Of a DNA stretch of 64,000 nt, positions 1 through 64,000 are shown piece after piece (within the stretch, counting starts at the first letter, position 1; each line of letters opens with the position of its first letter). Origin of the DNA: Antiquaquibacter oligotrophicus (GTDB lineage Bacteria > Actinomycetota > Actinomycetes > Actinomycetales > Microbacteriaceae); assembly GCF_020535405.1 (NCBI RefSeq), contig NZ_CP085036.1, positions 2,046,001 to 2,110,000 of the forward strand, read 5' to 3'. The position numbers and the translations under genes were made by a program. A model generated the notes under the pieces. That model had not been told where the DNA came from. It worked only from the letters and a program-made list of their open reading frames with translations, and did no database searches.

Positions 1-105
1 GACTGGACGCGCGAGTTCATCACGAGCGCCCACGTGCCCATGGACCCGGTGTGGAAGACGCTCGGCGACGACGACCGCGTCACCATCTGGCGCTTCTCGC
101 GCTGA
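1..105 (+). CDS. C-terminal 34 residues of an unidentified protein (truncated by window edge)
   Basis: Frame 1 is open from the first base and ends with TGA just before tRNA-Pro. The visible tail reads ...MDPVWKTLGDDDRVTIWRFSR. I do not recognise a family from so short a fragment. The frame choice is supported by high GC at third codon positions and by the stop falling before a convergent tRNA. Confidence 0.5.
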   Translation, partial: DWTREFITSAHVPMDPVWKTLGDDDRVTIWRFSR

Positions 106-126
106 GCGCGTTATTCACAATTTTTG

Positions 127-200
<74 letters not shown>

Positions 201-329
201 ATCAACCAACGATCATCGATCGCAGGCCTGTAACAGGATAGCCGATCCTGGGGCACTCCCGCGCCGCGCACCGATGCCCCTCGATGTGTCCCCCAATCGG
301 AGGACCGACAGACCCGTTCGTCTGGTTGA

Positions 330-2114
330 ATGTTGAGCGTGACCAGGGCCGCCACCACCACCCGAAATGCCCGCAACCGACCCAGATCCCGCCGCAGGGT
401 GGTCGTGTGGGTGCTCGTCGGGGTCGCGGTGCTCCTGCTGTTTGTTGTCGGCTGGGTGGGCATCCGCGGGTTCCTTGCCAAGGGTGAACTCGAGGCGGCC
501 CTGCCGATCCTTGTGGGTGTTCAGCAGGATGCCGCTGACGGAGACTTCGAGGGAGTGCAGGAGGCCGTCGCCGAGGTCGCCGAGCACACGTCCGCTGCAC
601 GATCCCTCACGAGCGACCCCGTCTGGGGTGCCGCCGCCGTGACCCCGTTCGCGGGAGCCAACCTCCACGCCTTCGGCGAGATCGCCGCCATCACCGACAC
701 CGTTGTGCAGGGCGCACTCGCGCCCGCGACAAGCGCAGGGCTCCTGGATGCCTCGTTCCTGAAGCCCGTAGACGGCCGTTTCGACTTGAGCGCCGTCGGC
801 GAACTGCAGTCGATCTTCGAGGGTGCGGACGCGGCGATGGTCGACGCATCCGCCCGCCTCGACGCGCTCGACACGTCGGGCACGATCGGGCCCATCCAGG
901 ATGCCCACACTCGGGTCACCGACTTCGTGGAGCCGCTGGTGCCCCTCATGGCCGGTGCGGACGGCCTCGTGAAGGAGCTACCGAAGCTCCTCGGGCAGGA
1001 CGGCCCCCGTCGTTACCTCGTGGTGTTCCAGAACAACGCAGAAGCCCGCTCGCTCGGCGGTCACGCCGGCTCCTGGCTCGAGGTGATCGTCGACGACGGT
1101 CGCATCAGCCTCCAGCAGCAGGTCAACGTCGACCCCCTCATCTCCTCGATGCCGATCATCGGGCTGACTGCCGAACAGGTCGCACTCTTCGAGGGTGCGG
1201 GCCTGCGCCCGTCGAACACCACGATCGTGCCCGACCTGCAGCTCTCCGCCGAGACGGCCGCCGCCTACTGGAACAACGCGTTCGGCACGACTCCGGATGC
1301 CGTGTTCTTCCAGGACCCGGTAGCCCTCGGCTTTTTCCTCCAATCCACACCGCCCGTCACCCTCCCCGACGGCACGGTCGTGGACGGAACGAACGCCGCC
1401 GCGTTCCTCCTCAACGAGGTCTACCTGAACTACGGCACCAACGAGGAGCAGGACGCCGTCTTCGGGTACATCGTGCAGCAGCTCTTCGCCTCCGTCACCG
1501 GTGGATCGTTCGATCCGGCATCCTTCCTGGCCGCCGCCATCAACGCGGGGGAGCAGCACCGCCTGCTCGCGTGGTTCTTCGACGACTCCGAGCGCGAAGC
1601 ACTCGCTGGCCTTCCGCTCGACCTGCCACCCCTCGCCTACGACGAGGAGACCGCCGAGTTCGGCCTGTACTTCACCGAGAACTACGGGTCGAAGATGCTC
1701 TACTACCTCGACGCCACAGTGGAACTCTCCCAGCAGGTGTGCGGCGACAGCAGCAGGTACCGCGTGCGGACCACCTTCACCAACCTCATGACACCCGACT
1801 TCGGGCCACTGCTTCCCTGGTATGTCGGAGCCCTACAGGACGGCAAGCTGCGCCTGCGCGCCACCCTGTACGCGCCGCCCGGGTCGACCTTCGCGAGCGC
1901 GAGCGGGTGGGATGCCGACTTCACCCCGGTCACGGCGACCGACGGCGAACACCCCGCCATGGTGCAGAGGCTCACCCTCGGCCCCGGCCAGTCGACCACC
2001 ACCGAGTACATCATCGACGGCGACGACGTGGATCTCGCACGAGACCTCGAGGCCTACGTCACACCCCTGGCGCGGTACACCCCCGTCGAGGTTGTGGAGT
2101 GGCCCTGCGGGTAG
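330..2114 (+). CDS. DUF4012 domain-containing membrane-anchored protein
   Basis: 594 residues. A basic N-terminus (residues 1-23) is followed by one transmembrane helix (about 24-44), so the bulk is expected outside the cell. The extracellular part carries the DUF4012 signature NNAEARSLGGHAGSW at about 235-249. Family members are found in actinobacterial and Chloroflexi envelopes and often sit near polysaccharide genes, but no enzymatic activity is established. The ATG start has no strong Shine-Dalgarno sequence. The gene is convergent with the metallophosphoesterase gene and is separated from it by a tandem repeat. Confidence 0.85.
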   Translation: MLSVTRAATTTRNARNRPRSRRRVVVWVLVGVAVLLLFVVGWVGIRGFLAKGELEAALPILVGVQQDAADGDFEGVQEAVAEVAEHTSAARSLTSDPVWGAAAVTPFAGANLHAFGEIAAITDTVVQGALAPATSAGLLDASFLKPVDGRFDLSAVGELQSIFEGADAAMVDASARLDALDTSGTIGPIQDAHTRVTDFVEPLVPLMAGADGLVKELPKLLGQDGPRRYLVVFQNNAEARSLGGHAGSWLEVIVDDGRISLQQQVNVDPLISSMPIIGLTAEQVALFEGAGLRPSNTTIVPDLQLSAETAAAYWNNAFGTTPDAVFFQDPVALGFFLQSTPPVTLPDGTVVDGTNAAAFLLNEVYLNYGTNEEQDAVFGYIVQQLFASVTGGSFDPASFLAAAINAGEQHRLLAWFFDDSEREALAGLPLDLPPLAYDEETAEFGLYFTENYGSKMLYYLDATVELSQQVCGDSSRYRVRTTFTNLMTPDFGPLLPWYVGALQDGKLRLRATLYAPPGSTFASASGWDADFTPVTATDGEHPAMVQRLTLGPGQSTTTEYIIDGDDVDLARDLEAYVTPLARYTPVEVVEWPCG

Positions 2115-2130
2115 TTAGAGAGCTTCGTCT

Positions 2131-2190
2131 CCGGCGCTGTGTTATTAGAACTCGCCGTCACCGGCGCTGTGTTATTAGAACTCGCCGTCA
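2131..2190. repeat. Perfect 30-bp tandem duplication at the 3' end of the metallophosphoesterase gene
   Basis: Two identical adjacent 30-bp units, 2131-2160 and 2161-2190, followed by the first six bases (CCGGCG) of a third. The right unit contains the stop codon and last codons of the minus-strand gene; the left unit is a downstream copy of the same end. Each unit includes a CGCCG-TCAC-CGGCG stem-loop. Confidence 0.95.
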
Positions 2191-3140
2191 CCGGCGACGA
2201 GCGTCACCACAACCGCCTCGGGCGGGCACGCGAAACGGAACGGTGCGTAGATCGACGTACCGATGCCCGCGCTCACGTTGAGATAGGCAGCGTGGCGCGC
2301 GTGCCGCCACAGGGTGAGGCCCTGAGCCTGCTCGCGGGGGATATCGCAGTTCGTAACCAACGCCGGTCGCCCGGGAATGCGCACCTGGCCACCATGCGTG
2401 TGGCCCGCGAAGATCACCTCGGCTCCGTGCGTGACAAACGAGTCGAGCACCCGCCGGTAGGGGGCGTGGGTCACACCGATCCGCACGGGCTCGGGGCCCG
2501 GGTCATCCTGCCACCCGACGTTCTCGTGCATCTCCTCGATGGCACCCGGCAGCAGGTCGAGCCGATCCCACGAGCGGTGCGCATCGTTGACGCCGAAAAA
2601 CTCGAGACGCGAACCACGCAGTTCTAGCGCGCGCGCTGCGTTGTTGAGGTCGAGCCAGCCGAGGTCCTCTTCGAAGTAGCGCTCCATGGCATCCACGTCG
2701 AGGCCGACAGCCTTATCCGGCCTGGCGCTGGGGGAGAGGAAGTACCCGAGCGGGTTTTTGCGCTGCGGACCGTAGTAGTCGTTTGACCCGTTGACAAAAA
2801 CACCGGGGATGCCCGCAAACGCGTCGAGCGCGGCGCGAACCCCCGCAAGCCCCTCCGGGTGCCCCATGTTGTCGCCCGTATTGACGATGAGGTCTGGCTC
2901 GACGATGGCGCGAAGGGATGCCACCCACTCCTGTTTGTTCGTCTGCCACGGTGCCATGTGCAGGTCGGCGAGGTGCAGCACCGTGATGGGGCGTGCACCC
3001 GGCGCGAGGACCGGCAACGTTTCGTGGCGCACCGTGAAGCGGTTGCGCTCGACGGCGACACCCCACACGAAGGCCGCTGCCCCCGCCGCGGCCGCGACCC
3101 CGAGGGCCGCGCCCGCGACGCGGACGGGACTCGCCGTCAT
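2175..3140 (-). CDS. Membrane-anchored calcineurin-like metallophosphoesterase
   Basis: 321 residues with an N-terminal hydrophobic segment (about 8-28), probably an anchor or uncleaved signal. Dimetal phosphoesterase motifs appear in order: DLH 59-61, GDN 89-91, GSND 118-121 (in place of the usual GNHD), THAP 224-227 and GHTHGGQ 246-252. This fits the YkuE-like/Rv3683-like branch. The start codon overlaps the stop codon of the PBP gene by one base (TGATG), which indicates translational coupling; the same pairing occurs in mycobacteria (ponA2-Rv3683). Likely substrate is a phosphodiester or lipid phosphate at the membrane; the exact substrate is unknown. Confidence 0.9.
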   Translation of the reverse strand: MTASPVRVAGAALGVAAAAGAAAFVWGVAVERNRFTVRHETLPVLAPGARPITVLHLADLHMAPWQTNKQEWVASLRAIVEPDLIVNTGDNMGHPEGLAGVRAALDAFAGIPGVFVNGSNDYYGPQRKNPLGYFLSPSARPDKAVGLDVDAMERYFEEDLGWLDLNNAARALELRGSRLEFFGVNDAHRSWDRLDLLPGAIEEMHENVGWQDDPGPEPVRIGVTHAPYRRVLDSFVTHGAEVIFAGHTHGGQVRIPGRPALVTNCDIPREQAQGLTLWRHARHAAYLNVSAGIGTSIYAPFRFACPPEAVVVTLVAGDGEF

Positions 3141-5689
3141 CAGCAGCTGAGCTTCGTCACGGTGAGCGTGATCGGATCACCCGGGCGGATGACCGTGCCA
3201 GCAGGCGGGTTCGACGACGAGACACGATCGACACGCGGGTCGTTCGGCTGGGTCGAACTCGGCAGGCGCTGGCAGCGCTCGTTGATGTTCGTGAAGCCCG
3301 CACCCTGCAGGATGCTCCGGGCACCCTCGACCGTTTCGCCGGCCACGTCGGGCACACCCTTGAGCGCACCGTTACTCGTGTACACGGTCACCACGATGCC
3401 CACGGCGGACGTCGCACCGGGAGGCGGATCGGTCGTCGCGACCTTGCCGGCCTCCACGTCGCTGTCGACGACACCGCCGTCCTTGTAGCCGAATCCGAGT
3501 CCCTCGAGGAGCGCCTTGGCGGCGTCGGGGGTCTGGCCACGAACATCCGGAACCGCGAGGCTCGAACCCTTCATGAACCGGTCGGGGATGGCCGGGAACT
3601 CACCGCCGCCGTACTTGGAGTCGATGACGGCCATGGTCGCGGCCATCACGGGGTGACGCAGCTGGTTACCGGCGTAGCCCATCCACTCGTAGTTGTAGAG
3701 CGGGTCCTGTCCGACGATGTTTCCGACCCACACCGCCGTCGCGACACGTGTGGTCGAGGTCACGATCCACGTGTGCTCCGCGCTGTTGGTGGTACCCGTC
3801 TTACCGATGATCGGGATGCCGTCACCAGGGTTCGACGCCGAACCGGTGCCGCCCGTCATCACCGCACGCAGAGCTCCGGCCGCGGCAGCCGCGACCTCGG
3901 GGTCGAGCGCCTGGCGGCACTCCTGCGCCTGGCCGGGCAGCTCGGCGCCGTCGGGACCGATCGCGCGGTCGACAACGATGGGCTTGCAGTACTTACCGCC
4001 GGAGGCCACGGTCGCGTAGGCGCCCGCCATGCCGAGGGGTGTGATCTCGTTCGTACCGAGCACGGCGGAGGGCTGGGTGGTCAGCGGGTCACCGTCGGCG
4101 CGCTCGACGCCGACATTTTTGGCCATCTCGGCGATCTTGCACTGGTCGAGCTGCATCGCCATCGTGAGGAACGCACCGTTGATCGAGCCGGAGGTCGCCG
4201 AGATGATGTCCACAGCACCCGGCGACTGACCGCCGTCGTTGCGGAACTGGTAGGGGCCACCGTACGGCCCGTTGCAGCTGTCCTGGAACTTGGCCATGTT
4301 CTCGGTGCGCGCGTCACCGCTCACCCGCTCGTATAGGCCCTTGCCAGCATCCAGCCAGGCGAGAAGGGTGAAGAGTTTGTACGTCGAACCACCGGGGAAG
4401 CCCGACGAGGCTCCGTACTCCAGATTTGCGTTGAAGTTGACCGCCGTTGTGGCGGAGCCCCCGCCCTCGAGTGTGTTGTTGTACTCCTTGTTCTCGGTCA
4501 TGGTCAGTACACGACCCGTGCCCACCTCGACCGAGGTGCTCGCGCCACCGAGGTTCATGGCGGTTTCGTTGTAGTTCACGTAATCCCACATGCGCATCTG
4601 TGCATTTACCTGCACGTCCATGTCGAGAGTTGTGTAGAGCTGGTAGCCGCCGCGATCCCAGTTTGCCTGGCGCTCGGCCTCGTCGGCCCCGAGGAACTCG
4701 AAGTTCTTGACGTTTTTGACGACGTAGTCGCAGAACCATTTGGCGTGACGGTCGGCGCCCATACATCCATTGCTTGGCGTGGACGGCTTCACGAAGTTCT
4801 CGTCGTAGAGGGTGTCGTAGGCCTCCTGGTACTGCTCCTGCGTAACCATGCCGAGGCGCTCCATCGACTGGAGGATGACATCGCGTCGAGCCTCGTTGGC
4901 CGGGTAGTTGTCTGGAGTGCTCAGGTCGCGAGTCTCCGGGTACTGCACGATCGCGATGAGTGCTGCGGCCTCGGCGAGGGTCAGATCCTTCGCGTCTTTG
5001 CTGAAGTAACGCTGCGACGCGGCCTGGATGCCGTAGGTGTTGTCCCCGAAGAACGCGATGTTGAGGTACGCGGTGAGAATCTCCTTCTTCGTGTACTTCT
5101 TCTCGAGGCCGATCGCGAGCTTCATCTCCTTCAGCTTGCGGTCGTACTCGGTCGCGGTCGCCTCCTCATAGGCGGCCTCACGCTCCTCCTCGGTGGGAAG
5201 CTCGAGGGCCTCCTGCACGAAGATCTGCTTTACCAGCTGCATTGACAGGGTGGAAGAGCCACCCTCGATGCCGCCGGCCACAAAGTTGTCGAGAGCCGTA
5301 CGGATGACCGACTGAACGTCGACACCGCCGTGCGTGTAAAAACGCTCATCCTCACCGGCGACCGCCGCGTCGAGGGCGAACTGCGAGATCTCCTCGAACG
5401 GCACCTCCTCGCGGTTCTGCTTGTAGATGCGCGCGATCTCCTGGTAGCCGCCAACATTGCCCTCGCCCGAGTACTGGGCGTAGATGGTGTTGCGTTCCGG
5501 CTGCTGGCCGATCTCGATGTATTCGGGGAGACTGTCGAAAATGCCGATGGTGCTCGAGGCGGTAACCCCCGTGATAGCCACGGCCGGGGTCACCATAACG
5601 GTCACGAGAAGGCCAGCAAGAGCGCTGAAGCCAACGAGACCCGCTGCGCCGGAGAGCACGCCCGAGCGCGGTGATTTTTGGGCAGACAT
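3140..5689 (-). CDS. Bifunctional class A penicillin-binding protein with two PASTA domains
   Basis: 849 residues from the ATG at 5689; a longer frame to 5845 would overlap the divergent DUF4177 gene and adds no conserved sequence. Order: cytoplasmic tail, transmembrane helix about 15-40, GT51 glycosyltransferase (EDERFYTHGG at 113, GSSTLSMQL at 144, RKLKEMKLA at 184), transpeptidase (STYK with catalytic Ser at about 435, SIN at about 502, KTGTT at about 630), then PASTA repeats at about 713-771 and 778-847. It polymerises and cross-links peptidoglycan; PASTA modules bind muropeptide or cell wall. Position next to the phosphoesterase parallels mycobacterial PonA2. Confidence 0.95.
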   Translation of the reverse strand: MSAQKSPRSGVLSGAAGLVGFSALAGLLVTVMVTPAVAITGVTASSTIGIFDSLPEYIEIGQQPERNTIYAQYSGEGNVGGYQEIARIYKQNREEVPFEEISQFALDAAVAGEDERFYTHGGVDVQSVIRTALDNFVAGGIEGGSSTLSMQLVKQIFVQEALELPTEEEREAAYEEATATEYDRKLKEMKLAIGLEKKYTKKEILTAYLNIAFFGDNTYGIQAASQRYFSKDAKDLTLAEAAALIAIVQYPETRDLSTPDNYPANEARRDVILQSMERLGMVTQEQYQEAYDTLYDENFVKPSTPSNGCMGADRHAKWFCDYVVKNVKNFEFLGADEAERQANWDRGGYQLYTTLDMDVQVNAQMRMWDYVNYNETAMNLGGASTSVEVGTGRVLTMTENKEYNNTLEGGGSATTAVNFNANLEYGASSGFPGGSTYKLFTLLAWLDAGKGLYERVSGDARTENMAKFQDSCNGPYGGPYQFRNDGGQSPGAVDIISATSGSINGAFLTMAMQLDQCKIAEMAKNVGVERADGDPLTTQPSAVLGTNEITPLGMAGAYATVASGGKYCKPIVVDRAIGPDGAELPGQAQECRQALDPEVAAAAAGALRAVMTGGTGSASNPGDGIPIIGKTGTTNSAEHTWIVTSTTRVATAVWVGNIVGQDPLYNYEWMGYAGNQLRHPVMAATMAVIDSKYGGGEFPAIPDRFMKGSSLAVPDVRGQTPDAAKALLEGLGFGYKDGGVVDSDVEAGKVATTDPPPGATSAVGIVVTVYTSNGALKGVPDVAGETVEGARSILQGAGFTNINERCQRLPSSTQPNDPRVDRVSSSNPPAGTVIRPGDPITLTVTKLSC

Positions 5690-5741
5690 AGAATCAAGGG
5701 TACGGCACGAGCCCTGCCATCTAGCTGAACGGAAGCCCCCA

Positions 5742-5909
5742 ATGACCACCTGGGAGTACGTCACCACCCCCCTGCTGATCCACAACACGACCGCGATCCT
5801 CAACAACTGGGGTTCCCAGGGGTGGGAACTCGTGCAGATCGTCACCGGACCAGAAGGTGGCCTCGTCGCCTACCTCAAACGACCCGTCATCACTGGGGAG
5901 AACGCCTGA
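5742..5909 (+). CDS. Small DUF4177-like protein
   Basis: 55 residues beginning MTTWEYVTTPLL and containing NNWGSQGWELVQI, the GWELV core typical of DUF4177 proteins. Function unknown. It starts 52 bp from the divergent PBP start and its TGA overlaps the ATG of the RidA gene (TGATG), so the two are probably co-translated. Synteny with PBP and RidA is conserved in actinobacteria. Confidence 0.75.
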   Translation: MTTWEYVTTPLLIHNTTAILNNWGSQGWELVQIVTGPEGGLVAYLKRPVITGENA

Positions 5910-6370
5910 TGTCGCAACTGGATTCCCGCCTCGCCGAACTCGGACTCACCGTGCCCGCGACCTCCAAACCGGTCGCCGCCTACCTGCCCGCCGTCACCAG
6001 CGGAAACCTCGTCTACACTTCAGGCCAACTTCCTATGATCGACGGGGTCCTTCCCGCCACCGGCAAGGTGGGGTCCACCGTCAACGCGGACGACGCGGCG
6101 CACTACGCGCGGCAGTGCGTACTGAACGGCCTCGCCGCGGCGCGGAGCGCCATTGGGTCGCTGGACCGCATCACCCGCGTCGTGAAAGTTGTCGGGTTCG
6201 TGGCATCCGACCCGTCCTTCACCGGGCAGCCGGGGGTCATCAACGGTGCATCCGAGCTCCTGCAGGACATCTTCGGTGAGGCAGGCCAGCACGCCCGCAG
6301 CGCTGTGGGTGTCGCGGTGCTCCCGCTCGATGCCCCCGTAGAGATCGAGTTCGTCTTCGAGTTCGCGTAG
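5909..6370 (+). CDS. RidA family protein (YjgF/YER057c/UK114)
   Basis: 153 residues, the usual length for the longer RidA subgroup. Visible family features are the SGNLVYTSGQLP strand near residue 30, the AARSAIGSLDRITRVVKVVG helix-strand in the middle and the C-terminal LDAPVEIEFVFEF. RidA proteins hydrolyse reactive enamine/imine intermediates released by PLP enzymes; this subgroup is less well characterised. Translationally coupled to the preceding DUF4177-like gene. Confidence 0.88.
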   Translation: MSQLDSRLAELGLTVPATSKPVAAYLPAVTSGNLVYTSGQLPMIDGVLPATGKVGSTVNADDAAHYARQCVLNGLAAARSAIGSLDRITRVVKVVGFVASDPSFTGQPGVINGASELLQDIFGEAGQHARSAVGVAVLPLDAPVEIEFVFEFA

Positions 6371-6396
6371 GCCGCGACCCGCGGCCCTACCCGCGT

Positions 6397-6411
6397 CCCC
6401 CCCCCCCCCCC
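6397..6411. repeat. Run of 15 cytosines
   Basis: Homopolymer C tract between the RidA stop and the left inverted repeat arm. A G-rich tract lies at the mirrored position outside the right arm. Homopolymers of this length are prone to slippage and to sequencing error. Confidence 0.9.
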
Positions 6412-6422
6412 AGAGAGGGTTT

Positions 6423-6514
6423 TTTCACTCTTTTCCGGAGGGTTCGGCCCTGAGAGCGCTCCTTCCTGTAACTGGTGTGATTTGGACCTGGATGCTCCGG
6501 AGAAGTGCTCGATG
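6423..6514 (+). repeat. Left arm of a 92-bp imperfect inverted repeat
   Basis: Matches the reverse complement of 7543-7634 at 79 of 92 positions by my count with no gaps. The arm itself begins with TTTTCCGGAGGG and ends near GCTCCGGAGAA, so each arm also has short terminal inverted repeats, as in miniature elements. A GTAACTGGTGTGA block is identical in both arms. Confidence 0.93.
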
Positions 6515-6561
6515 ACGATTGCATCGCACGGCGTGATGCTGGCCGATGAAGCGGGCGCCGC

Positions 6562-7488
6562 TCAGGTCACGCGACGCTTGTGGTCGCCACGCGCGAGGTG
6601 CTCCAGCAGCGGCCTCTGCCACTCGTGTGGCGCGAACATGACCATCCGATAGCGGGCACGCAGCGTGATGTATCCGCGCGCCGCCGCGCGGGTGTTGCGC
6701 ACGGCATCCCGCTCGGCATCACGCGCACTGTCGTGGAACTGTCCGCCATCCGTCTCGAAAACCAGCGATCGACCGATGAGGAAGTCCACTTCGCCGATGC
6801 CGGGAATCCGCTTATGAAAGATGAACGGGATGCCGCGGTCGATCAACCAGATTCGCACCATCGACTCGAGGCCGGAATCGGAACGCCCATCGATGAAGCG
6901 CTCCCATTCCGCGATTTCGCGAGGCATGGATCGGAAGAGCTCGCGAACATCACGATCGGAGAGCACGCCCTGGCGGATCGCCGAGTCGGCGCACGCGACA
7001 GCGAGTTGCCTGGACTCGGTTCGTAAAACCTGCGCCAGCGCTTCACGAGGCGTGACCGCGAGCAGGGAATCGCTGACCTCGGCGGCCACGTGCCAGTGAT
7101 GAAGAACCTCGGGGCGAGTGCCGAAAATCACGCGCGCTGGTTTGGCGACATTGCCGTGGCTGCGCCAGCTGATATGGATGCGATCGTCGAGCCCCACCCA
7201 GAGCCCATAGAGCCGAGCCGCGCTCAGTGAACCCAGCACGCCGCCGTGCTGGATCGCGAGTTTGAGGGTGGAGTCGAGGTCGTTCAGTGCGTAGCGCGAC
7301 CGCCGAATGCGCTGAATGATGCCCGCTCGGACGGCGCGGGTAAGCCCGTAGCCGCTGAATCCCCTGGCCACCAATTGCGGCCGAGTCGCCACACCTCCAA
7401 CTCCGGCGAGCACGGCGGTGATGTCGCGAGAGCCCACCCGGGTGAGGATGCCCGTGCCCGGGCATCCGTCGACGCCGGGTGGCGGCAT
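6562..7488 (-). CDS. AbiEi-antitoxin-like winged helix plus DUF559/Vsr-like nuclease-fold protein
   Basis: About 308 residues from the ATG at 7488; the open frame continues to 7614 through the right inverted repeat, and an ATG at 7545 or a GTG just upstream of GSRDITAVLAGVGG are alternative starts. The N-terminal part (LAGVGGVATRPQLVARGFS...) matches the winged-helix region of type IV antitoxins of the AbiEi family. The C-terminal part resembles DUF559/very-short-patch-repair endonucleases: GLESMVRIWLIDRG, then GEVDFLIG with an acidic residue, VFETDGGQFH, and a final LRARYRMV strand. Such fused proteins are common and multicopy in Microbacteriaceae; their role is unproven. It is flanked on both sides by 92-bp inverted repeats. 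Confidence 0.75.
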   Translation of the reverse strand: MPPPGVDGCPGTGILTRVGSRDITAVLAGVGGVATRPQLVARGFSGYGLTRAVRAGIIQRIRRSRYALNDLDSTLKLAIQHGGVLGSLSAARLYGLWVGLDDRIHISWRSHGNVAKPARVIFGTRPEVLHHWHVAAEVSDSLLAVTPREALAQVLRTESRQLAVACADSAIRQGVLSDRDVRELFRSMPREIAEWERFIDGRSDSGLESMVRIWLIDRGIPFIFHKRIPGIGEVDFLIGRSLVFETDGGQFHDSARDAERDAVRNTRAAARGYITLRARYRMVMFAPHEWQRPLLEHLARGDHKRRVT

Positions 7489-7542
7489 CCGTGCATTGCC
7501 TGCAGAAAGCAGGTTCTGTCGAGGAGTCGACCCGCCCCGCAC

Positions 7543-7634
7543 CATCGAGCACTTTTCCGGAGCATCCGGGGTGAAGTCACACCAGTTACCGAATGGAGCG
7601 CTCTCAAGGCCCAACCCTCCGGAAATCAGTGAAA
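7543..7634 (-). repeat. Right arm of the 92-bp imperfect inverted repeat
   Basis: Reverse-complement partner of 6423-6514. Within it TTTCCGGAG and CTCCGGAAA form a perfect 9-bp inverted pair about 60 bp apart. Outside the arm lies a G-rich stretch (about 7640-7686) mirroring the C tract outside the left arm. Confidence 0.93.
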
Positions 7635-7687
7635 TGACTGCTGGGGGAGAAGGGAGAGGGGGAGGGAAGGGGGGCGGCGGAGGGGGG

Positions 7688-9664
7688 CTACCCGCGCACG
7701 TCGCTGGTGATGATGTGCATCACGGATGTGTCGGCGAGGGTTGTGGTGTCACCGAGGTCGCGGCCTTCCGCGACATCCTGCAGCAGGCGGCGCATGATCT
7801 TGCCGGAACGCGTTTTGGGCAGCTCGGCCACCACAAACACCTGCCGGGGCCGCGCGATCGCGCCGATCGCCTGCGCGACGTGGGCCCGCAGGGCAACGGA
7901 TGCCTCCTCCGGCGTCTGAGCGTCTGCGTGCTCCGCGCGCAGGATCACAAACGCGACCACCGCCTGACCGGTCTGCTCGTCGGACGCACCCACCACGGCG
8001 GCCTCAGCCACGATCGGGTGCGACACGAGGGTCGACTCGATCTCCGTCGTCGACAGCCGATGACCGGACACGTTCATGACGTCGTCGACGCGGCCGAGCA
8101 GCCAGATGTCGCCGTCCTCGTCCACGTGGGCGCCGTCGCCGGCGAAGTAACGCCACCGTTCGGGGGTCGAAAAGCGCGACCAATACGTCTCGCGGAAGCG
8201 CTCCGGGTCACCCCAGATACCCCGCAGCATCGACGGCCACGGCTCGCTCACCACCAGCAGCCCGCCGTGCGGCGGGTCAACACGCGTGCCGTCCTCCCCG
8301 AGGATGTCGATGGAGATGCCGGGGATCGGCACCTGCGCAGACCCCGGCTTGAGGGTCGTCAGCCCCGGCAGCGCCGAGATCATGATCCCGCCCGTCTCCG
8401 TCTGCCACCACGTGTCCACGATGGGCGCGGTACCGGCCCCGATCACGTCGCGATACCAGACCCACGCCTCCGGGTTGATCGGTTCACCCACCGACCCGAG
8501 CAGGCGGATGCTCGACAGATCGAACCCGTCGGGCACCTGCCGCCCGATCTTCATGAAACTGCGGATCGCCGTGGGCGCCGTGTAGAAGATCGTCACACCG
8601 TACTTCTCGATGAGCTCCCACCAACGACCGGGGTGCGGGGTATCGGGGGTGCCCTCGTAGAGCACCTGCGTCGCCCCATTCGCGAGTGGGCCGTACACGA
8701 CGTAGCTGTGCCCGGTGACCCAGCCGACGTCGGCCGTGCACCAATACACGTCGCGTTCCGGCTTGAGGTCGAACACGTTGCGATGCGTAAATGCCACCTG
8801 CGTGAGGTACCCGCCCGAGGTGTGCACGATGCCCTTCGGCTTACCGGTTGTGCCCGAGGTGTACAGGATGAACAGCGGGTTCTCGGCCTCGAAACCCTCA
8901 GCGACGTGCTCATCGGATGCCGCATCCACCGTGTCGTGCCACCACAGGTCACGGCCTTCCGTGAACCCAACGGCGTTCTCGCCGCGCCGCACCACGAGCA
9001 CGTGCTCGACGGACGCCCCGCCCTGCTCGAGTGCGGCATCCACCACCGGCTTCAGCGGGAAGACCTTGCCCTTGCGGTAACCGCCGTCGGCGGTGATGAC
9101 GAGCTTCGCCTCCGCATCCTCGATGCGACCACGCAGGCTCTCCGCGCTGAACCCGCCGAACACGACAGAGTGGATCGCGCCCAGGCGCGCGACCGCGAGC
9201 ATCGCGACAACCGCCTCCGGAATCACCGGCAGGTAGATGGCGACCCGATCGCCCCGACCGATGCCGAGGGCCGCGAGCGCGTTCGCCGCACGCTTCACCT
9301 CGCGCGTCAGCTCCGCGTAAGTGACGGTGCGGGTATCGCCCGGTTCGCCCTCCCAAAAGAACGCGACCCGGTCGCCGTTGCCGGCCAGAACGTGCCGGTC
9401 GAGACAGTTATAGGCGACGTTCAGCTCGCCATCGGCGAACCAGCGGGCCACCGGAGCGTTCGACCAGTCCAACACCTCAGTGAACGGTGTGTGCCAGTCG
9501 ACCAGCTCGCGGGCACGATCCGCCCAGAACCCCAGGCGGTCGGCCTTCGCCTCCGAATAGAGCTCAGGGCGGGCGACGGATGCCCCGGCGAACGCCTCAC
9601 TCGGGGCGAACCGCCGCGACTCCTGCAGCAAACTATCGATCGAGTTCTTGGGTTTCGGATCCAC
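7688..9664 (-). CDS. acs: Acetyl-CoA synthetase (AMP-forming)
   Basis: 658 residues with a GTG start preceded by GGGAG. The adenylate-forming core is clear: phosphate-binding loop YTSGTTGKPKG at 268-278, DTWWQTETGG, the hinge region GRVDDVMNVSGHR, and the C-terminal PKTRSGKIMRR whose Gly-Lys (Lys about 622) is the catalytic and acetylation-regulated lysine of the family. WCTADVGWVTGHSYVVYGPL is typical of Acs rather than other acyl-CoA ligases. It converts acetate, ATP and CoA to acetyl-CoA in the cytoplasm. Transcribed alone, divergent from the 6C RNA promoter. Confidence 0.97.
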   Translation of the reverse strand: MDPKPKNSIDSLLQESRRFAPSEAFAGASVARPELYSEAKADRLGFWADRARELVDWHTPFTEVLDWSNAPVARWFADGELNVAYNCLDRHVLAGNGDRVAFFWEGEPGDTRTVTYAELTREVKRAANALAALGIGRGDRVAIYLPVIPEAVVAMLAVARLGAIHSVVFGGFSAESLRGRIEDAEAKLVITADGGYRKGKVFPLKPVVDAALEQGGASVEHVLVVRRGENAVGFTEGRDLWWHDTVDAASDEHVAEGFEAENPLFILYTSGTTGKPKGIVHTSGGYLTQVAFTHRNVFDLKPERDVYWCTADVGWVTGHSYVVYGPLANGATQVLYEGTPDTPHPGRWWELIEKYGVTIFYTAPTAIRSFMKIGRQVPDGFDLSSIRLLGSVGEPINPEAWVWYRDVIGAGTAPIVDTWWQTETGGIMISALPGLTTLKPGSAQVPIPGISIDILGEDGTRVDPPHGGLLVVSEPWPSMLRGIWGDPERFRETYWSRFSTPERWRYFAGDGAHVDEDGDIWLLGRVDDVMNVSGHRLSTTEIESTLVSHPIVAEAAVVGASDEQTGQAVVAFVILRAEHADAQTPEEASVALRAHVAQAIGAIARPRQVFVVAELPKTRSGKIMRRLLQDVAEGRDLGDTTTLADTSVMHIITSDVRG

Positions 9665-9743
9665 GATGATCTCCCGTCACAACGGCGCCCACGCCGCTCA
9701 CGCGCGCACCACGACCGATCATAAACGTCACAGGAAAAAACCA

Positions 9744-9771
9744 TTGACGCTACGGAAGTAACGATTACACT
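9744..9771 (+). promoter_or_regulatory. Sigma-A-type promoter for the 6C RNA
   Basis: TTGACG, a 16-bp spacer, then TACACT. Close to the consensus -35/-10 pair and placed so that transcription would begin about 7 bp downstream, just before the two C-loop hairpins. Confidence 0.8.
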
Positions 9772-9777
9772 GAAATC

Positions 9778-9881
9778 CGTTGCACCTAGAGTGCGATTAG
9801 CGGTGCATCCCGATTCCCCCCAATCGCGCACCGCTGTGGCGGCGCCTGTTCCCCCCAATAGGCGCCGCCCCTCTGTGTTTA
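9778..9881 (+). ncRNA. 6C RNA (actinobacterial sRNA with two C-loop hairpins)
   Basis: Two consecutive stem-loops each expose a run of six cytosines. Hairpin 1 (9800-9834) has outer stem GCGGTGC/GCACCGC and inner stem CGATT/AATCG around CCCCCC. Hairpin 2 (9838-9869) has a 10-bp stem GGCGGCGCCT/AGGCGCCGCC around GTTCCCCCCAAT. Two hairpins with at least six Cs in the loops define the 6C RNA family, known in M. tuberculosis as B11, where it lies not far from Tad and topA genes as here. The C loops are thought to pair with G-rich Shine-Dalgarno regions. Ends are estimated from the promoter and the T-containing tail. Confidence 0.9.
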
Positions 9882-9957
9882 ATGGCGTCGATGTCCCCGC
9901 CATCGACGCGTCGTGGGTGGTTGCGAAAGAGGGCGCGTTGCGTTGGTGAGCTCCCTG

Positions 9958-10029
9958 CTGGTTGAGGAGCCGCGTAGCGGCGTCTCGAAACCAGCCCACG
10001 AAGCACTCGCTAGCGGCGTCTCGAAACCC
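9958..10029. repeat. Interspersed palindromic repeat, one full and one partial copy
   Basis: Full copy at 9958-9994: CTGGTTGAGGAGC, a short CGC-rich centre, then GCGTCTCGAAACCAG, whose ends are complementary (CTGGTT/AACCAG). A partial copy with GCGGCGTCTCGAAACCC is at 10013-10029. A third copy with the same GTTGAGGAGC and GCGTCTCGAAAC ends lies at 45704-45743. This looks like a REP-type family. Confidence 0.8.
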
Positions 10030-10037
10030 GCGCCCCG

Positions 10038-11306
10038 CTACCGCACCACCACCTCCGTGCGGAACAGCTTGTCGAACACGTTCTCGCGGTCGAACTGCAA
10101 CGCGTAGTCGCGCGCGGCCGCGGCCCGCACCGAGAGCTCATCGGTGTCGAGGGCCAGCGCCTCCTCGAGGGCTGCGGCGATTGCATCCGGGTCCTCCACG
10201 GGCACGATGATCGCGTGATCGCCGACCGCCTCACCGATGCCACCCGTGAGCGTGGTGATCACGGGGCCGCCGCCGGCGAGCATCTTCTCGGCGATCGCGA
10301 TACCGAACGTTTCCACGAAGTCGGCGCTCGGCTTGCTCGGGAGGGCGTAGACGGCGCACGCCTCCATGAGGTGCGGCTTCTCGGCATCCCCGACGTCATC
10401 GAGAAAACGAATGCGCTCCGACAGGGGGGATGCCGCGGCGATCGTGTGAAGGCGGTCTGCGTCGGGTCCGCGCCCCGCGATGATGAGCTCAACATCGGCG
10501 GGGAGTGCCGCGCGTTCGAAGCCGCCGATCAGGTCGTCGACACCCTTCGCCGCCTGCAGGCGGGACAAGAACAGCACGTAGCGGTTGCGCGCGAGTCCAC
10601 GCGATTCGAGCACTCGGGCCGTCTCCTCGGGGTCGAGGTCGAGGTAGGCGGACGTGTCGATCGCGGGGTAGGAGATCTCGATGCGCTCGCGGCAAGCCTC
10701 CGCGAAGCGGGTGCCGTGACGGGCATCCAGCTCCTCGGCGCCGGCGACGATGATGTCGCGTGTGTATTCGGAGACCGCCACCGGGCGGTCCTGTGCGAGG
10801 TAGGCGCTGAAGATCTGCGCGGCCGCCCCGAACGCGTCCCGTTCGAGGCTTGACCGCACCACGTTGGTGATGTCGCTGCCGACCGCTTCGGCGATGGTTG
10901 TGACATCCACCGGGAGTCCCGTCGACTGTGCCACTCGCACCGCGTCGTCGACGGCGAGGGTGTGCGGGCTGAGGTATAGCGACAGGACCGTCGTCGGCAC
11001 GCCGTCGGTGAGGAGCTCCACGAGGCGACCGGTAATGCCCGCGGTGTAGCGGCCGTCTGGCACCTTGTAGTCGCCGACGGGTTCCGGGCGTTCGACGGTG
11101 ATGCCCTCGCTGTAGGGCAGTACCGAATCGAGCGGCTTGAGCGGAAGGCCGCTGGACTGCAGTCGCTCAAGCGGCCACGTCACGATGCGCACATCGTCGA
11201 AGCCCCTGGTGAGAGCGACCTCGGCGAGGTTTCGGCCCTCCACCGAGTGCCCGCAAATGACGGGGTCGGCCCGGTTGACGATGATGAGGCGGCGGTTGGT
11301 GCTCAT
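10038..11306 (-). CDS. GT-B fold glycosyltransferase (family 4-like)
   Basis: 422 residues from the ATG at 11306, which has AAGGAACC upstream; the longer open frame to 11714 runs antisense-like through the GH92 gene and is not protein-like. The C-terminal half has the GT4 features FLSRLQAAKGVDDL, IAGRGPDADRL, and an E-x7-E motif (ETFGIAIAE) before KMLAGGGPVITT that contacts the nucleotide sugar. It probably transfers a hexose to a glycan or lipid acceptor in the cytoplasm. It follows the GH92 mannosidase gene by 34 bp on the same strand, suggesting an operon dealing with mannose-type glycans. Confidence 0.85.
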   Translation of the reverse strand: MSTNRRLIIVNRADPVICGHSVEGRNLAEVALTRGFDDVRIVTWPLERLQSSGLPLKPLDSVLPYSEGITVERPEPVGDYKVPDGRYTAGITGRLVELLTDGVPTTVLSLYLSPHTLAVDDAVRVAQSTGLPVDVTTIAEAVGSDITNVVRSSLERDAFGAAAQIFSAYLAQDRPVAVSEYTRDIIVAGAEELDARHGTRFAEACRERIEISYPAIDTSAYLDLDPEETARVLESRGLARNRYVLFLSRLQAAKGVDDLIGGFERAALPADVELIIAGRGPDADRLHTIAAASPLSERIRFLDDVGDAEKPHLMEACAVYALPSKPSADFVETFGIAIAEKMLAGGGPVITTLTGGIGEAVGDHAIIVPVEDPDAIAAALEEALALDTDELSVRAAAARDYALQFDRENVFDKLFRTEVVVR

Positions 11307-11340
11307 GGGTGGTTCCTTAGGACGAGTGGGTGGGGAAGCG

Positions 11341-13536
11341 TCACAGGACGCGTGCGGAGGGCGGACGTTCGATGCGCCCCCACTCGCTCGGCTCGGGCCC
11401 GAGTGAGACCACGAGGTCGCCCCCGCGGTGGAGTTCGTCGGCGCGAATCCACGAGCGCGTGAGCGGCACCCCATTGAGGGTTGCCGACTGCACGTACTGC
11501 ACGGGGCCGCCGGGTATCGGCTCCGTGAACCCCTCGGTCGCGATCGTGAACGCGCCACCGGGGGCGGCGATGCTCGACGAGCGGAACGAGGGTGCACCAA
11601 CAAAAAAGAGGTTCTGGCCGGCCGCGGGCATGAGCCCGAGCGAGGCCCAGACGTACCAGGAGCTGAGGCCCCCCGAGTCGTCGTTGCCGGGGAGTCCGCC
11701 CCGGCCGGTTCCAAACTGTTGCATAACGACGTTGTGGACTACTTCGGCCGTGCGGTCGGGGCGACCGGCGTAGTAGTACGACCACGGGGCATCCATGTCT
11801 GGCTCGTTGTTGAGTCCCTCGAATCGTCCGAGCGCGTAGCCCGCGGCGAGTTCGTCCTCGCTCGGTGCGAGGCCCGGTTGGATGACGGCGGGTGCTCCGT
11901 ACCCGAAGAACTGGTCGAGCATCCCGATGAATGCCTCGTCGCCGCCCGCGAGCGCGATGCGCGACGCCATGTCGTGCTGCACACGGAACGAGTAGTTGTA
12001 CCGGCTGCCCTCGTAGTAGGTGGAGTCTTTGAGGAGTCCGGTCTCCGGGTTGTAGGCGTTGACCCAGCGGTCGGCGAACGGGGCGAGCTCGTCGACGAGG
12101 GCGCGGTCGCCGACGGCCGCGGCGATCTTGGCCGTGCACCAGTACCCGAAGGCGAGGTCGAGCGTGTGGGTGATCGGATGCGCCTCCCCACGCAGCAGGA
12201 ACTCCTCGCCGTAACTGCGCCGAAGGTCGTTGTGCATGTGTACGAGCGCCCACTCCCAGTCGATGCCGGGCATGCCGAGCTGGCAGAGGTCGGCGAGGAA
12301 TGTGTGCGCGAGCGCACTGCCCTGCCGGGAGAAGCGGTCGCTGCCGATGGCCATGCGGTAGCCGATGGGGAAGTTGCCTTCTTCCTCCGCGATCGTGAGG
12401 AGGGCGTTGGCGAGTTCGACGGCGCGTTCCGGCTGCAGTGCCGTCATGAGCGGAAGCTGTGTGCGGTAGATGTCCCACATGGTGGAGATGTCGAACGCGA
12501 AGGGCCCGTCGCCCGGCCAGAAGGGGCTCTCGCCGTTGGCGATGGATGGCTTGATGAGTGAGTGGTAGAGCGCGGTGGAGAAGACCGTCGAGCGCTCTGG
12601 CGACGGGGAGTCGATGGTGATGTTCTGCAGCTGCTTGCGCCACGCCTTCTGGGTGCGCTCGCGGCGACGGGTGAACTGACCGGACTCCGTGCCGACGTCC
12701 TCGTGGAGGTTACGTTTGGCCTGTTCCACACCGCGCAGCGAGAAGCCCATACGCAGTTCGACCTGCTGGCCCTCCGTGCTCGGACCCGCCCACATGAGCC
12801 CAAACGTGCGCAGGGTTGTCGGGCGGATGTGATCGAAGTCGAGTCGGGTGCCGCCCGGCATGAGCCGCCGGTCGTACCAGAGCATCTGCCGCCAGTTCTC
12901 GGCGTCGCATTCGAGGTAGACCGAGAGCGGTGTTCCCTCGACGACGATCGTGCCCTGGGCCACTCCCGGTGCGACCGATTCGAGGTGGGCGCGCAGTGGG
13001 ATCGTCGAGGAGTGCGGAATGGCGAGGCCGCCGAGCGAAAAGTCGACCACAACACGGGCGTTTTTGTTGGTCGGGAAGGTGTAGCGATGCACGGCACTCT
13101 TCGGGCCGACGGTGAGTTCGGCACGGATGCCCGACTCGAGGGTGGCGGCATACCACCCGGGTTCGGCCGCTTCATCCGCGATCTCCCACTCACGACCGAG
13201 AACGTCGAGCGGCTCGAGCATGGGGGAGACGCGGAAGTAGTTGTAGTACTTGCGGATCGCGCCCGTTCCGGACTGCTGGAAGTGCGTGAACCCGGATGCC
13301 ACGGACTTCTCGAACACCGTCGGCGGGATGCCCTCCGTGTTGAGGTCGTAGTGCCCGTACCCCGTGGGGTAGGCACCGGAGTAGGCGCACGCGGAGACCA
13401 TCCCGAACGGGTAGGTGGCGCCCGGGTGTGTGTTGCCCACCTGGGGTTTTGGCCACCACCACGTGGCCGCCAGGCCGGACTGCTGCGGCAGTGCCGTGGC
13501 CTCCGTGCCGATGAACGGATCGACGTGCTCGATCAT
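11341..13536 (-). CDS. GH92 family alpha-mannosidase
   Basis: 731 residues from the ATG at 13536. It opens with HVDPFIGT, the hallmark start of GH92, followed by GNTHPGATYPFGMVS. Later landmarks are TALYHSLIKPS, MWDIYRTQLPLMTALQP, and the C-terminal GNDDSGGLSSWYVWASLGLMP block that carries calcium and catalytic acid residues in the family. GH92 enzymes are calcium-dependent inverting exo-alpha-mannosidases. No signal peptide is evident from this start, so it may act inside the cell. First gene of a two-gene operon with the glycosyltransferase, divergent from the oxidase gene. Confidence 0.9.
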   Translation of the reverse strand: MIEHVDPFIGTEATALPQQSGLAATWWWPKPQVGNTHPGATYPFGMVSACAYSGAYPTGYGHYDLNTEGIPPTVFEKSVASGFTHFQQSGTGAIRKYYNYFRVSPMLEPLDVLGREWEIADEAAEPGWYAATLESGIRAELTVGPKSAVHRYTFPTNKNARVVVDFSLGGLAIPHSSTIPLRAHLESVAPGVAQGTIVVEGTPLSVYLECDAENWRQMLWYDRRLMPGGTRLDFDHIRPTTLRTFGLMWAGPSTEGQQVELRMGFSLRGVEQAKRNLHEDVGTESGQFTRRRERTQKAWRKQLQNITIDSPSPERSTVFSTALYHSLIKPSIANGESPFWPGDGPFAFDISTMWDIYRTQLPLMTALQPERAVELANALLTIAEEEGNFPIGYRMAIGSDRFSRQGSALAHTFLADLCQLGMPGIDWEWALVHMHNDLRRSYGEEFLLRGEAHPITHTLDLAFGYWCTAKIAAAVGDRALVDELAPFADRWVNAYNPETGLLKDSTYYEGSRYNYSFRVQHDMASRIALAGGDEAFIGMLDQFFGYGAPAVIQPGLAPSEDELAAGYALGRFEGLNNEPDMDAPWSYYYAGRPDRTAEVVHNVVMQQFGTGRGGLPGNDDSGGLSSWYVWASLGLMPAAGQNLFFVGAPSFRSSSIAAPGGAFTIATEGFTEPIPGGPVQYVQSATLNGVPLTRSWIRADELHRGGDLVVSLGPEPSEWGRIERPPSARVL

Positions 13537-13612
13537 GGTTCGAGGGTAGGTGCCGAATGTCTCCGGCGTATTACGCGGGTGTGAACGCTGACTGGTAACC
13601 ACGCTCGTCGCC

Positions 13613-13668
13613 GAGTGCTGCCATATGGCTGCTATTCGGGCGCTCAGAGCAGCCGAATGGCAGCACTC
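13613..13668. promoter_or_regulatory. Long imperfect palindrome (21-bp arms) in the GH92/oxidase divergent region
   Basis: Arms 13613-13633 and 13648-13668 are complementary at 19 of 21 positions around a 14-base centre; the outer 12 bp (GAGTGCTGCCAT/ATGGCAGCACTC) are perfect. It ends 20 bp before the oxidase ATG. It could be an operator for a dimeric regulator or a leader hairpin. Confidence 0.75.
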
Positions 13669-13688
13669 GATGCGCTTACGGTGGAGTC

Positions 13689-14081
13689 ATGAGTGACTGG
13701 AACGACGTCGTGCCCTATTTCGACGGGAGCGCCGTAGCGCACCTCGCGACCATCAACGAGGACGGCAGCCCGCACGCTGTCGCGGTGTGGGTTGGGCCGC
13801 ACGGCGACGGCGAACTCGAGTTCTTTATGGAGGCGGGGTCGCGCAAAGACCGCAACCTTCAGCGTGACCCGCGATTTGCACTCTCCACGACTCGCAAGGG
13901 GAACGACTTCGCGATGGCGACGGTGCGCGGTGAGGTCGTCGAGCGGCTGACGGGGGATGCCGCGGTCGCCGTCGCGGACCGGCTCTCGAACCTGTACTCG
14001 GGTAAGGACTACAACATCCGCAGTGGGCTCGCCGCCTATGTCGTGCGGCCGCGGGTGGCGTGGCAGGCGGACTACTCGTAG
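13689..14081 (+). CDS. Pyridoxamine 5'-phosphate oxidase-fold protein (PPOX class, possibly F420-dependent)
   Basis: 130 residues, start preceded by GGTGGAG. The split-barrel fold is suggested by VAHLATINEDGSPHAVAVWVG near the N-terminus, FFMEAGSRKDRNLQRDPR in the middle and YNIRSGLAAYVVRPRVAW at the end. Actinobacterial relatives of this length often bind F420 and reduce small molecules; substrate cannot be read from sequence. Monocistronic, preceded by a large palindrome. Confidence 0.82.
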   Translation: MSDWNDVVPYFDGSAVAHLATINEDGSPHAVAVWVGPHGDGELEFFMEAGSRKDRNLQRDPRFALSTTRKGNDFAMATVRGEVVERLTGDAAVAVADRLSNLYSGKDYNIRSGLAAYVVRPRVAWQADYS

Positions 14082-14167
14082 CTCCTCCCCAGGGGCACGT
14101 CTGACGCGTTGTCCCCGGGTTACGGTGGCCGGGCATCCCGGCGCGCCCGTGTTCCTAGGTTCGGTGC

Positions 14168-15136
14168 ATGAGTTTTGTCGTGCGAGCGCCCGGTGAGCCC
14201 GACGTGCCGGTACGGGCGGTTGGGCGAGAGTTCGGGCCCCTCGCATCCGTGATCTACGACACGGCGGTGACGGATGTTTTCGTCAATGGCGTCGGCGGGG
14301 TGTGGGCCGACCGGGGTGGTGGCCACGAGCGTGTGCCGCTCGCCCTCACCGAGCGCGACGTGCGGGATCTTGCCGTGCGCCTCATTGCCGCCGGAGGACG
14401 TCATATCGATGAAGCCACGCCATTGATGGATGTCCGCCTCGGCGACGGGGTGCGGGTGCACGCTGCGCTGCCTCCCGTCGCGACGGCCGGCACCTACCTC
14501 TCTATACGCCTTCCGCGCGCGGAGCGACCTGCGCTGGCGCAACTGGAATCCACGGGATTCTTCTCGGGTGTCGACGCCTCCGCGGTTCGAGAGCTTGTCG
14601 CCGCACGCGCGAACCTCCTCATCACCGGGGCCGGCGGGTCCGGCAAAACCACCTTCCTCGGCGCCCTGCTCGCGGCGGCGCCCGCCACGGAGCGGATTGT
14701 CGTCATCGAAGACGTCGCCGAACTGCGCATCGATCACCCCCACGTTGTGACCCTCGAAGCGCGACAACCCAACCTCGAGGGGGCGGGCGAGGTCGGCTTA
14801 CCCCGGCTCGTGCGCGAGGCACTGCGCATGCGACCCGACAGGCTTGTGCTCGGCGAATGCCGCGGAGCTGAGGTGCGTGACCTCCTCTCGGCGCTCAACA
14901 CCGGCCACGACGGTGGTGCGGGAACACTTCACGCGAACTCGCTCGCCGACGTGCCAGCCCGACTCGAGGCACTGGGAGCGCTCGCCGGCCTCGACGCCAC
15001 GGCCACCGCACGACAGGCCGCGAGTGCGATCGGAGCGGTGCTGCACCTCGCGCGTGCGGGCGGCAGCCGCAGGCTCGTGGCCGGGGGCAGGCTCGCGATC
15101 GACGAGCGCGACCGGCTCACCGTTGTTCCGCTGTGA
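14168..15136 (+). CDS. tadA: TadA/CpaF-type secretion ATPase
   Basis: 322 residues. Walker A GAGGSGKTT at about 157-165, VIEDVAEL, the Walker B-like LVLGECRGAEV and the HANS segment with an invariant His (GTLHANS) are those of the type II/IV secretion ATPase family that powers Flp/Tad pilus assembly. It is the first gene of the Tad cluster; its TGA overlaps the next GTG start (GTGA). Shorter than canonical CpaF (about 430), as usual for the actinobacterial copy next to topA. Confidence 0.92.
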   Translation: MSFVVRAPGEPDVPVRAVGREFGPLASVIYDTAVTDVFVNGVGGVWADRGGGHERVPLALTERDVRDLAVRLIAAGGRHIDEATPLMDVRLGDGVRVHAALPPVATAGTYLSIRLPRAERPALAQLESTGFFSGVDASAVRELVAARANLLITGAGGSGKTTFLGALLAAAPATERIVVIEDVAELRIDHPHVVTLEARQPNLEGAGEVGLPRLVREALRMRPDRLVLGECRGAEVRDLLSALNTGHDGGAGTLHANSLADVPARLEALGALAGLDATATARQAASAIGAVLHLARAGGSRRLVAGGRLAIDERDRLTVVPL

Positions 15137-16041
15137 CGACGACCGCGGGTAAGCAGAACCTCGGAGACATTGCGGGGGTGTGCCAGCGCCTCGCCGTCCT
15201 GCTCGGAGCCGGAGTGTCCCCGGGCGCGGCATGGGCATTCGTCGCCGAAACGACGGGCAACGCTGTTGTAGCGGCGGCGGTGGGGCAGCACGATGTGAGT
15301 TCGGCGCTGGTCGCGGCATCCGGTGGGCTCGACGCCCGTGAGGGAGAGGCGTGGCGCGGGCTGGCAGCAGTGTGGTCGGTGGCGACGGATGCCGGGGCTC
15401 CGCTAGCGGCAACTCTGCGTGACTACGCCGTCTCCCTGAGGGCGCTCGCCGACGCGACACGCGATGCCGATGTGGCACTCGCGGGGCCCAGGGCCACTGC
15501 TCGTGTAGTGCTCGTGCTGCCGTTTGTCGGACTGGTGTTTGGCGCGCTGCTCGGGTTCGGAACACTCGACGTGCTCGTGGGCACCCCGGCCGGCTGGGCA
15601 ATGCTGCTCGTGGGCGCGGGCCTCATCGTCGCGGCGCGGTTGTGGAACCGTCGGCTGGTGGCCTCCGCCCTCTCGCGCAGTGCAACCCCCGGCATCGCGT
15701 GCGAACTGGCGGCGGTCGCGGTGAGCGGGGGCGGCGCGCTCGATCGTGCCGTTGCCGCGACCCGGGATGCCGTTCGCCGGTTCGAGCTGGACGCGGCCGC
15801 TGATGGTCTCGACGAGGTGCTGGCGCTGTCGTCGCGGGCCGGCGTCCCGGCCGCCGAGCTGCTGCGCGCCGAAGCGGAGGAACAGCGCAGGGATGCCCGT
15901 GCCGACGCGCAGGCGGCGGCGGCCGCGCTCGGGGTTCGACTCATGTTGCCGCTGGGGCTGTGCATTCTGCCCGCGTTCCTCATCCTCGGGGTTGCTCCGC
16001 TGCTGGTTGCCGTGCTCTCCTCCACCGTCGCGGGTCTGTGA
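15133..16041 (+). CDS. Type II secretion F-domain membrane protein; TadB-like and TadC-like halves in one chain
   Basis: 302 residues with a GTG start. The N-terminal half has one F domain (QRLAVLLGAGVSPGAAW ... APLAATLRDYAVSLRALAD) followed by two transmembrane segments around residues 120-175; the C-terminal half has a second F-like domain (CELAAVAVSGGGALDRAVAA ... RAGVPAAELLRAEAEEQR) followed by a hydrophobic pair. In M. tuberculosis the corresponding platform proteins are two genes (Rv3658c, Rv3657c), so this appears to be a fusion. It would form the inner-membrane platform driven by TadA. Confidence 0.82.
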   Translation: MTTTAGKQNLGDIAGVCQRLAVLLGAGVSPGAAWAFVAETTGNAVVAAAVGQHDVSSALVAASGGLDAREGEAWRGLAAVWSVATDAGAPLAATLRDYAVSLRALADATRDADVALAGPRATARVVLVLPFVGLVFGALLGFGTLDVLVGTPAGWAMLLVGAGLIVAARLWNRRLVASALSRSATPGIACELAAVAVSGGGALDRAVAATRDAVRRFELDAAADGLDEVLALSSRAGVPAAELLRAEAEEQRRDARADAQAAAAALGVRLMLPLGLCILPAFLILGVAPLLVAVLSSTVAGL

Positions 16042-16130
16042 CCCCGCCTCCACCGATCGCGATACGCGCTCCGACGCGGCGCCCCACCCGGCCACACTGG
16101 AGACGCTCGGGCCAGAGAGGAATAAGAGAG

Positions 16131-16337
16131 ATGTACCGAGCGCGATCGATCGTGCGAGACCGTGGCCGTTTCTGGCAGCGACTGGTTCACGACGACGACG
16201 GAGCGGCAACCGCCGAGTACGCGATCGCGACCCTCGCGGCCGTGGGGTTCGCCGGCCTGCTCGTGGTGATCCTGAGGTCCGAGGAGGTGCGCGGCATGCT
16301 GACAGACCTCGTGCGACATGCGCTCTCGATGCCGTGA
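16131..16337 (+). CDS. DUF4244 small pilin-like protein
   Basis: 68 residues. After a basic leader comes DDDGAATAEYAIATLAAVGFAGLLVV, an E-containing hydrophobic helix like that of Flp/type IV-type prepilins and diagnostic of DUF4244 in Tad loci. Probably the major Flp-like pilin. Start ATG at 16131 preceded by an AGAGAGGAA ribosome site. Confidence 0.85.
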   Translation: MYRARSIVRDRGRFWQRLVHDDDGAATAEYAIATLAAVGFAGLLVVILRSEEVRGMLTDLVRHALSMP

Positions 16338-16653
16338 TGTCGCGGCGGGCGAGCGGGGCAGCATCACCGCGGAGTTCGCGGTGGCGCTGCCGGCCGTCGT
16401 CATGGTTCTCGCGTTGTGCCTCGGCGGGATCACCGTCGGCGCAGCCCAGTTGCGGGTGCAGGATGCCGCAGCCGCCGCCGCGCGTGCTGCCGGTCGAGGC
16501 GACAGCACGGCGGTCGCGGCGAGTATCGCGCCGGGCGCCGCCGCCAGCCAGTGGACCGAGGGGCCGCTCGTGTGTGTTCGTGTGCGGGCCACCGCATCGT
16601 TCGGGGGTATTCCGCTGTCGGCCACCAGTTGCGCGCTCGGTGGCGGTCAATGA
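16318..16653 (+). CDS. TadE-like pseudopilin
   Basis: 111 residues overlapping the previous gene by 20 bases. GSITAEFAVALPAVVMVLALCLGG is a TadE-type helix with the conserved Glu after a short charged leader; RVQDAAAAAARAAGRGD follows, typical of actinobacterial TadE. Two cysteines (VCV and TSC) may form an external disulfide. Its stop overlaps the next start (ATGA). Confidence 0.85.
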   Translation: MRSRCRDVAAGERGSITAEFAVALPAVVMVLALCLGGITVGAAQLRVQDAAAAAARAAGRGDSTAVAASIAPGAAASQWTEGPLVCVRVRATASFGGIPLSATSCALGGGQ

Positions 16654-16997
16654 TCGCCGTGCGGAGTGATCGTGGCTCCGGGAGCGCACTCGTTGTCGCT
16701 CTCGTGGCGGCCGTCGTTGTGCTCACGGCGGCGGTTCTGCCCCTCGGTCGGGTGCTCGCCGCGAGAGCCCAGGCGGCGGGAGCGGCGGATGCTGCAGCCC
16801 TCGCGGCGGCGGATGCGGCATCCGGTCGCCACCCGGGTTTCCCGTGCGAGCTGGCGGCCGCTGTTGCCTCGGCGAACGGCGTCGAACTCGACTCGTGTGA
16901 GGTCGACGGACTCATCGTGACGGTGGCGACGAGCGGCGGCATCCTGGGCTTCACGGTGGCCGCGCGGGCCACCGCCGGACCACCGGACTCCCCATAA
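16650..16997 (+). CDS. TadE-like protein of the helicase/secretion neighbourhood (Rv3654c type)
   Basis: 115 residues from the ATG at 16650. The segment RGSGSALVVALVAAVVVLTAAVLPLG is the single transmembrane helix, and RAQAAGAADAAALAAADAASG follows, the signature of the Rv3654c-type TadE-like family. Two cysteines (PCEL and SCEV) are likely disulfide-bonded outside. Last gene of the Tad operon. Confidence 0.82.
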   Translation: MIAVRSDRGSGSALVVALVAAVVVLTAAVLPLGRVLAARAQAAGAADAAALAAADAASGRHPGFPCELAAAVASANGVELDSCEVDGLIVTVATSGGILGFTVAARATAGPPDSP

Positions 16998-17080
16998 ATA
17001 GCGGGTCACCCCCGGGACTATGTGTATGGTGTCGCTGACGCCCCCACCGGGCCCGTCATTAAAGAAGTGCAAGGAGTACC

Positions 17081-19795
17081 GTGACCACGAAGCTCGTTAT
17101 CGTCGAGTCGCCGACCAAGGCGAAGACGATCGCCCAGTACCTGGGCGAGGGGTACGAGGTGCTCTCGTCCGTCGGCCACATCCGTGATCTCATCGAGCCG
17201 AAGAACCTCCCGCCGGAGCTCAAAAAGGGCCCGCTCGGCAAGTTCTCCATCGACGTGGAGAACGATTTCAAGCCCTACTACGTGGTCTCGGACGCCAAAA
17301 AGAAGACGGTCGCCGAACTCAAGCGTGCGCTCAAGGGTGCCGACGAGCTCTACCTCGCCACTGATGAAGACCGCGAAGGTGAAGCCATCGCGTGGCACCT
17401 CCTCGAAGAGCTCAAGCCCAAGGTCCCGGTCAAGCGCATGGTGTTCCACGAGATCACCAAGGACGCCATCCAGCACGCCCGCGACAACACCCGCGAGATC
17501 GACACCGCTCTCGTCGACGCGCAGGAGACCCGCCGCATCCTCGACCGCCTCTACGGCTACGAGGTATCGCCCGTCCTGTGGCGCAAGGTGGGCCCCGGCC
17601 TCTCGGCCGGCCGCGTGCAGTCCGCGGCAACGCGGCTCGTCGTCGACCGTGAGCGCGAGCGTCTCGCCTTCGTCACCGCCGAATACTGGGACCTGCTCGC
17701 CGGCCTCACACCGGAGGCACCGACCGACCGCTTCGAGTCCCGCCTCGTGCGCCTCGACGGAAAACGCATCGCCACCGGTCGCGACTTCGACGACCGCGGC
17801 AAGCTCAAGGGCGACGCGGTCGCACTCGACTCCGCGGCGGCCGAAAGTCTCGCGCAAGCCCTCCGCCAGCCGGGTGTTCCCATCGTCGTCAGCAACCTCG
17901 AGACGAAGCCCTACACTCGGCGACCCGCGGCCCCCTTCACCACCTCGACGCTGCAGCAGGAGGCAGGCCGCAAGCTTCGTTTCTCCGCCCGCCAGACGAT
18001 GAGTGTTGCCCAGTCGCTCTACGAGAACGGCTACATCACCTATATGCGTACCGACTCGCCGTCGCTCAGCCAGCAGGCGATCGATGCGGCACGCAAGCAG
18101 GCTCGCGCGCTGTACGGCGCGGAGACGGTGCCGGATGCCCCGCGCCAGTACTCCGGAAAGTCCAAGAACGCGCAAGAAGCCCACGAGGCCATCCGCCCCT
18201 CGGGTGACACGTTCCGCACGCCGAGCGAACTCTCTAGTGTGCTCCGCGGCAACGACCTCAAGCTCTACGACCTCATCTGGAAGCGCACCGTGGCCTCGCA
18301 GATGGCCGACGCGAAGGGCTCAACGGCATCCGTCACCATCACCGGGACAACCGCCGACACCGTCGCCGAATTTGTCGCGACGGGTACCGTCATCACCTTC
18401 CGCGGTTTTATGCAGGCCTACGAGGAGAGCAAGGACGAGGATCGTCACGAGGAGCGCGCCGAGACGACGAGCCCTGCCGAGGCGAAGCTCCCGCCGCTCA
18501 CCGTCGGCCAGGAGCTCGTTGTCGTCGACATCGAAGCGAAGGGCCACGAGACGAGCCCGCCGCCGCGCTACACCGAGGCGAGCCTCGTCAAGCAACTCGA
18601 AGAGCTCGGCATCGGGCGCCCCTCGACCTACGCGAGCATCATCTCCACGATCATCGACCGCGGCTATGTCACACCTCGCGGGCAGGCACTTGTTCCCAAC
18701 TGGATCGCCTTCAGTGTTGTGCGCCTCCTCGAGCAGTACTTCTCCGAACTCGTCGAGTACGGCTTCACGGCCGGCATGGAGGACGACCTCGACCGCATCG
18801 CCGGGGGAGAGGCCGATCGTGTCGAATGGCTCACGGGCTTCTACTTCGGTAACGCAGACCACCGTGGTTTGCGCGGGGTCATCGACAACCTCGGTGAGAT
18901 CGACGCGCGCGAGATCAACTCGATCGCCCTCGCCGACGACATCACCCTGCGCATCGGCAAGTACGGTCCCTACCTCGAGGCTCCGGGCGACGACCCGGAG
19001 ACCCCGCGTCGCGTCAACATCCCGCAGGATCTTGCGCCGGACGAGCTCACCGCCGAGAAGGCACGCGAACTCATCGAGGCTCCCGTCGTCGGCGATCGTG
19101 TCATCGGGGTGAACCCCGAGAACGGTAAAGAGATCGTGGCCAAGGACGGCCGTTTCGGTCCGTACATCACGGAGCTCGAACCCGAGGTGCCAGAAGAGGC
19201 GCCGGTCGAGGTCGTCGACCCCAAGACCGGCGAAGTCAAGGTCAAGAAACCGAAGAAGGTGGCAGCGCCCAAACCGCGTACCGCGTCCCTTTTCAAGTCG
19301 ATGGACCTCGCGACCATCGACCTCGACACGGCGCTCAAGCTTCTCTCGCTGCCGCGTGTTGTCGGACTCGACCCGGAGAGTGGGGCCGAGATCACCGCGC
19401 AGAACGGACGCTTCGGCCCGTACCTCAAGAAGGGCACCGACAGTCGTTCGCTCGCGAGCGAGGATCAGATCTTCGAGATCGACCTTCCCGGCGCGTTGGA
19501 GATCTTCGCCCAGCCAAAGTACGGCGGCCGAGCAGCATCCAGCGCCCTCAAGGAATTCGAGCAGCCAGACCCGGTGAGCGAGAAGCCCATCAAGATCAAG
19601 GACGGCCGGTTCGGGCCGTACGTGACGGATGGCACAACCAACGCCACCATCCCGCGCGGCGAGGTCATCGAGGAGATCGACTACGACCGCGCCGTGCAGT
19701 TGCTCGCCGACAAACGAGCCAAGGGACCGGCGAAGCCCAAGGCCAAGACCACACGCAAGCCCGCCGCTAAGCGCGCTCCTGCCAAGAAGAAGTAG
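17081..19795 (+). CDS. topA: DNA topoisomerase I (type IA)
   Basis: 904 residues, GTG start with AAGGAG nine bases upstream. TOPRIM domain with KLVIVESPTKAKTI at 3-16 and DEDREGEAIAWH about 93; catalytic Tyr321 in YMRTDS; IGRPSTYASII about 520. The C-terminus has no zinc-binding cysteines but four repeats with G-(K/R)-(Y/F)-GPY motifs and a Lys/Ala/Pro-rich tail, the actinobacterial form. It relaxes negative supercoils. Placement between Tad genes and tmk-holB matches other Actinobacteria. Confidence 0.98.
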   Translation: MTTKLVIVESPTKAKTIAQYLGEGYEVLSSVGHIRDLIEPKNLPPELKKGPLGKFSIDVENDFKPYYVVSDAKKKTVAELKRALKGADELYLATDEDREGEAIAWHLLEELKPKVPVKRMVFHEITKDAIQHARDNTREIDTALVDAQETRRILDRLYGYEVSPVLWRKVGPGLSAGRVQSAATRLVVDRERERLAFVTAEYWDLLAGLTPEAPTDRFESRLVRLDGKRIATGRDFDDRGKLKGDAVALDSAAAESLAQALRQPGVPIVVSNLETKPYTRRPAAPFTTSTLQQEAGRKLRFSARQTMSVAQSLYENGYITYMRTDSPSLSQQAIDAARKQARALYGAETVPDAPRQYSGKSKNAQEAHEAIRPSGDTFRTPSELSSVLRGNDLKLYDLIWKRTVASQMADAKGSTASVTITGTTADTVAEFVATGTVITFRGFMQAYEESKDEDRHEERAETTSPAEAKLPPLTVGQELVVVDIEAKGHETSPPPRYTEASLVKQLEELGIGRPSTYASIISTIIDRGYVTPRGQALVPNWIAFSVVRLLEQYFSELVEYGFTAGMEDDLDRIAGGEADRVEWLTGFYFGNADHRGLRGVIDNLGEIDAREINSIALADDITLRIGKYGPYLEAPGDDPETPRRVNIPQDLAPDELTAEKARELIEAPVVGDRVIGVNPENGKEIVAKDGRFGPYITELEPEVPEEAPVEVVDPKTGEVKVKKPKKVAAPKPRTASLFKSMDLATIDLDTALKLLSLPRVVGLDPESGAEITAQNGRFGPYLKKGTDSRSLASEDQIFEIDLPGALEIFAQPKYGGRAASSALKEFEQPDPVSEKPIKIKDGRFGPYVTDGTTNATIPRGEVIEEIDYDRAVQLLADKRAKGPAKPKAKTTRKPAAKRAPAKKK

Positions 19796-20407
19796 ATGCC
19801 CGGCCTCTTCATCACCTTCGAGGGTGGCGACGGTTCCGGAAAGTCGACACAGTCCGCGATCCTCGTGGACTGGCTCCAGGGTCAGGGTCGCGAAGTAGTC
19901 GTCTCCCGCGAACCCGGGGGAACGGATGTCGGCCTAGAGCTGCGACAGCTTGTGCTGCACTGGCGCGGCGAGATCGCCCCACGGGCCGAAGCCCTCATCT
20001 ACGCGGCGGACCGAGCGCACAACGTCGCCACCAAGGTGCGACCGGCGCTCGAACGCGGCGCGATCGTTGTCCAGGACCGCTACCTCGACTCGTCGGTCGC
20101 CTACCAGGGTGCCGGGCGTGTGCTCGGCGCCGACGAAGTGCGTGATCTCTCCCTCTGGGCGACAGAAGGTTTACTCCCCGATCTGACCGTGCTGCTCGAC
20201 CTGCACGAGGGTGCCGATCGTCTCGCCGGCAGAACCCAGTACGACCGACTGGAGGCAGCCGGCGACGACTTCCACGCACGCGTTCGGGACGCCTACCTGG
20301 AGCTCGCCGAGGCGGAGCCGGAGCGCTTCCTCGTGCTCGACGCGCGCGACACCATCGAGAACATCGCGGCGAGCATCCGGAGCCGGGTCGAGCGACTGCT
20401 CGGCTGA
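19796..20407 (+). CDS. tmk: dTMP kinase
   Basis: 203 residues; the ATG follows the topA stop without a gap. P-loop FEGGDGSGKST at 8-18, SREPGGT lid-side motif at about 40, and DRYLDSSVAYQG at about 93 are those of bacterial thymidylate kinase. It phosphorylates dTMP to dTDP. Confidence 0.97.
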   Translation: MPGLFITFEGGDGSGKSTQSAILVDWLQGQGREVVVSREPGGTDVGLELRQLVLHWRGEIAPRAEALIYAADRAHNVATKVRPALERGAIVVQDRYLDSSVAYQGAGRVLGADEVRDLSLWATEGLLPDLTVLLDLHEGADRLAGRTQYDRLEAAGDDFHARVRDAYLELAEAEPERFLVLDARDTIENIAASIRSRVERLLG

Positions 20408-20465
20408 GCGCGGGGCTGGGAGTGCACCGCGCTCCCGGTCAGGGGCGCGGGTTAGTGTTGTTGCC

Positions 20466-21611
20466 ATGGCGTTGTGGAGCGAGCTGACCGGTCAGGCAGC
20501 CGCCATCGAGGTCGTCGAAGCCGCGGCATCCGCCGGCGACAGTTCGGCCATGACCCACTCGTGGCTCATCACCGGTCCACCCGGTTCCGGCCGCTCGAAT
20601 CTCGCGTACGCCTTTGCGGCGGCGCTCCTCGGCGGTGACGAGGCGACCCAGCAGCAGGTCGCCGCCCGCACACACCCCGACCTGGGTGTGCTCAGCACCG
20701 ATCGTGTGATCATCTCGATCGACGAGGTGCGCGCGCTCGTCGCGACCTCCCAGTTCTCGCCGTCCGTCGGGCGATACCGCGTCATGGTCATCGAGGATGC
20801 CGATCGTATGGCCGAGCGCACCTCCAACGTGCTCCTCAAGGCCCTCGAGGAGCCGCCGCCGCGCACGGTGTGGATACTGTGTGCGCCGAGCGAGGCCGAC
20901 CTCATTCCCACCATCCGTTCCCGCGTTCGCACCGTTCGACTGCGGGTGCCAGACGCGGACGAGGTCGCCGACCTGCTCGTACGCCGAGACGGCGTTGACC
21001 CGACGCTCGCCGCGACCGCGGCCCGGCAGGCGCAATCGCACATCGGGATGGCACACCGGCTCGCGACCAACGTCGAGGCCCGTGAGCGCCGCGCCCGCAC
21101 GCTCGATACCGCGCTCGGCATCCATCGGGTCTCCGATGCCGTCTTCGCCGCCGCCACGCTCCTCGACCTCGCCAAGGCCGACGCGGAAGCGATCACGCAG
21201 GAGCGCGATGAGCACGAGCGTGAGTCCGCCCTTCGGTCGCTCGGCGTCGAACCCGGCGGAACGGTGCCAGCGAAGTTGCGCTCGCAACTCAAAAACCTCG
21301 AAGACGATCAGAAGCGGCGCGCCACTCGCAGCCTGCGCGACGGCATTGATCGCATCCTCGTCGACCTGCTGTCCCTCTATCGCGACATCCTGCTCACCCA
21401 ACTGGGTGTGCCGAGCGAGCCGGTCAACCTCGACATCATCGACAGGGTACGACGCGCGGCCGAGGCGAGCACGCCGGAACAAACACTGCAGACGATGGAT
21501 GCCATCGCCATCGCACGCCGACGGATCGACGCGAACGTCGCCCCCGCCCTAGCACTGGAGGCCATGCTCGTGAGTGCCATTCGACCCGAGCGTGCGGCGG
21601 GGCGCGGATGA
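20466..21611 (+). CDS. holB: DNA polymerase III delta' subunit
   Basis: 381 residues from the ATG at 20466; the open frame extends upstream through tmk but only from here is it clamp-loader-like. LITGPPGSGRSNLAYAF at 34-50 is a P-loop with Arg in place of Lys, consistent with delta' not hydrolysing ATP. Further features: ARTHPDL, RVMVIEDADRM, ALEEPPPRTVWILC, IRSRVRTV (no arginine-finger Cys or zinc cluster). It is a structural clamp-loader subunit. Its stop overlaps the next gene's ATG (ATGA). Confidence 0.93.
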   Translation: MALWSELTGQAAAIEVVEAAASAGDSSAMTHSWLITGPPGSGRSNLAYAFAAALLGGDEATQQQVAARTHPDLGVLSTDRVIISIDEVRALVATSQFSPSVGRYRVMVIEDADRMAERTSNVLLKALEEPPPRTVWILCAPSEADLIPTIRSRVRTVRLRVPDADEVADLLVRRDGVDPTLAATAARQAQSHIGMAHRLATNVEARERRARTLDTALGIHRVSDAVFAAATLLDLAKADAEAITQERDEHERESALRSLGVEPGGTVPAKLRSQLKNLEDDQKRRATRSLRDGIDRILVDLLSLYRDILLTQLGVPSEPVNLDIIDRVRRAAEASTPEQTLQTMDAIAIARRRIDANVAPALALEAMLVSAIRPERAAGRG

Positions 21612-23137
21612 GACGGCTTCTCCCGGTCCCGGCGGTCGCCGTTGCCCTCACCCTTGTTCTCACGGGATGTATGTCGTGGTTTCTCCCGCCTGACGTGCGA
21701 TCGACCTCGACACCCACCGGGGAGACGGTCCCCGCGAACCTGGAGCGCTTCTACCATCAGGAACTCGAGTGGTCGTCGTGTGGTGGCGGGCTGCAGTGCG
21801 CTACCGCGATCGCCCCACTCGACTGGGCCGACCCGGGAGCGGGCGAGATCGAGCTCGCGCTGGTGCGGCAGGCCGCGACATCCGGCGCTCCGATCGGTTC
21901 GCTGCTCGTCAACCCGGGCGGGCCGGGCGGCTCCGGTTACGACTTCATTCGGGACAGCATCGACTACGCGACGGATGAACGCCTCCAGGAACGCTTCGAC
22001 GTTGTCGGATTCGACCCCCGCGGAGTCAACCGCTCGACCCCGATCACGTGTTACGAGGACCCGGCAGAACTCGACGAGTATCTGTACGGCATCCCGCCGG
22101 GCGAGGCGGGCAGCGACGAATGGCTCGCGGCAGCCGCTGACGCGAGCCGCCAGTTCGGTGAGCGCTGCCTCGAGTTGACGGGCCCCCTGCTCGGCCACGT
22201 GGACACTCCGAGCGCCGCACGCGACATGGACATGCTCCGTGCCGCCCTCGGTGACGAGGAGCTCAATTACCTCGGGTACTCCTACGGCACCCTGCTCGGT
22301 CAGGTCTACGCCGACCTGTTCCCGGATCGCACCGGACGGTTGGTACTCGATGGTGCTGTCGACCCGAACTCGACGGAGTTCGAGAAGACGGCGACACAGG
22401 CTCGGGGCTTCGAGAGCGCCCTGCGCGCATTTCTGGAGGACTGCGCGACCGCATCGGACTGCCCGTTCCGCGGCAGCGTCGATGCCTCGCTGCGTGAGGT
22501 TCGCGCCCTGCTCGACACACTCGATGCGAGTCCGCTCATCGCCGCCGACGGTCGCGAACTCGGCAGCTCGGCGATGTTTACGGCGATCATCCTTCCGCTC
22601 TACACACCCAGCAACTGGATCTACCTGCGCCAGGTTTTCACCGATGTGTTCTCGGGCGACCCTGAGTACGCCTTCCAGCTCGCCGACAACTACAACGGAC
22701 GCAGCCCCGACGGCACCTACCGCGACAACCAGACCGAGGCCTTCATCGGCATCAACTGCCTCGACGAGCACGGTGCTCCGACGGCCGACGAGATGCGCGC
22801 CGAGGCGGAGGAGTTGCGCGAACTCGCCCCCGTGCTCGGCCCGCAAATGGCGTGGGGTGGCACCGGATGCCCGAACTGGCCGGTCCCGGCGGTGCTCGAA
22901 CGAGCACCCATCGTCGCGGAGGGCTCCGCGGACATCCTCGTCATCGGAACCACGAATGATCCAGCCACCCCCTACGAGTGGGCGGTCACGATCGCGGAGA
23001 CCCTCGAAAACGGGCACCTGGTGACCTACGAGGGCGAGGGCCACACCGCCTACAACAAGTCGAATCAGTGTGTGAACGATGTTGTCGACGCGTTCTTCAT
23101 CGACGGGGTCGTGCCGGAGTCCGACCCGCGCTGCTGA
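21608..23137 (+). CDS. Secreted lipoprotein alpha/beta hydrolase (tripeptidyl-aminopeptidase/SlpD-like)
   Basis: 509 residues. Signal peptide ends in the lipobox LVLTGC, so it should be lipid-anchored outside. Core: LLVNPGGPGGSGYDF, FDVVGFDPRGVNRSTP, nucleophile Ser225 in GYSYG, Asp451 in TTNDPATPY, His479 in GEGHTAY. This is the S33-type family of actinobacterial exported peptidases/esterases related to mycobacterial CaeA and Streptomyces tripeptidyl aminopeptidase. Several cysteines (SSCGGGLQC, DCATASDC) suggest disulfides. Confidence 0.9.
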   Translation: MRRLLPVPAVAVALTLVLTGCMSWFLPPDVRSTSTPTGETVPANLERFYHQELEWSSCGGGLQCATAIAPLDWADPGAGEIELALVRQAATSGAPIGSLLVNPGGPGGSGYDFIRDSIDYATDERLQERFDVVGFDPRGVNRSTPITCYEDPAELDEYLYGIPPGEAGSDEWLAAAADASRQFGERCLELTGPLLGHVDTPSAARDMDMLRAALGDEELNYLGYSYGTLLGQVYADLFPDRTGRLVLDGAVDPNSTEFEKTATQARGFESALRAFLEDCATASDCPFRGSVDASLREVRALLDTLDASPLIAADGRELGSSAMFTAIILPLYTPSNWIYLRQVFTDVFSGDPEYAFQLADNYNGRSPDGTYRDNQTEAFIGINCLDEHGAPTADEMRAEAEELRELAPVLGPQMAWGGTGCPNWPVPAVLERAPIVAEGSADILVIGTTNDPATPYEWAVTIAETLENGHLVTYEGEGHTAYNKSNQCVNDVVDAFFIDGVVPESDPRC

Positions 23138-23142
23138 TATTT

Positions 23143-23157
23143 TTGCGCACTGTGCAA
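23143..23157. promoter_or_regulatory. Palindrome TTGCGCACTGTGCAA, candidate TetR operator
   Basis: A 15-bp near-perfect palindrome ends 10 bp before the GTG start of the TetR gene and overlaps its probable promoter/leader. Position and symmetry fit autorepression by the TetR protein; this is inference. Confidence 0.6.
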
Positions 23158-23167
23158 GAATAGGAAG

Positions 23168-23797
23168 GTGCCTACCCCCGACGTCGAGCCCGGCCTTCGC
23201 GAGCGCAAGCGCCGCGCCACGCGTCGAGCCATCCAGTTGGCGGCAATCGACCTGGTAGCTGAGCACGGACTCGACGGCACCACCGTGGACGAGATCAGCC
23301 GCCGCGCGGATGTCTCTCCCCGCACGTTCTTCAACTATTTCCCGTCGAAGGAGGCCGCCGTCATCGGCGACCACCCGTCGCTGCCGGAGGGTGCCCCTCT
23401 CGAGGAGTTTCTCGCCGCAGGCCCGGGCGAACCGATCATGACGGGAATCGCCCGCATCATCGCCGGCACTATCGCGGGCGATGACCACGACCACGAGCTC
23501 ATGGTGCGCCGCAAAACCGTGCTCGGGGAGTACCCGCAACTGTTCGCTCTGCGTATGGCCAACATGCGCCGCGTGGAGGAGCAGCTCGCCGACCTCATCG
23601 CTGAGCGGTTGACGATGGATGTTCCCGCCCTCGCCGGGCGACCCGATGAGTTGCGCAGCCGGGCCCACCTCACCGCCTTTGTCGCGTTCGGCGCGATTCG
23701 TCACGCGTGGAGCCAGTGGGCCGCTGGCCGCGCGAACGGGGACCTCCCCGACGTGGTGACGGCGAGCTTCGCCGCTCTCCCCGAGGTTGTGGCGTGA
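23168..23797 (+). CDS. TetR family transcriptional regulator
   Basis: 209 residues, GTG start with AGGAAG upstream. The N-terminal helix-turn-helix is canonical: RATRRAIQLAAIDLVAEHGL, TVDEISRRADVSPRTFFNYFPSKEAAV. The C-terminal ligand domain is of the MftR-like/TetR_C_17 kind by general appearance. No efflux gene is adjacent; the nearest gene is the upstream hydrolase, so the target is not evident beyond likely autoregulation. Confidence 0.9.
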   Translation: MPTPDVEPGLRERKRRATRRAIQLAAIDLVAEHGLDGTTVDEISRRADVSPRTFFNYFPSKEAAVIGDHPSLPEGAPLEEFLAAGPGEPIMTGIARIIAGTIAGDDHDHELMVRRKTVLGEYPQLFALRMANMRRVEEQLADLIAERLTMDVPALAGRPDELRSRAHLTAFVAFGAIRHAWSQWAAGRANGDLPDVVTASFAALPEVVA

Positions 23798-23854
23798 GCG
23801 GGGCCTGAACTTGGGCTAAGCTTCCATGCTGTGCCTCGGCCAGTCCGTAGGTTC

Positions 23855-23927
23855 GCCGCCCTAGCTCAGTCGGCAGAGCATCTCACTCGTAATGAGAAGG
23901 TCGAGGGTTCGATTCCCTCGGGCGGCT
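23855..23927 (+). tRNA. tRNA-Thr (anticodon CGT), prophage integration site
   Basis: Acceptor GCCGCCC pairs with GGGCGGC, discriminator T; anticodon arm TCTCA-CTCGTAA-TGAGA; T arm GAGGG-TTCGATT-CCCTC. From the middle of the anticodon onward the sequence equals 40500-40539 with two differences, so the 3' half is now supplied by the phage attachment site. The tRNA remains structurally intact. Confidence 0.96.
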
Positions 23928-24152
23928 CTCTAGCCACTCACGCGGTACGCCGGTCAGATCCGCGAACGCTCGCAGATCCCGCGGCCGCGGCACGTTCCTG
24001 CCGTTGATCCACGCGCTCACCGTGTTGCGATGCACCTCGAGGCGGGCCGCTACTTCACTGACGTCGAGATCCGCGACGCGCATTGCCTTTCGCATGTAGT
24101 CGGCTAGGTCGAACTCAAGCTCGACGGGCCGAACCGGGTCTGTGATGGTCAT
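23883..24152 (-). CDS. XRE-type phage repressor whose C-terminus is encoded by the tRNA/att core
   Basis: 89 residues as integrated. Residues about 20-75 form a helix-turn-helix domain (VSEVAARLEVHRNTVSAWINGRNVPRP). The last 12 residues, ending RESNPRPSHYE, are read from the antisense strand of tRNA-Thr. In the excised circle the same frame would cross the core and continue 21 residues beginning KSDPW and ending VLARVAIAR before a stop. It is divergent from the next gene across duplicated palindromic operators, as expected for an immunity repressor. Whether the C-terminal exchange changes stability or activity is inference. Confidence 0.82.
   Translation of the reverse strand: MTITDPVRPVELEFDLADYMRKAMRVADLDVSEVAARLEVHRNTVSAWINGRNVPRPRDLRAFADLTGVPREWLESRPRESNPRPSHYE
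23889..23928 (+). repeat. attL core (40 bp) inside tRNA-Thr
   Basis: Identical to 40500-40539 except at two positions (G versus A, and C versus T), which are the two partners of one T-stem base pair. Starts at the second anticodon base and ends one base after the discriminator. Confidence 0.93.
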
Positions 24153-24166
24153 GAAGTCAGACTAGG

Positions 24167-24188
24167 GCACGAAATCGTGCATTGCACG
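24167..24188. promoter_or_regulatory. Prophage operator copy 1
   Basis: 22-bp unit starting with the near-palindrome GCACGAAATCGTGC and followed by ATTGCACG. It repeats at 24207-24228 with two differences. It lies just upstream of the repressor start. Confidence 0.75.
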
Positions 24189-24189
24189 A

Positions 24190-24205
24190 CACGCCGCGCG
24201 GCGTG
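24190..24205. promoter_or_regulatory. Perfect 16-bp palindrome between the two operators
   Basis: CACGCCGCGCGGCGTG is its own reverse complement and sits exactly between the duplicated operator units. It may be a third protein site or a cruciform-prone centre. Confidence 0.6.
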
Positions 24206-24206
24206 C

Positions 24207-24228
24207 GCACGAATTCGTGCAATGCACG
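24207..24228. promoter_or_regulatory. Prophage operator copy 2
   Basis: Starts with the perfect palindrome GCACGAATTCGTGC, then AATGCACG. Start-to-start distance to copy 1 is 40 bp, close to four helical turns. It lies immediately before the divergent HTH gene. Confidence 0.75.
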
Positions 24229-24242
24229 GTTTAGTGATCCGC

Positions 24243-24425
24243 ATGCTCGCAGACCTAGTCACAACCCCGGAGCTCGCACGCGAGCTCGGCGTCGATCGCA
24301 GCACGATCACGCGCAAATGTCAGAAGGGCGAACTCGCCTTCGTCGACCGCATGCCTGGCTACAACGGGAACTATCTGTTCGATCCCGACTACGTCAAGCA
24401 GCTGCTCGAGGAGCGTGCAGCGTGA
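24243..24425 (+). CDS. Small phage DNA-binding protein (Cro- or excise-like HTH)
   Basis: 60 residues from the ATG at 24243; an ATG at 24222 inside operator 2 would add seven residues. TTPELARELGVDRSTITRKCQKGELAFVDRMPG is a MerR/excisionase-type helix-turn-helix with wing, then NYLFDPDYVKQLLEE. Divergent from the repressor, so Cro or Xis is the natural guess. Its TGA overlaps the next GTG (GTGA). Confidence 0.75.
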   Translation: MLADLVTTPELARELGVDRSTITRKCQKGELAFVDRMPGYNGNYLFDPDYVKQLLEERAA

Positions 24426-24517
24426 GCCGCGGCGCCTTCCTCCTCGCGTTCGTCGCGGTCGGGGTCTGCCTGTGGTCGCTCGTGCTGCAGCTGACGATCG
24501 GGGCGCTCAATGGCTGA
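24422..24517 (+). CDS. 31-residue single-pass membrane peptide
   Basis: GTG start overlapping the HTH stop and a stop overlapping the next ATG. Sequence after a short SRG leader is one hydrophobic helix (AFLLAFVAVGVCLWSLVLQL). Placement inside a chain of overlapping genes argues that it is expressed. Function unknown. Confidence 0.55.
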   Translation: MSRGAFLLAFVAVGVCLWSLVLQLTIGALNG

Positions 24518-25199
24518 CGCCAGGATCAAGCGGGTCAAACTCTCGTTCGAGCGGAACTACACGCAGATGCCCAACGAGTGGCACCGCGACCCTCAGCTGA
24601 GCCTCCGCGCTCGCGGGCTTCTCGGCCTCCTCATGAGCCACGACGAGAACTACATCGTGAGCGTGAAGTCGCTCGTCGCTCAGAACCCCGAAGGGCGCGA
24701 AGCGATCGAGGGCGCGATGCGCGAGCTCAAGGCCAAGGGCTATCTCCGACTGCACACTAAGCGCGGGGTACATGGCCGCGTCGACGGGTGGATTTGGGAG
24801 CTTACAGACCCCGTAGAGGCCGCTAGGCAGGACGCTGCAAACCGACTGCAGGGATTCCCGGACTACGGCTCAGCCGAGTTACGGAAAAGCCGTGGCACGG
24901 CAGAACCGCACTTAAAAGAACAACATCAGAAAGAACTAACTCAAGTTAAAGACGGCGACCCCCGTACACGCGCGGGGGAGGGAATGGACGCCTCCGGCGG
25001 CTCCCCCCGAGCCGCGACTGAGACGCGTGAGGAGAAGTACGCGCGGCTGCAGCACCAGCCCTGCCCGTGGCGCAAGGGCGCCGAGCACGACTTCGCACCC
25101 GGCAAGCCGTGTTCCGGATGCGGCATCCATGCCGGCCAATACCTCGACGAGAACCGAGAGGTTCGCTACCTCAGCGACCTGCTGGAGGGCGAGCGATGA
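24510..25199 (+). CDS. Phage replication-type winged-helix protein with C-terminal Cys/His cluster
   Basis: 229 residues. The N-terminal domain (YTQMPNEWHRDPQLSLRARG ... KSLVAQNPEGREAIEGAMRELKAKGYL) is the winged helix found at the start of many phage and plasmid replication initiators. A polar linker (about 120-180) leads to a C-terminal PCPWRKGAEHDF...CSGCGIHAG region that could bind zinc. With no polymerase or helicase in the prophage, it is the best candidate for origin recognition. Confidence 0.7.
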   Translation: MADARIKRVKLSFERNYTQMPNEWHRDPQLSLRARGLLGLLMSHDENYIVSVKSLVAQNPEGREAIEGAMRELKAKGYLRLHTKRGVHGRVDGWIWELTDPVEAARQDAANRLQGFPDYGSAELRKSRGTAEPHLKEQHQKELTQVKDGDPRTRAGEGMDASGGSPRAATETREEKYARLQHQPCPWRKGAEHDFAPGKPCSGCGIHAGQYLDENREVRYLSDLLEGER

Positions 25200-25519
25200 A
25201 GCAGCCCGTACCCCTCGACACCAACTTCAGAGTGCCGGTGCGCGTGAGCATCCCGCAGCCGCTTTACAAGGCCGTGAACGCACGCTACGGCGACGCAACG
25301 CCCGAGTTCCTCGCACGTGTCATCGAGCGAGCCCTCGTCGTGCAGCAGCCAACTGAGAAGCCAGCAAGGAAGCGGCGCGTGCGAGTGACGCCCGAGCTTG
25401 TGGCCCTCGTGCTCGAGATGCACGGCAACAGAGCGCGCACGATCGAGATCGCGAGAACGGTGGATCTCAGCAAGGCATCCATTCTGCGCATCCTCCGCGA
25501 CCACGGGAGGCAAGCGTGA
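25196..25519 (+). CDS. Small protein with C-terminal resolvase-like helix-turn-helix
   Basis: 107 residues; start overlaps the upstream stop (ATGA). N-terminal part resembles ribbon-helix-helix/CopG-like segments (VRVSIPQPLYKAVNARYG); C-terminal part EMHGNRARTIEIARTVDLSKASILRILRDHG is a helix-turn-helix like that of resolvase/Hin C-termini. Probably a phage DNA-binding regulator. Confidence 0.6.
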   Translation: MKQPVPLDTNFRVPVRVSIPQPLYKAVNARYGDATPEFLARVIERALVVQQPTEKPARKRRVRVTPELVALVLEMHGNRARTIEIARTVDLSKASILRILRDHGRQA

Positions 25520-25779
25520 ACCGAACGAAGTTGGCCAGCCGCCTCCACTTCATGGCCTCGCAGCTCAAGGGCGAGGCGCAACGACAGAGCAGCCCTGAGA
25601 TGCGTGACGAGTTACGCCGATCCGCGGCACAGTGCGCCGCGGCATTCCGCAAGGCCTACTCCCCAGACCCCGAGGAGCTGGCCGTTGCGGTCGCAATCCT
25701 CGACGGCGCGATCGACTACCTAGTCGGCGTGATCATCACAAGAACCGAGCACGAGCTCGCGGAAGGAAATCAACCATGA
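25516..25779 (+). CDS. Conserved phage early protein of unknown function
   Basis: 87 residues with a GTG start overlapping the preceding stop (GTGA). Predicted all-helical: charged N-terminal helix, then ELAVAVAILDGAIDYLVGVI. No family recognised. Its TGA overlaps the next ATG. Confidence 0.55.
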   Translation: MNRTKLASRLHFMASQLKGEAQRQSSPEMRDELRRSAAQCAAAFRKAYSPDPEELAVAVAILDGAIDYLVGVIITRTEHELAEGNQP

Positions 25780-26105
25780 ATGCAGCAGCAGCGAAGAGCG
25801 ACAAGACCCTCGCCGAGCAGAAGGCCAAGGTCGCCGAGCAGCACCCCGACGTGCAGCTCGCGATCGACGACGAAGCACCCGAGCAGCAGCCCGACGTGCC
25901 CTCGATCGAGCGTGACGGTGTGCCGGCCGATGGGACGTGCGGCGCCACGCGCTACCAGCAGGGTGCGCTCCGGACGTGTGAGCTGCCGATCCACCACCCC
26001 GGCAACCACCAGCAGGGTGACCGAGGCTGGCGCCGCTCGCACGGCGATGGCGCAGCGATCGCCGAGCGCCCCGAGGACGACGCCGAGAGCGAGCCCACGT
26101 CGTGA
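25776..26105 (+). CDS. Small phage protein with Cys/His putative metal site
   Basis: 109 residues, acidic and low complexity at both ends. The centre has GTCGATRYQQGALRTCELP followed by HHPGNHQQG, a Cys-x(14)-Cys-x(5)-His-x-x-x-His pattern also seen in small actinophage proteins. Function unknown; the spacing suggests a zinc knuckle. Confidence 0.5.
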   Translation: MNAAAAKSDKTLAEQKAKVAEQHPDVQLAIDDEAPEQQPDVPSIERDGVPADGTCGATRYQQGALRTCELPIHHPGNHQQGDRGWRRSHGDGAAIAERPEDDAESEPTS

Positions 26106-26419
26106 CGATCAGCAACACGGAGATCTGGCGCGAGGTTGAGAAGGCACGGCTGCGGGCGCATGACAAGCACGGCGCCAACAGCATCGAGGCAATCGACCCG
26201 CACAGCGAGCGCTGGGCGACGATCCTCGGCGAGGAAGGTGGTGAGGTGGCCGAGGTGCTCGTCCACATGTTCGCCGGTTCCATCCTCGCGATGGCCATCG
26301 GTCGTGTGTCACACTCGCTGACCTACGACGCTGACATCACCAACCTGCGCAGTGAGCTTATCGACGTGCTCTCGGTTGCGTCGGCGTGGGTTGACGCCCT
26401 CGACCGAGGCCGTGGTTAG
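26102..26419 (+). CDS. MazG-like nucleotide pyrophosphohydrolase domain protein
   Basis: 105 residues, GTG start overlapping the upstream stop. RWATILGEEGGEVAEVLVHM carries the EExxE metal motif of all-alpha NTP pyrophosphatases and LRSELIDVLSVASAWVDAL supplies the second (ExxD). Phage versions are thought to adjust nucleotide pools or alarmone levels. Common in small actinophages. Confidence 0.72.
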   Translation: MTISNTEIWREVEKARLRAHDKHGANSIEAIDPHSERWATILGEEGGEVAEVLVHMFAGSILAMAIGRVSHSLTYDADITNLRSELIDVLSVASAWVDALDRGRG

Positions 26420-26717
26420 TCACGGCCCTGGCGTCTACGCCGACCCTGCCGCCCCGCTCGAGAAGTGGGGCGGCAGGAAGGCGCAGCTCTACGTCATCGC
26501 CACGCTCGAGACGTACGGCACGGTGTGCTGGCTGTGTGGTCTGCCCGGATCGAACAGCGCTGACCACGTCATCCCGATCAGTCTGGGCGGCGCAGTCTAC
26601 GATCTCGAGAACCTCGGGCCATCGCATCGTAAGTGCAACTACGCTCGCGGCAACAGGCCCGCAGTCGCGGCGGGGTTCGCTGTCGAGAATGGCACGGCGT
26701 TCTTTAGTCGCGGGTAG
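26412..26717 (+). CDS. HNH endonuclease
   Basis: 101 residues from a GTG at 26412. CWLCG (Cys pair), SADHVIPISLGG with catalytic His, and LENLGPSHRKCNYARGN form a complete HNH motif with zinc cysteines. Located just upstream of terminase, where HNH proteins act together with terminase in DNA packaging in many siphophages. Confidence 0.88.
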   Translation: MVSHGPGVYADPAAPLEKWGGRKAQLYVIATLETYGTVCWLCGLPGSNSADHVIPISLGGAVYDLENLGPSHRKCNYARGNRPAVAAGFAVENGTAFFSRG

Positions 26718-26796
26718 CGGGACACCCACGCGCAGCCCCTTCCATTTTCTCCCTAAGCCCCACAAAAAATGCAGATCAGAACGGAAACAACGAACG

Positions 26797-27126
26797 ATGA
26801 ACGAGAGCACTCCGGAACAGCCCATGCTCGACGGACTCGACATCGCGCCTGAGCAGGGGCAGGGCTCGAAGCTTCGCGTCGCCGTCATTGCAACGCTAGA
26901 AGCACTGAAATCCGAGGGACTGCTCGAGCCAAGGCACGCGGCCGTGTCGCAGCTCACGCTCGAGCTCGCGGATGCCGTCGCCGTCGGCGTGCGGACACGC
27001 AAGGCGAGCGCTGCAGCGATGGCGGCCGCGCAGCTGCTCCAAGCGCTCGACGCGCTGCCCAAACCGATGGCGGCGGACACGGCGCAGAAGTTCGACGAGC
27101 TGCTCGAGAATCTGCGGAACTCGTAG
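26797..27126 (+). CDS. Putative terminase small subunit
   Basis: 109 residues. Helical, with KLRVAVIATLEALKSEGLLEPRHAAVSQL and a C-terminal helix ending KFDELLENLRNS. Identity comes mainly from position: it directly precedes the terminase large subunit and overlaps its GTG start by one base (TAGTG). A 79-bp gap upstream could hold the late promoter. Confidence 0.62.
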   Translation: MNESTPEQPMLDGLDIAPEQGQGSKLRVAVIATLEALKSEGLLEPRHAAVSQLTLELADAVAVGVRTRKASAAAMAAAQLLQALDALPKPMAADTAQKFDELLENLRNS

Positions 27127-28565
27127 TGCCGGCCACCGCGAAGTACGCGACGCCGCGAGATCCATCGCGGTCGACAGACGGAGGCAAGATCGCAGTGCTC
27201 TCCGACGCGCTCGGTAAGCCGCTGATGCCCTGGCAACGCCAGGTCGTCGACGTCGCCACCGAACGACACGCGAACGGTGACTACGTCTACGAGATCGTGA
27301 TCGTCACGGTGCCGCGCCAGTCCGGCAAGACAACCCTCCTCGGCCCGCTGATGCTGCACCGCTGCCTAGTCAACTCCGGCCGCCGCGTGTTCTACACCGC
27401 GCAGACGCAGAAGGACGCGAACAGCCGAATGGAGGACGTCATGAAGCTGATCAAGGGATCGGCTCTCGACGAGCCGATCACCAAGCCTGTGCGATCGCCC
27501 GGCAAGTTCGGCCTCAAGCTGCCGAACGACGCCGCGCTGCAGACGTTCGCGCCCGTGGCATCCGCGCTCCACGGCGAGACGCCGCCGCTCGTAGTTCTCG
27601 ACGAGTTCTGGGAGTACGACGAGCTGCTCGGCGATGCACTCCTCGAGGGCGCGATCTTCCCCTCGCAGCTGCAGCTCGAGGGCAACCGGCAGGTATGGCT
27701 CGTCTCCACCGCCGGCACCGCTGCCAGCGTGTTCATGCGCAAGTGGGTAGAGCGCGGCCGCGAGTCAGTCACGAGCAAAGGCGCGAAGCATCCGCGAATG
27801 GCGTACTTCGAGTGGTCGCTCTGGGAAGGCGACGACCCCTACGACCCCGAAGCGCTCGAGCGCTTCCATCCAGCAACCGGCAACGTCATCAACGGCAAGC
27901 TATTCACCGCGCAGTCACTCCTCGCGCTCCCCGACATGACGCCGTCGAAGTGGCTTCGCGGAATCTGCAACGTCTGGACCGAGGCCTCGGATGTGCTGAT
28001 CTCGGCCGAGGACTACGCAGATCTCGTGCGCGAACCCGCCGGTGTCCCCCTCCGCTCGGAGCTCACGATCACCTACGAGATCGCGCTCGAGAACGCGGCC
28101 GGCGTCGTCATGGCCAGCTGGCGCGACGACAACGGCGCACCGTGCAACCGAGTGCTGCACGCCGCACCCGGCACGAGCTGGATGCTGTCGTTCATCGTGG
28201 ACATATACCGCGAGTGGGCGCCCGCGATCCTCGGCGCCGACGACGGTGGCCCCACGCGCCGACTCACTGACGAGCTCCGCCGGATACTCGGCGAGGAAAC
28301 TGTGACCACGCTCGGCGGCCGCGACTTCGGCACCGCCTGTGAGTCGTGGCTCACCCTCGCGCGCGACAAGGATCTCGTGCTCGACGACACAGAGACGATG
28401 CGACGAGGCACCGCAAACCTTGTGCTGACGCGCATCAGCGACGTTGTCCGCTTCAGTCGCAAGGAATCCAGCGGCCCTATCCACGGGCCCATCGCCGGTG
28501 CGGTCGGCATCTTCCTGCACGATCACCGCGAGGAACCGCTCGAAATGCCGTTCGTCGACTTCTGA
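27126..28565 (+). CDS. Terminase large subunit
   Basis: 479 residues. ATPase: Walker A VPRQSGKTT at 62-70, Walker B VVLDEFWEY with Asp159-Glu160. Nuclease half around GADDGGPTRRLTDELRRIL and GGRDFGTACESWL. Length and order fit siphophage terminases that cut and translocate DNA into the prohead. Confidence 0.9.
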   Translation: MPATAKYATPRDPSRSTDGGKIAVLSDALGKPLMPWQRQVVDVATERHANGDYVYEIVIVTVPRQSGKTTLLGPLMLHRCLVNSGRRVFYTAQTQKDANSRMEDVMKLIKGSALDEPITKPVRSPGKFGLKLPNDAALQTFAPVASALHGETPPLVVLDEFWEYDELLGDALLEGAIFPSQLQLEGNRQVWLVSTAGTAASVFMRKWVERGRESVTSKGAKHPRMAYFEWSLWEGDDPYDPEALERFHPATGNVINGKLFTAQSLLALPDMTPSKWLRGICNVWTEASDVLISAEDYADLVREPAGVPLRSELTITYEIALENAAGVVMASWRDDNGAPCNRVLHAAPGTSWMLSFIVDIYREWAPAILGADDGGPTRRLTDELRRILGEETVTTLGGRDFGTACESWLTLARDKDLVLDDTETMRRGTANLVLTRISDVVRFSRKESSGPIHGPIAGAVGIFLHDHREEPLEMPFVDF

Positions 28566-28623
28566 TCGTTGCTATCTCCGCGACACGCGGTGTCTATTCG
28601 CGAAAGCCCGACGCGGCCGCAGG

Positions 28624-29730
28624 ATGCCCTCCGTGGGATTCATGCAGCAGGTAGCCAGCTACTTCGGCTTCGCATCGCGCTTCAGCGATAGCAGCCACCT
28701 CGCGCAGATCACCCTCGACGACTGGCTCGGCTCACTCCCCGACGCCGTCGCAGTGAACCGCAGCAACGCGATGTCGATCGCCACGATCTCGGCGGGCCGC
28801 AACACGATCGCAGGTGTTGCCGGCGGACTCACACTGCTCGCCGAGAAGGGGTCGCAGCCGGCGCCCGTGCAACCCTCGATCCTCGAGGGATTCGAGCGCG
28901 GCATCCCGATGGCAACCACGCTGACGTGGACGTTCGACGATCTGATCTTCTACCCGTGCTCGTGGTGGGTCGTTCGCGAGCGTGACTTCTACAACTGGCC
29001 GATCTGGGGCGAGCGCGTCGACCACTCCCGCACCCGGCTAGACAGCTTCGGCCGGCTTACGCACGTCGACGGCGAGGAAGTCAAACCGCAGGACGTCATT
29101 CGGTTCGACTCACCGCTCGGCGACGGTCTCCTCGTCAACGGGCGCCGGACTATCAAGCGCGCGATCGCGCTCGATATCTCGGCCGCCCTCGCCGAGGACA
29201 ACCCCGTTCCCAGCGTCGAGCTCCACAACGAGGGCAACACACCAATGGACGAGAGGCAGCGCAAGCAGCTGATCTCCGATTGGATCGAAGCCCGCAGGAA
29301 GTCCGGCGTCGGCTACACGCCTAAGGGTCTCAAGGTCGTCACCCACGGCCTCGCCCCTCAGCAACTGCTCATCGACGGGCGCCGTGCGATCAGCCTCGAC
29401 GCTGCACGGCACATGAACCTGCCCGCCTGGGCGGTATCGACGGCAGTCGAGGGCGCCACGATGACCTACGACAACCGCTCCATGCGCAACTGGGAGCTGA
29501 TCGACCTCACCCTCGGTGCGTACTTCACGGCCGTAGCCGGCCGCCTCTCGATGCCCGACGTCACACCCCGCGGGTGGAAGGTGCGCATCAACCCCGACGA
29601 GCTCACGCGCCCCGACGAAAAGACCCGATTCGACACCTACAAGGTCGGCCTCGACGGCGACTTCATCGACCGCGAATGGATCGCAGCCCGCGAGGGCTGG
29701 CCCCGCATCATGGGAGGAACCCAGCAGTGA
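28624..29730 (+). CDS. Phage portal protein
   Basis: 368 residues from the ATG at 28624; ATG 28642 is an alternative. Features: AMSIATISAGRNTIAG near residue 60, FYPCSWWVVRERD, a long helix around MDERQRKQLISDWIEARRK, and PAWAVSTAVEGATMTYDN. These fit HK97-type portal proteins, and the gene sits between terminase and the protease-capsid gene. On the short side for a portal. Confidence 0.82.
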   Translation: MPSVGFMQQVASYFGFASRFSDSSHLAQITLDDWLGSLPDAVAVNRSNAMSIATISAGRNTIAGVAGGLTLLAEKGSQPAPVQPSILEGFERGIPMATTLTWTFDDLIFYPCSWWVVRERDFYNWPIWGERVDHSRTRLDSFGRLTHVDGEEVKPQDVIRFDSPLGDGLLVNGRRTIKRAIALDISAALAEDNPVPSVELHNEGNTPMDERQRKQLISDWIEARRKSGVGYTPKGLKVVTHGLAPQQLLIDGRRAISLDAARHMNLPAWAVSTAVEGATMTYDNRSMRNWELIDLTLGAYFTAVAGRLSMPDVTPRGWKVRINPDELTRPDEKTRFDTYKVGLDGDFIDREWIAAREGWPRIMGGTQQ

Positions 29731-31418
29731 ACCGCAGCAAACTCGACGCCCTGCTCGCAGCGGGCATCATCACTCTCGAGCAGCACCAGGCCGCGATCGC
29801 CTCGATCGTCGACGGGATCGTTACAGAGCTGCCGCAGCTGCAGCTCACAGCCCCCGGCACCGTGCGCCTCGAGGAGGCGCCGGCCGAGCCGGACGCCGAA
29901 CCCGAAAGCTGGGACGGCGTGCTCACCGGCACCATCACGCAGTACGGCGTGCTGATCCCGTCGCACGGGATGATCCTCGAGCCCGGATGCCTGCAACCGC
30001 GACAGCCCCTCACCGCCGTCAAGATGATGCGGGACCACAACCACAGCGAGCCAGTCGGCTACATGCTCGACGTCGACGCATCCGTTACCGAGGCCTCATT
30101 TCAGATCGCGCCGACCGAGCGCGATCGCGTCCTGCAGGAAGTCAACGACAAGCTCCGTGACGGGCTCTCGGTCGGCTTCACCGCGCTCGAGTACGACATC
30201 GACGATGACTGGATCTTCCACGTCATCGCAGCTGACCTCTACGAGGTTTCGCTCTGTGCCGTCCCCGCCGTCGTCGGCGCCGGGGTCACATCCGTTGCCG
30301 CCGCACTGGCAACCCTACGAAAGGAAAACCGCACCATGAACCGAGCCCAGCTCGCGGCGGCCCTCGCGGCCGGCACGATCACCCAGGAGGCCTACGACAG
30401 CGCGATCGCCACGCTCGACGCCCTCGCCGTCACGCCTCCCGTCAACGTCCCCGCCGAGCTCGCCGCCGGCCCCGAGCTGCAGGTCGAGCAGCCGGCCCCA
30501 CCGGTCCAGGTTCAGGGGCGTGCACTCTCGCTCGCGCAGGTCAACGAGCGGCTTACGCAGGCCGCGAACTCCGGCAATTTCGGAACCTTCCAGCTCGCGA
30601 TCGCCGACGTGCTCGCCTCCGACGACGTCGGCGCCGCTTTCCTCCGCGACGACTGGCAGGGCGAGGCCTGGCGGGAGAACGAAGTCGCGCGCCCGTGGAT
30701 CGACGCCTTCGGTGCTCCCGCCGAGCTCACCTCGCTCAACGGCGAGGGCTGGGAGTGGGGCGACGAGCCCGAGGTCGACGAATACGCCGGCGACAAGACG
30801 GAGGTTCCGTCCAACGAGATCAGCACGCTGGCCAAGGCCTACCAGGGCTTTCGCATCGCCTCCGGTCACGACGTCGACCGCGTCTTCACGGACTTCGCCA
30901 ATGCCGAGTTCTGGCCGGCGTTCTGGTCTGCGCGACTGCGCGACTACAAGCGCAAGTCGAACGCCGGCATCCGTACCCGCGTCCTCGCCAAGGCGACCGC
31001 GAAGACGGGCACTGTCACCACGGGCGGCGTGAAGGCCGTGCTCAAGCAAGCGATCAAGGACGTGCGCCCGTTCGGCAAGGCGAACCGGGTGTTCCTCGGC
31101 GTCGACCTCATGGCCGAGCTCGAGGATCTCCCGACCGACACGCTGCCGCTCTGGCTCAAGTCGGCCGAGATCGGCGTCGACATCGCCGAAGGTTCGGCCG
31201 ACACGAAGACGCTCCGCATCCTCGAGGACGCCACCCTCGCCGCGAAGCAGATCGTCGCGTTCGACAACCGCGCCGGCAAGGTGCGCGAGAAGGCGCCGTT
31301 CCAGGTCGAGGCAATCCAGGTCGCACACGGCGGTATCGACACCGGCCTCTACTCGTACCTCCGGTTCGACGACTACGACCCCCGCGCGATCATCAAGCGC
31401 ACCTACGTACCCGCGTAG
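29727..31418 (+). CDS. In-frame fusion of prohead protease and HK97-type major capsid protein
   Basis: 563 residues from a GTG overlapping the portal stop. Residues about 60-185 are the prohead protease (DHNHSEPVGY with His104; DGLSVGFTALEYD with Ser148; ADLYEVSLCAVPAV). Residues about 204-563 are delta region plus major capsid protein (NFGTFQLAIADVLASDDVG, TLAKAYQGFRIASG, KANRVFLGVDLMAELEDL, VAHGGIDTGLYSYLRFD). No stop separates them. An in-frame ATG at 30336 with AAAGGA ten bases upstream probably yields capsid protein separately. The two N-termini are alike (MNR-x(4)-ALLAAG-type). Confidence 0.85.
   Translation: MNRSKLDALLAAGIITLEQHQAAIASIVDGIVTELPQLQLTAPGTVRLEEAPAEPDAEPESWDGVLTGTITQYGVLIPSHGMILEPGCLQPRQPLTAVKMMRDHNHSEPVGYMLDVDASVTEASFQIAPTERDRVLQEVNDKLRDGLSVGFTALEYDIDDDWIFHVIAADLYEVSLCAVPAVVGAGVTSVAAALATLRKENRTMNRAQLAAALAAGTITQEAYDSAIATLDALAVTPPVNVPAELAAGPELQVEQPAPPVQVQGRALSLAQVNERLTQAANSGNFGTFQLAIADVLASDDVGAAFLRDDWQGEAWRENEVARPWIDAFGAPAELTSLNGEGWEWGDEPEVDEYAGDKTEVPSNEISTLAKAYQGFRIASGHDVDRVFTDFANAEFWPAFWSARLRDYKRKSNAGIRTRVLAKATAKTGTVTTGGVKAVLKQAIKDVRPFGKANRVFLGVDLMAELEDLPTDTLPLWLKSAEIGVDIAEGSADTKTLRILEDATLAAKQIVAFDNRAGKVREKAPFQVEAIQVAHGGIDTGLYSYLRFDDYDPRAIIKRTYVPA
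30336..31418 (+). CDS. Nested in-frame major capsid protein (internal start)
   Basis: Predicted product of internal initiation: 360 residues beginning MNRAQLAAALAAGTITQEAY. The upstream GAAAGGAAAACC is the best ribosome site in the cluster. Capsid subunits are needed in large excess over protease, which internal initiation would provide. The first roughly 70 residues would be the delta/scaffold domain removed by the protease. Confidence 0.65.
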   Translation: MNRAQLAAALAAGTITQEAYDSAIATLDALAVTPPVNVPAELAAGPELQVEQPAPPVQVQGRALSLAQVNERLTQAANSGNFGTFQLAIADVLASDDVGAAFLRDDWQGEAWRENEVARPWIDAFGAPAELTSLNGEGWEWGDEPEVDEYAGDKTEVPSNEISTLAKAYQGFRIASGHDVDRVFTDFANAEFWPAFWSARLRDYKRKSNAGIRTRVLAKATAKTGTVTTGGVKAVLKQAIKDVRPFGKANRVFLGVDLMAELEDLPTDTLPLWLKSAEIGVDIAEGSADTKTLRILEDATLAAKQIVAFDNRAGKVREKAPFQVEAIQVAHGGIDTGLYSYLRFDDYDPRAIIKRTYVPA

Positions 31419-31427
31419 ACCCGACCA

Positions 31428-31462
31428 GCCCGCCCCGCGACCTGGTCAAGCGCGGGGCGGGC
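31428..31462 (+). terminator. Strong hairpin after the capsid gene
   Basis: 12-bp perfect stem GCCCGCCCCGCG/CGCGGGGCGGGC with an 11-base loop, ten bases after the capsid stop and followed by ACCCCTTTACG. The weak T tract suggests partial termination or mRNA 3' protection between capsid and downstream connector genes. Confidence 0.7.
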
Positions 31463-31484
31463 ACCCCTTTACGAGAGGCTCACA

Positions 31485-31814
31485 ATGGCAACCTGGCACA
31501 CGAAGGAAAGCATCCGCGCCGCGTGGTCTGAGGCCTCCCGTTTCTCCGACGAGCAGCTCGCCGAAGCTATCGAGACGGCGAAGTTCGACATCACCGCGAT
31601 CGGGCCGCAGCTTGACGACCCCAACGTTCCGACTCAGGGGTTTCGCGAGGCGCAGCTCCTCGCCGTCAAAGCCGTCTTCGCATCTCGAAAGGGCAACGCT
31701 GGCTCAGAGAATGGCGAGGCTGGCCTCGAGGGGTTCCAGGTGCGTCGAGCTCACTATCGACGCAGCACGGACATCATGACGCTGCTCTACCCCGAACGTG
31801 ACTGGATCGCGTGA
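31485..31814 (+). CDS. Head-tail connector-like protein
   Basis: 109 residues, preceded by GAGAGG. Helical (EEQLAEAIETAKFDI-like region, REAQLLAVKAVF) with C-terminal TDIMTLLYPERDWIA. Position right after the capsid and length about 110 fit the Gp6/adaptor class of head completion proteins. Identity rests mostly on synteny. Confidence 0.6.
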   Translation: MATWHTKESIRAAWSEASRFSDEQLAEAIETAKFDITAIGPQLDDPNVPTQGFREAQLLAVKAVFASRKGNAGSENGEAGLEGFQVRRAHYRRSTDIMTLLYPERDWIA

Positions 31815-32188
31815 TGAGCGCACGCAAGCAGCTGCAGACCAAGATCATGGGCAATCTGCCCCGCAACAAATACGAGTTCATCGACGACCTGCGGGATCTC
31901 GACGAGCCCACAGCTGAACGGCCGGTCGTGTTGCAGCTGATCCGCTCGCAGCTGAGCCCCGGCGAGTATCAGGGCGCCTACAACCAGCAGTTCGAACTCT
32001 GGATTGTGGTCGGCAGTTCCGACCCAGCGATCGTCGAGCCCGAGCTCGACGACGCAGTCGACGACGTGCTTCCCGTCATCGACAAGCTCAGGTTCCTGAC
32101 GTGGTCGACGTGCGAGCGAGCTAGGCATCCCTCAGATTTCCACGGTTACAAGATCACGTTCACCACCAACGGCAACACCACCGAATAG
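31811..32188 (+). CDS. Putative head closure / tail terminator protein
   Basis: 125 residues from a GTG overlapping the upstream stop; ATG at 31814 is equally likely. Mixed alpha/beta: RPVVLQLIRSQLSPG, QFELWIVVGSSDPAIVEPELDDAVDDVLPVIDKL. The alternating strands and ELDDAVDDVL helix resemble tail terminator proteins. Placement between connector and tail tube supports this. Confidence 0.55.
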   Translation: MMSARKQLQTKIMGNLPRNKYEFIDDLRDLDEPTAERPVVLQLIRSQLSPGEYQGAYNQQFELWIVVGSSDPAIVEPELDDAVDDVLPVIDKLRFLTWSTCERARHPSDFHGYKITFTTNGNTTE

Positions 32189-32198
32189 GAGAAACACC

Positions 32199-32615
32199 AT
32201 GCCCCAGGTACCCGCGACCCCCGCGGCAGTCAAGAACATGCGACTGCAGATCGGAACCGACACTTTCGAGCTGCACGCCAACAACGTGCTGTGGAGTAAG
32301 AACACGCAGCAGGTGCAGTGGCAGGGAGGCACGCCGGATGCCAGCTACTCCGACCTGTCAGAGGACACGCACGCGTGCGCGATCAACCTCGTGAACGATT
32401 ACCAGAACGAGGATTCGCTCTTCAACTTCCTGATCGACCACGCCGGCGAAACGGCAGCGATCAGTTACCGGCCTGACGCCGAGGAGGACTTCGTGCAGAC
32501 CGCGACGATCACGCTCGTCGCACCGAACACCGGTGGCGGCATGCGCGCTTTCCACGAGCAGACCGTTACCTGCCCCTCGACGCCGCCCGTCCGCACCTTC
32601 ACCCCGCCGGCGTAA
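32199..32615 (+). CDS. Major tail tube protein
   Basis: 138 residues with TAGGAGAAA ahead of the ATG. Beta-rich: LQIGTDTFELHANNVLWSKN, CAINLVNDYQNEDSLFNFLIDHAGETAAISYRP, TATITLVAPNTGGG. These match the single-domain tail tube fold (WQGGTPDASYSDL resembles tube loops) and the gene follows the head-tail joining genes. Stop overlaps the next ATG. Confidence 0.75.
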   Translation: MPQVPATPAAVKNMRLQIGTDTFELHANNVLWSKNTQQVQWQGGTPDASYSDLSEDTHACAINLVNDYQNEDSLFNFLIDHAGETAAISYRPDAEEDFVQTATITLVAPNTGGGMRAFHEQTVTCPSTPPVRTFTPPA

Positions 32616-33106
32616 TGCTCGACGTCCGCCGATCTCCCGAGCTGCAGGCAGCGCTGCTGGGCATGCGCCAAGCGCGCCGGGAGATCGCGCGCGACATCAA
32701 CAAAGAGGCTCGGCGCACGACCAAAGGGCAATGGCTCGAGGCTCTCCGCGCTCGAGCTGTGACCCGCGCCGATGACCGAATCATCGTTCGCGGCGCACGC
32801 ACAGCCATCACAAATAACCGAGTGTCCGTCAAAGCGGCCACCTCCACCAGGCCGCTGAGCGGCGGCCTCGTCCCCTCCTACCAATGGCAAGGAACAGAGT
32901 TCGGAATGACTGAAAAGGTCGTCGTCGTCAAGACGCGTCGCGGCAGCGGCCCCCGAGTCGTAGGCCGGCAGTTCCGGAGCCGCAGCAAGCACGGCCGAGT
33001 GGCATTCGACGCGGCCAGCAAGGTCGGCACCCAGCTGGTCGCTGGATGGGTCAAGTCGATCATCGACGGGTTCCGAGGGTTCGCAGAGATCAAGGGCGGT
33101 CGCTGA
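32615..33106 (+). CDS. HK97 gp10-like / minor tail-joining protein
   Basis: 163 residues, very basic. QARREIARDINKEARRTTKGQWLEALRARA at the N-terminus and SKVGTQLVAGWVKSIIDGF at the C-terminus resemble HK97 gp10-type tail completion proteins, which normally precede the tail tube; here it follows it. No tail assembly chaperone pair or slippery site was found between this gene and the tape measure. Confidence 0.55.
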   Translation: MLDVRRSPELQAALLGMRQARREIARDINKEARRTTKGQWLEALRARAVTRADDRIIVRGARTAITNNRVSVKAATSTRPLSGGLVPSYQWQGTEFGMTEKVVVVKTRRGSGPRVVGRQFRSRSKHGRVAFDAASKVGTQLVAGWVKSIIDGFRGFAEIKGGR

Positions 33107-34554
33107 TGGCTCCGATCTCGATCGACTTCCTCGCGAACGCCAAGGGATTCCTTCGCGGCGCCGACGACGTCGAGGCCGGCCTCGAGAAGGTCGCCAGCAG
33201 CCTCGACGAGCTCGCAGCTGACGGCAAAGACAGCAACGACAAGATCGCCAAGTCGGGAGAGGCTGCGACCGAGAAGCTTGAGCGATCGTTCGGAGATCTC
33301 GCGCGCTCGGCTCGTCGAGATCTCGACAACATCCAGGACGACGGGCGCCGTAACTTTCGTCGATTCGGGGATGCGGGGAAGTCGGCGACCGAACGTGTCG
33401 AGCGCGGAATGGAGGAGCTGAAGGACGAAGCGAAGCAGTCCACACGAGAGACCGTCGCATCATTCCGTGACGTCGAGGACGTGCTCGACCTCATTCAAGA
33501 GATGGCCGCGAACCTATTTGTCGGGTTCGGCCCTGCCGGCTTCCTGGCGGGCGCCGCAGCTGCAGTCGGTATCGGTCTGGCAGGATCGGCGATCGAGACC
33601 GGCACGGAGCAGGCTGAGGCCTACAAGCAGCGCATCAGCGACCTCGCCGACCAATTCATCGAGACAGGCCAGGTCGGCGATGAGTGGCTCACATTCCTCG
33701 TTCAGAAACTCCGCGAGCTCGCGACCGAAACCGAACCGGGAAACAACCTCAAGCGACTGAGCGAGATCGCCGATCGCGGTGACTCATCTTTCCGCAGCCT
33801 CGCCCAGGCCTACGCTGGCAACGGACGCGAGCTCGACCGACTGATTCGCAAAGAGGAGGAGCTCAAGCGGCAGCTCGAGGATCAGTCGACCGCGATCGAT
33901 ACCTCCACGAACGCCGGCGCCCGCGAGTATGAACAGACGATCAAGCTGATCGCGGGTAAAGACGAGTACCTCGGCAAGCTCCGCGAAGCGAAGGTAGCCG
34001 TCGACTCCGCGGCCGAGGCTGAGGCGCTCTACGCTCAGTCAGGCGGCCCGGAGCTCGAGCGCAAGGCCGAGCTCGTCAAGCTAGTCAACGACGCTTACGA
34101 CGAGACCGCGAGCAGCGTCGACGACTACCGAAACGCCGAGACCGGCCTATTCGACGTGCAGGCCTACATCGACGCCATGAACGCGCGCACGACGGCTCTC
34201 CGGGACTATCAGAACAACCTCGCAACCTCCGGGCTCACCCCGGAGGCAAAGTCGTTCCTGAACAGCCAGGGTGCCGAAGCCGCGAGCAGCTTCCTCGCCG
34301 GCTATCTGTCGGCATCGCCGGAACAACGCGAGGAGTTGAACCGGATCTGGAGCGAGGCCGCCTCGGAGAACTCGGGAACGTACAACACGCAGCTGACGGG
34401 AGTGTTCCGTAACTCCGCGATCGTCGGCCCGAGCGTGACTCTCCGCGAGCCGGACGCCGGCGCCGTCACCTCGAGCATTCAGCGGCAGTTCGACAACCGC
34501 TCAGTAACTCTCCGCGTGCAGACCGTGGACCAATACGGACGGGTGATCCCCTAA
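33106..34554 (+). CDS. Tape measure protein (short)
   Basis: 482 residues. Helical, rich in Glu/Lys/Arg/Ala (coiled-coil-like 20-150), with one hydrophobic segment (FVGFGPAGFLAGAAAAVGIGLAG, about 140-163) as in tape measure proteins. C-terminal RVQTVDQYGRVIP. At roughly 1.5 angstrom per residue the tail would be about 70 nm, short for a siphophage. Overlaps its neighbours at both ends. Confidence 0.8.
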   Translation: MAPISIDFLANAKGFLRGADDVEAGLEKVASSLDELAADGKDSNDKIAKSGEAATEKLERSFGDLARSARRDLDNIQDDGRRNFRRFGDAGKSATERVERGMEELKDEAKQSTRETVASFRDVEDVLDLIQEMAANLFVGFGPAGFLAGAAAAVGIGLAGSAIETGTEQAEAYKQRISDLADQFIETGQVGDEWLTFLVQKLRELATETEPGNNLKRLSEIADRGDSSFRSLAQAYAGNGRELDRLIRKEEELKRQLEDQSTAIDTSTNAGAREYEQTIKLIAGKDEYLGKLREAKVAVDSAAEAEALYAQSGGPELERKAELVKLVNDAYDETASSVDDYRNAETGLFDVQAYIDAMNARTTALRDYQNNLATSGLTPEAKSFLNSQGAEAASSFLAGYLSASPEQREELNRIWSEAASENSGTYNTQLTGVFRNSAIVGPSVTLREPDAGAVTSSIQRQFDNRSVTLRVQTVDQYGRVIP

Positions 34555-34913
34555 TGCCAACAATCACCGCGGTCAGCGGCACCACCACTCCGACACTCAT
34601 CCTCGCGAGCTCGATCGTCGGCAGTCAGGAAGCGCGCACTATCGAGCACGAACTGCTCGACGGACCCTCTGCCTACACTCTCCTGCCGGCAGGCCCACGA
34701 AAGTTCGCGCTCGAGCTGCTCTACCCCTCCGAGGCTGACGCGGAAGCGGCGCGCACGATGCACACCCTCCCGCAGTCGTTCACGATCTCCTACCCAGAAC
34801 GACTGATGCTCCACGGCCTGCAGTACGTGCGATTCGGAGAGATGAAGATCGCTCTTGACCCCGACACGCGACGCCGATTTGTTCTCACCCTGAACATCAG
34901 CGAGGTGAGCTGA
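34554..34913 (+). CDS. Distal tail-like protein
   Basis: 119 residues, beta-rich: TPTLILASSIVGSQEARTIEH, FALELLYPSEADAEAARTMH, SFTISYPERLMLHGLQYVRFG, RRRFVLTLNISEVS. Position after the tape measure and before the large minor tail protein fits a small Dit-type hub protein. Overlapping start and stop with neighbours. Confidence 0.6.
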   Translation: MPTITAVSGTTTPTLILASSIVGSQEARTIEHELLDGPSAYTLLPAGPRKFALELLYPSEADAEAARTMHTLPQSFTISYPERLMLHGLQYVRFGEMKIALDPDTRRRFVLTLNISEVS

Positions 34914-36652
34914 TGGGCGCCGTGCTCGAGGAAGCTACCGCTGTCGTAACGACTGACGCCGGCGCAGCGCTGCACACGCTCAAGCTGCGCTCATGGAACG
35001 TCACCCTCGACGAGTCACGAACGCCCTACGTGAACGCAACGATCGAGGCTGTACTGCCGGCATCGCTCGACACGGACGACATCACCCCGTACGCCGATCA
35101 GCGCGTGCGGCTCACCATCACACGCACACCCATCGACGGGGCGCCCGCCTCACGTTCGTTCAACCTTCTCGTTCACGAAGTCATGTCGAACCGTGCAGCC
35201 GCGACCCTCACAATCATTGCCGTCTCCGATGAAGCGAAGTGGCTCGACGTCGCCCGCCAGGACGACGCCTATGACCTTCGAATCGCGGGCGGCGCCCTCA
35301 ACGGCCTCGACGCGAAGACGCTAATCGAGACCTACCTTGCCGACCCTCCCTCCGGAACGCCGCTAGGCCTCGCGCCAGGTTTCACACACGACACCGCAGA
35401 TCTCTACAACGAGCTGCCGCCGACGTTCTTCCAGTGGCGCAACACGATGCTCAACTCGTCCTTCGAGACAAACACCACGGGCTGCATCGCTTCGAACGCA
35501 TCGTTCGTCCGCGACAACTCGTGGGCACGTTCCGGAACGTGGTCACTGCGAGTGGCAGCTGCAAGTGCCTCCTCCTACGTCGAGCTGGGCGGGGGTAGCG
35601 GGGGCATGCGATCAGGCTTCACGGCGGGTTCGACCTTCCTCGTGCGCGCATCGGTGCGCGTCCGTACCTCCCTCGGCACCCCGAACTCGACCGCGCGATG
35701 CATACAAGTCATCGCCAGAGACGCAGCCGGCAACTATTCGGCGATCGCCACGAGCGACCAAGCGACCAACGTCGTAGGGGCAGTGACCGACCTCGAACTC
35801 GAGGTGAAGATCCCGCCGGGTGTAACCGAAGCATGGGTACGACTTGTGCACGGCCACTCGTCCGGAGATCTCCAATGGGATGCACTGCTCGTCACCAACA
35901 TCGACAGCAACATCTCGACCACCGAGACGGGCCTCCCCGACTACATCTGGTACTTCGACGGCGCAAACGTCATCCGGAAATACCGTCTCAGTGCTGCCTG
36001 GCCTCCGTACCTCAACGTCGAGACGACTACGCACCCAAACCAAGAGCCGGAGTGGAGCGGACCGACCCCATACGCCTCGATCAGTCTGCTCGTGCCCGAG
36101 CCCTACGTGCAGGCCGCACAATCGGTGGCCGGTGAGCTCTACTGGGAACCGATCGCCCGCATCATGGAGGCCGCCCGGCTCCGGCTGTTCTGCGACGAGC
36201 AGCGCCGCTGGAGGTTGCGCGCGATCGGCGCGATCTCGCCTACCTCGCACGAGCTCACGGCCCAACACGACATCACCAATCTCACGGTGACCGCTTCACG
36301 GCAGCGATCGGTCGAGGAACGCCCCCTGTTCGCGGATCACATCGTCTTGACCGTCACGGACGCCATCGGCACCCTGACGGTTCAACAGTCCATCGGCACG
36401 CCCACGTGCACCTGGTTCGTAGAGCGCACGGTCGACTACTGGGCACCCACGGAGGCCTTCGAGGCCCTCGCACTCGGGATGCTCGAGAACGTCTACTACC
36501 GCCGGCACCTCGTGGAAACGACATGCCTAACCGATCTCGCCGTGAATCCCGGCGACCAGGTGCTCGTCGACGGCATCGACCAGGTCGCTGCCGTTGTGAC
36601 GTTCCAATCCGGCGGAACCATGACCCTGACAAGCCGAGCAGTGGAGGCCTAA
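34913..36652 (+). CDS. Minor tail protein / tail hub with inserted carbohydrate-binding-like module
   Basis: 579 residues. Residues 1-150 (LKLRSWNVTLDESRTPYVNA, VRLTITRTPIDGAPASRSFN) and 390-579 (LFCDEQRRWRLRAIGAI, LAVNPGDQVLVDGIDQVAAVV) look like a split tail-hub (Tal/gp44-like) protein. Between them, about 180-340, an inserted beta-sandwich starts TMLNSSFETNTTGCIAS and includes SWARSGTWSLRVAA, the pattern of CBM4/9-type carbohydrate-binding modules. It probably contacts cell-wall glycans. Confidence 0.72.
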   Translation: MGAVLEEATAVVTTDAGAALHTLKLRSWNVTLDESRTPYVNATIEAVLPASLDTDDITPYADQRVRLTITRTPIDGAPASRSFNLLVHEVMSNRAAATLTIIAVSDEAKWLDVARQDDAYDLRIAGGALNGLDAKTLIETYLADPPSGTPLGLAPGFTHDTADLYNELPPTFFQWRNTMLNSSFETNTTGCIASNASFVRDNSWARSGTWSLRVAAASASSYVELGGGSGGMRSGFTAGSTFLVRASVRVRTSLGTPNSTARCIQVIARDAAGNYSAIATSDQATNVVGAVTDLELEVKIPPGVTEAWVRLVHGHSSGDLQWDALLVTNIDSNISTTETGLPDYIWYFDGANVIRKYRLSAAWPPYLNVETTTHPNQEPEWSGPTPYASISLLVPEPYVQAAQSVAGELYWEPIARIMEAARLRLFCDEQRRWRLRAIGAISPTSHELTAQHDITNLTVTASRQRSVEERPLFADHIVLTVTDAIGTLTVQQSIGTPTCTWFVERTVDYWAPTEAFEALALGMLENVYYRRHLVETTCLTDLAVNPGDQVLVDGIDQVAAVVTFQSGGTMTLTSRAVEA

Positions 36653-37008
36653 TGAGCTCACGACCCTGGTACATCCGAGAAGGCGACGACAACACCCTCT
36701 ATGACGGGCGCCTTCGTTTCATGCTGCGAGAGGGGGACGACGGTCCCCTCGAGCCCGAGAACCTCAGCGAGTGGGAGGACTGGAAATCCCAATGGCGGCC
36801 ATATCCCACAGCTGAAACCTTCGTCGAGCTCGAAGTCGACGAGACCGGCGCCGAAGATGGCTACCTCACGCTGCACGCCACCGCCGCCGACACAATCGCG
36901 ATGGGCGGCCGAGACGGCGTCTTCGACATCCAAGCCACGAAAGACGGCAAAATCCGCACCTTCTACAGCGAGCAGACCGTCCTCGAGCGGGAGGTGACCC
37001 GTGGCTGA
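36652..37008 (+). CDS. Baseplate/fibre-associated protein
   Basis: 118 residues, acidic. YDGRLRFMLREGDDGPLEPENLSEWEDW and DGYLTLHATAADTIAMGGRDGVFDIQ resemble the N-terminal domain of phage baseplate upper proteins (BppU-like). Its end overlaps the fibre gene start by eight bases. Confidence 0.55.
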   Translation: MSSRPWYIREGDDNTLYDGRLRFMLREGDDGPLEPENLSEWEDWKSQWRPYPTAETFVELEVDETGAEDGYLTLHATAADTIAMGGRDGVFDIQATKDGKIRTFYSEQTVLEREVTRG

Positions 37009-37672
37009 CCCCGTCATCATCGTTGAGACGGTGCGCGATCGCGTCGTCGTCATCGAGCGCGCTATCGGCCGACAGGGCGAGCATGGCCTGCCCGGTGACC
37101 TCGGCCCGCAAGGCCCCGAAGGGCCGGCCGGCCCTCGAGGGAACAAAGGTGACAAGGGCGACCCCGGCGCGCCGCTCCTGGCGATCGCCAACGTGCCGGC
37201 GTCGTTCACCAGCAGCAACGCCGAGCAGACCCTCGCCGAGTTCGACCTCGGAACAGACGCTGAGCTCGGCGACGTCCTCCGCATCGTGACCGGTTGCCGA
37301 GTTCAAAACAGCTCCGGCAGCGCTGCCTCATGGACGTTCCGCTGGTACATCAACGACGTGCTCGTGATGACACACGGCCCGATCTCCTATGCCGCCGGGG
37401 CTGTGTACGCGCTTCAGCTCGAGCTGATCGCGAGCCTCGTCGCTGACGACTACATCGCGAGCTCGTGCACCGTCGACGGCACAGCCTCGGCCACGTCCGG
37501 CACGACAGCAGCCCTCAACACCACGAACTCGCGCGTCGGGTTCGGGATCGCGACAGCCCTCGCGGCGATCTCCGCCGGCGTGCGTGTCAAGGTCACGTGT
37601 CAACGCAACTCGGCATCGTCAGCGGCCTACACGCACCATCACGTTACGTTCGTCGAGGGAATGCGCGCATGA
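37001..37672 (+). CDS. Tail fibre-like protein with a collagen-like stretch
   Basis: 223 residues, GTG start. Residues about 26-58 are Gly-X-Y repeats (GEHGLPGDLGPQGPEGPAGP and onward to GDPGAP), predicted to form a short triple helix. The C-terminal 160 residues are beta-rich with an AAYTHHHVTFVEGMRA end. Likely trimeric receptor-binding fibre. Confidence 0.78.
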   Translation: MADPVIIVETVRDRVVVIERAIGRQGEHGLPGDLGPQGPEGPAGPRGNKGDKGDPGAPLLAIANVPASFTSSNAEQTLAEFDLGTDAELGDVLRIVTGCRVQNSSGSAASWTFRWYINDVLVMTHGPISYAAGAVYALQLELIASLVADDYIASSCTVDGTASATSGTTAALNTTNSRVGFGIATALAAISAGVRVKVTCQRNSASSAAYTHHHVTFVEGMRA

Positions 37673-38436
37673 GCTACTGGGGATACCCGAACGGCGAGAT
37701 CCCCGCCGAAGCGATGTACGCCTTTGAGAGCCGCGGTGGATGGTTCTACCTCCGCGAGGACGCTGCCTACTGGTGGTGGCGGCTCCGCGCCGACTACGCG
37801 GCCACATGGGGCGTTCTGCTCGACGTCACAGACGCCTACAGGAACCTCGCCGAGCAGTGGTACTACTGGAACGCCTATCAGGCCGGATGGGGTAACGTCG
37901 CGGCCTACCCCGGCCGCTCCAACCACGGGTGGGCAATCGCCGTCGACATCTACACGCCGTCCTACGGCGGATCTGCCGGCACTCCCCAACATGACTGGCT
38001 CGTCGAGCACGCACCCAAATACGGGTGGACATGGCACACCGGCAAAGCCTCCGGTGAGTCGTGGCACTGGGAGTTCACTCAGACGCCCACGATGCCGGCG
38101 GATCTCGGCACCACCCCCGAACAAGCCCCACCACCCCCACCACCAACAGAGGAGCCAGACATGGCATTGCAAGACGGCGGCTACATCGTCGAACAGGACA
38201 AGAACGGCAAGTTCGTTCGGGGCGCGATCTTCGGCCCCGGCGTGCCCGGCGGCGTCATCGTCGCCTCGATCAGCGAGGGAGTCGAGCGACTGCAGGCGAT
38301 GGGCAACCTCGCCGGCGTACGCGCCTTCAACCTCGACGACGGCAAGGGACGCCGCGTGGGAGCTCCGCTCAAGTACGTAGCCGCGGCCGAGTTCGACGCC
38401 ACGGTGAAGCTCGCTGGGGAGATCTTCACCGAGTGA
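37669..38436 (+). CDS. Endolysin, M15-type D-Ala peptidase with C-terminal binding region
   Basis: 255 residues. Zinc peptidase motif SNHGWAIAVD gives His86 and Asp93; ESWHWEF gives His133. That triad is the M15 (VanY/L-Ala-D-Glu or D-Ala peptidase) site. A Pro-rich linker (EQAPPPPPPTEEPD, 151-164) joins a C-terminal module of about 90 residues (DGGYIVEQDKNGKFVRGAIF) that probably binds the wall. Placed before two holin-type genes in a lysis cassette. Confidence 0.88.
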   Translation: MSYWGYPNGEIPAEAMYAFESRGGWFYLREDAAYWWWRLRADYAATWGVLLDVTDAYRNLAEQWYYWNAYQAGWGNVAAYPGRSNHGWAIAVDIYTPSYGGSAGTPQHDWLVEHAPKYGWTWHTGKASGESWHWEFTQTPTMPADLGTTPEQAPPPPPPTEEPDMALQDGGYIVEQDKNGKFVRGAIFGPGVPGGVIVASISEGVERLQAMGNLAGVRAFNLDDGKGRRVGAPLKYVAAAEFDATVKLAGEIFTE

Positions 38437-38777
38437 ACTGGGAAAACATCATCGTTCAGGCTGTAGCGTCCGCCGGGGTTATCTCGGCGGCGCTCCTGCC
38501 TGTCCTGGTGAGCACGCGCAGGAAGGCCTCCTCGGCCGCGAAGGACGCGTCCGCGGCTCGGTCGCAAGTTCAGAACTCGCACACCAAAAACTTCCGTGAC
38601 GACCACGACGACAAGCACACGGCCGTCATGAGCGCGATCGCGCGCGTCGAGTCAGATATCCGAGGAGTCCGTCGCGACGTCGGCCGCCTCGCTGACGCTG
38701 ATGTGCGCCACGAGCAGCGCATCCATGACCTCGAGCAAACCCAACCCCGCAACCCCACTGATCGGAGCGCACAATGA
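38433..38777 (+). CDS. DUF2746-type holin-like membrane protein
   Basis: 114 residues, GTG start overlapping the endolysin stop. One transmembrane segment (IIVQAVASAGVISAALLPVLV, 6-26) then a charged coiled-coil tail (KDASAARSQVQN ... DVGRLADADVRHEQRIHDLEQ). This is the layout of DUF2746 proteins found beside actinophage endolysins. Confidence 0.72.
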   Translation: MNWENIIVQAVASAGVISAALLPVLVSTRRKASSAAKDASAARSQVQNSHTKNFRDDHDDKHTAVMSAIARVESDIRGVRRDVGRLADADVRHEQRIHDLEQTQPRNPTDRSAQ

Positions 38778-38986
38778 GCCATGCAGCTCGACCCACCACC
38801 ACCCCGAACCGTCTGATCCCCTCCCCGAAGGTGCGCTCATGGCTTTACGGCATCGCGGCCGCGGCAGCACCAATACTCGTGATCCGAGGCCTCGTGAGCG
38901 CTGACGAAGCCGGTCTGTGGATCGCACTCGCTGGCGCCGCCCTCGGTATCACAGGGACGCTGGGCGCCGCGAACGTCCCTCGTTAG
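38774..38986 (+). CDS. Phage holin
   Basis: 70 residues with two hydrophobic helices (WLYGIAAAAAPILVIRGLV and LWIALAGAALGITGTLGAANV) and a short C-terminus. Size, topology and location after the endolysin fit a small holin. Its TAG overlaps the stop codon of the convergent lipoprotein gene. Confidence 0.75.
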   Translation: MSHAARPTTTPNRLIPSPKVRSWLYGIAAAAAPILVIRGLVSADEAGLWIALAGAALGITGTLGAANVPR

Positions 38987-39177
38987 TCGGGTTCGCCGCA
39001 GAGCTCGTGGACCTCGTCGATGTACGCCTGTACGTCGTCGGGGTCCATTTGCACGCCGGCCACACAATCCGCGTAGCTCGAGAGAGACGGCGTCGGGGTC
39101 GGCGTCGACGCCGGTGGGGTCGCTCCGCACCCGACGAGGAGGAGCACCAGGGCCACGGGGAGGAGTCTGGCTGTCAT
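38983..39177 (-). CDS. Small prophage lipoprotein
   Basis: 64 residues from the ATG at 39177. Signal peptide MTARLLPVALVLLLVGC ends in the lipobox LVGC; a Pro/Thr/Ser linker and a short acidic domain with two cysteines (YADCVAG, HELCGEP) follow. Expressed on the lysogeny strand with HTH and integrase genes, so it may be a lysogenic conversion or superinfection exclusion factor; that is inference. Confidence 0.65.
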   Translation of the reverse strand: MTARLLPVALVLLLVGCGATPPASTPTPTPSLSSYADCVAGVQMDPDDVQAYIDEVHELCGEPD

Positions 39178-39196
39178 GGCGCCAGGGTAGCGCCAC

Positions 39197-39457
39197 CTAG
39201 GCCGAGCGACGACTCCCGAAACGCTGCTGAGCGGCCTGACGGCTGATGCCGAGACTGTCGCCGATTGACGTCCACGACTTGCCCCGGCTCCGGTGCAAGT
39301 CCACCGCGTGCGCGATCGCCTCGTCGATCGTGTCGTGCATGGCGACGAGCTCGGCGAGCTCGAACTCGTCGCCATCATTGCCGACTCGGATTCCGCCGGC
39401 ACGGATGATGCGGCCCACGAAGCCTAGGAACTGCAGGGAATCGACCTCACGGGCCAC
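39197..39457 (-). CDS. Small HTH protein (sigma-region-4-like)
   Basis: 86 residues, GTG start. The C-terminal KSWTSIGDSLGISRQAAQQRFG is a helix-turn-helix of the sigma region 4 kind; the N-terminus is helical and acidic. Related small proteins occur in actinobacterial prophages and chromosomes. Lies between integrase and lipoprotein genes on the same strand. Confidence 0.65.
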   Translation of the reverse strand: MAREVDSLQFLGFVGRIIRAGGIRVGNDGDEFELAELVAMHDTIDEAIAHAVDLHRSRGKSWTSIGDSLGISRQAAQQRFGSRRSA

Positions 39458-39488
39458 GGTGAAACTCCTCGGGATTTTGGTGTCAACC

Positions 39489-40352
39489 TCACGTTGACAC
39501 TGTGATTCGTGACTTGTCGGGCAGCTGCAGCTGGGCGATTCCTGCCTGCAGCAGACCCCAGCTGACGCCCGTGTAAAGCTCCGTCGTGGCCACGCTCTTG
39601 TGACGGAGTAGCTCTTGGACGACGCGCATATGAACGCCGTTCTCGAGAAGGGTTGTCCCGTACCAGTGGCGCAGCTGATGCGGCGTGCCGACCACGCCAG
39701 CGCGGCGCATGGTGTCAGCTATGGCCCGGTAGACAGCGGCGCGGCTAACGTGCGGTCGATCGCTGCCCTGCAGCTCGTAGGACGCGAACCAGTAGCCGTC
39801 GACGGGGAAATGGACGGCAAGCTCGGTGATGGCCTCGTGAGCGGGGATCATCGCCGTCGCGCCGCCCTTGCCAGTCACGGTGATGATCCCGTTTCGGCGG
39901 TCGAGATCCTCGCCATGAAACTTCGCGATCTCATGCACCCGCAAGCCGGCCGCGGCCGCGAGGAGAATCATCATCCGAGTGCGTCGACGAGTTGCGCTCG
40001 CGAGGAGCAGCTCAAGGTTGCCGGTCGGGATCGGCCGGGGCTTGCCTCGAGTGCGTTTCGGGGTCGGCGTGAGGAGGCTGGGATCGTCGGCTCGCAACTG
40101 GACGCGCACGAGCCATTGGCAGTAGGCCCGGATCGTGGCGTGATAGGTCGCTTTGGTTGTCTGACCGCCATGTGCACCGACGAAGCGAATAATGTCGGCC
40201 GGGCTCAGCTCCAGCGGCGCGGCGCCGGCGTGCTCGAGTAGCCGGCGCACGATCGAGAGTCGTTCCGAGATCGTGCGCTCACTGAGCCCTTGTGCCTCCT
40301 GCCAGAGTCGCCAGTCCAACAAGATTCCATCGTGAGCATCAGTCATGCTCAC
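39489..40352 (-). CDS. int: Tyrosine integrase
   Basis: 287 residues from GTG 40352 (ATG 40346 is the alternative). Core-binding domain 1-95, catalytic domain 105-287 with Arg138 (GLRVHE), Lys162, His225-x-x-Arg228 (HQLRHWYG), His251 and nucleophile Tyr260 (TTELYTGV). XerC/D-like length. It starts about 150 bp inside attR and is transcribed away from it. Confidence 0.95.
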   Translation of the reverse strand: MSMTDAHDGILLDWRLWQEAQGLSERTISERLSIVRRLLEHAGAAPLELSPADIIRFVGAHGGQTTKATYHATIRAYCQWLVRVQLRADDPSLLTPTPKRTRGKPRPIPTGNLELLLASATRRRTRMMILLAAAAGLRVHEIAKFHGEDLDRRNGIITVTGKGGATAMIPAHEAITELAVHFPVDGYWFASYELQGSDRPHVSRAAVYRAIADTMRRAGVVGTPHQLRHWYGTTLLENGVHMRVVQELLRHKSVATTELYTGVSWGLLQAGIAQLQLPDKSRITVST

Positions 40353-40437
40353 CCACGTTACGATCGCGAACCCACCACGTGACGAGCCCTAATCCGAGTG
40401 ACACGACAACGCCAGCCACCATCGCAAGCTCCGTCAT
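40339..40437 (-). CDS. 32-residue membrane ORF between integrase and attR
   Basis: MTELAMVAGVVVSLGLGLVT then WWVRDRNVGEHD: one hydrophobic helix and a charged tail. Its stop overlaps the integrase start region. Its ATG overlaps (ATGA) the stop codon that the repressor frame would reach in the excised circle. Too short to recognise; the double overlap is the evidence that it is a gene. Confidence 0.5.
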   Translation of the reverse strand: MTELAMVAGVVVSLGLGLVTWWVRDRNVGEHD

Positions 40438-40499
40438 CGCGCGATCGCCACTCGTGCCAGCACGTACGCGATCGCGTAGACACCCCAAGGGTCAGACTT

Positions 40500-40539
40500 G
40501 TAATGAGAAGGTCAAGGGTTCGATTCCCTTGGGCGGCTC
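40500..40539 (+). repeat. attR core (40 bp)
   Basis: Copy of the tRNA-Thr 3' half with A...T in place of G...C at the outermost T-stem pair. Followed directly by the tRNA's likely original terminator, so its right side is host DNA. Confidence 0.93.
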
Positions 40540-40584
40540 AGACAAAAAATGGGTACCGCCATCGGCGGTACCCATTTTTGTCTG
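40539..40584. terminator. Bidirectional terminator, likely the original tRNA-Thr terminator
   Basis: About 20-bp stem CAGACAAAAA.TGGGTACCGCC with GGCGGTACCCATTTTTGTCTG, three-base loop ATC. The A and T runs make it work in either direction. Now displaced 16.6 kb from the tRNA by the prophage. Confidence 0.88.
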
Positions 40585-40901
40585 AACTGTCCCGTGAGCA
40601 CTGCACCCTTGTGGGCCCCCGCTGAGCAGTCCACCGGATCGCGAAGCGATCTGGTGGCGGCTCAGTAGGGGAGTCGATTCCTTTCGCCCTCGAGTAACCG
40701 TGGCTCCCGAAGGTACTCCTCGCACCCCACCCCGTTCTGTACCCCATTCGGTCCGCCTTTTCGTGGACAAATCCCCCGTAACGTACCCCCAATTCGTGGG
40801 CATGTACCCCTCACGGACCGAAAGTCCCTTGCATCTGCGCACGAGCAGGCATACCTTTTTCGCCACGGGACACCGCAATCGGGGTTGGTGTTCGGGAGTG
40901 T
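40585..40901. other. 317-bp regulatory region upstream of the CAP-domain gene
   Basis: Holds a strong stem-loop (40622-40665) and three GTACCCC motifs at 40739, 40783 and 40804 plus an inverted GGGGGTAC at 40904. No convincing coding frame. Spacings of 44 and 21 bp place the motifs on one face of the helix. Confidence 0.65.
40622..40665. promoter_or_regulatory. Strong stem-loop of unknown role
   Basis: Outer CTGAGC/GCTCAG and inner CCACCGGATCGC/GCGATCTGGTGG with a GAA loop (one G-T-type mismatch). No T run, so not a standard terminator. Confidence 0.65.
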
Positions 40902-41873
40902 ATGGGGGTACACGACATGACGGGTTTTGGCATCCCTGGAGGGGCCGCTGCGGCGGTGGTGATGGCATTGGCCCTTGTCGTTGGCGGCGGTATCGGGGCT
41001 TCGGCCCCGACGGTGGCGGAGTCGGGTTCCGCCACCCCGCCGTTCTCCCGTTCGTCCGCGGTGCTGGCTCCGCAGCATCCGACCACCCCCTCGCCCCGTG
41101 TGGCCGTGGTGGAGACGATCGTCGTCGCTGCAGCAGATTCGGTAGCCCCCGAGGCAGCGCCGATCGTCGAGACCGCCGCACCCAGCCCGACCGGCGCAGA
41201 GCAACCCTCGGCGGCAGCCGGTGAGCCCGAGCTCGCCGCGGCCCTCGAGTTCGCTGCGGCGACCACGGCAACCGACCCGCGGCCGTGGGAGACCGCAGAC
41301 AAGCAGATCGCTCCCGGCGAGGTGCACCCGGCGCTGTTCAGCACCGACCCGGAGACGATCGCGCGTGTCCAGGCGCTGCGCGCGCAGGGCAAGTCTTGTC
41401 CGGACCTCGGCGGGTTCACCACCTCGGGTGCTCCGAGCGCACGTTCCGCGCAGGGTGTGCCGGGTACGACAACGGCCGACCTGGTTTCGTTCGCCCAGCA
41501 GTACAACCTCATCCGGTACCAAAACTGTCTGCCGCCGGTCTCGCGGTTCGTTTACGACTCGTGCATGGAGGCTCGCCTGTTCTGGATGGCGGAGTCGCCG
41601 AGCCCTGACCCGCTCGACGCGTGGGGTCACATCGGTACGGTGCGCATCGACGGCGTCCCGAGTGTCGGGTGCGACGGCAACCTCGCCGGCGGTTCGGGTA
41701 ACACCGGCGCGACGGTGGCGACCAAGTGGTGGCAGTCACTTTCGCACCGCGCCTCGCTGTACCGCCCGACGTGGTCGACCTCCGGTGTGTGCATCGCCCT
41801 CGCGATGACCCACGGCGGGATCGACGAGCCGGCGAGCTTCACGCGTGCCGCGGCGAGCTGGCGCTCCTGCTGA
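40902..41873 (+). CDS. Exported CAP/SCP-domain protein
   Basis: 323 residues (ATG 40917 is an alternative start). Signal sequence/anchor at about 14-34 (AAAVVMALALVVGGGIGASA), a long Ala/Pro/Thr/Glu linker to about 125, then a CAP-like domain: LIRYQNCLPPVSRFVYDSCMEA, HIGTVRIDGVPSVGCDGNLA, WWQSLSHRASLYRP, GVCIALAMTHGG. Four to six cysteines are positioned for disulfides. CAP proteins of this kind occur in actinobacterial envelopes; activity unknown. Confidence 0.8.
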   Translation: MGVHDMTGFGIPGGAAAAVVMALALVVGGGIGASAPTVAESGSATPPFSRSSAVLAPQHPTTPSPRVAVVETIVVAAADSVAPEAAPIVETAAPSPTGAEQPSAAAGEPELAAALEFAAATTATDPRPWETADKQIAPGEVHPALFSTDPETIARVQALRAQGKSCPDLGGFTTSGAPSARSAQGVPGTTTADLVSFAQQYNLIRYQNCLPPVSRFVYDSCMEARLFWMAESPSPDPLDAWGHIGTVRIDGVPSVGCDGNLAGGSGNTGATVATKWWQSLSHRASLYRPTWSTSGVCIALAMTHGGIDEPASFTRAAASWRSC

Positions 41874-41914
41874 CGCCCAGGCGTAGCCGAGGGGCTCGCG
41901 CCTAGACTTGTGGC

Positions 41915-43618
41915 GTGAGTGATTCGCAAGGCCCGGCCACGCCAGAGGGTGATCTGCCGGATGGCAGTCTCCCCGGCGGAGCGACGCCGACCGAGGATGC
42001 TCCCACCGAGTTCATCAGTCGTCGGGCCCTGCGGGAGTCGCGCTCCGGCCGTCGCGCCAAGCCCGCAGCGGAGGAGCCCGTAGAGCAACCGGCGGAGCCG
42101 CTGACGGTGTCGACGGAGGGTGTATTCGCCGACGTGGACGCGCAGCCCGCCGGACAGGTGCCGCCCAGTGCCACGCCGCCCAGTGCCCCGCCGCCCAGTG
42201 CCCCGCCGTCCGCGCCGCGTGGTGAGCGGGCATCCGGCGGTATCGCCGCTCTCATCCGTCGCCACCCGCGCGCATGGTTGGGTGGTGCGCTCGGGGCAGC
42301 GTTTCTGCTTCTGGCTGCGGGAGCTGTCGCGGCAGGCGCGGCGACGGCGCCGCGGCCGACGGTTGCCGCACCCGAACCCACTCCGACGGTGGAGCCGCGC
42401 ACGGTGCCAGCCGCGTTACCAGCGCCCACCCCCGTCCGTACGTGCTCGGTTGCCGGCATCCTCGCCGACCCGCGCCTCACCGCGTTCAGCGGCCAGGTGG
42501 TCAGCGCGGCGACCGGCGAGGTGCTGCTGGACCGTTCCGGTGCCCAGCCGCAGCGCACCGGCAGCGTCCTCAAGACCCTCACCGCTGCTGCGGCTCTCGA
42601 GGCTCTCGGCCCCGACACTCAGCTCAGCACCCAGGTTCTCGACGGCACCTCGCCCGGCGTCATCGTGTTGCGGGGTGGTGGCGATCCGACCCTCGCCACG
42701 ACCTCTGCCACCGTCTACTCGGGCGCTCCTCTCATCGGCGACCTCGCGCGAGCCGCGGTGACCCGCTACAACGAGGTCCACCCCGGTGTGCCGATCACCC
42801 AAATCGTTCTCGACTCGACCATGTGGAACCCGGATGACCGCTGGGACGACTCGTGGCTGCGCTCCGAGCAGAGCATGGGGTATCAGGCCGAGACGACGGC
42901 GCTCATGGTCGACGGTGGGCGTGCCGACCCGTCCTCCACCGTCAGCCCGCGGTCGAGCGATCCCATCGGGGACGCCGGTCGCGCGTTCCGCGACGCCGCG
43001 GGACTCACGGGGGTGACCATCACGACAGGCTCCGCACCCGCCGGTGGTGTGCTCGCGGAGGTCAAGTCCCAACCGGTGAGTGTGCTCATCGGTCAGATGA
43101 TGTCGTGGAGCGACAACATCCTCGCCGAGAATCTCGCGCGTGCCGTCTCCGTCAGCATGGGGCTCGGCGGCAGCTCGGCGTCGCTCAACCAGGCCATCCC
43201 GTCCGCACTGTCCACGTACGGTCTGGACACCTCGAATCTCACCATTCGTGATGGGTCGGGTCTCAGCGAGTTCAACGCAGTGCCTGCATCGTTCATTACG
43301 GCGCTCATGAGCAAGGCACGCACGGGCGAGCAGAACCTCGGCATCATGTTCAACGCCCTTCCGGTCTCGGGGTTGAGCGGAACACTCGCGAGCCGCTTCA
43401 CCGGTGACAACGCGATCGCCGTCGGAGCCGTTGTCGCCAAAACCGGCTGGATCGACACGGCCTACACTCTCGGCGGGGTCGTCAACGCCGCCGACGGAAC
43501 ACCCCTGGCGTTTATGTTCGCCTCGGTTCGCGACGGCATCACCCCCGACGCGAAGGATGCCCAGGACACCCTCGCGACCGGCCTCTACTCGTGCGGGAAC
43601 AACCTCTCCAACAACTGA
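41915..43618 (+). CDS. dacB: D-alanyl-D-alanine carboxypeptidase/endopeptidase, PBP4 type (S13)
   Basis: 567 residues, GTG start. A long cytoplasmic tail (1-115, Pro-rich, with three 15-bp repeats encoding PPSA-T/P) precedes one transmembrane helix (LGGALGAAFLLLAAGAVAAG, about 125-147). Penicillin-binding motifs: SVLK (TGSVLKTLTAA), SDN (SWSDNILAENLA), KTG (AKTGWIDTAYTLGG). It trims or cleaves peptidoglycan peptides outside the membrane. Confidence 0.94.
   Translation: MSDSQGPATPEGDLPDGSLPGGATPTEDAPTEFISRRALRESRSGRRAKPAAEEPVEQPAEPLTVSTEGVFADVDAQPAGQVPPSATPPSAPPPSAPPSAPRGERASGGIAALIRRHPRAWLGGALGAAFLLLAAGAVAAGAATAPRPTVAAPEPTPTVEPRTVPAALPAPTPVRTCSVAGILADPRLTAFSGQVVSAATGEVLLDRSGAQPQRTGSVLKTLTAAAALEALGPDTQLSTQVLDGTSPGVIVLRGGGDPTLATTSATVYSGAPLIGDLARAAVTRYNEVHPGVPITQIVLDSTMWNPDDRWDDSWLRSEQSMGYQAETTALMVDGGRADPSSTVSPRSSDPIGDAGRAFRDAAGLTGVTITTGSAPAGGVLAEVKSQPVSVLIGQMMSWSDNILAENLARAVSVSMGLGGSSASLNQAIPSALSTYGLDTSNLTIRDGSGLSEFNAVPASFITALMSKARTGEQNLGIMFNALPVSGLSGTLASRFTGDNAIAVGAVVAKTGWIDTAYTLGGVVNAADGTPLAFMFASVRDGITPDAKDAQDTLATGLYSCGNNLSNN
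42161..42205 (+). repeat. Three 15-bp tandem repeats in dacB
   Basis: Unit CCGCCCAGTGCCMCG, encoding PPSAT then PPSAP twice, in the cytoplasmic Pro-rich tail of the PBP4 protein. Copy number is likely to vary between strains. Confidence 0.9.
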
Positions 43619-43643
43619 CTCTCCACCAACGAAGGAGACAACC

Positions 43644-44225
43644 ATGACATCGGCTCTGTTCATCATCGACGTGCAGAACGACTTCACGGAAGGTGGGGCG
43701 CTCGGGGTCGACGGCGGTGCGGCCGTCGCGGCAGGGGTCACCGAGTGGCTCGCGGACGGGCATCCGTACGACGTCGTCATCGCCTCCCGGGACTGGCACG
43801 ACGGCCACAACGACAACGGCGGGCACTTCCACCCGGAACCCGACTTCGTGGACTCGTGGCCCGAGCACTGCGTATCGGGGACCCCCGGCGCCGAGTACCA
43901 CCCGGCGCTCGGCACCCACCTCATCGACGTTCACGTGCGCAAAGGTCAGGGCAAACCCGCCTACTCGATCTTCGAGGGGGAGACGGATGACGGGGAGTCG
44001 CTGCCCGACACCCTCGAGCGACTCGGCGTCACCGATGTCGACGTCGTCGGCATCGCCACCGACTACTGCGTGCTCGCCTCCGCCCTCGACGCCGTCGAAG
44101 CGGGCAAACACGTGCGTGTTGTCACCGATCTCGTCGCCGGAGTAGCCGACGAGTCGAGCGAAGCGGCCCTTCGCACACTGTCGGCCGCAGGTGTCGAACT
44201 CATCACCAGCAAGGATGCACAATGA
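43644..44225 (+). CDS. pncA: Nicotinamidase (isochorismatase-fold hydrolase)
   Basis: 193 residues, GAAGGAG ahead of the ATG, 25 bp after dacB. Catalytic Asp9 (IIDVQNDF), Lys100 (HVRKGQ) and Cys142 (TDYCVLAS); metal ligands Asp50, His52 and His61 in the DWHDGHNDNGGHF stretch. Converts nicotinamide to nicotinate for NAD salvage. Overlaps the following dehydrogenase start (ATGA), so the two are coupled. Confidence 0.95.
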   Translation: MTSALFIIDVQNDFTEGGALGVDGGAAVAAGVTEWLADGHPYDVVIASRDWHDGHNDNGGHFHPEPDFVDSWPEHCVSGTPGAEYHPALGTHLIDVHVRKGQGKPAYSIFEGETDDGESLPDTLERLGVTDVDVVGIATDYCVLASALDAVEAGKHVRVVTDLVAGVADESSEAALRTLSAAGVELITSKDAQ

Positions 44226-45688
44226 TCAGCGAATCCGATCTCCTCGCGAAGGTACCGAACCGCCTCTTCATCGGCGGGGAATGGGTGGAATCCACGTCGG
44301 GACGATCCATCGACGTGCAGGACCCGTCGAGCGGCACCGTGATCGCCACAATCGCGGATGCCTCGGCCGAGGACGGCGGTCGTGCGCTCGATGCCGCCGT
44401 TGCCGCCCAACAGTCCTGGGCGTCGACAGCACCACGAGTGCGGGGCGAGATCCTGCGTGGTGCCTTCGACCTCCTCCAGGAACGCGCCGACGAGTTCGCG
44501 CTCCTCATGACCCTCGAGATGGGAAAACCCCTCGCGGAGGCCCGGGGCGAAGTGACCTACGGCGGGGAGTTTCTGCGCTGGTTCAGCGAGGAAGCCGTCC
44601 GCATCGCCGGCCGCTACGGCTCCAACCCGGAGGGCACGGGGCGGATGATCGTCACCCACCTCCCCGTCGGACCGTCGTACCTCATCACCCCGTGGAACTT
44701 CCCGCTCGCCATGGCCACACGCAAGATCGCGCCCGCGATCGCGGCCGGGTGCACGTCCGTCATCAAACCGGCCGAACTCACCCCACTCACGACCCTCTAC
44801 TTCGCGCGACTCCTCGAGGAGGCCGGCCTGCCAGCAGGCGTCGTCAACGTCATCACCACGTCGACCTCGCGCGAGGTTTCGGAACCGATCATCGCCGACC
44901 CGCGCCTACGCAAACTCTCCTTCACCGGTTCGACGGCGGTTGGGCAGCAGTTGCTCACCCAGGCCGCGCGCGGTGTGCTGCGCACGTCCATGGAACTCGG
45001 GGGCAACGCGCCGTTCCTCGTCTTCGAGGACGCCGACCTCGACGCTGCCGTCGACGGCGCCATGGCCGCGAAGTTCCGCAACATCGGGCAGGCCTGCACG
45101 GCCGCCAACCGTTTTATCGTCCACGAGTCCGTCGCCGAGGAGTTCGCCAATCGTGTCACCGAGCGGGTCGCGGGGATGAAGGTGGGCCGCGGCACCGAAG
45201 AAGGTGTGAACATCGGCCCGCTCATCAACGAGGCCGCCGTCGCGAAAGCCGACGAGTTGGTCAAAGACGCGGTGTCCCGAGGTGCGACCGTACGCACGGG
45301 CGGAACCGTGCTCGACCGCGATGGAACCTTCTATGCCCCGACCGTGGTGTCCGGTGTGGTGCAGGGCAGCGACATCCTGCGCGAGGAGATCTTCGGTCCG
45401 GTGTTGTCGATCGTGACCTTCACGGACGAAGCGGATGCCGTGGCCAAAGCCAATGACACCGAGTTCGGACTCGTCTCCTACGCCTACACGCGTGACCTTG
45501 CTCGCGGGCAGCGCCTCATCGAATCGTTGCAGACGGGCATGATGGGGCTCAACGTCGGTGTCGTCTCCAACGCCGCGGCTCCCTTCGGTGGGGTGAAGCA
45601 GTCCGGCATCGGTCGCGAGGGTGGATTCGAGGGAATCCACGAGTACCTCGAGACGAAGTACGTGCTGACGCCGAACCCGTTCGCGTAG
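44222..45688 (+). CDS. NAD(P)-dependent succinate-semialdehyde dehydrogenase-type aldehyde dehydrogenase
   Basis: 488 residues. Aldehyde dehydrogenase landmarks: ITPWNFPLAM, KPAELTPLT, FTGSTAVGQ, general base Glu258 (MELGGNAPF), nucleophile Cys292 (GQACTAANR), EEIFGPV and SGIGREGG. The SMELGGNAPF/ACTAANR pair and MGLNVG near the end fit the GabD class. Final enzyme of 4-aminobutyrate breakdown in that class; exact substrate not certain. Confidence 0.9.
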   Translation: MISESDLLAKVPNRLFIGGEWVESTSGRSIDVQDPSSGTVIATIADASAEDGGRALDAAVAAQQSWASTAPRVRGEILRGAFDLLQERADEFALLMTLEMGKPLAEARGEVTYGGEFLRWFSEEAVRIAGRYGSNPEGTGRMIVTHLPVGPSYLITPWNFPLAMATRKIAPAIAAGCTSVIKPAELTPLTTLYFARLLEEAGLPAGVVNVITTSTSREVSEPIIADPRLRKLSFTGSTAVGQQLLTQAARGVLRTSMELGGNAPFLVFEDADLDAAVDGAMAAKFRNIGQACTAANRFIVHESVAEEFANRVTERVAGMKVGRGTEEGVNIGPLINEAAVAKADELVKDAVSRGATVRTGGTVLDRDGTFYAPTVVSGVVQGSDILREEIFGPVLSIVTFTDEADAVAKANDTEFGLVSYAYTRDLARGQRLIESLQTGMMGLNVGVVSNAAAPFGGVKQSGIGREGGFEGIHEYLETKYVLTPNPFA

Positions 45689-45703
45689 GAGCGTCACCCC
45701 TGT

Positions 45704-45743
45704 GGGTTGAGGAGCGCTCCGCAGGAGCGCGTCTCGAAACCCC
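45704..45743. repeat. Interspersed palindromic repeat, third copy
   Basis: GGGTTGAGGAGCGCTCC then GCGCGTCTCGAAACCCC. Same ends as the element at 9958-9994 but a different centre. Confidence 0.8.
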
Positions 45744-45763
45744 GCCGCCGAGAACGGGGGTCG

Positions 45764-45835
45764 GGTGGGGCCGCCTTCGGGGGTTTCTGCCCGTGGACGC
45801 CCACCACACCGGAAACCCCCGAAGGCGGCTCCACC
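45764..45835. terminator. 24-bp inverted repeat between convergent genes
   Basis: Arms 45764-45787 and 45812-45835 match with one mismatch around a 24-base loop. It sits between the stops of the aldehyde dehydrogenase and dioxygenase genes, so a bidirectional terminator is likely, though there is no T run and the arms are unusually long. Confidence 0.7.
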
Positions 45836-45862
45836 CTCCGCTCTGGTTCGTGTTTGGCTGCT

Positions 45863-46729
45863 CTACACACCGACGGTGAGCGACGACACGTAACCCGAGG
45901 CGACGGAGCCCGACATGGTGGCGAGCTGGTAGATGCCGCCGTCCTCGCCGAACACGTTGTCGCTGCTCAGGCTCGTGCCGGAGAGGTTCGGGGCGCTCCT
46001 CTCGTAGCCGGGTGTTGCGTAGACCGCGGCACACGCCTCCTCGGGGAAGGCGATCTGGGATGTCTTGACGATGGGGCCGTTGGTGATGGCGGTCGCGACA
46101 TCCGAGTACACCTCGAAGTGGGCGTGCGGCCACCGGCCCGGATAACATCCGGGAAAGATCGACGTGAACACGACGGTGCCCGTCTCGTCGGTCTCGTGGA
46201 CACCGCGGAGCCAGTTCTCGTTCTCGTACCCCGAGCTGTACAGGGAGTAGTTGCCGGCGTTATCGCAGTGCCAGAGGTAGACGGCGGCGCCCTGGAGAGC
46301 CGCGCCGGTGGCGGCGTCTCGCATGGTCAACCGGATCTCGAGCGGGGTTCCCGCGGCTGTCGCCGTCGAAGCCCCGAAGCTCGAGCGGATGTCGTTGCGC
46401 ACGATCCCGGAGTCGTCGAGCACATTGACCCCGTTCGACCCGTCGCCGGGGTAGGGGCCAGCGGTCTCGTCCGGCACCTCCGCGAGGGGGCCGGATGTCT
46501 CCGCTGTTGCACTCGGCGTGGGGCTTGTCGCGGTGGCGCTGGGGGTCGGTGTGCTCGTCGCGGCCGGGGAACACGCGGCGAGAAGCGCCGTGACGCCGAT
46601 CCCGCCGAACAGGCCGAGCGCGGCGCGGCGATTGACGAGGGTACCGATGTCGTAGACGAGGCCCCGGTCCTCTTCGTCGATGGGCTCGCCTCGGGAGTCG
46701 GTCCACTCGGCCTTCGTCTTTCTGCTCAT
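45863..46729 (-). CDS. Exported lipoprotein of the intradiol dioxygenase-like family
   Basis: 288 residues from the ATG at 46729. NRRAALGLFGGIGVTALLAAC is a twin-arginine signal ending in a lipobox, so the protein is probably folded before export and lipid-anchored. After a Ser/Thr/Pro linker comes the intradiol core: ETAGPYPGDGSNG, YLWHCDNAGNYSLYSSG, LRGVHETDETGTVVF, FPGCYPGRWPHAHFEVY with iron-ligand Tyr and His residues. Exported members occur in many actinobacteria; their substrates are not known. Confidence 0.85.
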   Translation of the reverse strand: MSRKTKAEWTDSRGEPIDEEDRGLVYDIGTLVNRRAALGLFGGIGVTALLAACSPAATSTPTPSATATSPTPSATAETSGPLAEVPDETAGPYPGDGSNGVNVLDDSGIVRNDIRSSFGASTATAAGTPLEIRLTMRDAATGAALQGAAVYLWHCDNAGNYSLYSSGYENENWLRGVHETDETGTVVFTSIFPGCYPGRWPHAHFEVYSDVATAITNGPIVKTSQIAFPEEACAAVYATPGYERSAPNLSGTSLSSDNVFGEDGGIYQLATMSGSVASGYVSSLTVGV

Positions 46730-46838
46730 GGTGTCACTCCAGCGGGTCGGGCTGCTCGTGTGCTTGATATCGCCTATGAGGGGGCTATGAAGCCATGCTG
46801 ACACCATTCCTGCTTGACGTGACACCACTGTGGTGTCA
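46729..46838. promoter_or_regulatory. Divergent regulatory region with four TGACACCA/TGGTGTCA half-sites
   Basis: A perfect 19-bp palindrome TGACACCACTGTGGTGTCA lies at 46820-46838, 11 bp before the ribbon-helix-helix gene start. Further half-sites are TGACACCA at 46799-46806 and TGGTGTCA at 46729-46736, the latter overlapping the start codon of the dioxygenase-like gene. Confidence 0.78.
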
Positions 46839-46849
46839 TAGTGGTGCAC

Positions 46850-47338
46850 ATGGAACTTTCGCAGTACGTCAGTGACCTCCAGCGCCAACTCGTCGACGCG
46901 GCCGACACGGGGTCGCCAGAGACACGTGCCGTCGCCGAGCGACTGGTGGGGAGCCTGGATGCCACGGCCAGACTCGTACTGCTCGACGTGCTGTCCGCGG
47001 CCGCCAGCGAGATCACGCGAGACCTCGCGCCGGGATCGGTCGACGTGCGCCTGCGCGGGCGGGATGTCGACTTCGTTGTCGCGGCCGCGCCAGCGGAGAC
47101 AGAGGGCGATGACTCGGCAGCGGCATCCATTGACCTCGACGACGTGAGCACCACCCGCACGACGCTCCGGCTGCCCGACGCGCTCAAGTCGCGTGTCGAC
47201 GAAGCGGCAGCAGCCGACGGGCTGTCCGTCAACACGTGGCTCGTGAGGGCGGTCGCCGCCGCGCTCCAGCCCAAACAACGCCGCACCGCGCAGCGAGCGC
47301 TGCGCACCGGCGGAGACTTCGCGGGGTGGGCCCGCTAG
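46850..47338 (+). CDS. Ribbon-helix-helix (Arc/HicB-type) regulator
   Basis: 162 residues from the ATG at 46850. The C-terminal TTLRLPDALKSRVDEAAAADGLSVNTWLVRAVAAAL is a ribbon-helix-helix of the HicB/Arc kind followed by a basic tail; the N-terminal 90 residues (LVGSLDATARLVLLDVLSAAASEI, SVDVRLRGRDVDFVV) may sense a partner. The palindrome just upstream suggests autoregulation and control of DUF4097-ABC genes downstream and the dioxygenase gene upstream. Confidence 0.78.
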   Translation: MELSQYVSDLQRQLVDAADTGSPETRAVAERLVGSLDATARLVLLDVLSAAASEITRDLAPGSVDVRLRGRDVDFVVAAAPAETEGDDSAAASIDLDDVSTTRTTLRLPDALKSRVDEAAAADGLSVNTWLVRAVAAALQPKQRRTAQRALRTGGDFAGWAR

Positions 47339-47416
47339 GCCGCCCCCACCAGAACATCCCTCAGCCCCGCGACCGCGGGGAGGAACACACACGCCCACGG
47401 AAAGGGAGGCGCGAGC

Positions 47417-48262
47417 ATGCCCTCATTCAGCACACCCAGCCCCATCGACCTCGCCATCAACCTGCAGGTCGGATTCGTCGAGGTCGTCGCGAGCGACCGC
47501 GACGACACCGTTGTGACCGTCGTGCCGACGAACCCCGGCAAGGCAGTCGACCGTCGTGGCGCCGACGAGACGGCGGTCGACTTCGACGGCCAGCGACTGA
47601 CCGTCATCGGCCCCAAGCCGCGGCTGAGTTGGATCGGCCCCACCGAGTCCATCGACCTGCGTGTTGAGCTACCCACAGGATCGCGGCTCACAGCCGAGCT
47701 GCCCGTCGGCAATGTACGCACGAGCGGACGACTCGGGGCCACACGCATCAAGGCCTCGACGGGCGCGGTCGACCTCGAGGCCACGGGGGACCTGTGGCTG
47801 CGGGCATCCCACGGCAATGTCACCGCCGGCATTGTGGATGGGGCGGCCGAGGTCACTGCCGACCACGGGCAGATCCGCATCGACAGCATCGCAGCGGATG
47901 CCGTGCTGCGGGCCTCGCACGGCAGCATCGCAGTCGGTGAGACGGGCGGCGATGTGGAGGCGAAGCTTTCCTACGGGGACCTGGAGATCGGATCGGCGCT
48001 CGGCTCCGTCACGGCGAACACCGCCTATGGCACCGTGCGGATCCGCGAAGCCTCGAGTGGCTCCCTGCAGCTCGAGAGCGGTTACGGCCAGATCGACGTG
48101 GGCATCCGCGCGGGTGTGCCCGCATGGCTCGACCTTTCCTCCAAGGAGGGCCGGGTGCGCAACGAGCTCGACGGCGAGGGGGCGCCCGCCGAGACCGAGC
48201 AGTCCGTCGCCGTGCGCGCCCGCACCCAGTTCGGCCCTGTCACCGTCCACCGCGCCCGCTAA
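47417..48262 (+). CDS. DUF4097-family beta-helix-like protein
   Basis: 281 residues, AAAGGGAGG ribosome site. Repeated beta strands with short periodicity (VDLEATGDLWLRASHGNVTAGIV, DHGQIRIDSI, GSIAVGETGGDVEA, SYGDLEIGSALGSV) define DUF4097. No signal peptide. Such genes commonly precede DrrAB-type transporters in actinobacteria; function unknown. A CCCCGC/GCGGGG hairpin lies in the 78-bp leader. Confidence 0.85.
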   Translation: MPSFSTPSPIDLAINLQVGFVEVVASDRDDTVVTVVPTNPGKAVDRRGADETAVDFDGQRLTVIGPKPRLSWIGPTESIDLRVELPTGSRLTAELPVGNVRTSGRLGATRIKASTGAVDLEATGDLWLRASHGNVTAGIVDGAAEVTADHGQIRIDSIAADAVLRASHGSIAVGETGGDVEAKLSYGDLEIGSALGSVTANTAYGTVRIREASSGSLQLESGYGQIDVGIRAGVPAWLDLSSKEGRVRNELDGEGAPAETEQSVAVRARTQFGPVTVHRAR

Positions 48263-48285
48263 TTGCCAACCAGAAGGAGAAGCGC

Positions 48286-49311
48286 ATGACCTCGGCCATC
48301 CACGTCCGCGGGCTCACCAAGTCCTACGGCACACAAACTGTCCTCGACGGCGTCGACCTCACCGTTGAGGCCGGCACGGTCACCGCACTGCTCGGCCCCA
48401 ACGGCGCGGGCAAAACGACAACTGTGCACGTTCTCAGCACACTCCTGCGCCCCGACTCCGGCACCGTTCTCGTGAACGGCCACGACGTCGTGCGCGAGGC
48501 GGAAGCGGTACGGGCCTCGATCGGACTCACCGGTCAGTTCTCGGCCGTCGACAACCTCATCACCGGCGAGGAAAACCTGATGCTCATGGCACGGTTGCGC
48601 CACCTCGGCGCGACACGTTCGAAGCAGCGGGTGGCCGAACTGCTCGAGCAGTTCGACCTCGTCGAGGCAGCCCGCAAGCCGCTAGCCACCTACTCGGGCG
48701 GGATGAAACGGCGACTCGACCTCGCCATGACCCTCATCGCACGCCCCGACGTGATCTTCCTCGACGAACCCACCACCGGCCTCGACCCGCGCAGTCGCCA
48801 CACCATGTGGAACATCGTCCGCGACCTCGTCGCCGACGGCACCACCGTGCTGCTCACCACCCAGTACCTCGACGAAGCCGACGAGCTCGCGGGGCGAATT
48901 GCCGTCCTCGACGGTGGTCGCATCGTCGCCGACGGCACCCCCGACGAGCTGAAGAGACTCGTGCCGGGAGGCCACCTGCGGCTGCGTTTTGGCGACGCGG
49001 ATGCCCTCGCCGAGGCATCCCGGATCCTCGTCGGCACGCAGCGCGACGACGCCGAGCTCACGCTCAGCGTGCCGAGCGCCGGCGGGGTCGACACCGTGAG
49101 AACCGTGCTCGACCGACTCGACGCGGCACACATCGAGGTCGCCGACCTCAGCATCCACACCCCAGACCTCGACGACGTGTTCTTCGCGCTCACCGGTCGG
49201 GTCGACGCGGCCAGCGGCGCCGCGAGCAGCCCAGACACGGCGAGCAACACAGACACGGCGAGCAGCACAGACACCGCGAGCAACACAGACACGAAGGAGA
49301 ACGCATCATGA
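48286..49311 (+). CDS. DrrA-type ABC transporter ATPase
   Basis: 341 residues, AGAAGGAG ahead of the ATG. Walker A GPNGAGKTTT, Q loop LTGQFSAVDNL, signature YSGGMKRRLDLAM, Walker B VIFLDEPTTGLD, H-loop TTQYLDEADELA, then the DrrA C-terminal domain (LDDVFFALTGR). The last 30 residues are a low-complexity Ser/Asn/Thr/Asp tail from four 18-bp repeats. Exports a hydrophobic substrate with the adjacent permease. Confidence 0.92.
   Translation: MTSAIHVRGLTKSYGTQTVLDGVDLTVEAGTVTALLGPNGAGKTTTVHVLSTLLRPDSGTVLVNGHDVVREAEAVRASIGLTGQFSAVDNLITGEENLMLMARLRHLGATRSKQRVAELLEQFDLVEAARKPLATYSGGMKRRLDLAMTLIARPDVIFLDEPTTGLDPRSRHTMWNIVRDLVADGTTVLLTTQYLDEADELAGRIAVLDGGRIVADGTPDELKRLVPGGHLRLRFGDADALAEASRILVGTQRDDAELTLSVPSAGGVDTVRTVLDRLDAAHIEVADLSIHTPDLDDVFFALTGRVDAASGAASSPDTASNTDTASSTDTASNTDTKENAS
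49222..49293 (+). repeat. Four 18-bp tandem repeats at the 3' end of the ABC ATPase gene
   Basis: Unit GCGAGCARCMCAGACACS repeated four times, encoding (A)S-N/S-TDTA. Coding, C-terminal and dispensable-looking; likely length-variable. Confidence 0.88.
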
Positions 49312-50123
49312 CCGCCATCGCCCCAGCCCACCAGAGCCATGTGATCTCCGATGCGGTCACGATGCTGCGACGCAACCTGCTGCGCGCCATTCGCTACCCG
49401 GGCCTGTCGATGTTCACCATCCTCGGCCCCGTCGTTGTCCTCCTGCTAGTGGTGTTTGTGTTCGGCGGTACCCTCGGCGCGGGGCTGCCCGGTGTGGACC
49501 CGGCCGGCGGACGGGAAGCATACCTGGCGTACGTGATGCCGGGCATCCTGCTCATCACGATCGCGGGCACCGCGAGTGGGGCGGCGATCACCGTCGCCAT
49601 GGACATGACCGAAGGCATCACTGCACGTTTTCGCACGATGTCGATCTCGCGAGGCGCCGTGCTCGCCGGGCACGTGCTCGGCAACACCGTGCAGGCGCTC
49701 GTCGCCGTCGCCCTCGTGCTCGGTGTCGGGATGCTTGTGGGGTTCCGGCCCACCGCGGGGCCCCTCGAATGGCTCGCCCTCGTCGGTGTCATCACACTCA
49801 TCTCGTTCGCGGTCAGCTGGATCGGCATCGGAATGGGGATGCAAGCCAAAACCGTCGAGACGGCGAGCAACCTGCCGCTCATCCTCACCCTCCTCCCCAT
49901 GCTCGGAAGCGGCTTCGTGCCCACCGAAACGATGCCGGCCTGGCTCCAGTGGTTCGCGGAGTACCAACCCTTCACGCCGTTCATCGAAACCGTGCGTTCG
50001 CTGCTCACCGGAACGGAGCTCGGGTGGAACCTGGTGCTCGCCCTCGGCTGGGCGGTGGTGCTGACGGTGGTGGGGTACGTGTGGTCGATGGCGATCTACG
50101 AGCGGAAGTCGGTGCGGGGGTAA
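49308..50123 (+). CDS. DrrB-type ABC-2 permease
   Basis: 271 residues with six predicted transmembrane helices. Typical ABC-2 features: SMFTILGPVVVLLLVVFVFGG, YVMPGILLITIAGTASGAAI, GITARFRTMSISRGAVLAGH and LPLILTLLPMLGSGFVPTETMPAWLQWFAEYQPFTP (in parts). ATG overlaps the ATPase stop (ATGA). Confidence 0.9.
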   Translation: MTAIAPAHQSHVISDAVTMLRRNLLRAIRYPGLSMFTILGPVVVLLLVVFVFGGTLGAGLPGVDPAGGREAYLAYVMPGILLITIAGTASGAAITVAMDMTEGITARFRTMSISRGAVLAGHVLGNTVQALVAVALVLGVGMLVGFRPTAGPLEWLALVGVITLISFAVSWIGIGMGMQAKTVETASNLPLILTLLPMLGSGFVPTETMPAWLQWFAEYQPFTPFIETVRSLLTGTELGWNLVLALGWAVVLTVVGYVWSMAIYERKSVRG

Positions 50124-50181
50124 CGGGGCGCGCGCCCTCCGGTCACGTGTAGGTCGAGGCGTCTGGCGGTAGCATTCGGCG

Positions 50182-50976
50182 GTGATCATCCGCATCGATT
50201 CGCTCGACGACCCGCGGCTGAAGGACTATTCGCACCAGACCGATGTTGCGCTCAAGAAAGCACAGGGCACCGAGCACGGGCTCTACTTGGCGGAGTCGGC
50301 GCTCGTGCTCGGACGGGCGCTGCGAGCCGGCCACCGGGCGCGCTCCGTGCTCGCGCTCGGCACCTCCGCCGAGCAGGCGGTGGCGCTCGTCGGCGACGAC
50401 GTTCCCGTATTTTCCGGGCCGGGGGAGCTTCTCGAACAGCTCACCGGGTACGTGCTGCACCGCGGCCTCATCGCATCGATGCATCGCCCACCGCGGCCGT
50501 CGGTGTCGTCCCTGATTGCGGATGCCCGCCGCATCGTCATCCTCGAGAACGTTGCAGACCCCACCAACGTCGGCGCGATCTTCCGCTCGGTCGCAGGGAT
50601 CGGGGCGGATGCCGTGCTCGTCACGCCGCGCTGCTCCGACCCGTTCTACCGCCGAGCCATCCGGGTGTCGATGGGCACCGTGCTTCAGGTGCCGTGGACG
50701 AGGACCGGTGACTGGGGCACGTTGCGGGCGGAGCTCGTGGAGTCCGGGTTCGAGGTGGCCGCCCTGGCACTCGAACCCGGGGCCGTCGCGTTACGCGACT
50801 TCGCGGCATCCGCCCCCGAGCGTGTCGCGCTCGTGCTGGGGGAGGAGGGTTACGGCCTCACGCGCGAAGCCCTCGACGCGGCCGACACGATCGTGCAGAT
50901 CCCCATGGCGCACGGCATCGACTCCCTCAACGTGGCGGCCACCGCGGCGGTGGCGATGTACGCCCTCGCGCCCTGA
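50182..50976 (+). CDS. SpoU/TrmH family 2'-O-ribose RNA methyltransferase
   Basis: 264 residues, GTG start. N-terminal substrate-binding part (LKDYSHQTDVALKKAQGTEH), then SPOUT motifs: NVADPTNVGAIFRSVAGIGA (motif 1 with Arg), LVLGEEGYGL (motif 2), IPMAHGIDSLNVAATAAVAMY (motif 3). Forms a trefoil-knot dimer. Likely methylates 23S rRNA or tRNA; exact site not readable. Confidence 0.92.
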   Translation: MIIRIDSLDDPRLKDYSHQTDVALKKAQGTEHGLYLAESALVLGRALRAGHRARSVLALGTSAEQAVALVGDDVPVFSGPGELLEQLTGYVLHRGLIASMHRPPRPSVSSLIADARRIVILENVADPTNVGAIFRSVAGIGADAVLVTPRCSDPFYRRAIRVSMGTVLQVPWTRTGDWGTLRAELVESGFEVAALALEPGAVALRDFAASAPERVALVLGEEGYGLTREALDAADTIVQIPMAHGIDSLNVAATAAVAMYALAP

Positions 50977-50987
50977 GCGATCTCCCC

Positions 50988-52844
50988 CTACACGAGGAGC
51001 TGGTGCTTCGCGAGGTCCTTGTAGAGCGGGGTGGACTGCACGAGCTCGGAGTGGGTGCCGACACCCACGACGCGACCGTGGTCGAGCACCACGATCTGGT
51101 CAGAGTCGACAACCGTCGAGAGTCGGTGCGCGATCACGATGAGGGTGCGGTCGACCGCGACGGCGTCGATCGCCTCGCGCAGCATCTGCTCGTTGAGGCC
51201 GTCGAGCGAGGACGTCGACTCGTCGAGCAACAGGATGGGGGGTGCCGCGAGCAGCGCACGGGCGATGGCCAAACGCTGACGCTCACCCCCGGAGAGCATG
51301 ATCCCGGATTCCCCGACGGGGGCGTCCAGCCCGAGCGGGTTGCGGTCGAGCACCTCGGTGAGGTTCACCGACCGCAGCACCTCGATGCACTGCTCTTCCG
51401 TGGCATCCGGGGCACCAAGCAACAGGTTCTCGCGGAGCGTTCCCGCAAGCACGGGGGCATCCTGTTCGACGTACCCGATCTGGCTGCGCAACTCGACACG
51501 ATCGAGCCCGCGGATGTCCACACCACCGAATCGGACCACCCCGGCGGTGGGGTCGTAGAACCGTTCGATGAGCGCGAGAATCGTGCTCTTGCCGGCACCG
51601 GACGGACCGACAAGCGCCGTGCGCTTGCCTCGGGGAGCATCGAAGGAGACGCCGCGCAGCACAACACGGTCGGCGGCTGCTCGTTCCTCGGCCGCGAGTT
51701 CCGCGCCCTCCGGGTCATCGGGGGCTGCCGCTGGCCCCGCGCCCTCCGGGTAGGAGAACTCGACGTTCTCGAATGAGATCGCGGCATCCGATTCGATCGC
51801 GGCGACGGGAGTGATCTCGGCGTCGCGATCTGTCTCGAGGGGTAGCGTCACAATCTCTTGGATGCGACCGAGAGCACCGAGCGCTTGGTTGACGGAGTTG
51901 ATGGCACCGAAAGCCTGGCCGAGCGGCATGATCATCATGAACAGGAAGAGGATGAACGCCACGAGGCTCGCCACCGTGATCGCGCCGCTCGCAACACGGA
52001 AGCCGCCGACACCGAGCACCACGAGGAGCGCGACCTGCAGCGCGATGCCCGACACGGGCACAACGAGAGCGGAGATGCGCGCAACAACGAGCCCCTGCTG
52101 CCACGCCCCCTCCGCGTCCTTCTCGATCGCGGCCGTCTCGCGCTCGGTCGCGTTCGCGGCACGCACCGTGCGCACGGCGGAGAGCGAGCGCTCCACCGAC
52201 GCCGCGAGGTCGCCGACCTTCTCCTGCTGTTTACGGCTGGCGACCCGGATGCGCATGGAGAGGGTCACGACGGTAACCACGGCGACCGCGATCACGAGCA
52301 CGGTGAGCCCGAGGAGTACGGGGTCGATGATGAGCATGGCGATGAGCGCACCCACAAAAACGAGCGCGCCGCCGATGGCGTCGATGAGCCCCTGGGTGAT
52401 GACGGCGTAGAGCAACGTCGTGTCCGAGCCAACCCGCGAGACGAGGTCGCCGGTACGGCGTGTGTCGAACTCGCTGATCGGGAGCCGCAGCATCCGGCGC
52501 ACCAACTGGCGGCGAGCGGAGTAGACGACGGATGTTCCTGTCCTCTGCAGCAGGTAGTGCTGGAATCCGCTCAGCACCGCCGAGGCCACAACGAGCCCGA
52601 TGAGTGCCCACACGAGCATCCCGAGCGATTCGCCCGACTGAACGACGGTGATCACTTGGCTGACGAGTGCGGGCTGGGCGAGCGACGCGCCGGCGGCGAG
52701 GATGCTGAGGCCGATGACCACGGCGAGCACGGGTCGGTGCTCTGCGAGGTAGGGGAGGAGCTGGCGGAAACTGGCGCGGGGGCCGTCGTCCTGCGGTCGC
52801 GCGAAGGGCGAGCGCGACGGACGACCACTACGGGGGGAACTCAT
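50988..52844 (-). CDS. ABC exporter, fused transmembrane and ATPase domains
   Basis: 618 residues. Six-helix exporter domain (about 30-330), then ATPase with GPSGAGKST, Q loop YVEQDAPVLAGTL, signature LSGGERQRLAIARALL, Walker B ILLLDESTSSLD and H-loop IAHRLSTV. A 25-residue Ala/Glu-rich insertion (GPAAAPDDPEGAELAAEE) precedes the Walker A strand. Multidrug/lipid exporter class; probably a homodimer. Confidence 0.93.
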   Translation of the reverse strand: MSSPRSGRPSRSPFARPQDDGPRASFRQLLPYLAEHRPVLAVVIGLSILAAGASLAQPALVSQVITVVQSGESLGMLVWALIGLVVASAVLSGFQHYLLQRTGTSVVYSARRQLVRRMLRLPISEFDTRRTGDLVSRVGSDTTLLYAVITQGLIDAIGGALVFVGALIAMLIIDPVLLGLTVLVIAVAVVTVVTLSMRIRVASRKQQEKVGDLAASVERSLSAVRTVRAANATERETAAIEKDAEGAWQQGLVVARISALVVPVSGIALQVALLVVLGVGGFRVASGAITVASLVAFILFLFMMIMPLGQAFGAINSVNQALGALGRIQEIVTLPLETDRDAEITPVAAIESDAAISFENVEFSYPEGAGPAAAPDDPEGAELAAEERAAADRVVLRGVSFDAPRGKRTALVGPSGAGKSTILALIERFYDPTAGVVRFGGVDIRGLDRVELRSQIGYVEQDAPVLAGTLRENLLLGAPDATEEQCIEVLRSVNLTEVLDRNPLGLDAPVGESGIMLSGGERQRLAIARALLAAPPILLLDESTSSLDGLNEQMLREAIDAVAVDRTLIVIAHRLSTVVDSDQIVVLDHGRVVGVGTHSELVQSTPLYKDLAKHQLLV

Positions 52845-52969
52845 GGACTCTAGTCTCGCCCTTCACGCGCCCCCGTGAGTACGCCAACGGGAGTGTTCGC
52901 TCACGGCGTGGATACACCGACCGGAGGCCTGCCGCGCTGCTTGCACGTGTGCGTGGAGTTGAGCGCTGC

Positions 52970-54343
52970 CTACCGCACGCCGCGCACGGGCAGGATCGCG
53001 AGACCGCCGACCGCGGCCGCTGCGGCGGACACGATGAAGAGGCCCATAAACCCACCGAGGTAGGCGACGATGAACGCCCCAACGAGCGGTGCAACGGCTT
53101 GGGGCACGGTTGTCGCGATGTTCATGATGCCGAGGTCTTTGCCGCGGGTGTGCGAGTTCGGCAGCACCTGGGTCGCGAGTGCCTGGTCGACCGCCATAAA
53201 ACACCCGTAGCCGATGCCGAGCAGGGCTGCCGCGACGAAGGTGACGGCGAGGTCCGGCACAAACGCGATGATGAGAGCCGCAAGCCCCTGGAGGTAGGCG
53301 GCCACGTAGACGAACGGCTTGCGGCGCCCGATGACGTCGCTGAGTTTGCCGAAGCCGAGCGCGGCGAGGATGAAGAAGACGAGGTAGACGAGGGTGAGGC
53401 TCAGGAGGTCGTCTTCCGCTGTCTCCTCCCGGCCGAGGCCGAACATGATGAAGTACAGCAGCAGGGTGGTGCCGAGTGCGTTGCCGATGTTGACGAGGAT
53501 GCGACTGACGAGGGTCCACCCGAAGTCGGGATACTTCACGGGGTTCACCCAGAAGCCGCGAACGAGGGCCGCGAGTGTGAACGGTGGGCGCAGCACCCTC
53601 GGCAGCACCTCATCCGGAACAAACGCGAGGAAGGGCAGCACGAGCACCACAAGCAACACCGCCATGAGTGTGTACCCGAGGAACGGTGTGAGGCCGAGGA
53701 GGATGACGAGAAGGAGCCCCAACACCGTGCCAACGGCCTGCGGGGCAGACACCCAGCCGGAGACGAATCCACGCTGGCCGACGGGAACCTGGTCGGAGAT
53801 CGTGGCCGTGAGCGCCGCCGACAGCATGCAGAAGCCGATGATGGCGATCGACCACGCGACGCCGATTCCGACCATGGTGGTCTGGATGCCCAGCAGCACA
53901 AGCGCGACAGCGAAAACGAGTGCGCCCGCGAGGATCCAGGGTCGCCGCCGTCCGAACCGCGACGTGGTGCGGTCGGACAGTGCTCCGGTCAGGGGGTAGG
54001 CGATGAGCGCGCACGCACCAGCGATGCCGGAGATGATGCCGAAGGCGACAACACTTTCCGTCCAGTCCGTCGGGTTGAGGACCGTATCGACCTGCTGCGG
54101 GAGCAGCAGTTGGATGGGCGTGAGTTGCGCCATCCAAATGCCGAACCACGCGGTCGCGAAGAGCGCGATCCACCCGGCGTGGACCCGCCGCGTTGGCTCA
54201 GCGAAGGGCGTGAAGGTCGCCGCGCGTCGACCCCGGCCCGTGGGGGTCGGCGTCGCAGCACCCGGGGGTGGTGGCAGATCGACCGGCGGTGCCGGGGGAC
54301 GAGCGGACTCAGGACCTTGCGGCGGTGTTGCGGTCACAGCCAC
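52970..54343 (-). CDS. MFS transporter (GPH/SLC45-like sugar or drug transporter)
   Basis: 457 residues, GTG start, Pro-rich cytoplasmic N-terminus (1-55), then about twelve helices. GALSDRTTSRFGRRRPWI is the family's loop 2-3 motif, and GKLSDVIGRRKPFVYV is the repeated motif in the second half. The SDRTTSRFGRRRPW form is typical of SLC45/GPH-like carriers. Substrate unknown. Confidence 0.88.
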   Translation of the reverse strand: MAVTATPPQGPESARPPAPPVDLPPPPGAATPTPTGRGRRAATFTPFAEPTRRVHAGWIALFATAWFGIWMAQLTPIQLLLPQQVDTVLNPTDWTESVVAFGIISGIAGACALIAYPLTGALSDRTTSRFGRRRPWILAGALVFAVALVLLGIQTTMVGIGVAWSIAIIGFCMLSAALTATISDQVPVGQRGFVSGWVSAPQAVGTVLGLLLVILLGLTPFLGYTLMAVLLVVLVLPFLAFVPDEVLPRVLRPPFTLAALVRGFWVNPVKYPDFGWTLVSRILVNIGNALGTTLLLYFIMFGLGREETAEDDLLSLTLVYLVFFILAALGFGKLSDVIGRRKPFVYVAAYLQGLAALIIAFVPDLAVTFVAAALLGIGYGCFMAVDQALATQVLPNSHTRGKDLGIMNIATTVPQAVAPLVGAFIVAYLGGFMGLFIVSAAAAAVGGLAILPVRGVR

Positions 54344-54364
54344 AGGCTAGCGGCTGCGACCGGC

Positions 54365-54835
54365 TCAGCCGCGGAGCGAGCGCAGCAGAATCGCCGTGGC
54401 GACGGCGGCCTCGGCGGCCTCGGCACCCTTGTCTTCTTTCGAGCCGGGCAGGCCAGCGCGATCGATTCCCTGCTGCTCGTCGTCGAGGGTGAGCACCCCA
54501 AAGCCGACGGGCTTGCCCGTGAGCAGTGATACCTGCGTGAGACCGGAGGTCGCCGCATCCGACACGTACTCGAAGTGGGGTGTTCCGCCGCGGATGATGA
54601 CGCCGAGCGCCACAACCGCGTCTGCACCGGCATCGAGCGCTGCCTTGCTGGCCACGGGCAACTCGAATGACCCCGGAACACGCACCTCAGTGATCTCGAC
54701 CCCGGCCTCACCGAGCGCACGCCGCGCCCCCGCGAGCAACCCGTTGGTGATCTCCTCGTGCCACTGGCCGGCCACGATGGTGACCTTCAGGCCCGTGCCG
54801 TCGGTGTGGATGGTGGGCGATCCTGCGCCGCTCAT
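54365..54835 (-). CDS. ribH: 6,7-dimethyl-8-ribityllumazine synthase
   Basis: 156 residues. [54 protein letters not shown] (catalytic His) and [13 protein letters not shown] are the lumazine synthase motifs. Last gene of the riboflavin operon; start overlaps ribBA stop. Confidence 0.97.
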
Positions 54836-56151
54836 GAGATTCCTTTCGTGGGGGTAGTTGTGCCCGTGTTGATGGCCACTTCGGCGTCGAGGACTGCGTC
54901 GCTCGGCAGCAGGTGGCCCATACGGTCGCGCTTGGTTTCGAGGTAGGCCTCGTTGAACTCTCCGACACCCACGACGAGGGGCACCTGGTCGAGCACGGTC
55001 ATGCCGTGGTCTGCCAGTTGCAACACCTTGTCTGGATTGTTGGTGAGAAGCCGGATTTCGGTGAGGCCGAGGTCGCGGAGGATGTCGACGGCCGCGCCGT
55101 AGTCGCGAGCATCGGCGGGGAAGCCGAGGGCGATGTTCGCGTCCAGAGTGTCGAGGCCTGCCTCCTGAAGGCGGTACGCCTTGAGCTTGTTGATGAGGCC
55201 GATACCGCGACCCTCGTGGCCCCGCATGTAGACGACGACACCGCCCGAGCGCTGGATCTCGTCGAGGGCTGCATCCAGCTGCGGTCCGCATTCGCACTTC
55301 TCCGAGCCGAACACTTCGCCGGTGACACACTCCGAGTGCACCCGCGCGAGCGCACCGTTGGTCGGCGCGTCGCCCGTGACGGGGTCGTCGGCGATGATCG
55401 CGAGGTGGTCGGCCCCCGTCGTGCGGTCGCGGTAGGCGCGGAATCGGAAGGCGCCGTGGGTGGTGGGGATGGTCGTCTCCACCTCGAACGTCACGCGAGG
55501 GCTCTCCGGGATCTCCACGGCGACGGGAACGTCTCGGTCGCAGTGCCACTCCTGCAGGTAGTCGATGAGCGCCGCGATCGTGATGACCGGCAGCTCGTTG
55601 TCCGCACCGAGGGCGATGAGCCCGGGAAGGCGCATCATCTCGCCGTCCTCGGCCACGATTTCCGCAATCACGCCGACGGGCATGAGCCCTGCGAGCTTGA
55701 GGAGGTCGACCGCAGCCTCGGTGTGTCCGGGGCGCGAGCGAACCCCGCCGTCGTTGGCCCGCAGCGGAAGGATGTGACCGGGGCGCCGCAACCGCGTCGG
55801 GGTCGCCGACGGGTCGGCCAGCACCCGGAGGGTGTGGGCGCGATCGGCAGCGCTGATGCCCGTGCTGAGTCGATCAGCGGCATCCACCGACACCGTGTAG
55901 GCAGTACCGAGCGGGTCCTGGTTGTCGGCGACCATGAGCGGCAGTTCGAGGCGATCGGCGATCTCGTTGGTCATGGGCGCGCACACAAAACCGGACGTGT
56001 GACGGATCGTCCACGCGAGCCACTCCTGGGTGGCGAACTGGGCGGCCATGATGACGTCACCCTCGTTCTCGCGGCTCTCGTTGTCGACGACGATGACGGG
56101 GCGGCCCGCGCGCAGCGCGTCGAGCGCTGCGGGGATCTCGGCGAGACTCAT
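54832..56151 (-). CDS. ribBA: Bifunctional 3,4-dihydroxy-2-butanone-4-phosphate synthase / GTP cyclohydrolase II
   Basis: 439 residues. RibB part: [43 protein letters not shown]. RibA part (about 210-430): [20 protein letters not shown] with the three zinc cysteines, [29 protein letters not shown]. Provides both precursors of lumazine. ATGA overlaps with ribE and ribH. Confidence 0.97.
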
Positions 56152-56768
56152 GATGCGACCTCCTCGGTGGAAGGCGCCGGGGCAACCTCCGCGAGCCTCA
56201 GCACGTGGCGCGCGAGGATGTCCGTCTCGATGTTCACGCGGTCGCCAACCTCGCGCTCGCCGAGGGTTGTCGCCTCGAGGGTCTCCGGGATGAGGGACAC
56301 CTCGAACCAGTCATCACCGACGGCGCTCACCGTGAGAGACACACCGTCGACGGCGATGGAACCCTTGCGTGCGACGAGAGGTGCCTCCTCGGCCGACAGG
56401 CTGAAGCGCAGCACGCGCCATGCGCTGCCCGCCTCGATAGAGAGGAGCGTCGCGGTGCCGTCGATGTGACCCTGGACGATGTGGCCACCCAATCGGTCCC
56501 CGACCTGCATGGCGCGCTCGATGTTGACGTGACGACCCGGGGTGAGCTCGGCGAGGGTGCTCATGCGGATCGTCATGTCCATGACATCCGCCTCGAACCA
56601 GTCGGAACCTTGCCCGACAACGGTGAGGCACACGCCACTCACCGAGATCGAGTCGCCATGTTTGGCGTCAGACGCGGCGAGCGGGGCGCGCACCGTGAGG
56701 CGGGCGGCATCCGCCGTCTGCTGCCAAGCGATGACCTCGCCGCGTTCTTCGATGATTCCGGTGAACAT
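56148..56768 (-). CDS. ribE: Riboflavin synthase alpha chain
   Basis: 206 residues. MFTGIIEERGEV start, two lumazine-binding barrel repeats: GDSISVSGVCLTVV with GGHIVQGHIDGTA, and KGSIAVDGVSLTV with its partner. Two bases after the ribD stop, with GGAGG in the end of ribD. Confidence 0.97.
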   Translation of the reverse strand: MFTGIIEERGEVIAWQQTADAARLTVRAPLAASDAKHGDSISVSGVCLTVVGQGSDWFEADVMDMTIRMSTLAELTPGRHVNIERAMQVGDRLGGHIVQGHIDGTATLLSIEAGSAWRVLRFSLSAEEAPLVARKGSIAVDGVSLTVSAVGDDWFEVSLIPETLEATTLGEREVGDRVNIETDILARHVLRLAEVAPAPSTEEVAS

Positions 56769-56770
56769 GG

Positions 56771-57820
56771 TTACTCCTCCACCTTCGTGGCTGGTACTGC
56801 TGTGATGAGGATGTCGTCGCCGAGGGCTTCGACACCGGTGAACGTCAGGGGGATCGCCTCGTCGATCGACCCGATACCGAGGTCGTCGACGGCGATCCGT
56901 GGCCCGCCGATGAGCTTCGGCGCCACAAAAACGAGGAACTCGTCCACGAGACCCGCGCGAACGAACGCGCTCGCCAAGGTCGGGCCGCCTTCGACATAGG
57001 CGCGCCGGATGCCACGGCCATACAGATCGCGCAGCACCTCCTCGAGGTCCCGAGAGTGGGCCGCCACGAACTCCCGTTCGCGCAGCTTCGCGCCCTCCGG
57101 CACGGGCCGCTCGCCCACGACCACCGGAAGCGGCTGGTGGGCGAGTAACTCGCCGGCATCCCCCCGGGCGGTGAGGCTCGGGTCATCGGCGATGACGGTA
57201 CCCGTACCCACGAGGATCGCGTCGGACTCGGCCCGCTGCTCGTGCACAAGCTGCCGCGCCGCCGTGCCCGTGATCCACTGGCTCGAGCCGTCGGCAGCAG
57301 CCGAGCGCCCGTCGAGGCTCGCGGCCCACTTGAGGGTCACCCACGGGGTGCCCCTGCGGGTTGCGGTAAGCCACTTCGTCAGGAAGGTTTCCGCCTCGTC
57401 GGCGAGAACGCCGGGCACCACGTCGACACCCGCATTGCGGAGGTGGGTTGCACCACCCGAGGATGCTCGGCCCGGGTCATCCACCGCGTAGACGACGCGA
57501 GCGACCCCCGCCACGATGAGCGCGACGCTGCACGGGCCGGTGCGGCCGTGGTGGTTGCACGGTTCCAGGGTGACGACGGCGGTGAGACCGCGGGCGTCGT
57601 CGACCTTCGAGAGGGCGTCGACCTCGGCGTGGGGTGTGCCGGCGCCGCGGTGCCAGCCCTCGGCGACGATCTCGCCGTCGGGGGAGAGGAGCACGCAGCC
57701 CACCTGCGGGTTGCCACCCGTGACGGGGCCGCGGGAGGCGAGGCTGAGCGCGTGCCGCATGGCGTGCTCGTACGGCGCTGTGCTGTCGCGCACGGCGTTC
57801 TCGTGCGGTGCGGCGGTCAT
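56771..57820 (-). CDS. ribD: Bifunctional diaminohydroxyphosphoribosylaminopyrimidine deaminase / reductase
   Basis: 349 residues from the ATG at 57820 (the frame extends into the riboswitch but not as protein). Deaminase zinc site: His64-Ala-Glu66 (GTPHAEVDAL), Cys88 and Cys97 (EPCNHHGRTGPC). Reductase half: TLKWAASLDGRSA, SSQWITG, YVEGGPTLASAFV. First gene of the operon after the FMN riboswitch. Confidence 0.97.
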   Translation of the reverse strand: MTAAPHENAVRDSTAPYEHAMRHALSLASRGPVTGGNPQVGCVLLSPDGEIVAEGWHRGAGTPHAEVDALSKVDDARGLTAVVTLEPCNHHGRTGPCSVALIVAGVARVVYAVDDPGRASSGGATHLRNAGVDVVPGVLADEAETFLTKWLTATRRGTPWVTLKWAASLDGRSAAADGSSQWITGTAARQLVHEQRAESDAILVGTGTVIADDPSLTARGDAGELLAHQPLPVVVGERPVPEGAKLREREFVAAHSRDLEEVLRDLYGRGIRRAYVEGGPTLASAFVRAGLVDEFLVFVAPKLIGGPRIAVDDLGIGSIDEAIPLTFTGVEALGDDILITAVPATKVEE

Positions 57821-57898
57821 CCGGTGTCCTTCGGTCTTCGTGGAAGACGGACTCCGGGGGTGGTCGAACGACCCGCCCCGAGGCATCGCCAAGGGGCC

Positions 57899-58030
57899 CG
57901 TGCATCCTCCCATCCGGACTGAGAGGTCTCGCGACCTCATTACCGTCGGTGCCGGAATTTCACCGGCTCAACCCTTGCGGGCTCGCGGACTATCACCGCC
58001 GGTTCGGACTTTCACCGACCCCGGAGCACG
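57899..58030 (-). promoter_or_regulatory. FMN riboswitch (RFN element)
   Basis: On the minus strand the conserved blocks appear in order: CTCCGGGGTCGGTGAAAGTC, AACCGGCGGTGATAGTCCGC, GGTGAAATTCCGGCACCGAC, GTCCGGATGGGAGGATGCAC. P1 is CGTGC/GCACG. It lies 78 bases upstream of ribD and should lower riboflavin-operon expression when FMN is high. Confidence 0.97.
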
Positions 58031-58089
58031 TACTACTGCTGACGAGTGTAACGCCGCACCCTCAGCGGTATTCCCGCCCGTTACGTCTT

Positions 58090-58194
58090 ACGTCGCTCAG
58101 CGCCGCACCGCGCGCGGAGGTTTGCGCCGGTCGCGCCCGTTCAACCCGGCGCGCGCGTGGCAAACCTCAGCGTGGGAAACGTCGCTCAGCGCCG
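58090..58194. repeat. Repeat-flanked stem-loop element between ribD leader and trpS
   Basis: 16-bp direct repeats ACGTCGCTCAGCGCCG at 58090-58105 and 58179-58194 flank an inverted pair GAGGTTTGC (58117-58125) and GCAAACCTC (58160-58168). Looks like a small repeated element or regulatory structure; no protein frame. Confidence 0.7.
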
Positions 58195-58214
58195 TCCACT
58201 CACACCGGGGCGGG

Positions 58215-59277
<1,063 letters not shown>

Positions 59278-59285
<8 letters not shown>

Positions 59286-60123
59286 GGTAGTCGACGACAA
59301 CCGGAGCGTGATCGCTCCATCGCTGGTCGTGCGCGGCGGCACGGTCCACGGAGTAGTCGACGACGGTCGCCGCGAGCTCGGGGGTTGCGAGGTGGTAGTC
59401 GATGCGCCATCCGGTGTCGTTGTCGAACGCGCGCCCGCGCTGCGACCACCATGTGTAGGGGCCGTCGACTTCACCGGCCCAGCGGCGGCCGACATCCACC
59501 CAGCCGAGCCCGGGGCCCACGGACCCGTCGACACCTTCCACGGCCTCGCCCTCCGGCCCGAAGAAGCGGTCGAAGTAGGCCCGCTCGCGGGGCAGGAATC
59601 CGGAGTTTTTGCGATTGCCGCGCCAGTTGCGGATGTCGAGTTCGCGGTGACCGACGTTGAGGTCGCCGACGACGAGGGAGAGCGGTGAGTGTGCGCGCAG
59701 TTCGGGCAGCCGCTCGCTCATGGCATCCAGGAACTTCCACTTCTCGTCCTGCTTGGGGGTGTCCGCCTCGCCCGTGTGCACGTAGGTGGAAACAACTGTG
59801 ACGATACGACCGTGAACCTCGTAGTCGGCTTCGAGCCAGCGGCCCGCGGTATCGAAGTCGTCGGCGCCGAAGGTGACCCGATGGATGCTCGCGCGATCAC
59901 GTGACGCGATCGCGACCCCCGCGCGGCCTTTCGCCGTCGCCGCATCGTGGAGGATGCTCCACTCCGGGCCGAGCAGGGCCTCGAGGTCGCTCGTGGCCGC
60001 ACGCACTTCTTGCATCGCGAGGATGTCGACGGATCGGGCATCCAGCCACTCGCCCATCCCTTTGCGGAAGGCGGCGCGGACGCCGTTCGTGTTGACAGAA
60101 GCAATGCGCAGGGGTCGAACCAT
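59278..60123 (-). CDS. xth: Exodeoxyribonuclease III / AP endonuclease
   Basis: 281 residues. IASVNTNGVRAA (Asn), ILAMQEVRA (metal Glu), STYVHTG (Tyr), VVGDLNVGHRELDIRNW (Asp/Asn), GWRIDYHLAT and SDHAPVVVDY (catalytic His) are the Mg-dependent EEP nuclease motifs in order. Repairs abasic sites and trims 3' ends. Confidence 0.95.
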
Positions 60124-60453
60124 GCGTCCAGGCTAGTGATCGCAACCGACATCCGGGCAAGGGGGTCGACCGTGCTGTCTGTCCTCCCCCCGGTGTGGGG
60201 GTACACGAACCCGTATATCGGGTGCCATACTCGATCGAGCACAAACGAACCCGAATCCGTTTCTGCTATCGAAACACCCGAAACCCGAATACCCGAAACA
60301 CCCCCGAATACCCGAGTACCCGAACTCTCCGCTTACCCCGAACCCGACCGGCGCCCCCTCCGGTCGAGCTCACGCGTCTGCGCAGGGTCCCGACCCCGCG
60401 TTGTGGCCCTGCGTCTGACCGGCTCGACCGTCGCGCGCAGAAACGGCACAGCA
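60124..60453. other. 330-bp upstream region of the surface protein gene, with CCCGA array
   Basis: Contains GGGGGTAC at 60197, an ACCCG-TATAT-CGGGT palindrome near 60208, and nine CCCGA motifs between 60250 and 60347. No coding frame looks real. Probably promoter/operator DNA for the gene at 60454. Confidence 0.65.
60250..60347 (+). repeat. Array of nine CCCGA motifs
   Basis: CCCGAA/CCCGAG/CCCGAC occur nine times in 98 bp, seven of them spaced 7-10 bp apart between 60277 and 60330 (ACCCGAAW-type units). Degenerate tandem repeat upstream of a large surface protein gene. Confidence 0.75.
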
Positions 60454-63400
60454 ATGCGCTCCACCCGACTCGTCCGCCCTCTCTCTCCCCGATTCCGCGC
60501 AGGCCTTGCCGCCGCCGCGACCGTCGCTCTTGTTGCACTCTCCCTCCCGTTCGCGGCGACGTCGGCATCGGCCGCCGCCAGCGACCCGCAGACGATCGTC
60601 GTGAAGGTCGGCTCCGTGCGCGGCACGTCCAGTGTTGGTTCTCTTTCCGGTGTCACACTCGAGCTCCGCAACGGCACGAGCGAGCCGACCACCGCGGTCG
60701 GGCAGCCGTGGTCGACCTGTACGAGCGATGCGAGTGGCAACTGCACGTTCACTGTGCCGAACTCAGGTTCCGGCGGCGCAAACAACGGCAAGCAGTTCTG
60801 GGTGACGCAGGTCTCGGCTCCGAGCGACTACTACCTCAACCCGGCGCTCATCACGGGTGACGGCACCAACAGTGGCGCGAACCGCTTTGCGTCGACGCCG
60901 TACTCGTACCGCACGCCCGCCCTCAGCGGCAGCGGAACGATCACCCTCCCGGCTACCACGGGGATGCCGTCATCGACGACGGTCGGAATCGCGCCGAACA
61001 CCTTCACCTCGAACACGAGTGATCGCTACAAGACCGGCGGAATCGTGCCGGTCTCGCAGGCCAACAACCGCTACCAGACCACGTGTCAGGACGGACTCAA
61101 GGTCGCCATCCTCTTCGACCTCTCAACGTCGATGACCTCGAACAACAACGAGGGCATCAACGGTGCGCGTACTGCTGGCAAGGCGTTCGTCAACTCGCTC
61201 ATCGGCACCGGTTCGCAGGTCGCGCTCTACACCTTCGGCACAAACGCGCCCAAGAACACCTCCGCCAGCGGCAAGAACTACCCGACCCTGACCACGGTCA
61301 CGTCGTCGTCGGCAACCACCCTCAACGGCTACATCGACGCCTACACCGCTAGCGACATCAACTACACCAACTGGGATCGTGGGCTGTGGCAGTTGGCCCA
61401 GGCGAGCGACACCTTCGACATCGCGGTTGTGCTCACCGACGGCAACCCGACCGTCTACGGGGCGAACCCGTCCAACCCCTCGAGCCCCGTCTGGACCAAC
61501 AACCGGCACGTCGAGGAGGCGATCTTCTCCGCCAACGCGCTCAAGAACAAGGGCACACAAATGCTCACGTTCGGTGTCGGCGAAGGTATCTCCGCCGTAA
61601 CCGGCCAGAACCTTCGTGCCGTCTCCGGTACCCAGGAGTGGACCGGAACGGGCTCCATCGCCAACTACGACTACGCCAAGACCAACGACTGGGCGCTCGT
61701 CGCGAGCCAGCTCAAGGCACTCGCGGCAGGCCTCACCTGCAAGGTACCGATCACGGTCACCAAGACCGAGGAGCTGTTGAACGGTACGTCGCAGCTCGGT
61801 CAGGGCTGGAGCTTCTCGGCATCCGAGACCGGGCCCGGCTCCCTCACGGGTGCGGCGTCGCAGACGACCGGGTCGAACGGCCAGGCATCCTGGTCCCTCA
61901 ATTTCACGTCGGCGACGGATGCCGGCACCGTGACCATCACGGAGACCATCAAGAACTCCGGGTGGCAGCTCAAGAGTGTTGTCTGTACCAACAACGGGTC
62001 CCCGTTCTACTCGGGAACCAGCCTGAGTTTCGAACTACCGAACCTCACTCTCGGTGACAACATCGCCTGTGCCGTCACCAACCAGCAGGTCCAGGCGAGT
62101 GTCAAGGTCGACAAGTCGTGGGTGGTCAACGGCACAACCTACGCCAACGGAGCACAGATCCCGTCGAGCCTCGCAGCGCAGCTCACGCTCGGTGGGAGCG
62201 CCCAGGCGTGGGGTGCGACAAAGGAGAACCTCCTGGTCGGGTCAACGACCACGATCACGGAGTCGATGAGCGGCACGCCGAGCCTGTGCACCGTGACGAG
62301 TCAGCGTCTGAACGGACCGGGCGCGACCAATGTTGATCTCTCGGCCTCGAAGACGTTCACCACCCCGGCGCTCGCCGCGGGCCTGACGACCTACACCGTC
62401 ACCAATACCGTCGACTGCCGCAGCGAGCTCACGCTCGTCAAGCACGTCACCAACAACGACGGCGGCACGGCGACCTCAGCGGCGTGGAGCCTCAGCTACG
62501 GCGGCACGTCCGTCGCGAGCGGCACCACCAGCACGGTGGCGGCGGGAAGTTACGCGCTCGCCGAGTCCTCCGTCGCCGGGTACGCACCGCGTGCCAGCAA
62601 CCCCATCGTGTGCAGCGAAGGACTCTCGGGCAGCACGGTGACCGTGCCGATCGCGGCATCCGTCACGTGCACCTTCTACAACGACGACATCGCCCCGACC
62701 CTGAAGCTCGTGAAGGTCGTCGAGGGTGCGGCCGGAGTGGCGCCGACGAACTGGACGCTGTCGGCCAAGCAGGGACTCACCACGGTGGTCACCGGTAACG
62801 GTTCGACCGCAGTGACCCCCGTCAAGGCGAACACCGACTACGTGCTGTCGGAGTCGCCCAATAACTTCCCGTCGGCCGCGGACTTCGAAGCGAGCGACTG
62901 GAGCTGTGTCATCAACGGTGGCTCGCCCGTGACCCTCCAGGGCGGAGCGTTGCCGAGGCTCGCTCTCGACGATGACGCGGTGTGCACGATCGTGAACTCG
63001 CCGATCGCGGCCACGCCCGAGATCGTGAAGTCGGTTGCGCCGCTTCAGCAGAACGCCGACGGAACATGGACGATCACGTACACGGTCGCCGTGACCAACC
63101 CGAGCCTCTACGGCCCCATCACGTACGACCTCGCGGACACCCTCGCCTTCGGCGGCACCATCACGACAACAGCGAGCGCGACCGGTCCCTCGCCGCAGGC
63201 GGCGACCTGGAACGGCGTCGACAACGTCGTCCTCGGTGATGACGTGACCCTCGCTGCGAATTCCACTCACACGTACACGGTGGTGGCCCAGGCGTCCGTG
63301 CCGAACGGTGCACCGACCTCGGTCACCGCGTGCCCGACGGGTGAGGGCAACGGCGGCTTCCTCAACCGCGCAACGCTCACGGTGGATGGTGTCGACTACA

Positions 63401-64000
63401 CCGACGACGCCTGTGCGACCCCGGTCACCCCCACCTTCTCGAAGAACGCGGGAACGGCAACCAGCAACGGTGACGGCACCTGGACGCTCACGTACACGCT
63501 CACAGCGACAAACGGTTCGAGCATCCCGCTGTACTACGACCTCGTTGATGACCCCGCCGCGACCCTCCCCGCTGGTGTCACCATTGTCAGCGGAAGCGCG
63601 TCGAACGGAAGCGAGTGGAACCCGCTCACCTCCACCACCGTCGCGGACGACGAGCCGCTTGCGGCAAACAGCTCGACCGCGTACACGATCACGCTCGTTG
63701 TCGACATCGCGCCCACGGTGACCTCGAGCGCCCTCGACTGCACGGTCGACGGGCAGGGACTGCTCAACAGCGCGTCGCTGACCTCGGGCAACCAGGTCCT
63801 GACGGATGACGCGTGCCTCACCATCCCCGTTCCGACGATCGTTCACGACAAGACCGTGACCTCCACGAGCCAGAACTCCGACGGCACCTGGACGATCGTC
63901 TACGACGTCCTCGTGAAAAACACGGGCACCGTACCCGGTCGGTACGACCTCGCAGACGAACTACATGTCGCGGTTCCCGACACGATCACCGTGGTGAGCG
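60454..64000 (+). CDS. Large surface protein with vWA domain and repeated beta-sandwich domains (runs off window)
   Basis: At least 1182 residues, open to the window edge. Signal peptide 1-42 (RFRAGLAAAATVALVALSLP ... ASAAA). A vWA domain begins near Asp222 in ILFDLSTSM (DxSxS metal site), with VVLTDGNPT later. It is followed by SpaA/DUF11/Cna-B-like beta modules: several KTEE/KV(V)K starts, TCTFYNDD, and repeats of the form N-x-DGTWT-(I/L)-x-YTVxVTN-like at about 62860-63970. Such proteins are typically pilus- or wall-linked adhesins; a sorting signal would lie beyond the window. Confidence 0.85.
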   Translation, partial: MRSTRLVRPLSPRFRAGLAAAATVALVALSLPFAATSASAAASDPQTIVVKVGSVRGTSSVGSLSGVTLELRNGTSEPTTAVGQPWSTCTSDASGNCTFTVPNSGSGGANNGKQFWVTQVSAPSDYYLNPALITGDGTNSGANRFASTPYSYRTPALSGSGTITLPATTGMPSSTTVGIAPNTFTSNTSDRYKTGGIVPVSQANNRYQTTCQDGLKVAILFDLSTSMTSNNNEGINGARTAGKAFVNSLIGTGSQVALYTFGTNAPKNTSASGKNYPTLTTVTSSSATTLNGYIDAYTASDINYTNWDRGLWQLAQASDTFDIAVVLTDGNPTVYGANPSNPSSPVWTNNRHVEEAIFSANALKNKGTQMLTFGVGEGISAVTGQNLRAVSGTQEWTGTGSIANYDYAKTNDWALVASQLKALAAGLTCKVPITVTKTEELLNGTSQLGQGWSFSASETGPGSLTGAASQTTGSNGQASWSLNFTSATDAGTVTITETIKNSGWQLKSVVCTNNGSPFYSGTSLSFELPNLTLGDNIACAVTNQQVQASVKVDKSWVVNGTTYANGAQIPSSLAAQLTLGGSAQAWGATKENLLVGSTTTITESMSGTPSLCTVTSQRLNGPGATNVDLSASKTFTTPALAAGLTTYTVTNTVDCRSELTLVKHVTNNDGGTATSAAWSLSYGGTSVASGTTSTVAAGSYALAESSVAGYAPRASNPIVCSEGLSGSTVTVPIAASVTCTFYNDDIAPTLKLVKVVEGAAGVAPTNWTLSAKQGLTTVVTGNGSTAVTPVKANTDYVLSESPNNFPSAADFEASDWSCVINGGSPVTLQGGALPRLALDDDAVCTIVNSPIAATPEIVKSVAPLQQNADGTWTITYTVAVTNPSLYGPITYDLADTLAFGGTITTTASATGPSPQAATWNGVDNVVLGDDVTLAANSTHTYTVVAQASVPNGAPTSVTACPTGEGNGGFLNRATLTVDGVDYTDDACATPVTPTFSKNAGTATSNGDGTWTLTYTLTATNGSSIPLYYDLVDDPAATLPAGVTIVSGSASNGSEWNPLTSTTVADDEPLAANSSTAYTITLVVDIAPTVTSSALDCTVDGQGLLNSASLTSGNQVLTDDACLTIPVPTIVHDKTVTSTSQNSDGTWTIVYDVLVKNTGTVPGRYDLADELHVAVPDTITVVS

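Follow-up and report, generated by a model that had tools for sequence, protein, structure and literature searches.

Does integration into a tRNA gene decide whether the phage repressor of a small prophage in Antiquaquibacter oligotrophicus (Microbacteriaceae) is made in a short or a long form, and with it the immunity of the host? The window, i.e., the whole stretch of DNA analyzed, comprises 64,000 nucleotides of NZ_CP085036.1 (positions 2,046,001–2,110,000). The comparisons described below suggest, with a probability of roughly 70%, that the prophage employs integration-dependent immunity, in which a removable hydrophobic tail most likely shortens the life of the repressor.

The left end of the prophage (attL) is a tRNA-Thr(CGT) gene (23855..23928, plus strand), assigned by ARAGORN and by core comparison with other genomes, and everything in it 3′ of the exchange point is phage DNA as judged from that comparison. 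The left core copy (23889..23902, plus strand) consists of 14 identical bases (GTAATGAGAAGGTC) that form the putative strand-exchange region; the right copy (attR, 40500..40539, plus strand) contains a host-type 3′ tRNA end and a TGA in the repressor frame. Aligned from 23889 and 40500, the copies share 14 identical bases, a mismatch, 15 identical bases, a second mismatch, and 9 identical bases. The XRE repressor (23883..24152, minus strand) terminates within the antisense tRNA-Thr, the stop being supplied by the host part of the tRNA, such that the prophage form has 89 residues and ends in ...SHYE. A tail of 21 codons and a stop (40434..40499, minus strand) is fused to the repressor in the circle only, as joined in silico. 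With the exchange placed in the first 14 identical core bases, where three exchange points were tried, the circle form has 109 residues and the tail KSDPWGVYAIAYVLARVAIAR. The attP core of the window phage, so joined, sits inside the repressor reading frame, and the phage form has the repressor first and a tyrosine integrase next, both in the same direction. An earlier note on this DNA had placed the att core at the 3′ end of the repressor, with the ...SHYE stop upon integration, and had proposed that excision keeps a 21-residue frame open; both were reproduced, with the tail ending in VAIAR followed by TGA. An open frame of such length is unremarkable on its own. A search of viral contigs for the identical attP gave no match; in three phage-form relatives (L010, L018, and L096), attP is read directly on contigs and lies inside the repressor frame. 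As for arm-type integrase sites, the flanks share no 9-mer or longer word, and a 10-mer is repeated inside the left flank (23956 and 24067).

Exchange past the first core mismatch would yield an 83-residue repressor because the right-hand core holds an in-frame TGA. Such an interruption of attP is unlikely, since the right-hand copy is of host type. An A-T at the pertinent T-stem pair is found in 11 of 11 genomes listed, and the right core is 98% identical to three genomes of the genus, versus 93% for the left copy. The T-stem pattern was matched at 25 of 30 loci; with the window's own attL set aside, the 24 others comprise 17 A-T, 6 G-C, and 1 C-G pairs. The G-C pair of the phage as a compensating change that opened the frame is only suggestive: because other hosts have G-C as well, selection need not lie behind the open frame, and the phage may simply carry the tRNA end of another host.

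The repressor matches phrog_2328 (E 2.3e-19) over residues 6–88, i.e., from the HTH domain into the core, as well as HTH_31 and HTH_3. It shares 43–45% identity with the repressors of cluster P mycobacteriophages and 45.7% with that of Fishburne over residues 1–89. The tyrosine integrase (39489..40352, minus strand, 287 residues, GTG start at 40352), assigned by PF00589 and phrog_1, is 43.7% identical to the Fishburne integrase. Its C-terminus, RITVST, lacks an -AA end, which is present in 6 of 12 comparison integrases; a C-terminal integrase degradation tag is reported for BPs and is absent from some members.

Divergent from the repressor lies a 60-residue excisionase/Cro-like HTH gene (24243..24425, plus strand; phrog_66 at E 2.1e-6, HTH_17 above the cut-off). 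The gap between the two genes harbors two candidate operators 40 bp apart (24167..24188 and 24207..24228), each made of two overlapping palindromes and matching both patterns exactly. The argument for the putative operators is these exact matches inside the intergenic gap; with up to two mismatches allowed, the counts in the window are not above chance (33 and 49 of 100 shuffles reach them). A promoter scan of 24100–24300 found no consensus promoter.

Between the tail and the integrase, coordinates and translation place a hydrophobic ORF of 32 residues (40339..40437, minus strand), which begins in the ATGA of the tail stop and whose end is overlapped by the integrase GTG. The coordinates bear out the proposed chain of repressor, small ORF, and integrase with overlapping ends in the circle, as well as its splitting by integration, which leaves tail, small ORF, and integrase at the opposite prophage end from the repressor. 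The small ORF has no PHROG match, and the same slot in relatives holds differing ORFs; a role as a conserved component of the switch was rejected on these grounds. In 14 of 21 phage–prophage pairs, a start overlaps the tail stop, and ORFs started at tail stops are longer than those at 1251 control sites (p 3e-4).

The same geometry was found in 20 further prophages from 19 of 398 genomes drawn (in silico), and the target tRNA genes, that of the window prophage included, cover five amino acids. Among related Microbacteriaceae repressor ORFs, 25 of 32 have their 3′ end in an antisense tRNA. Pairs were joined in silico, a downstream integrase being required and, among possible junctions, the exact run that made the phage form longest being taken. 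In all 21 of them, the phage form is longer than the prophage form; for seven loci (G000, G096, G240, G063b, G393, G056, and G063), a later junction gives a phage form no longer than that of the prophage. In 12 of the pairs, the two copies stay identical as far as base two of the host stop and diverge at base three. Two loci, G343 and G276, were paired through the second-ranked match, the top match lacking an integrase or being the locus itself, and the ends of the G276 pair lie on different contigs. The 11 of 32 repressor loci left unpaired are G251, with its phage form on a short contig; G271, with a match of only 19 bases; G052, G062, G033, and G014; G370, G293, and G176, for which there was no partner search; and G179 and G280, where the search covered either the wrong side or the very same locus. 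L085, considered as a counterexample on account of a frame reading HY and a stop after the core, was dropped, as another frame reaches ...YADRAA. At L089 the core holds a stop, the sole copy seen there being attR, which is host DNA at this point. Odd repressor ends in Microbacteriaceae genomes, e.g., RPEGLEPPTF, are antisense tRNA, and such ends escape annotation unless attachment sites are considered.

The composition of the tails was assessed for 30 sequences, namely those of the 21 pairs and nine more, of which L004, L005, L006, and L011 were read from the integrase side only, the repressor partner being absent. Outside this set are L085 (...DRAA), L094 (...ELAAA; partner repressor not found), L013 (upstream sequence the same as L004), L014 (no attachment site), and L082, L084, and L086, which are the same prophages as G227, G133, and G096. 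Tails of 11–60 residues were observed. Twenty of the 30 end in Ala or Ser (8.2 expected, p about 5e-5), and mean hydropathy is 1.49, compared with 0.39 in shuffles and values below 0 in the other frames; over the last five residues, it is not above permutation (p 0.44). Not all tails conform to one type: those of G240 and G127 finish in long polar stretches, and those of G202, G390, and G361 are not hydrophobic. Judged by end residue and hydropathy, the tails look selected. The window tail is hydrophobic and ends in Arg, without -AA or -AS; the tmRNA tag of the host ends in ALAA, and 11 of 13 phages of the published type have a repressor ending in -AA. What lifts the case above chance is comparative: the antisense-tRNA ends, the consistently longer phage forms, and the non-random tails. 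The arrangement that the earlier note suggested looking for in related phages, a long-tailed repressor before the integrase, recurs in Microbacteriaceae prophages. Of its two distinguishing features, the different, hydrophobic tail stood, as it recurs in the family, and the extra membrane ORF is the weaker one, since the slot differs among relatives and GMA5 has a precedent (PMC5559632, in the part available).

The repressor gene of the circle or virion would read through attP into the 21-residue hydrophobic tail, with the small ORF and integrase following at overlapping ends. The tail most likely gives a short-lived repressor, and the integrase would be translated from the same, presumably shared, message and recombine attP and the tRNA-Thr 3′ end. 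Integration would then shift tail, small ORF, and integrase to the opposite prophage end, and the host tRNA stop would leave a stable 89-residue repressor, which is predicted to occupy the two candidate operators before the excisionase-like gene and confer immunity. The same event would also disconnect the integrase from the repressor promoter. Sequence analysis establishes the geometry, the lengths of both proteins, where the core copies probably come from, the recurrence in the family, and the non-random tails.

The tail may instead act chiefly through membrane sequestration or blocked assembly, with proteolysis secondary. Hydrophobic tails do recur, and the window tail is missing the -AA end that ClpXP-type degradation recognizes; however, its hydrophobic run VYAIAYVLARVAIA contains Arg and is rather short to span a membrane, the enrichment of Ala and Ser at the ends suits a C-terminal degradation signal, and the long form of the BPs repressor matches the short form in DNA binding (PMC4557955, available part), all of which makes this mode of action unlikely. 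A related, tentative possibility is that a hydrophobic-tail branch in Microbacteriaceae carries a removable tail read outside the ssrA/ClpXP route, e.g., by FtsH or through membrane sequestration, in which case integration would release the repressor from a membrane-linked fate.

It is less probable still that the arrangement serves integrase control alone, such that the circle links the integrase to the repressor message, integration uncouples it, and both repressor forms behave alike. The starts overlapping tail stops and the excess length of the ORFs beginning there are consistent with such coupling, but tail composition and end residues would go unexplained, as would the published degradation of the BPs long form (the same portion of PMC4557955). 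Least credible of all is coincidence, i.e., tRNA integration beside a repressor with the tail as meaningless read-through. Tail lengths show no demonstrated departure from random stop spacing, and the window tail has no close relative in which constraint might be gauged; against this stand the recurrence in 21 prophages and five tRNA types, the loss of the host stop from the phage copy, the non-random tail composition, and precedents in print (PMC4557955, PMC9934374, and the available parts of PMC6109161 and PMC8092301). Integration-dependent immunity with a life-shortening tail remains the preferred reading. Against it weigh the Arg end of the window tail, the integrase C-terminus without -AA, the G-C pair at 6 of 24 other loci, the unraised hydropathy of the last five tail residues, the empty promoter scan, and the failure to find an identical attP in the viral contigs. 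The switch itself is already known from mycobacteriophages and would here be extended to Microbacteriaceae, whose prophages offer a natural set of removable tails for asking which C-terminal signals shorten repressor life.

The literature search found three papers that mention both integration-dependent immunity and Microbacterium, none that does so for Curtobacterium, and none on repressor and attP in Microbacteriaceae prophages. In the available text on BPs, integration shortens the repressor, the short form is active, and the long form is degraded, yet binds DNA (PMC4557955). The window repressor is likewise shortened, but repressor and integrase sequences differ from those of cluster G, and the window system is known from sequence alone; the repressor of the BPs relative Liefie ends in ...DKAS. 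Small-genome Gordonia phages (GMA5, GRU3, Jeanie, and McGonagall) also carry attP in the repressor, and in GMA5 an additional ORF separates repressor and integrase, according to the portion available of PMC5559632; unlike the window phage, they target tRNA-Lys, and the GMA5 repressor ends in GAAA. For the Bifidobacterium prophages Bb423phi2 and 689b-1, of about 18 kb, the accessible sections of PMC6109161 describe an in silico virion repressor with 18 additional C-terminal residues and, in contrast to the window, a tRNA-Met target and an ssrA-like tag.

An ssrA-like -AA tag on the phage-form repressor is listed as a feature of integration-dependent immunity (PMC9934374). It is treated here as typical rather than defining because PMC8092301, in the part available, accepts members without it: the M. 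abscessus prophages MabC, MabN, MabO, and MabH, from a host family other than that of the window, are described there as integration-dependent, with repressors lacking ssrA-like tags and other signals presumed. The repressor of prophiT36-2a, a prophage named MabN in PMC9934374, is 46.8% identical to that of the window. Three of the features are each already in print: the lack of -AA tags in some members, small genomes, and an additional ORF ahead of the integrase.

Curtobacterium phage Barebow (18.3 kb) resembles the window in its order of integrase, HTH protein, and divergent HTH gene, and its HTH frame, which carries no annotation beyond "HTH DNA binding protein", crosses a tRNA-like stretch and ends in PLRRAS; its repressor and integrase are 34% and 31% identical to those of the window. 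Cluster P mycobacteriophages are reported, in the available part of PMC9635641, to carry attP in the repressor, to target tRNA-Thr, and to be integration-dependent. Unlike the window prophage, they have genomes of 47 kb, and Fishburne has a repressor and integrase ending in -AA and no extra ORF between them. Fishburne shares with the window a homologous repressor and integrase and the order of integrase, repressor, and divergent excisionase/regulator, and cluster P phages share the tRNA-Thr target; together with the arrangement in relatives and the attP read directly in three of them, these likenesses favor the mycobacteriophage-like logic first proposed for this locus.

The prophage in the window, about 16.6 kb long, is bounded by two copies of the tRNA-Thr(CGT) 3′ end, at 23889 and 40500. 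Its genes, assigned by PHROG and Pfam, include those for terminase, portal, head/protease, peptidase, and holin, with the repressor and the integrase at opposite ends. The XRE repressor starts at 24152 on the minus strand, enters the antisense tRNA, and stops at 23883, giving an 89-residue prophage form ending in SHYE. When the ends are joined in silico as in the excised circle, the repressor is 109 residues long, with 21 extra residues, KSDPWGVYAIAYVLARVAIAR. This form requires strand exchange within 14 shared bases, GTAATGAGAAGGTC; exchange further in would bring a TGA from the right copy and produce an 83-residue form instead. The earlier note had described the 89- and 109-residue frames and proposed that immunity depends on integration. 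Joining in silico bears out the former, and the sequence comparisons support the latter, the repressor probably functioning as such a switch.

The two copies of the core differ at a position where the left has G and the right has A, the base also found in 11 of 11 other genomes compared. The corresponding T-stem pair is A-T in 17, G-C in 6, and C-G in 1 of 24 loci (the pattern fits 25 of 30, including the prophage's own attL, which is excluded here). The reconstructed empty site matches genome G282 across the tRNA and the downstream flank, with 90% identity over 103 bases, and three genomes of the genus match the right core at 98% versus 93% for the left copy. The T-stem bases, the empty-site match, and this difference in identity argue that, most likely, the right copy belongs to the host and the left copy, from the exchange point onward, to the phage, such that the phage frame is open. 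A tRNA-Thr is called for both the host-type and the phage-derived version of the tRNA end. In the lysogen tRNA-Thr (23855–23928), the T stem has a G-C pair of phage origin in place of the likely A-T of the host.

A hydrophobic ORF of 32 residues (40339–40437) starts in the ATGA containing the TGA of the tail, the residues added only in the circle, and overlaps the integrase start; both overlaps had been noted earlier and were reproduced. A divergent gene beside the repressor is excisionase-like (phrog_66, HTH_17), and the gap between the two contains a 22-bp double palindrome twice, at a spacing of 40 bp, as candidate operators. These are its only exact matches in the window; with two mismatches allowed, counts in the window are not above chance.

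A profile built from seven repressors matches 53 of 398 Microbacteriaceae genomes at 58 places (E up to 1e-7), 32 of which, mainly the highest-scoring, were examined. In 25 of these 32 loci, the repressor ORF has an antisense tRNA (for Thr, Lys, Asn, Ala, Arg, or Val) at its 3′ end; it stops inside the tRNA in 24 and runs through in genome G033. For 21 of the 32, including the window, a second core copy and then a tyrosine integrase are found (20 genomes). The joined frame exceeds the prophage frame in 21 of 21 pairs, the exact run giving the longest phage form being chosen where several junctions are possible. In 12 pairs, the copies agree through the first two bases of the host stop and part at its third base (TGA becoming TGG, TGT, or TGC; TAA becoming TAC); the window falls outside this group, its copies diverging three bases ahead of the stop. 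Read directly in three contigs, attP carries the frame past the core to ...LREQIAGVQ (L010), ...LSERRAA (L018), and ...PLRLAS (L096). The L018 repressor has no tblastn match to that of the window.

The tail stop overlaps or abuts a start codon in 14 of the 21 joined prophages. ORFs at overlapping starts (n = 12; 32 to 292 codons), int itself in two cases (290 and 292 codons), are longer than those at 1251 control sites, where the median is 34 (p 3e-4). The ORFs in the slot between tail and int differ among prophages, short hydrophobic ones occurring in the window and in genome G343. By eye, a similar ORF is common to G227, L011, G127, and probably G185, of which only part was read; it is HTH-like in the first three (...SWxxIGxxLxIxRQxAQxRxG) and occupies the same slot as the hydrophobic ORF of the window. 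The deposited phages GMA5, DirtyBoi, Petra, and Gusanita also have an extra slot ORF, that of GMA5 between repressor and int being noted in PMC5559632.

Tail composition was assessed in 30 tails (21 joined and 9 others), with prophages treated as independent throughout. Ala is the final residue of 14 of the 30, whereas permutation within each tail predicts 5.9 (p 2e-4); Ala or Ser is final in 20, with 8.2 predicted (p about 5e-5). Among the joined tails alone, Ala is last in 10 versus 4.4 expected (p 0.004). The tail of the window ends in Arg, outside this rule, as do those of L005 (LAVAR) and L011 (SLAR). Mean best-13 hydropathy of the joined tails is 1.49; nucleotide shuffles give 0.39, and none of 200 attains the observed mean. 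The other forward frames score −0.26 and −0.21, values biased downward by stops that truncate the stretches scored. The window's tail scores 1.96, a value that 0.5% of its shuffles reach. Tail hydropathy also exceeds that of 13 published-type phages (mean 0.62; p 0.001), which were scored slightly differently, over their final 35 residues, with the Curtobacterium phage Barebow left out; 11 of these 13 end in -AA. The last five residues by themselves show no increase in hydropathy (0.50 versus 0.47, p 0.44 by permutation). Nonpolar C-terminal ends destabilize a lambda repressor fragment.

The circle-form repressor has matches in 148 phage records, led by cluster P mycobacteriophages (43–45%), and the integrase in 416, at 46% for the best among the matches listed. 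In Arthrobacter phage BlueFeather (L080; 16.3 kb), an HTH protein 55.6% identical to the window's repressor has a Pro/Arg-rich end without a tRNA-like core, and no integrase is annotated within the 4.8 kb read; this phage is perhaps a relative that lost integration. In Subtercola vilae (L003, genome G090), a 52%-identical integrase adjoins the 5′ part of a tRNA-Thr in the same direction, and this upstream part, unlike at other loci, is followed by no recognizable T-arm, suggesting a different or decayed attachment. A locus from another family of the order (L239, G473:C1:586500-596500; 3242–5615) has, after a repressor ending in ...RTPVAA and a tyrosine integrase, a tandem array of four repressor-like ORFs (4484–5615). 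These have neither a tail nor a tRNA-like end and are perhaps a bank of extra repressors. Another repressor, L240, ending in ...DSNQQPFD, lies 42 kb away.

On its predicted frames, this small prophage of the Microbacteriaceae probably has integration-dependent immunity, an already known type of switch. As far as the literature searches reach, what is new is the frequency of the design in Microbacteriaceae and the hydrophobic tails found there. PMC9934374 lists as features a core inside the repressor, a bacterial stop at or near the junction, and an -AA tag, and PMC8092301 includes members without this tag, for which other signals are presumed; the window's prophage lacks the usual -AA tag, as do those members. 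In BPs, an ssrA-like tag leads to degradation of the long repressor and the short form is active, both binding DNA equally (PMC4557955). Bifidobacterium prophages of about 18 kb were reconstructed in the same way, in silico (PMC6109161). The target of cluster P phages, according to PMC9635641, is tRNA-Thr, which the prophage of the window shares.
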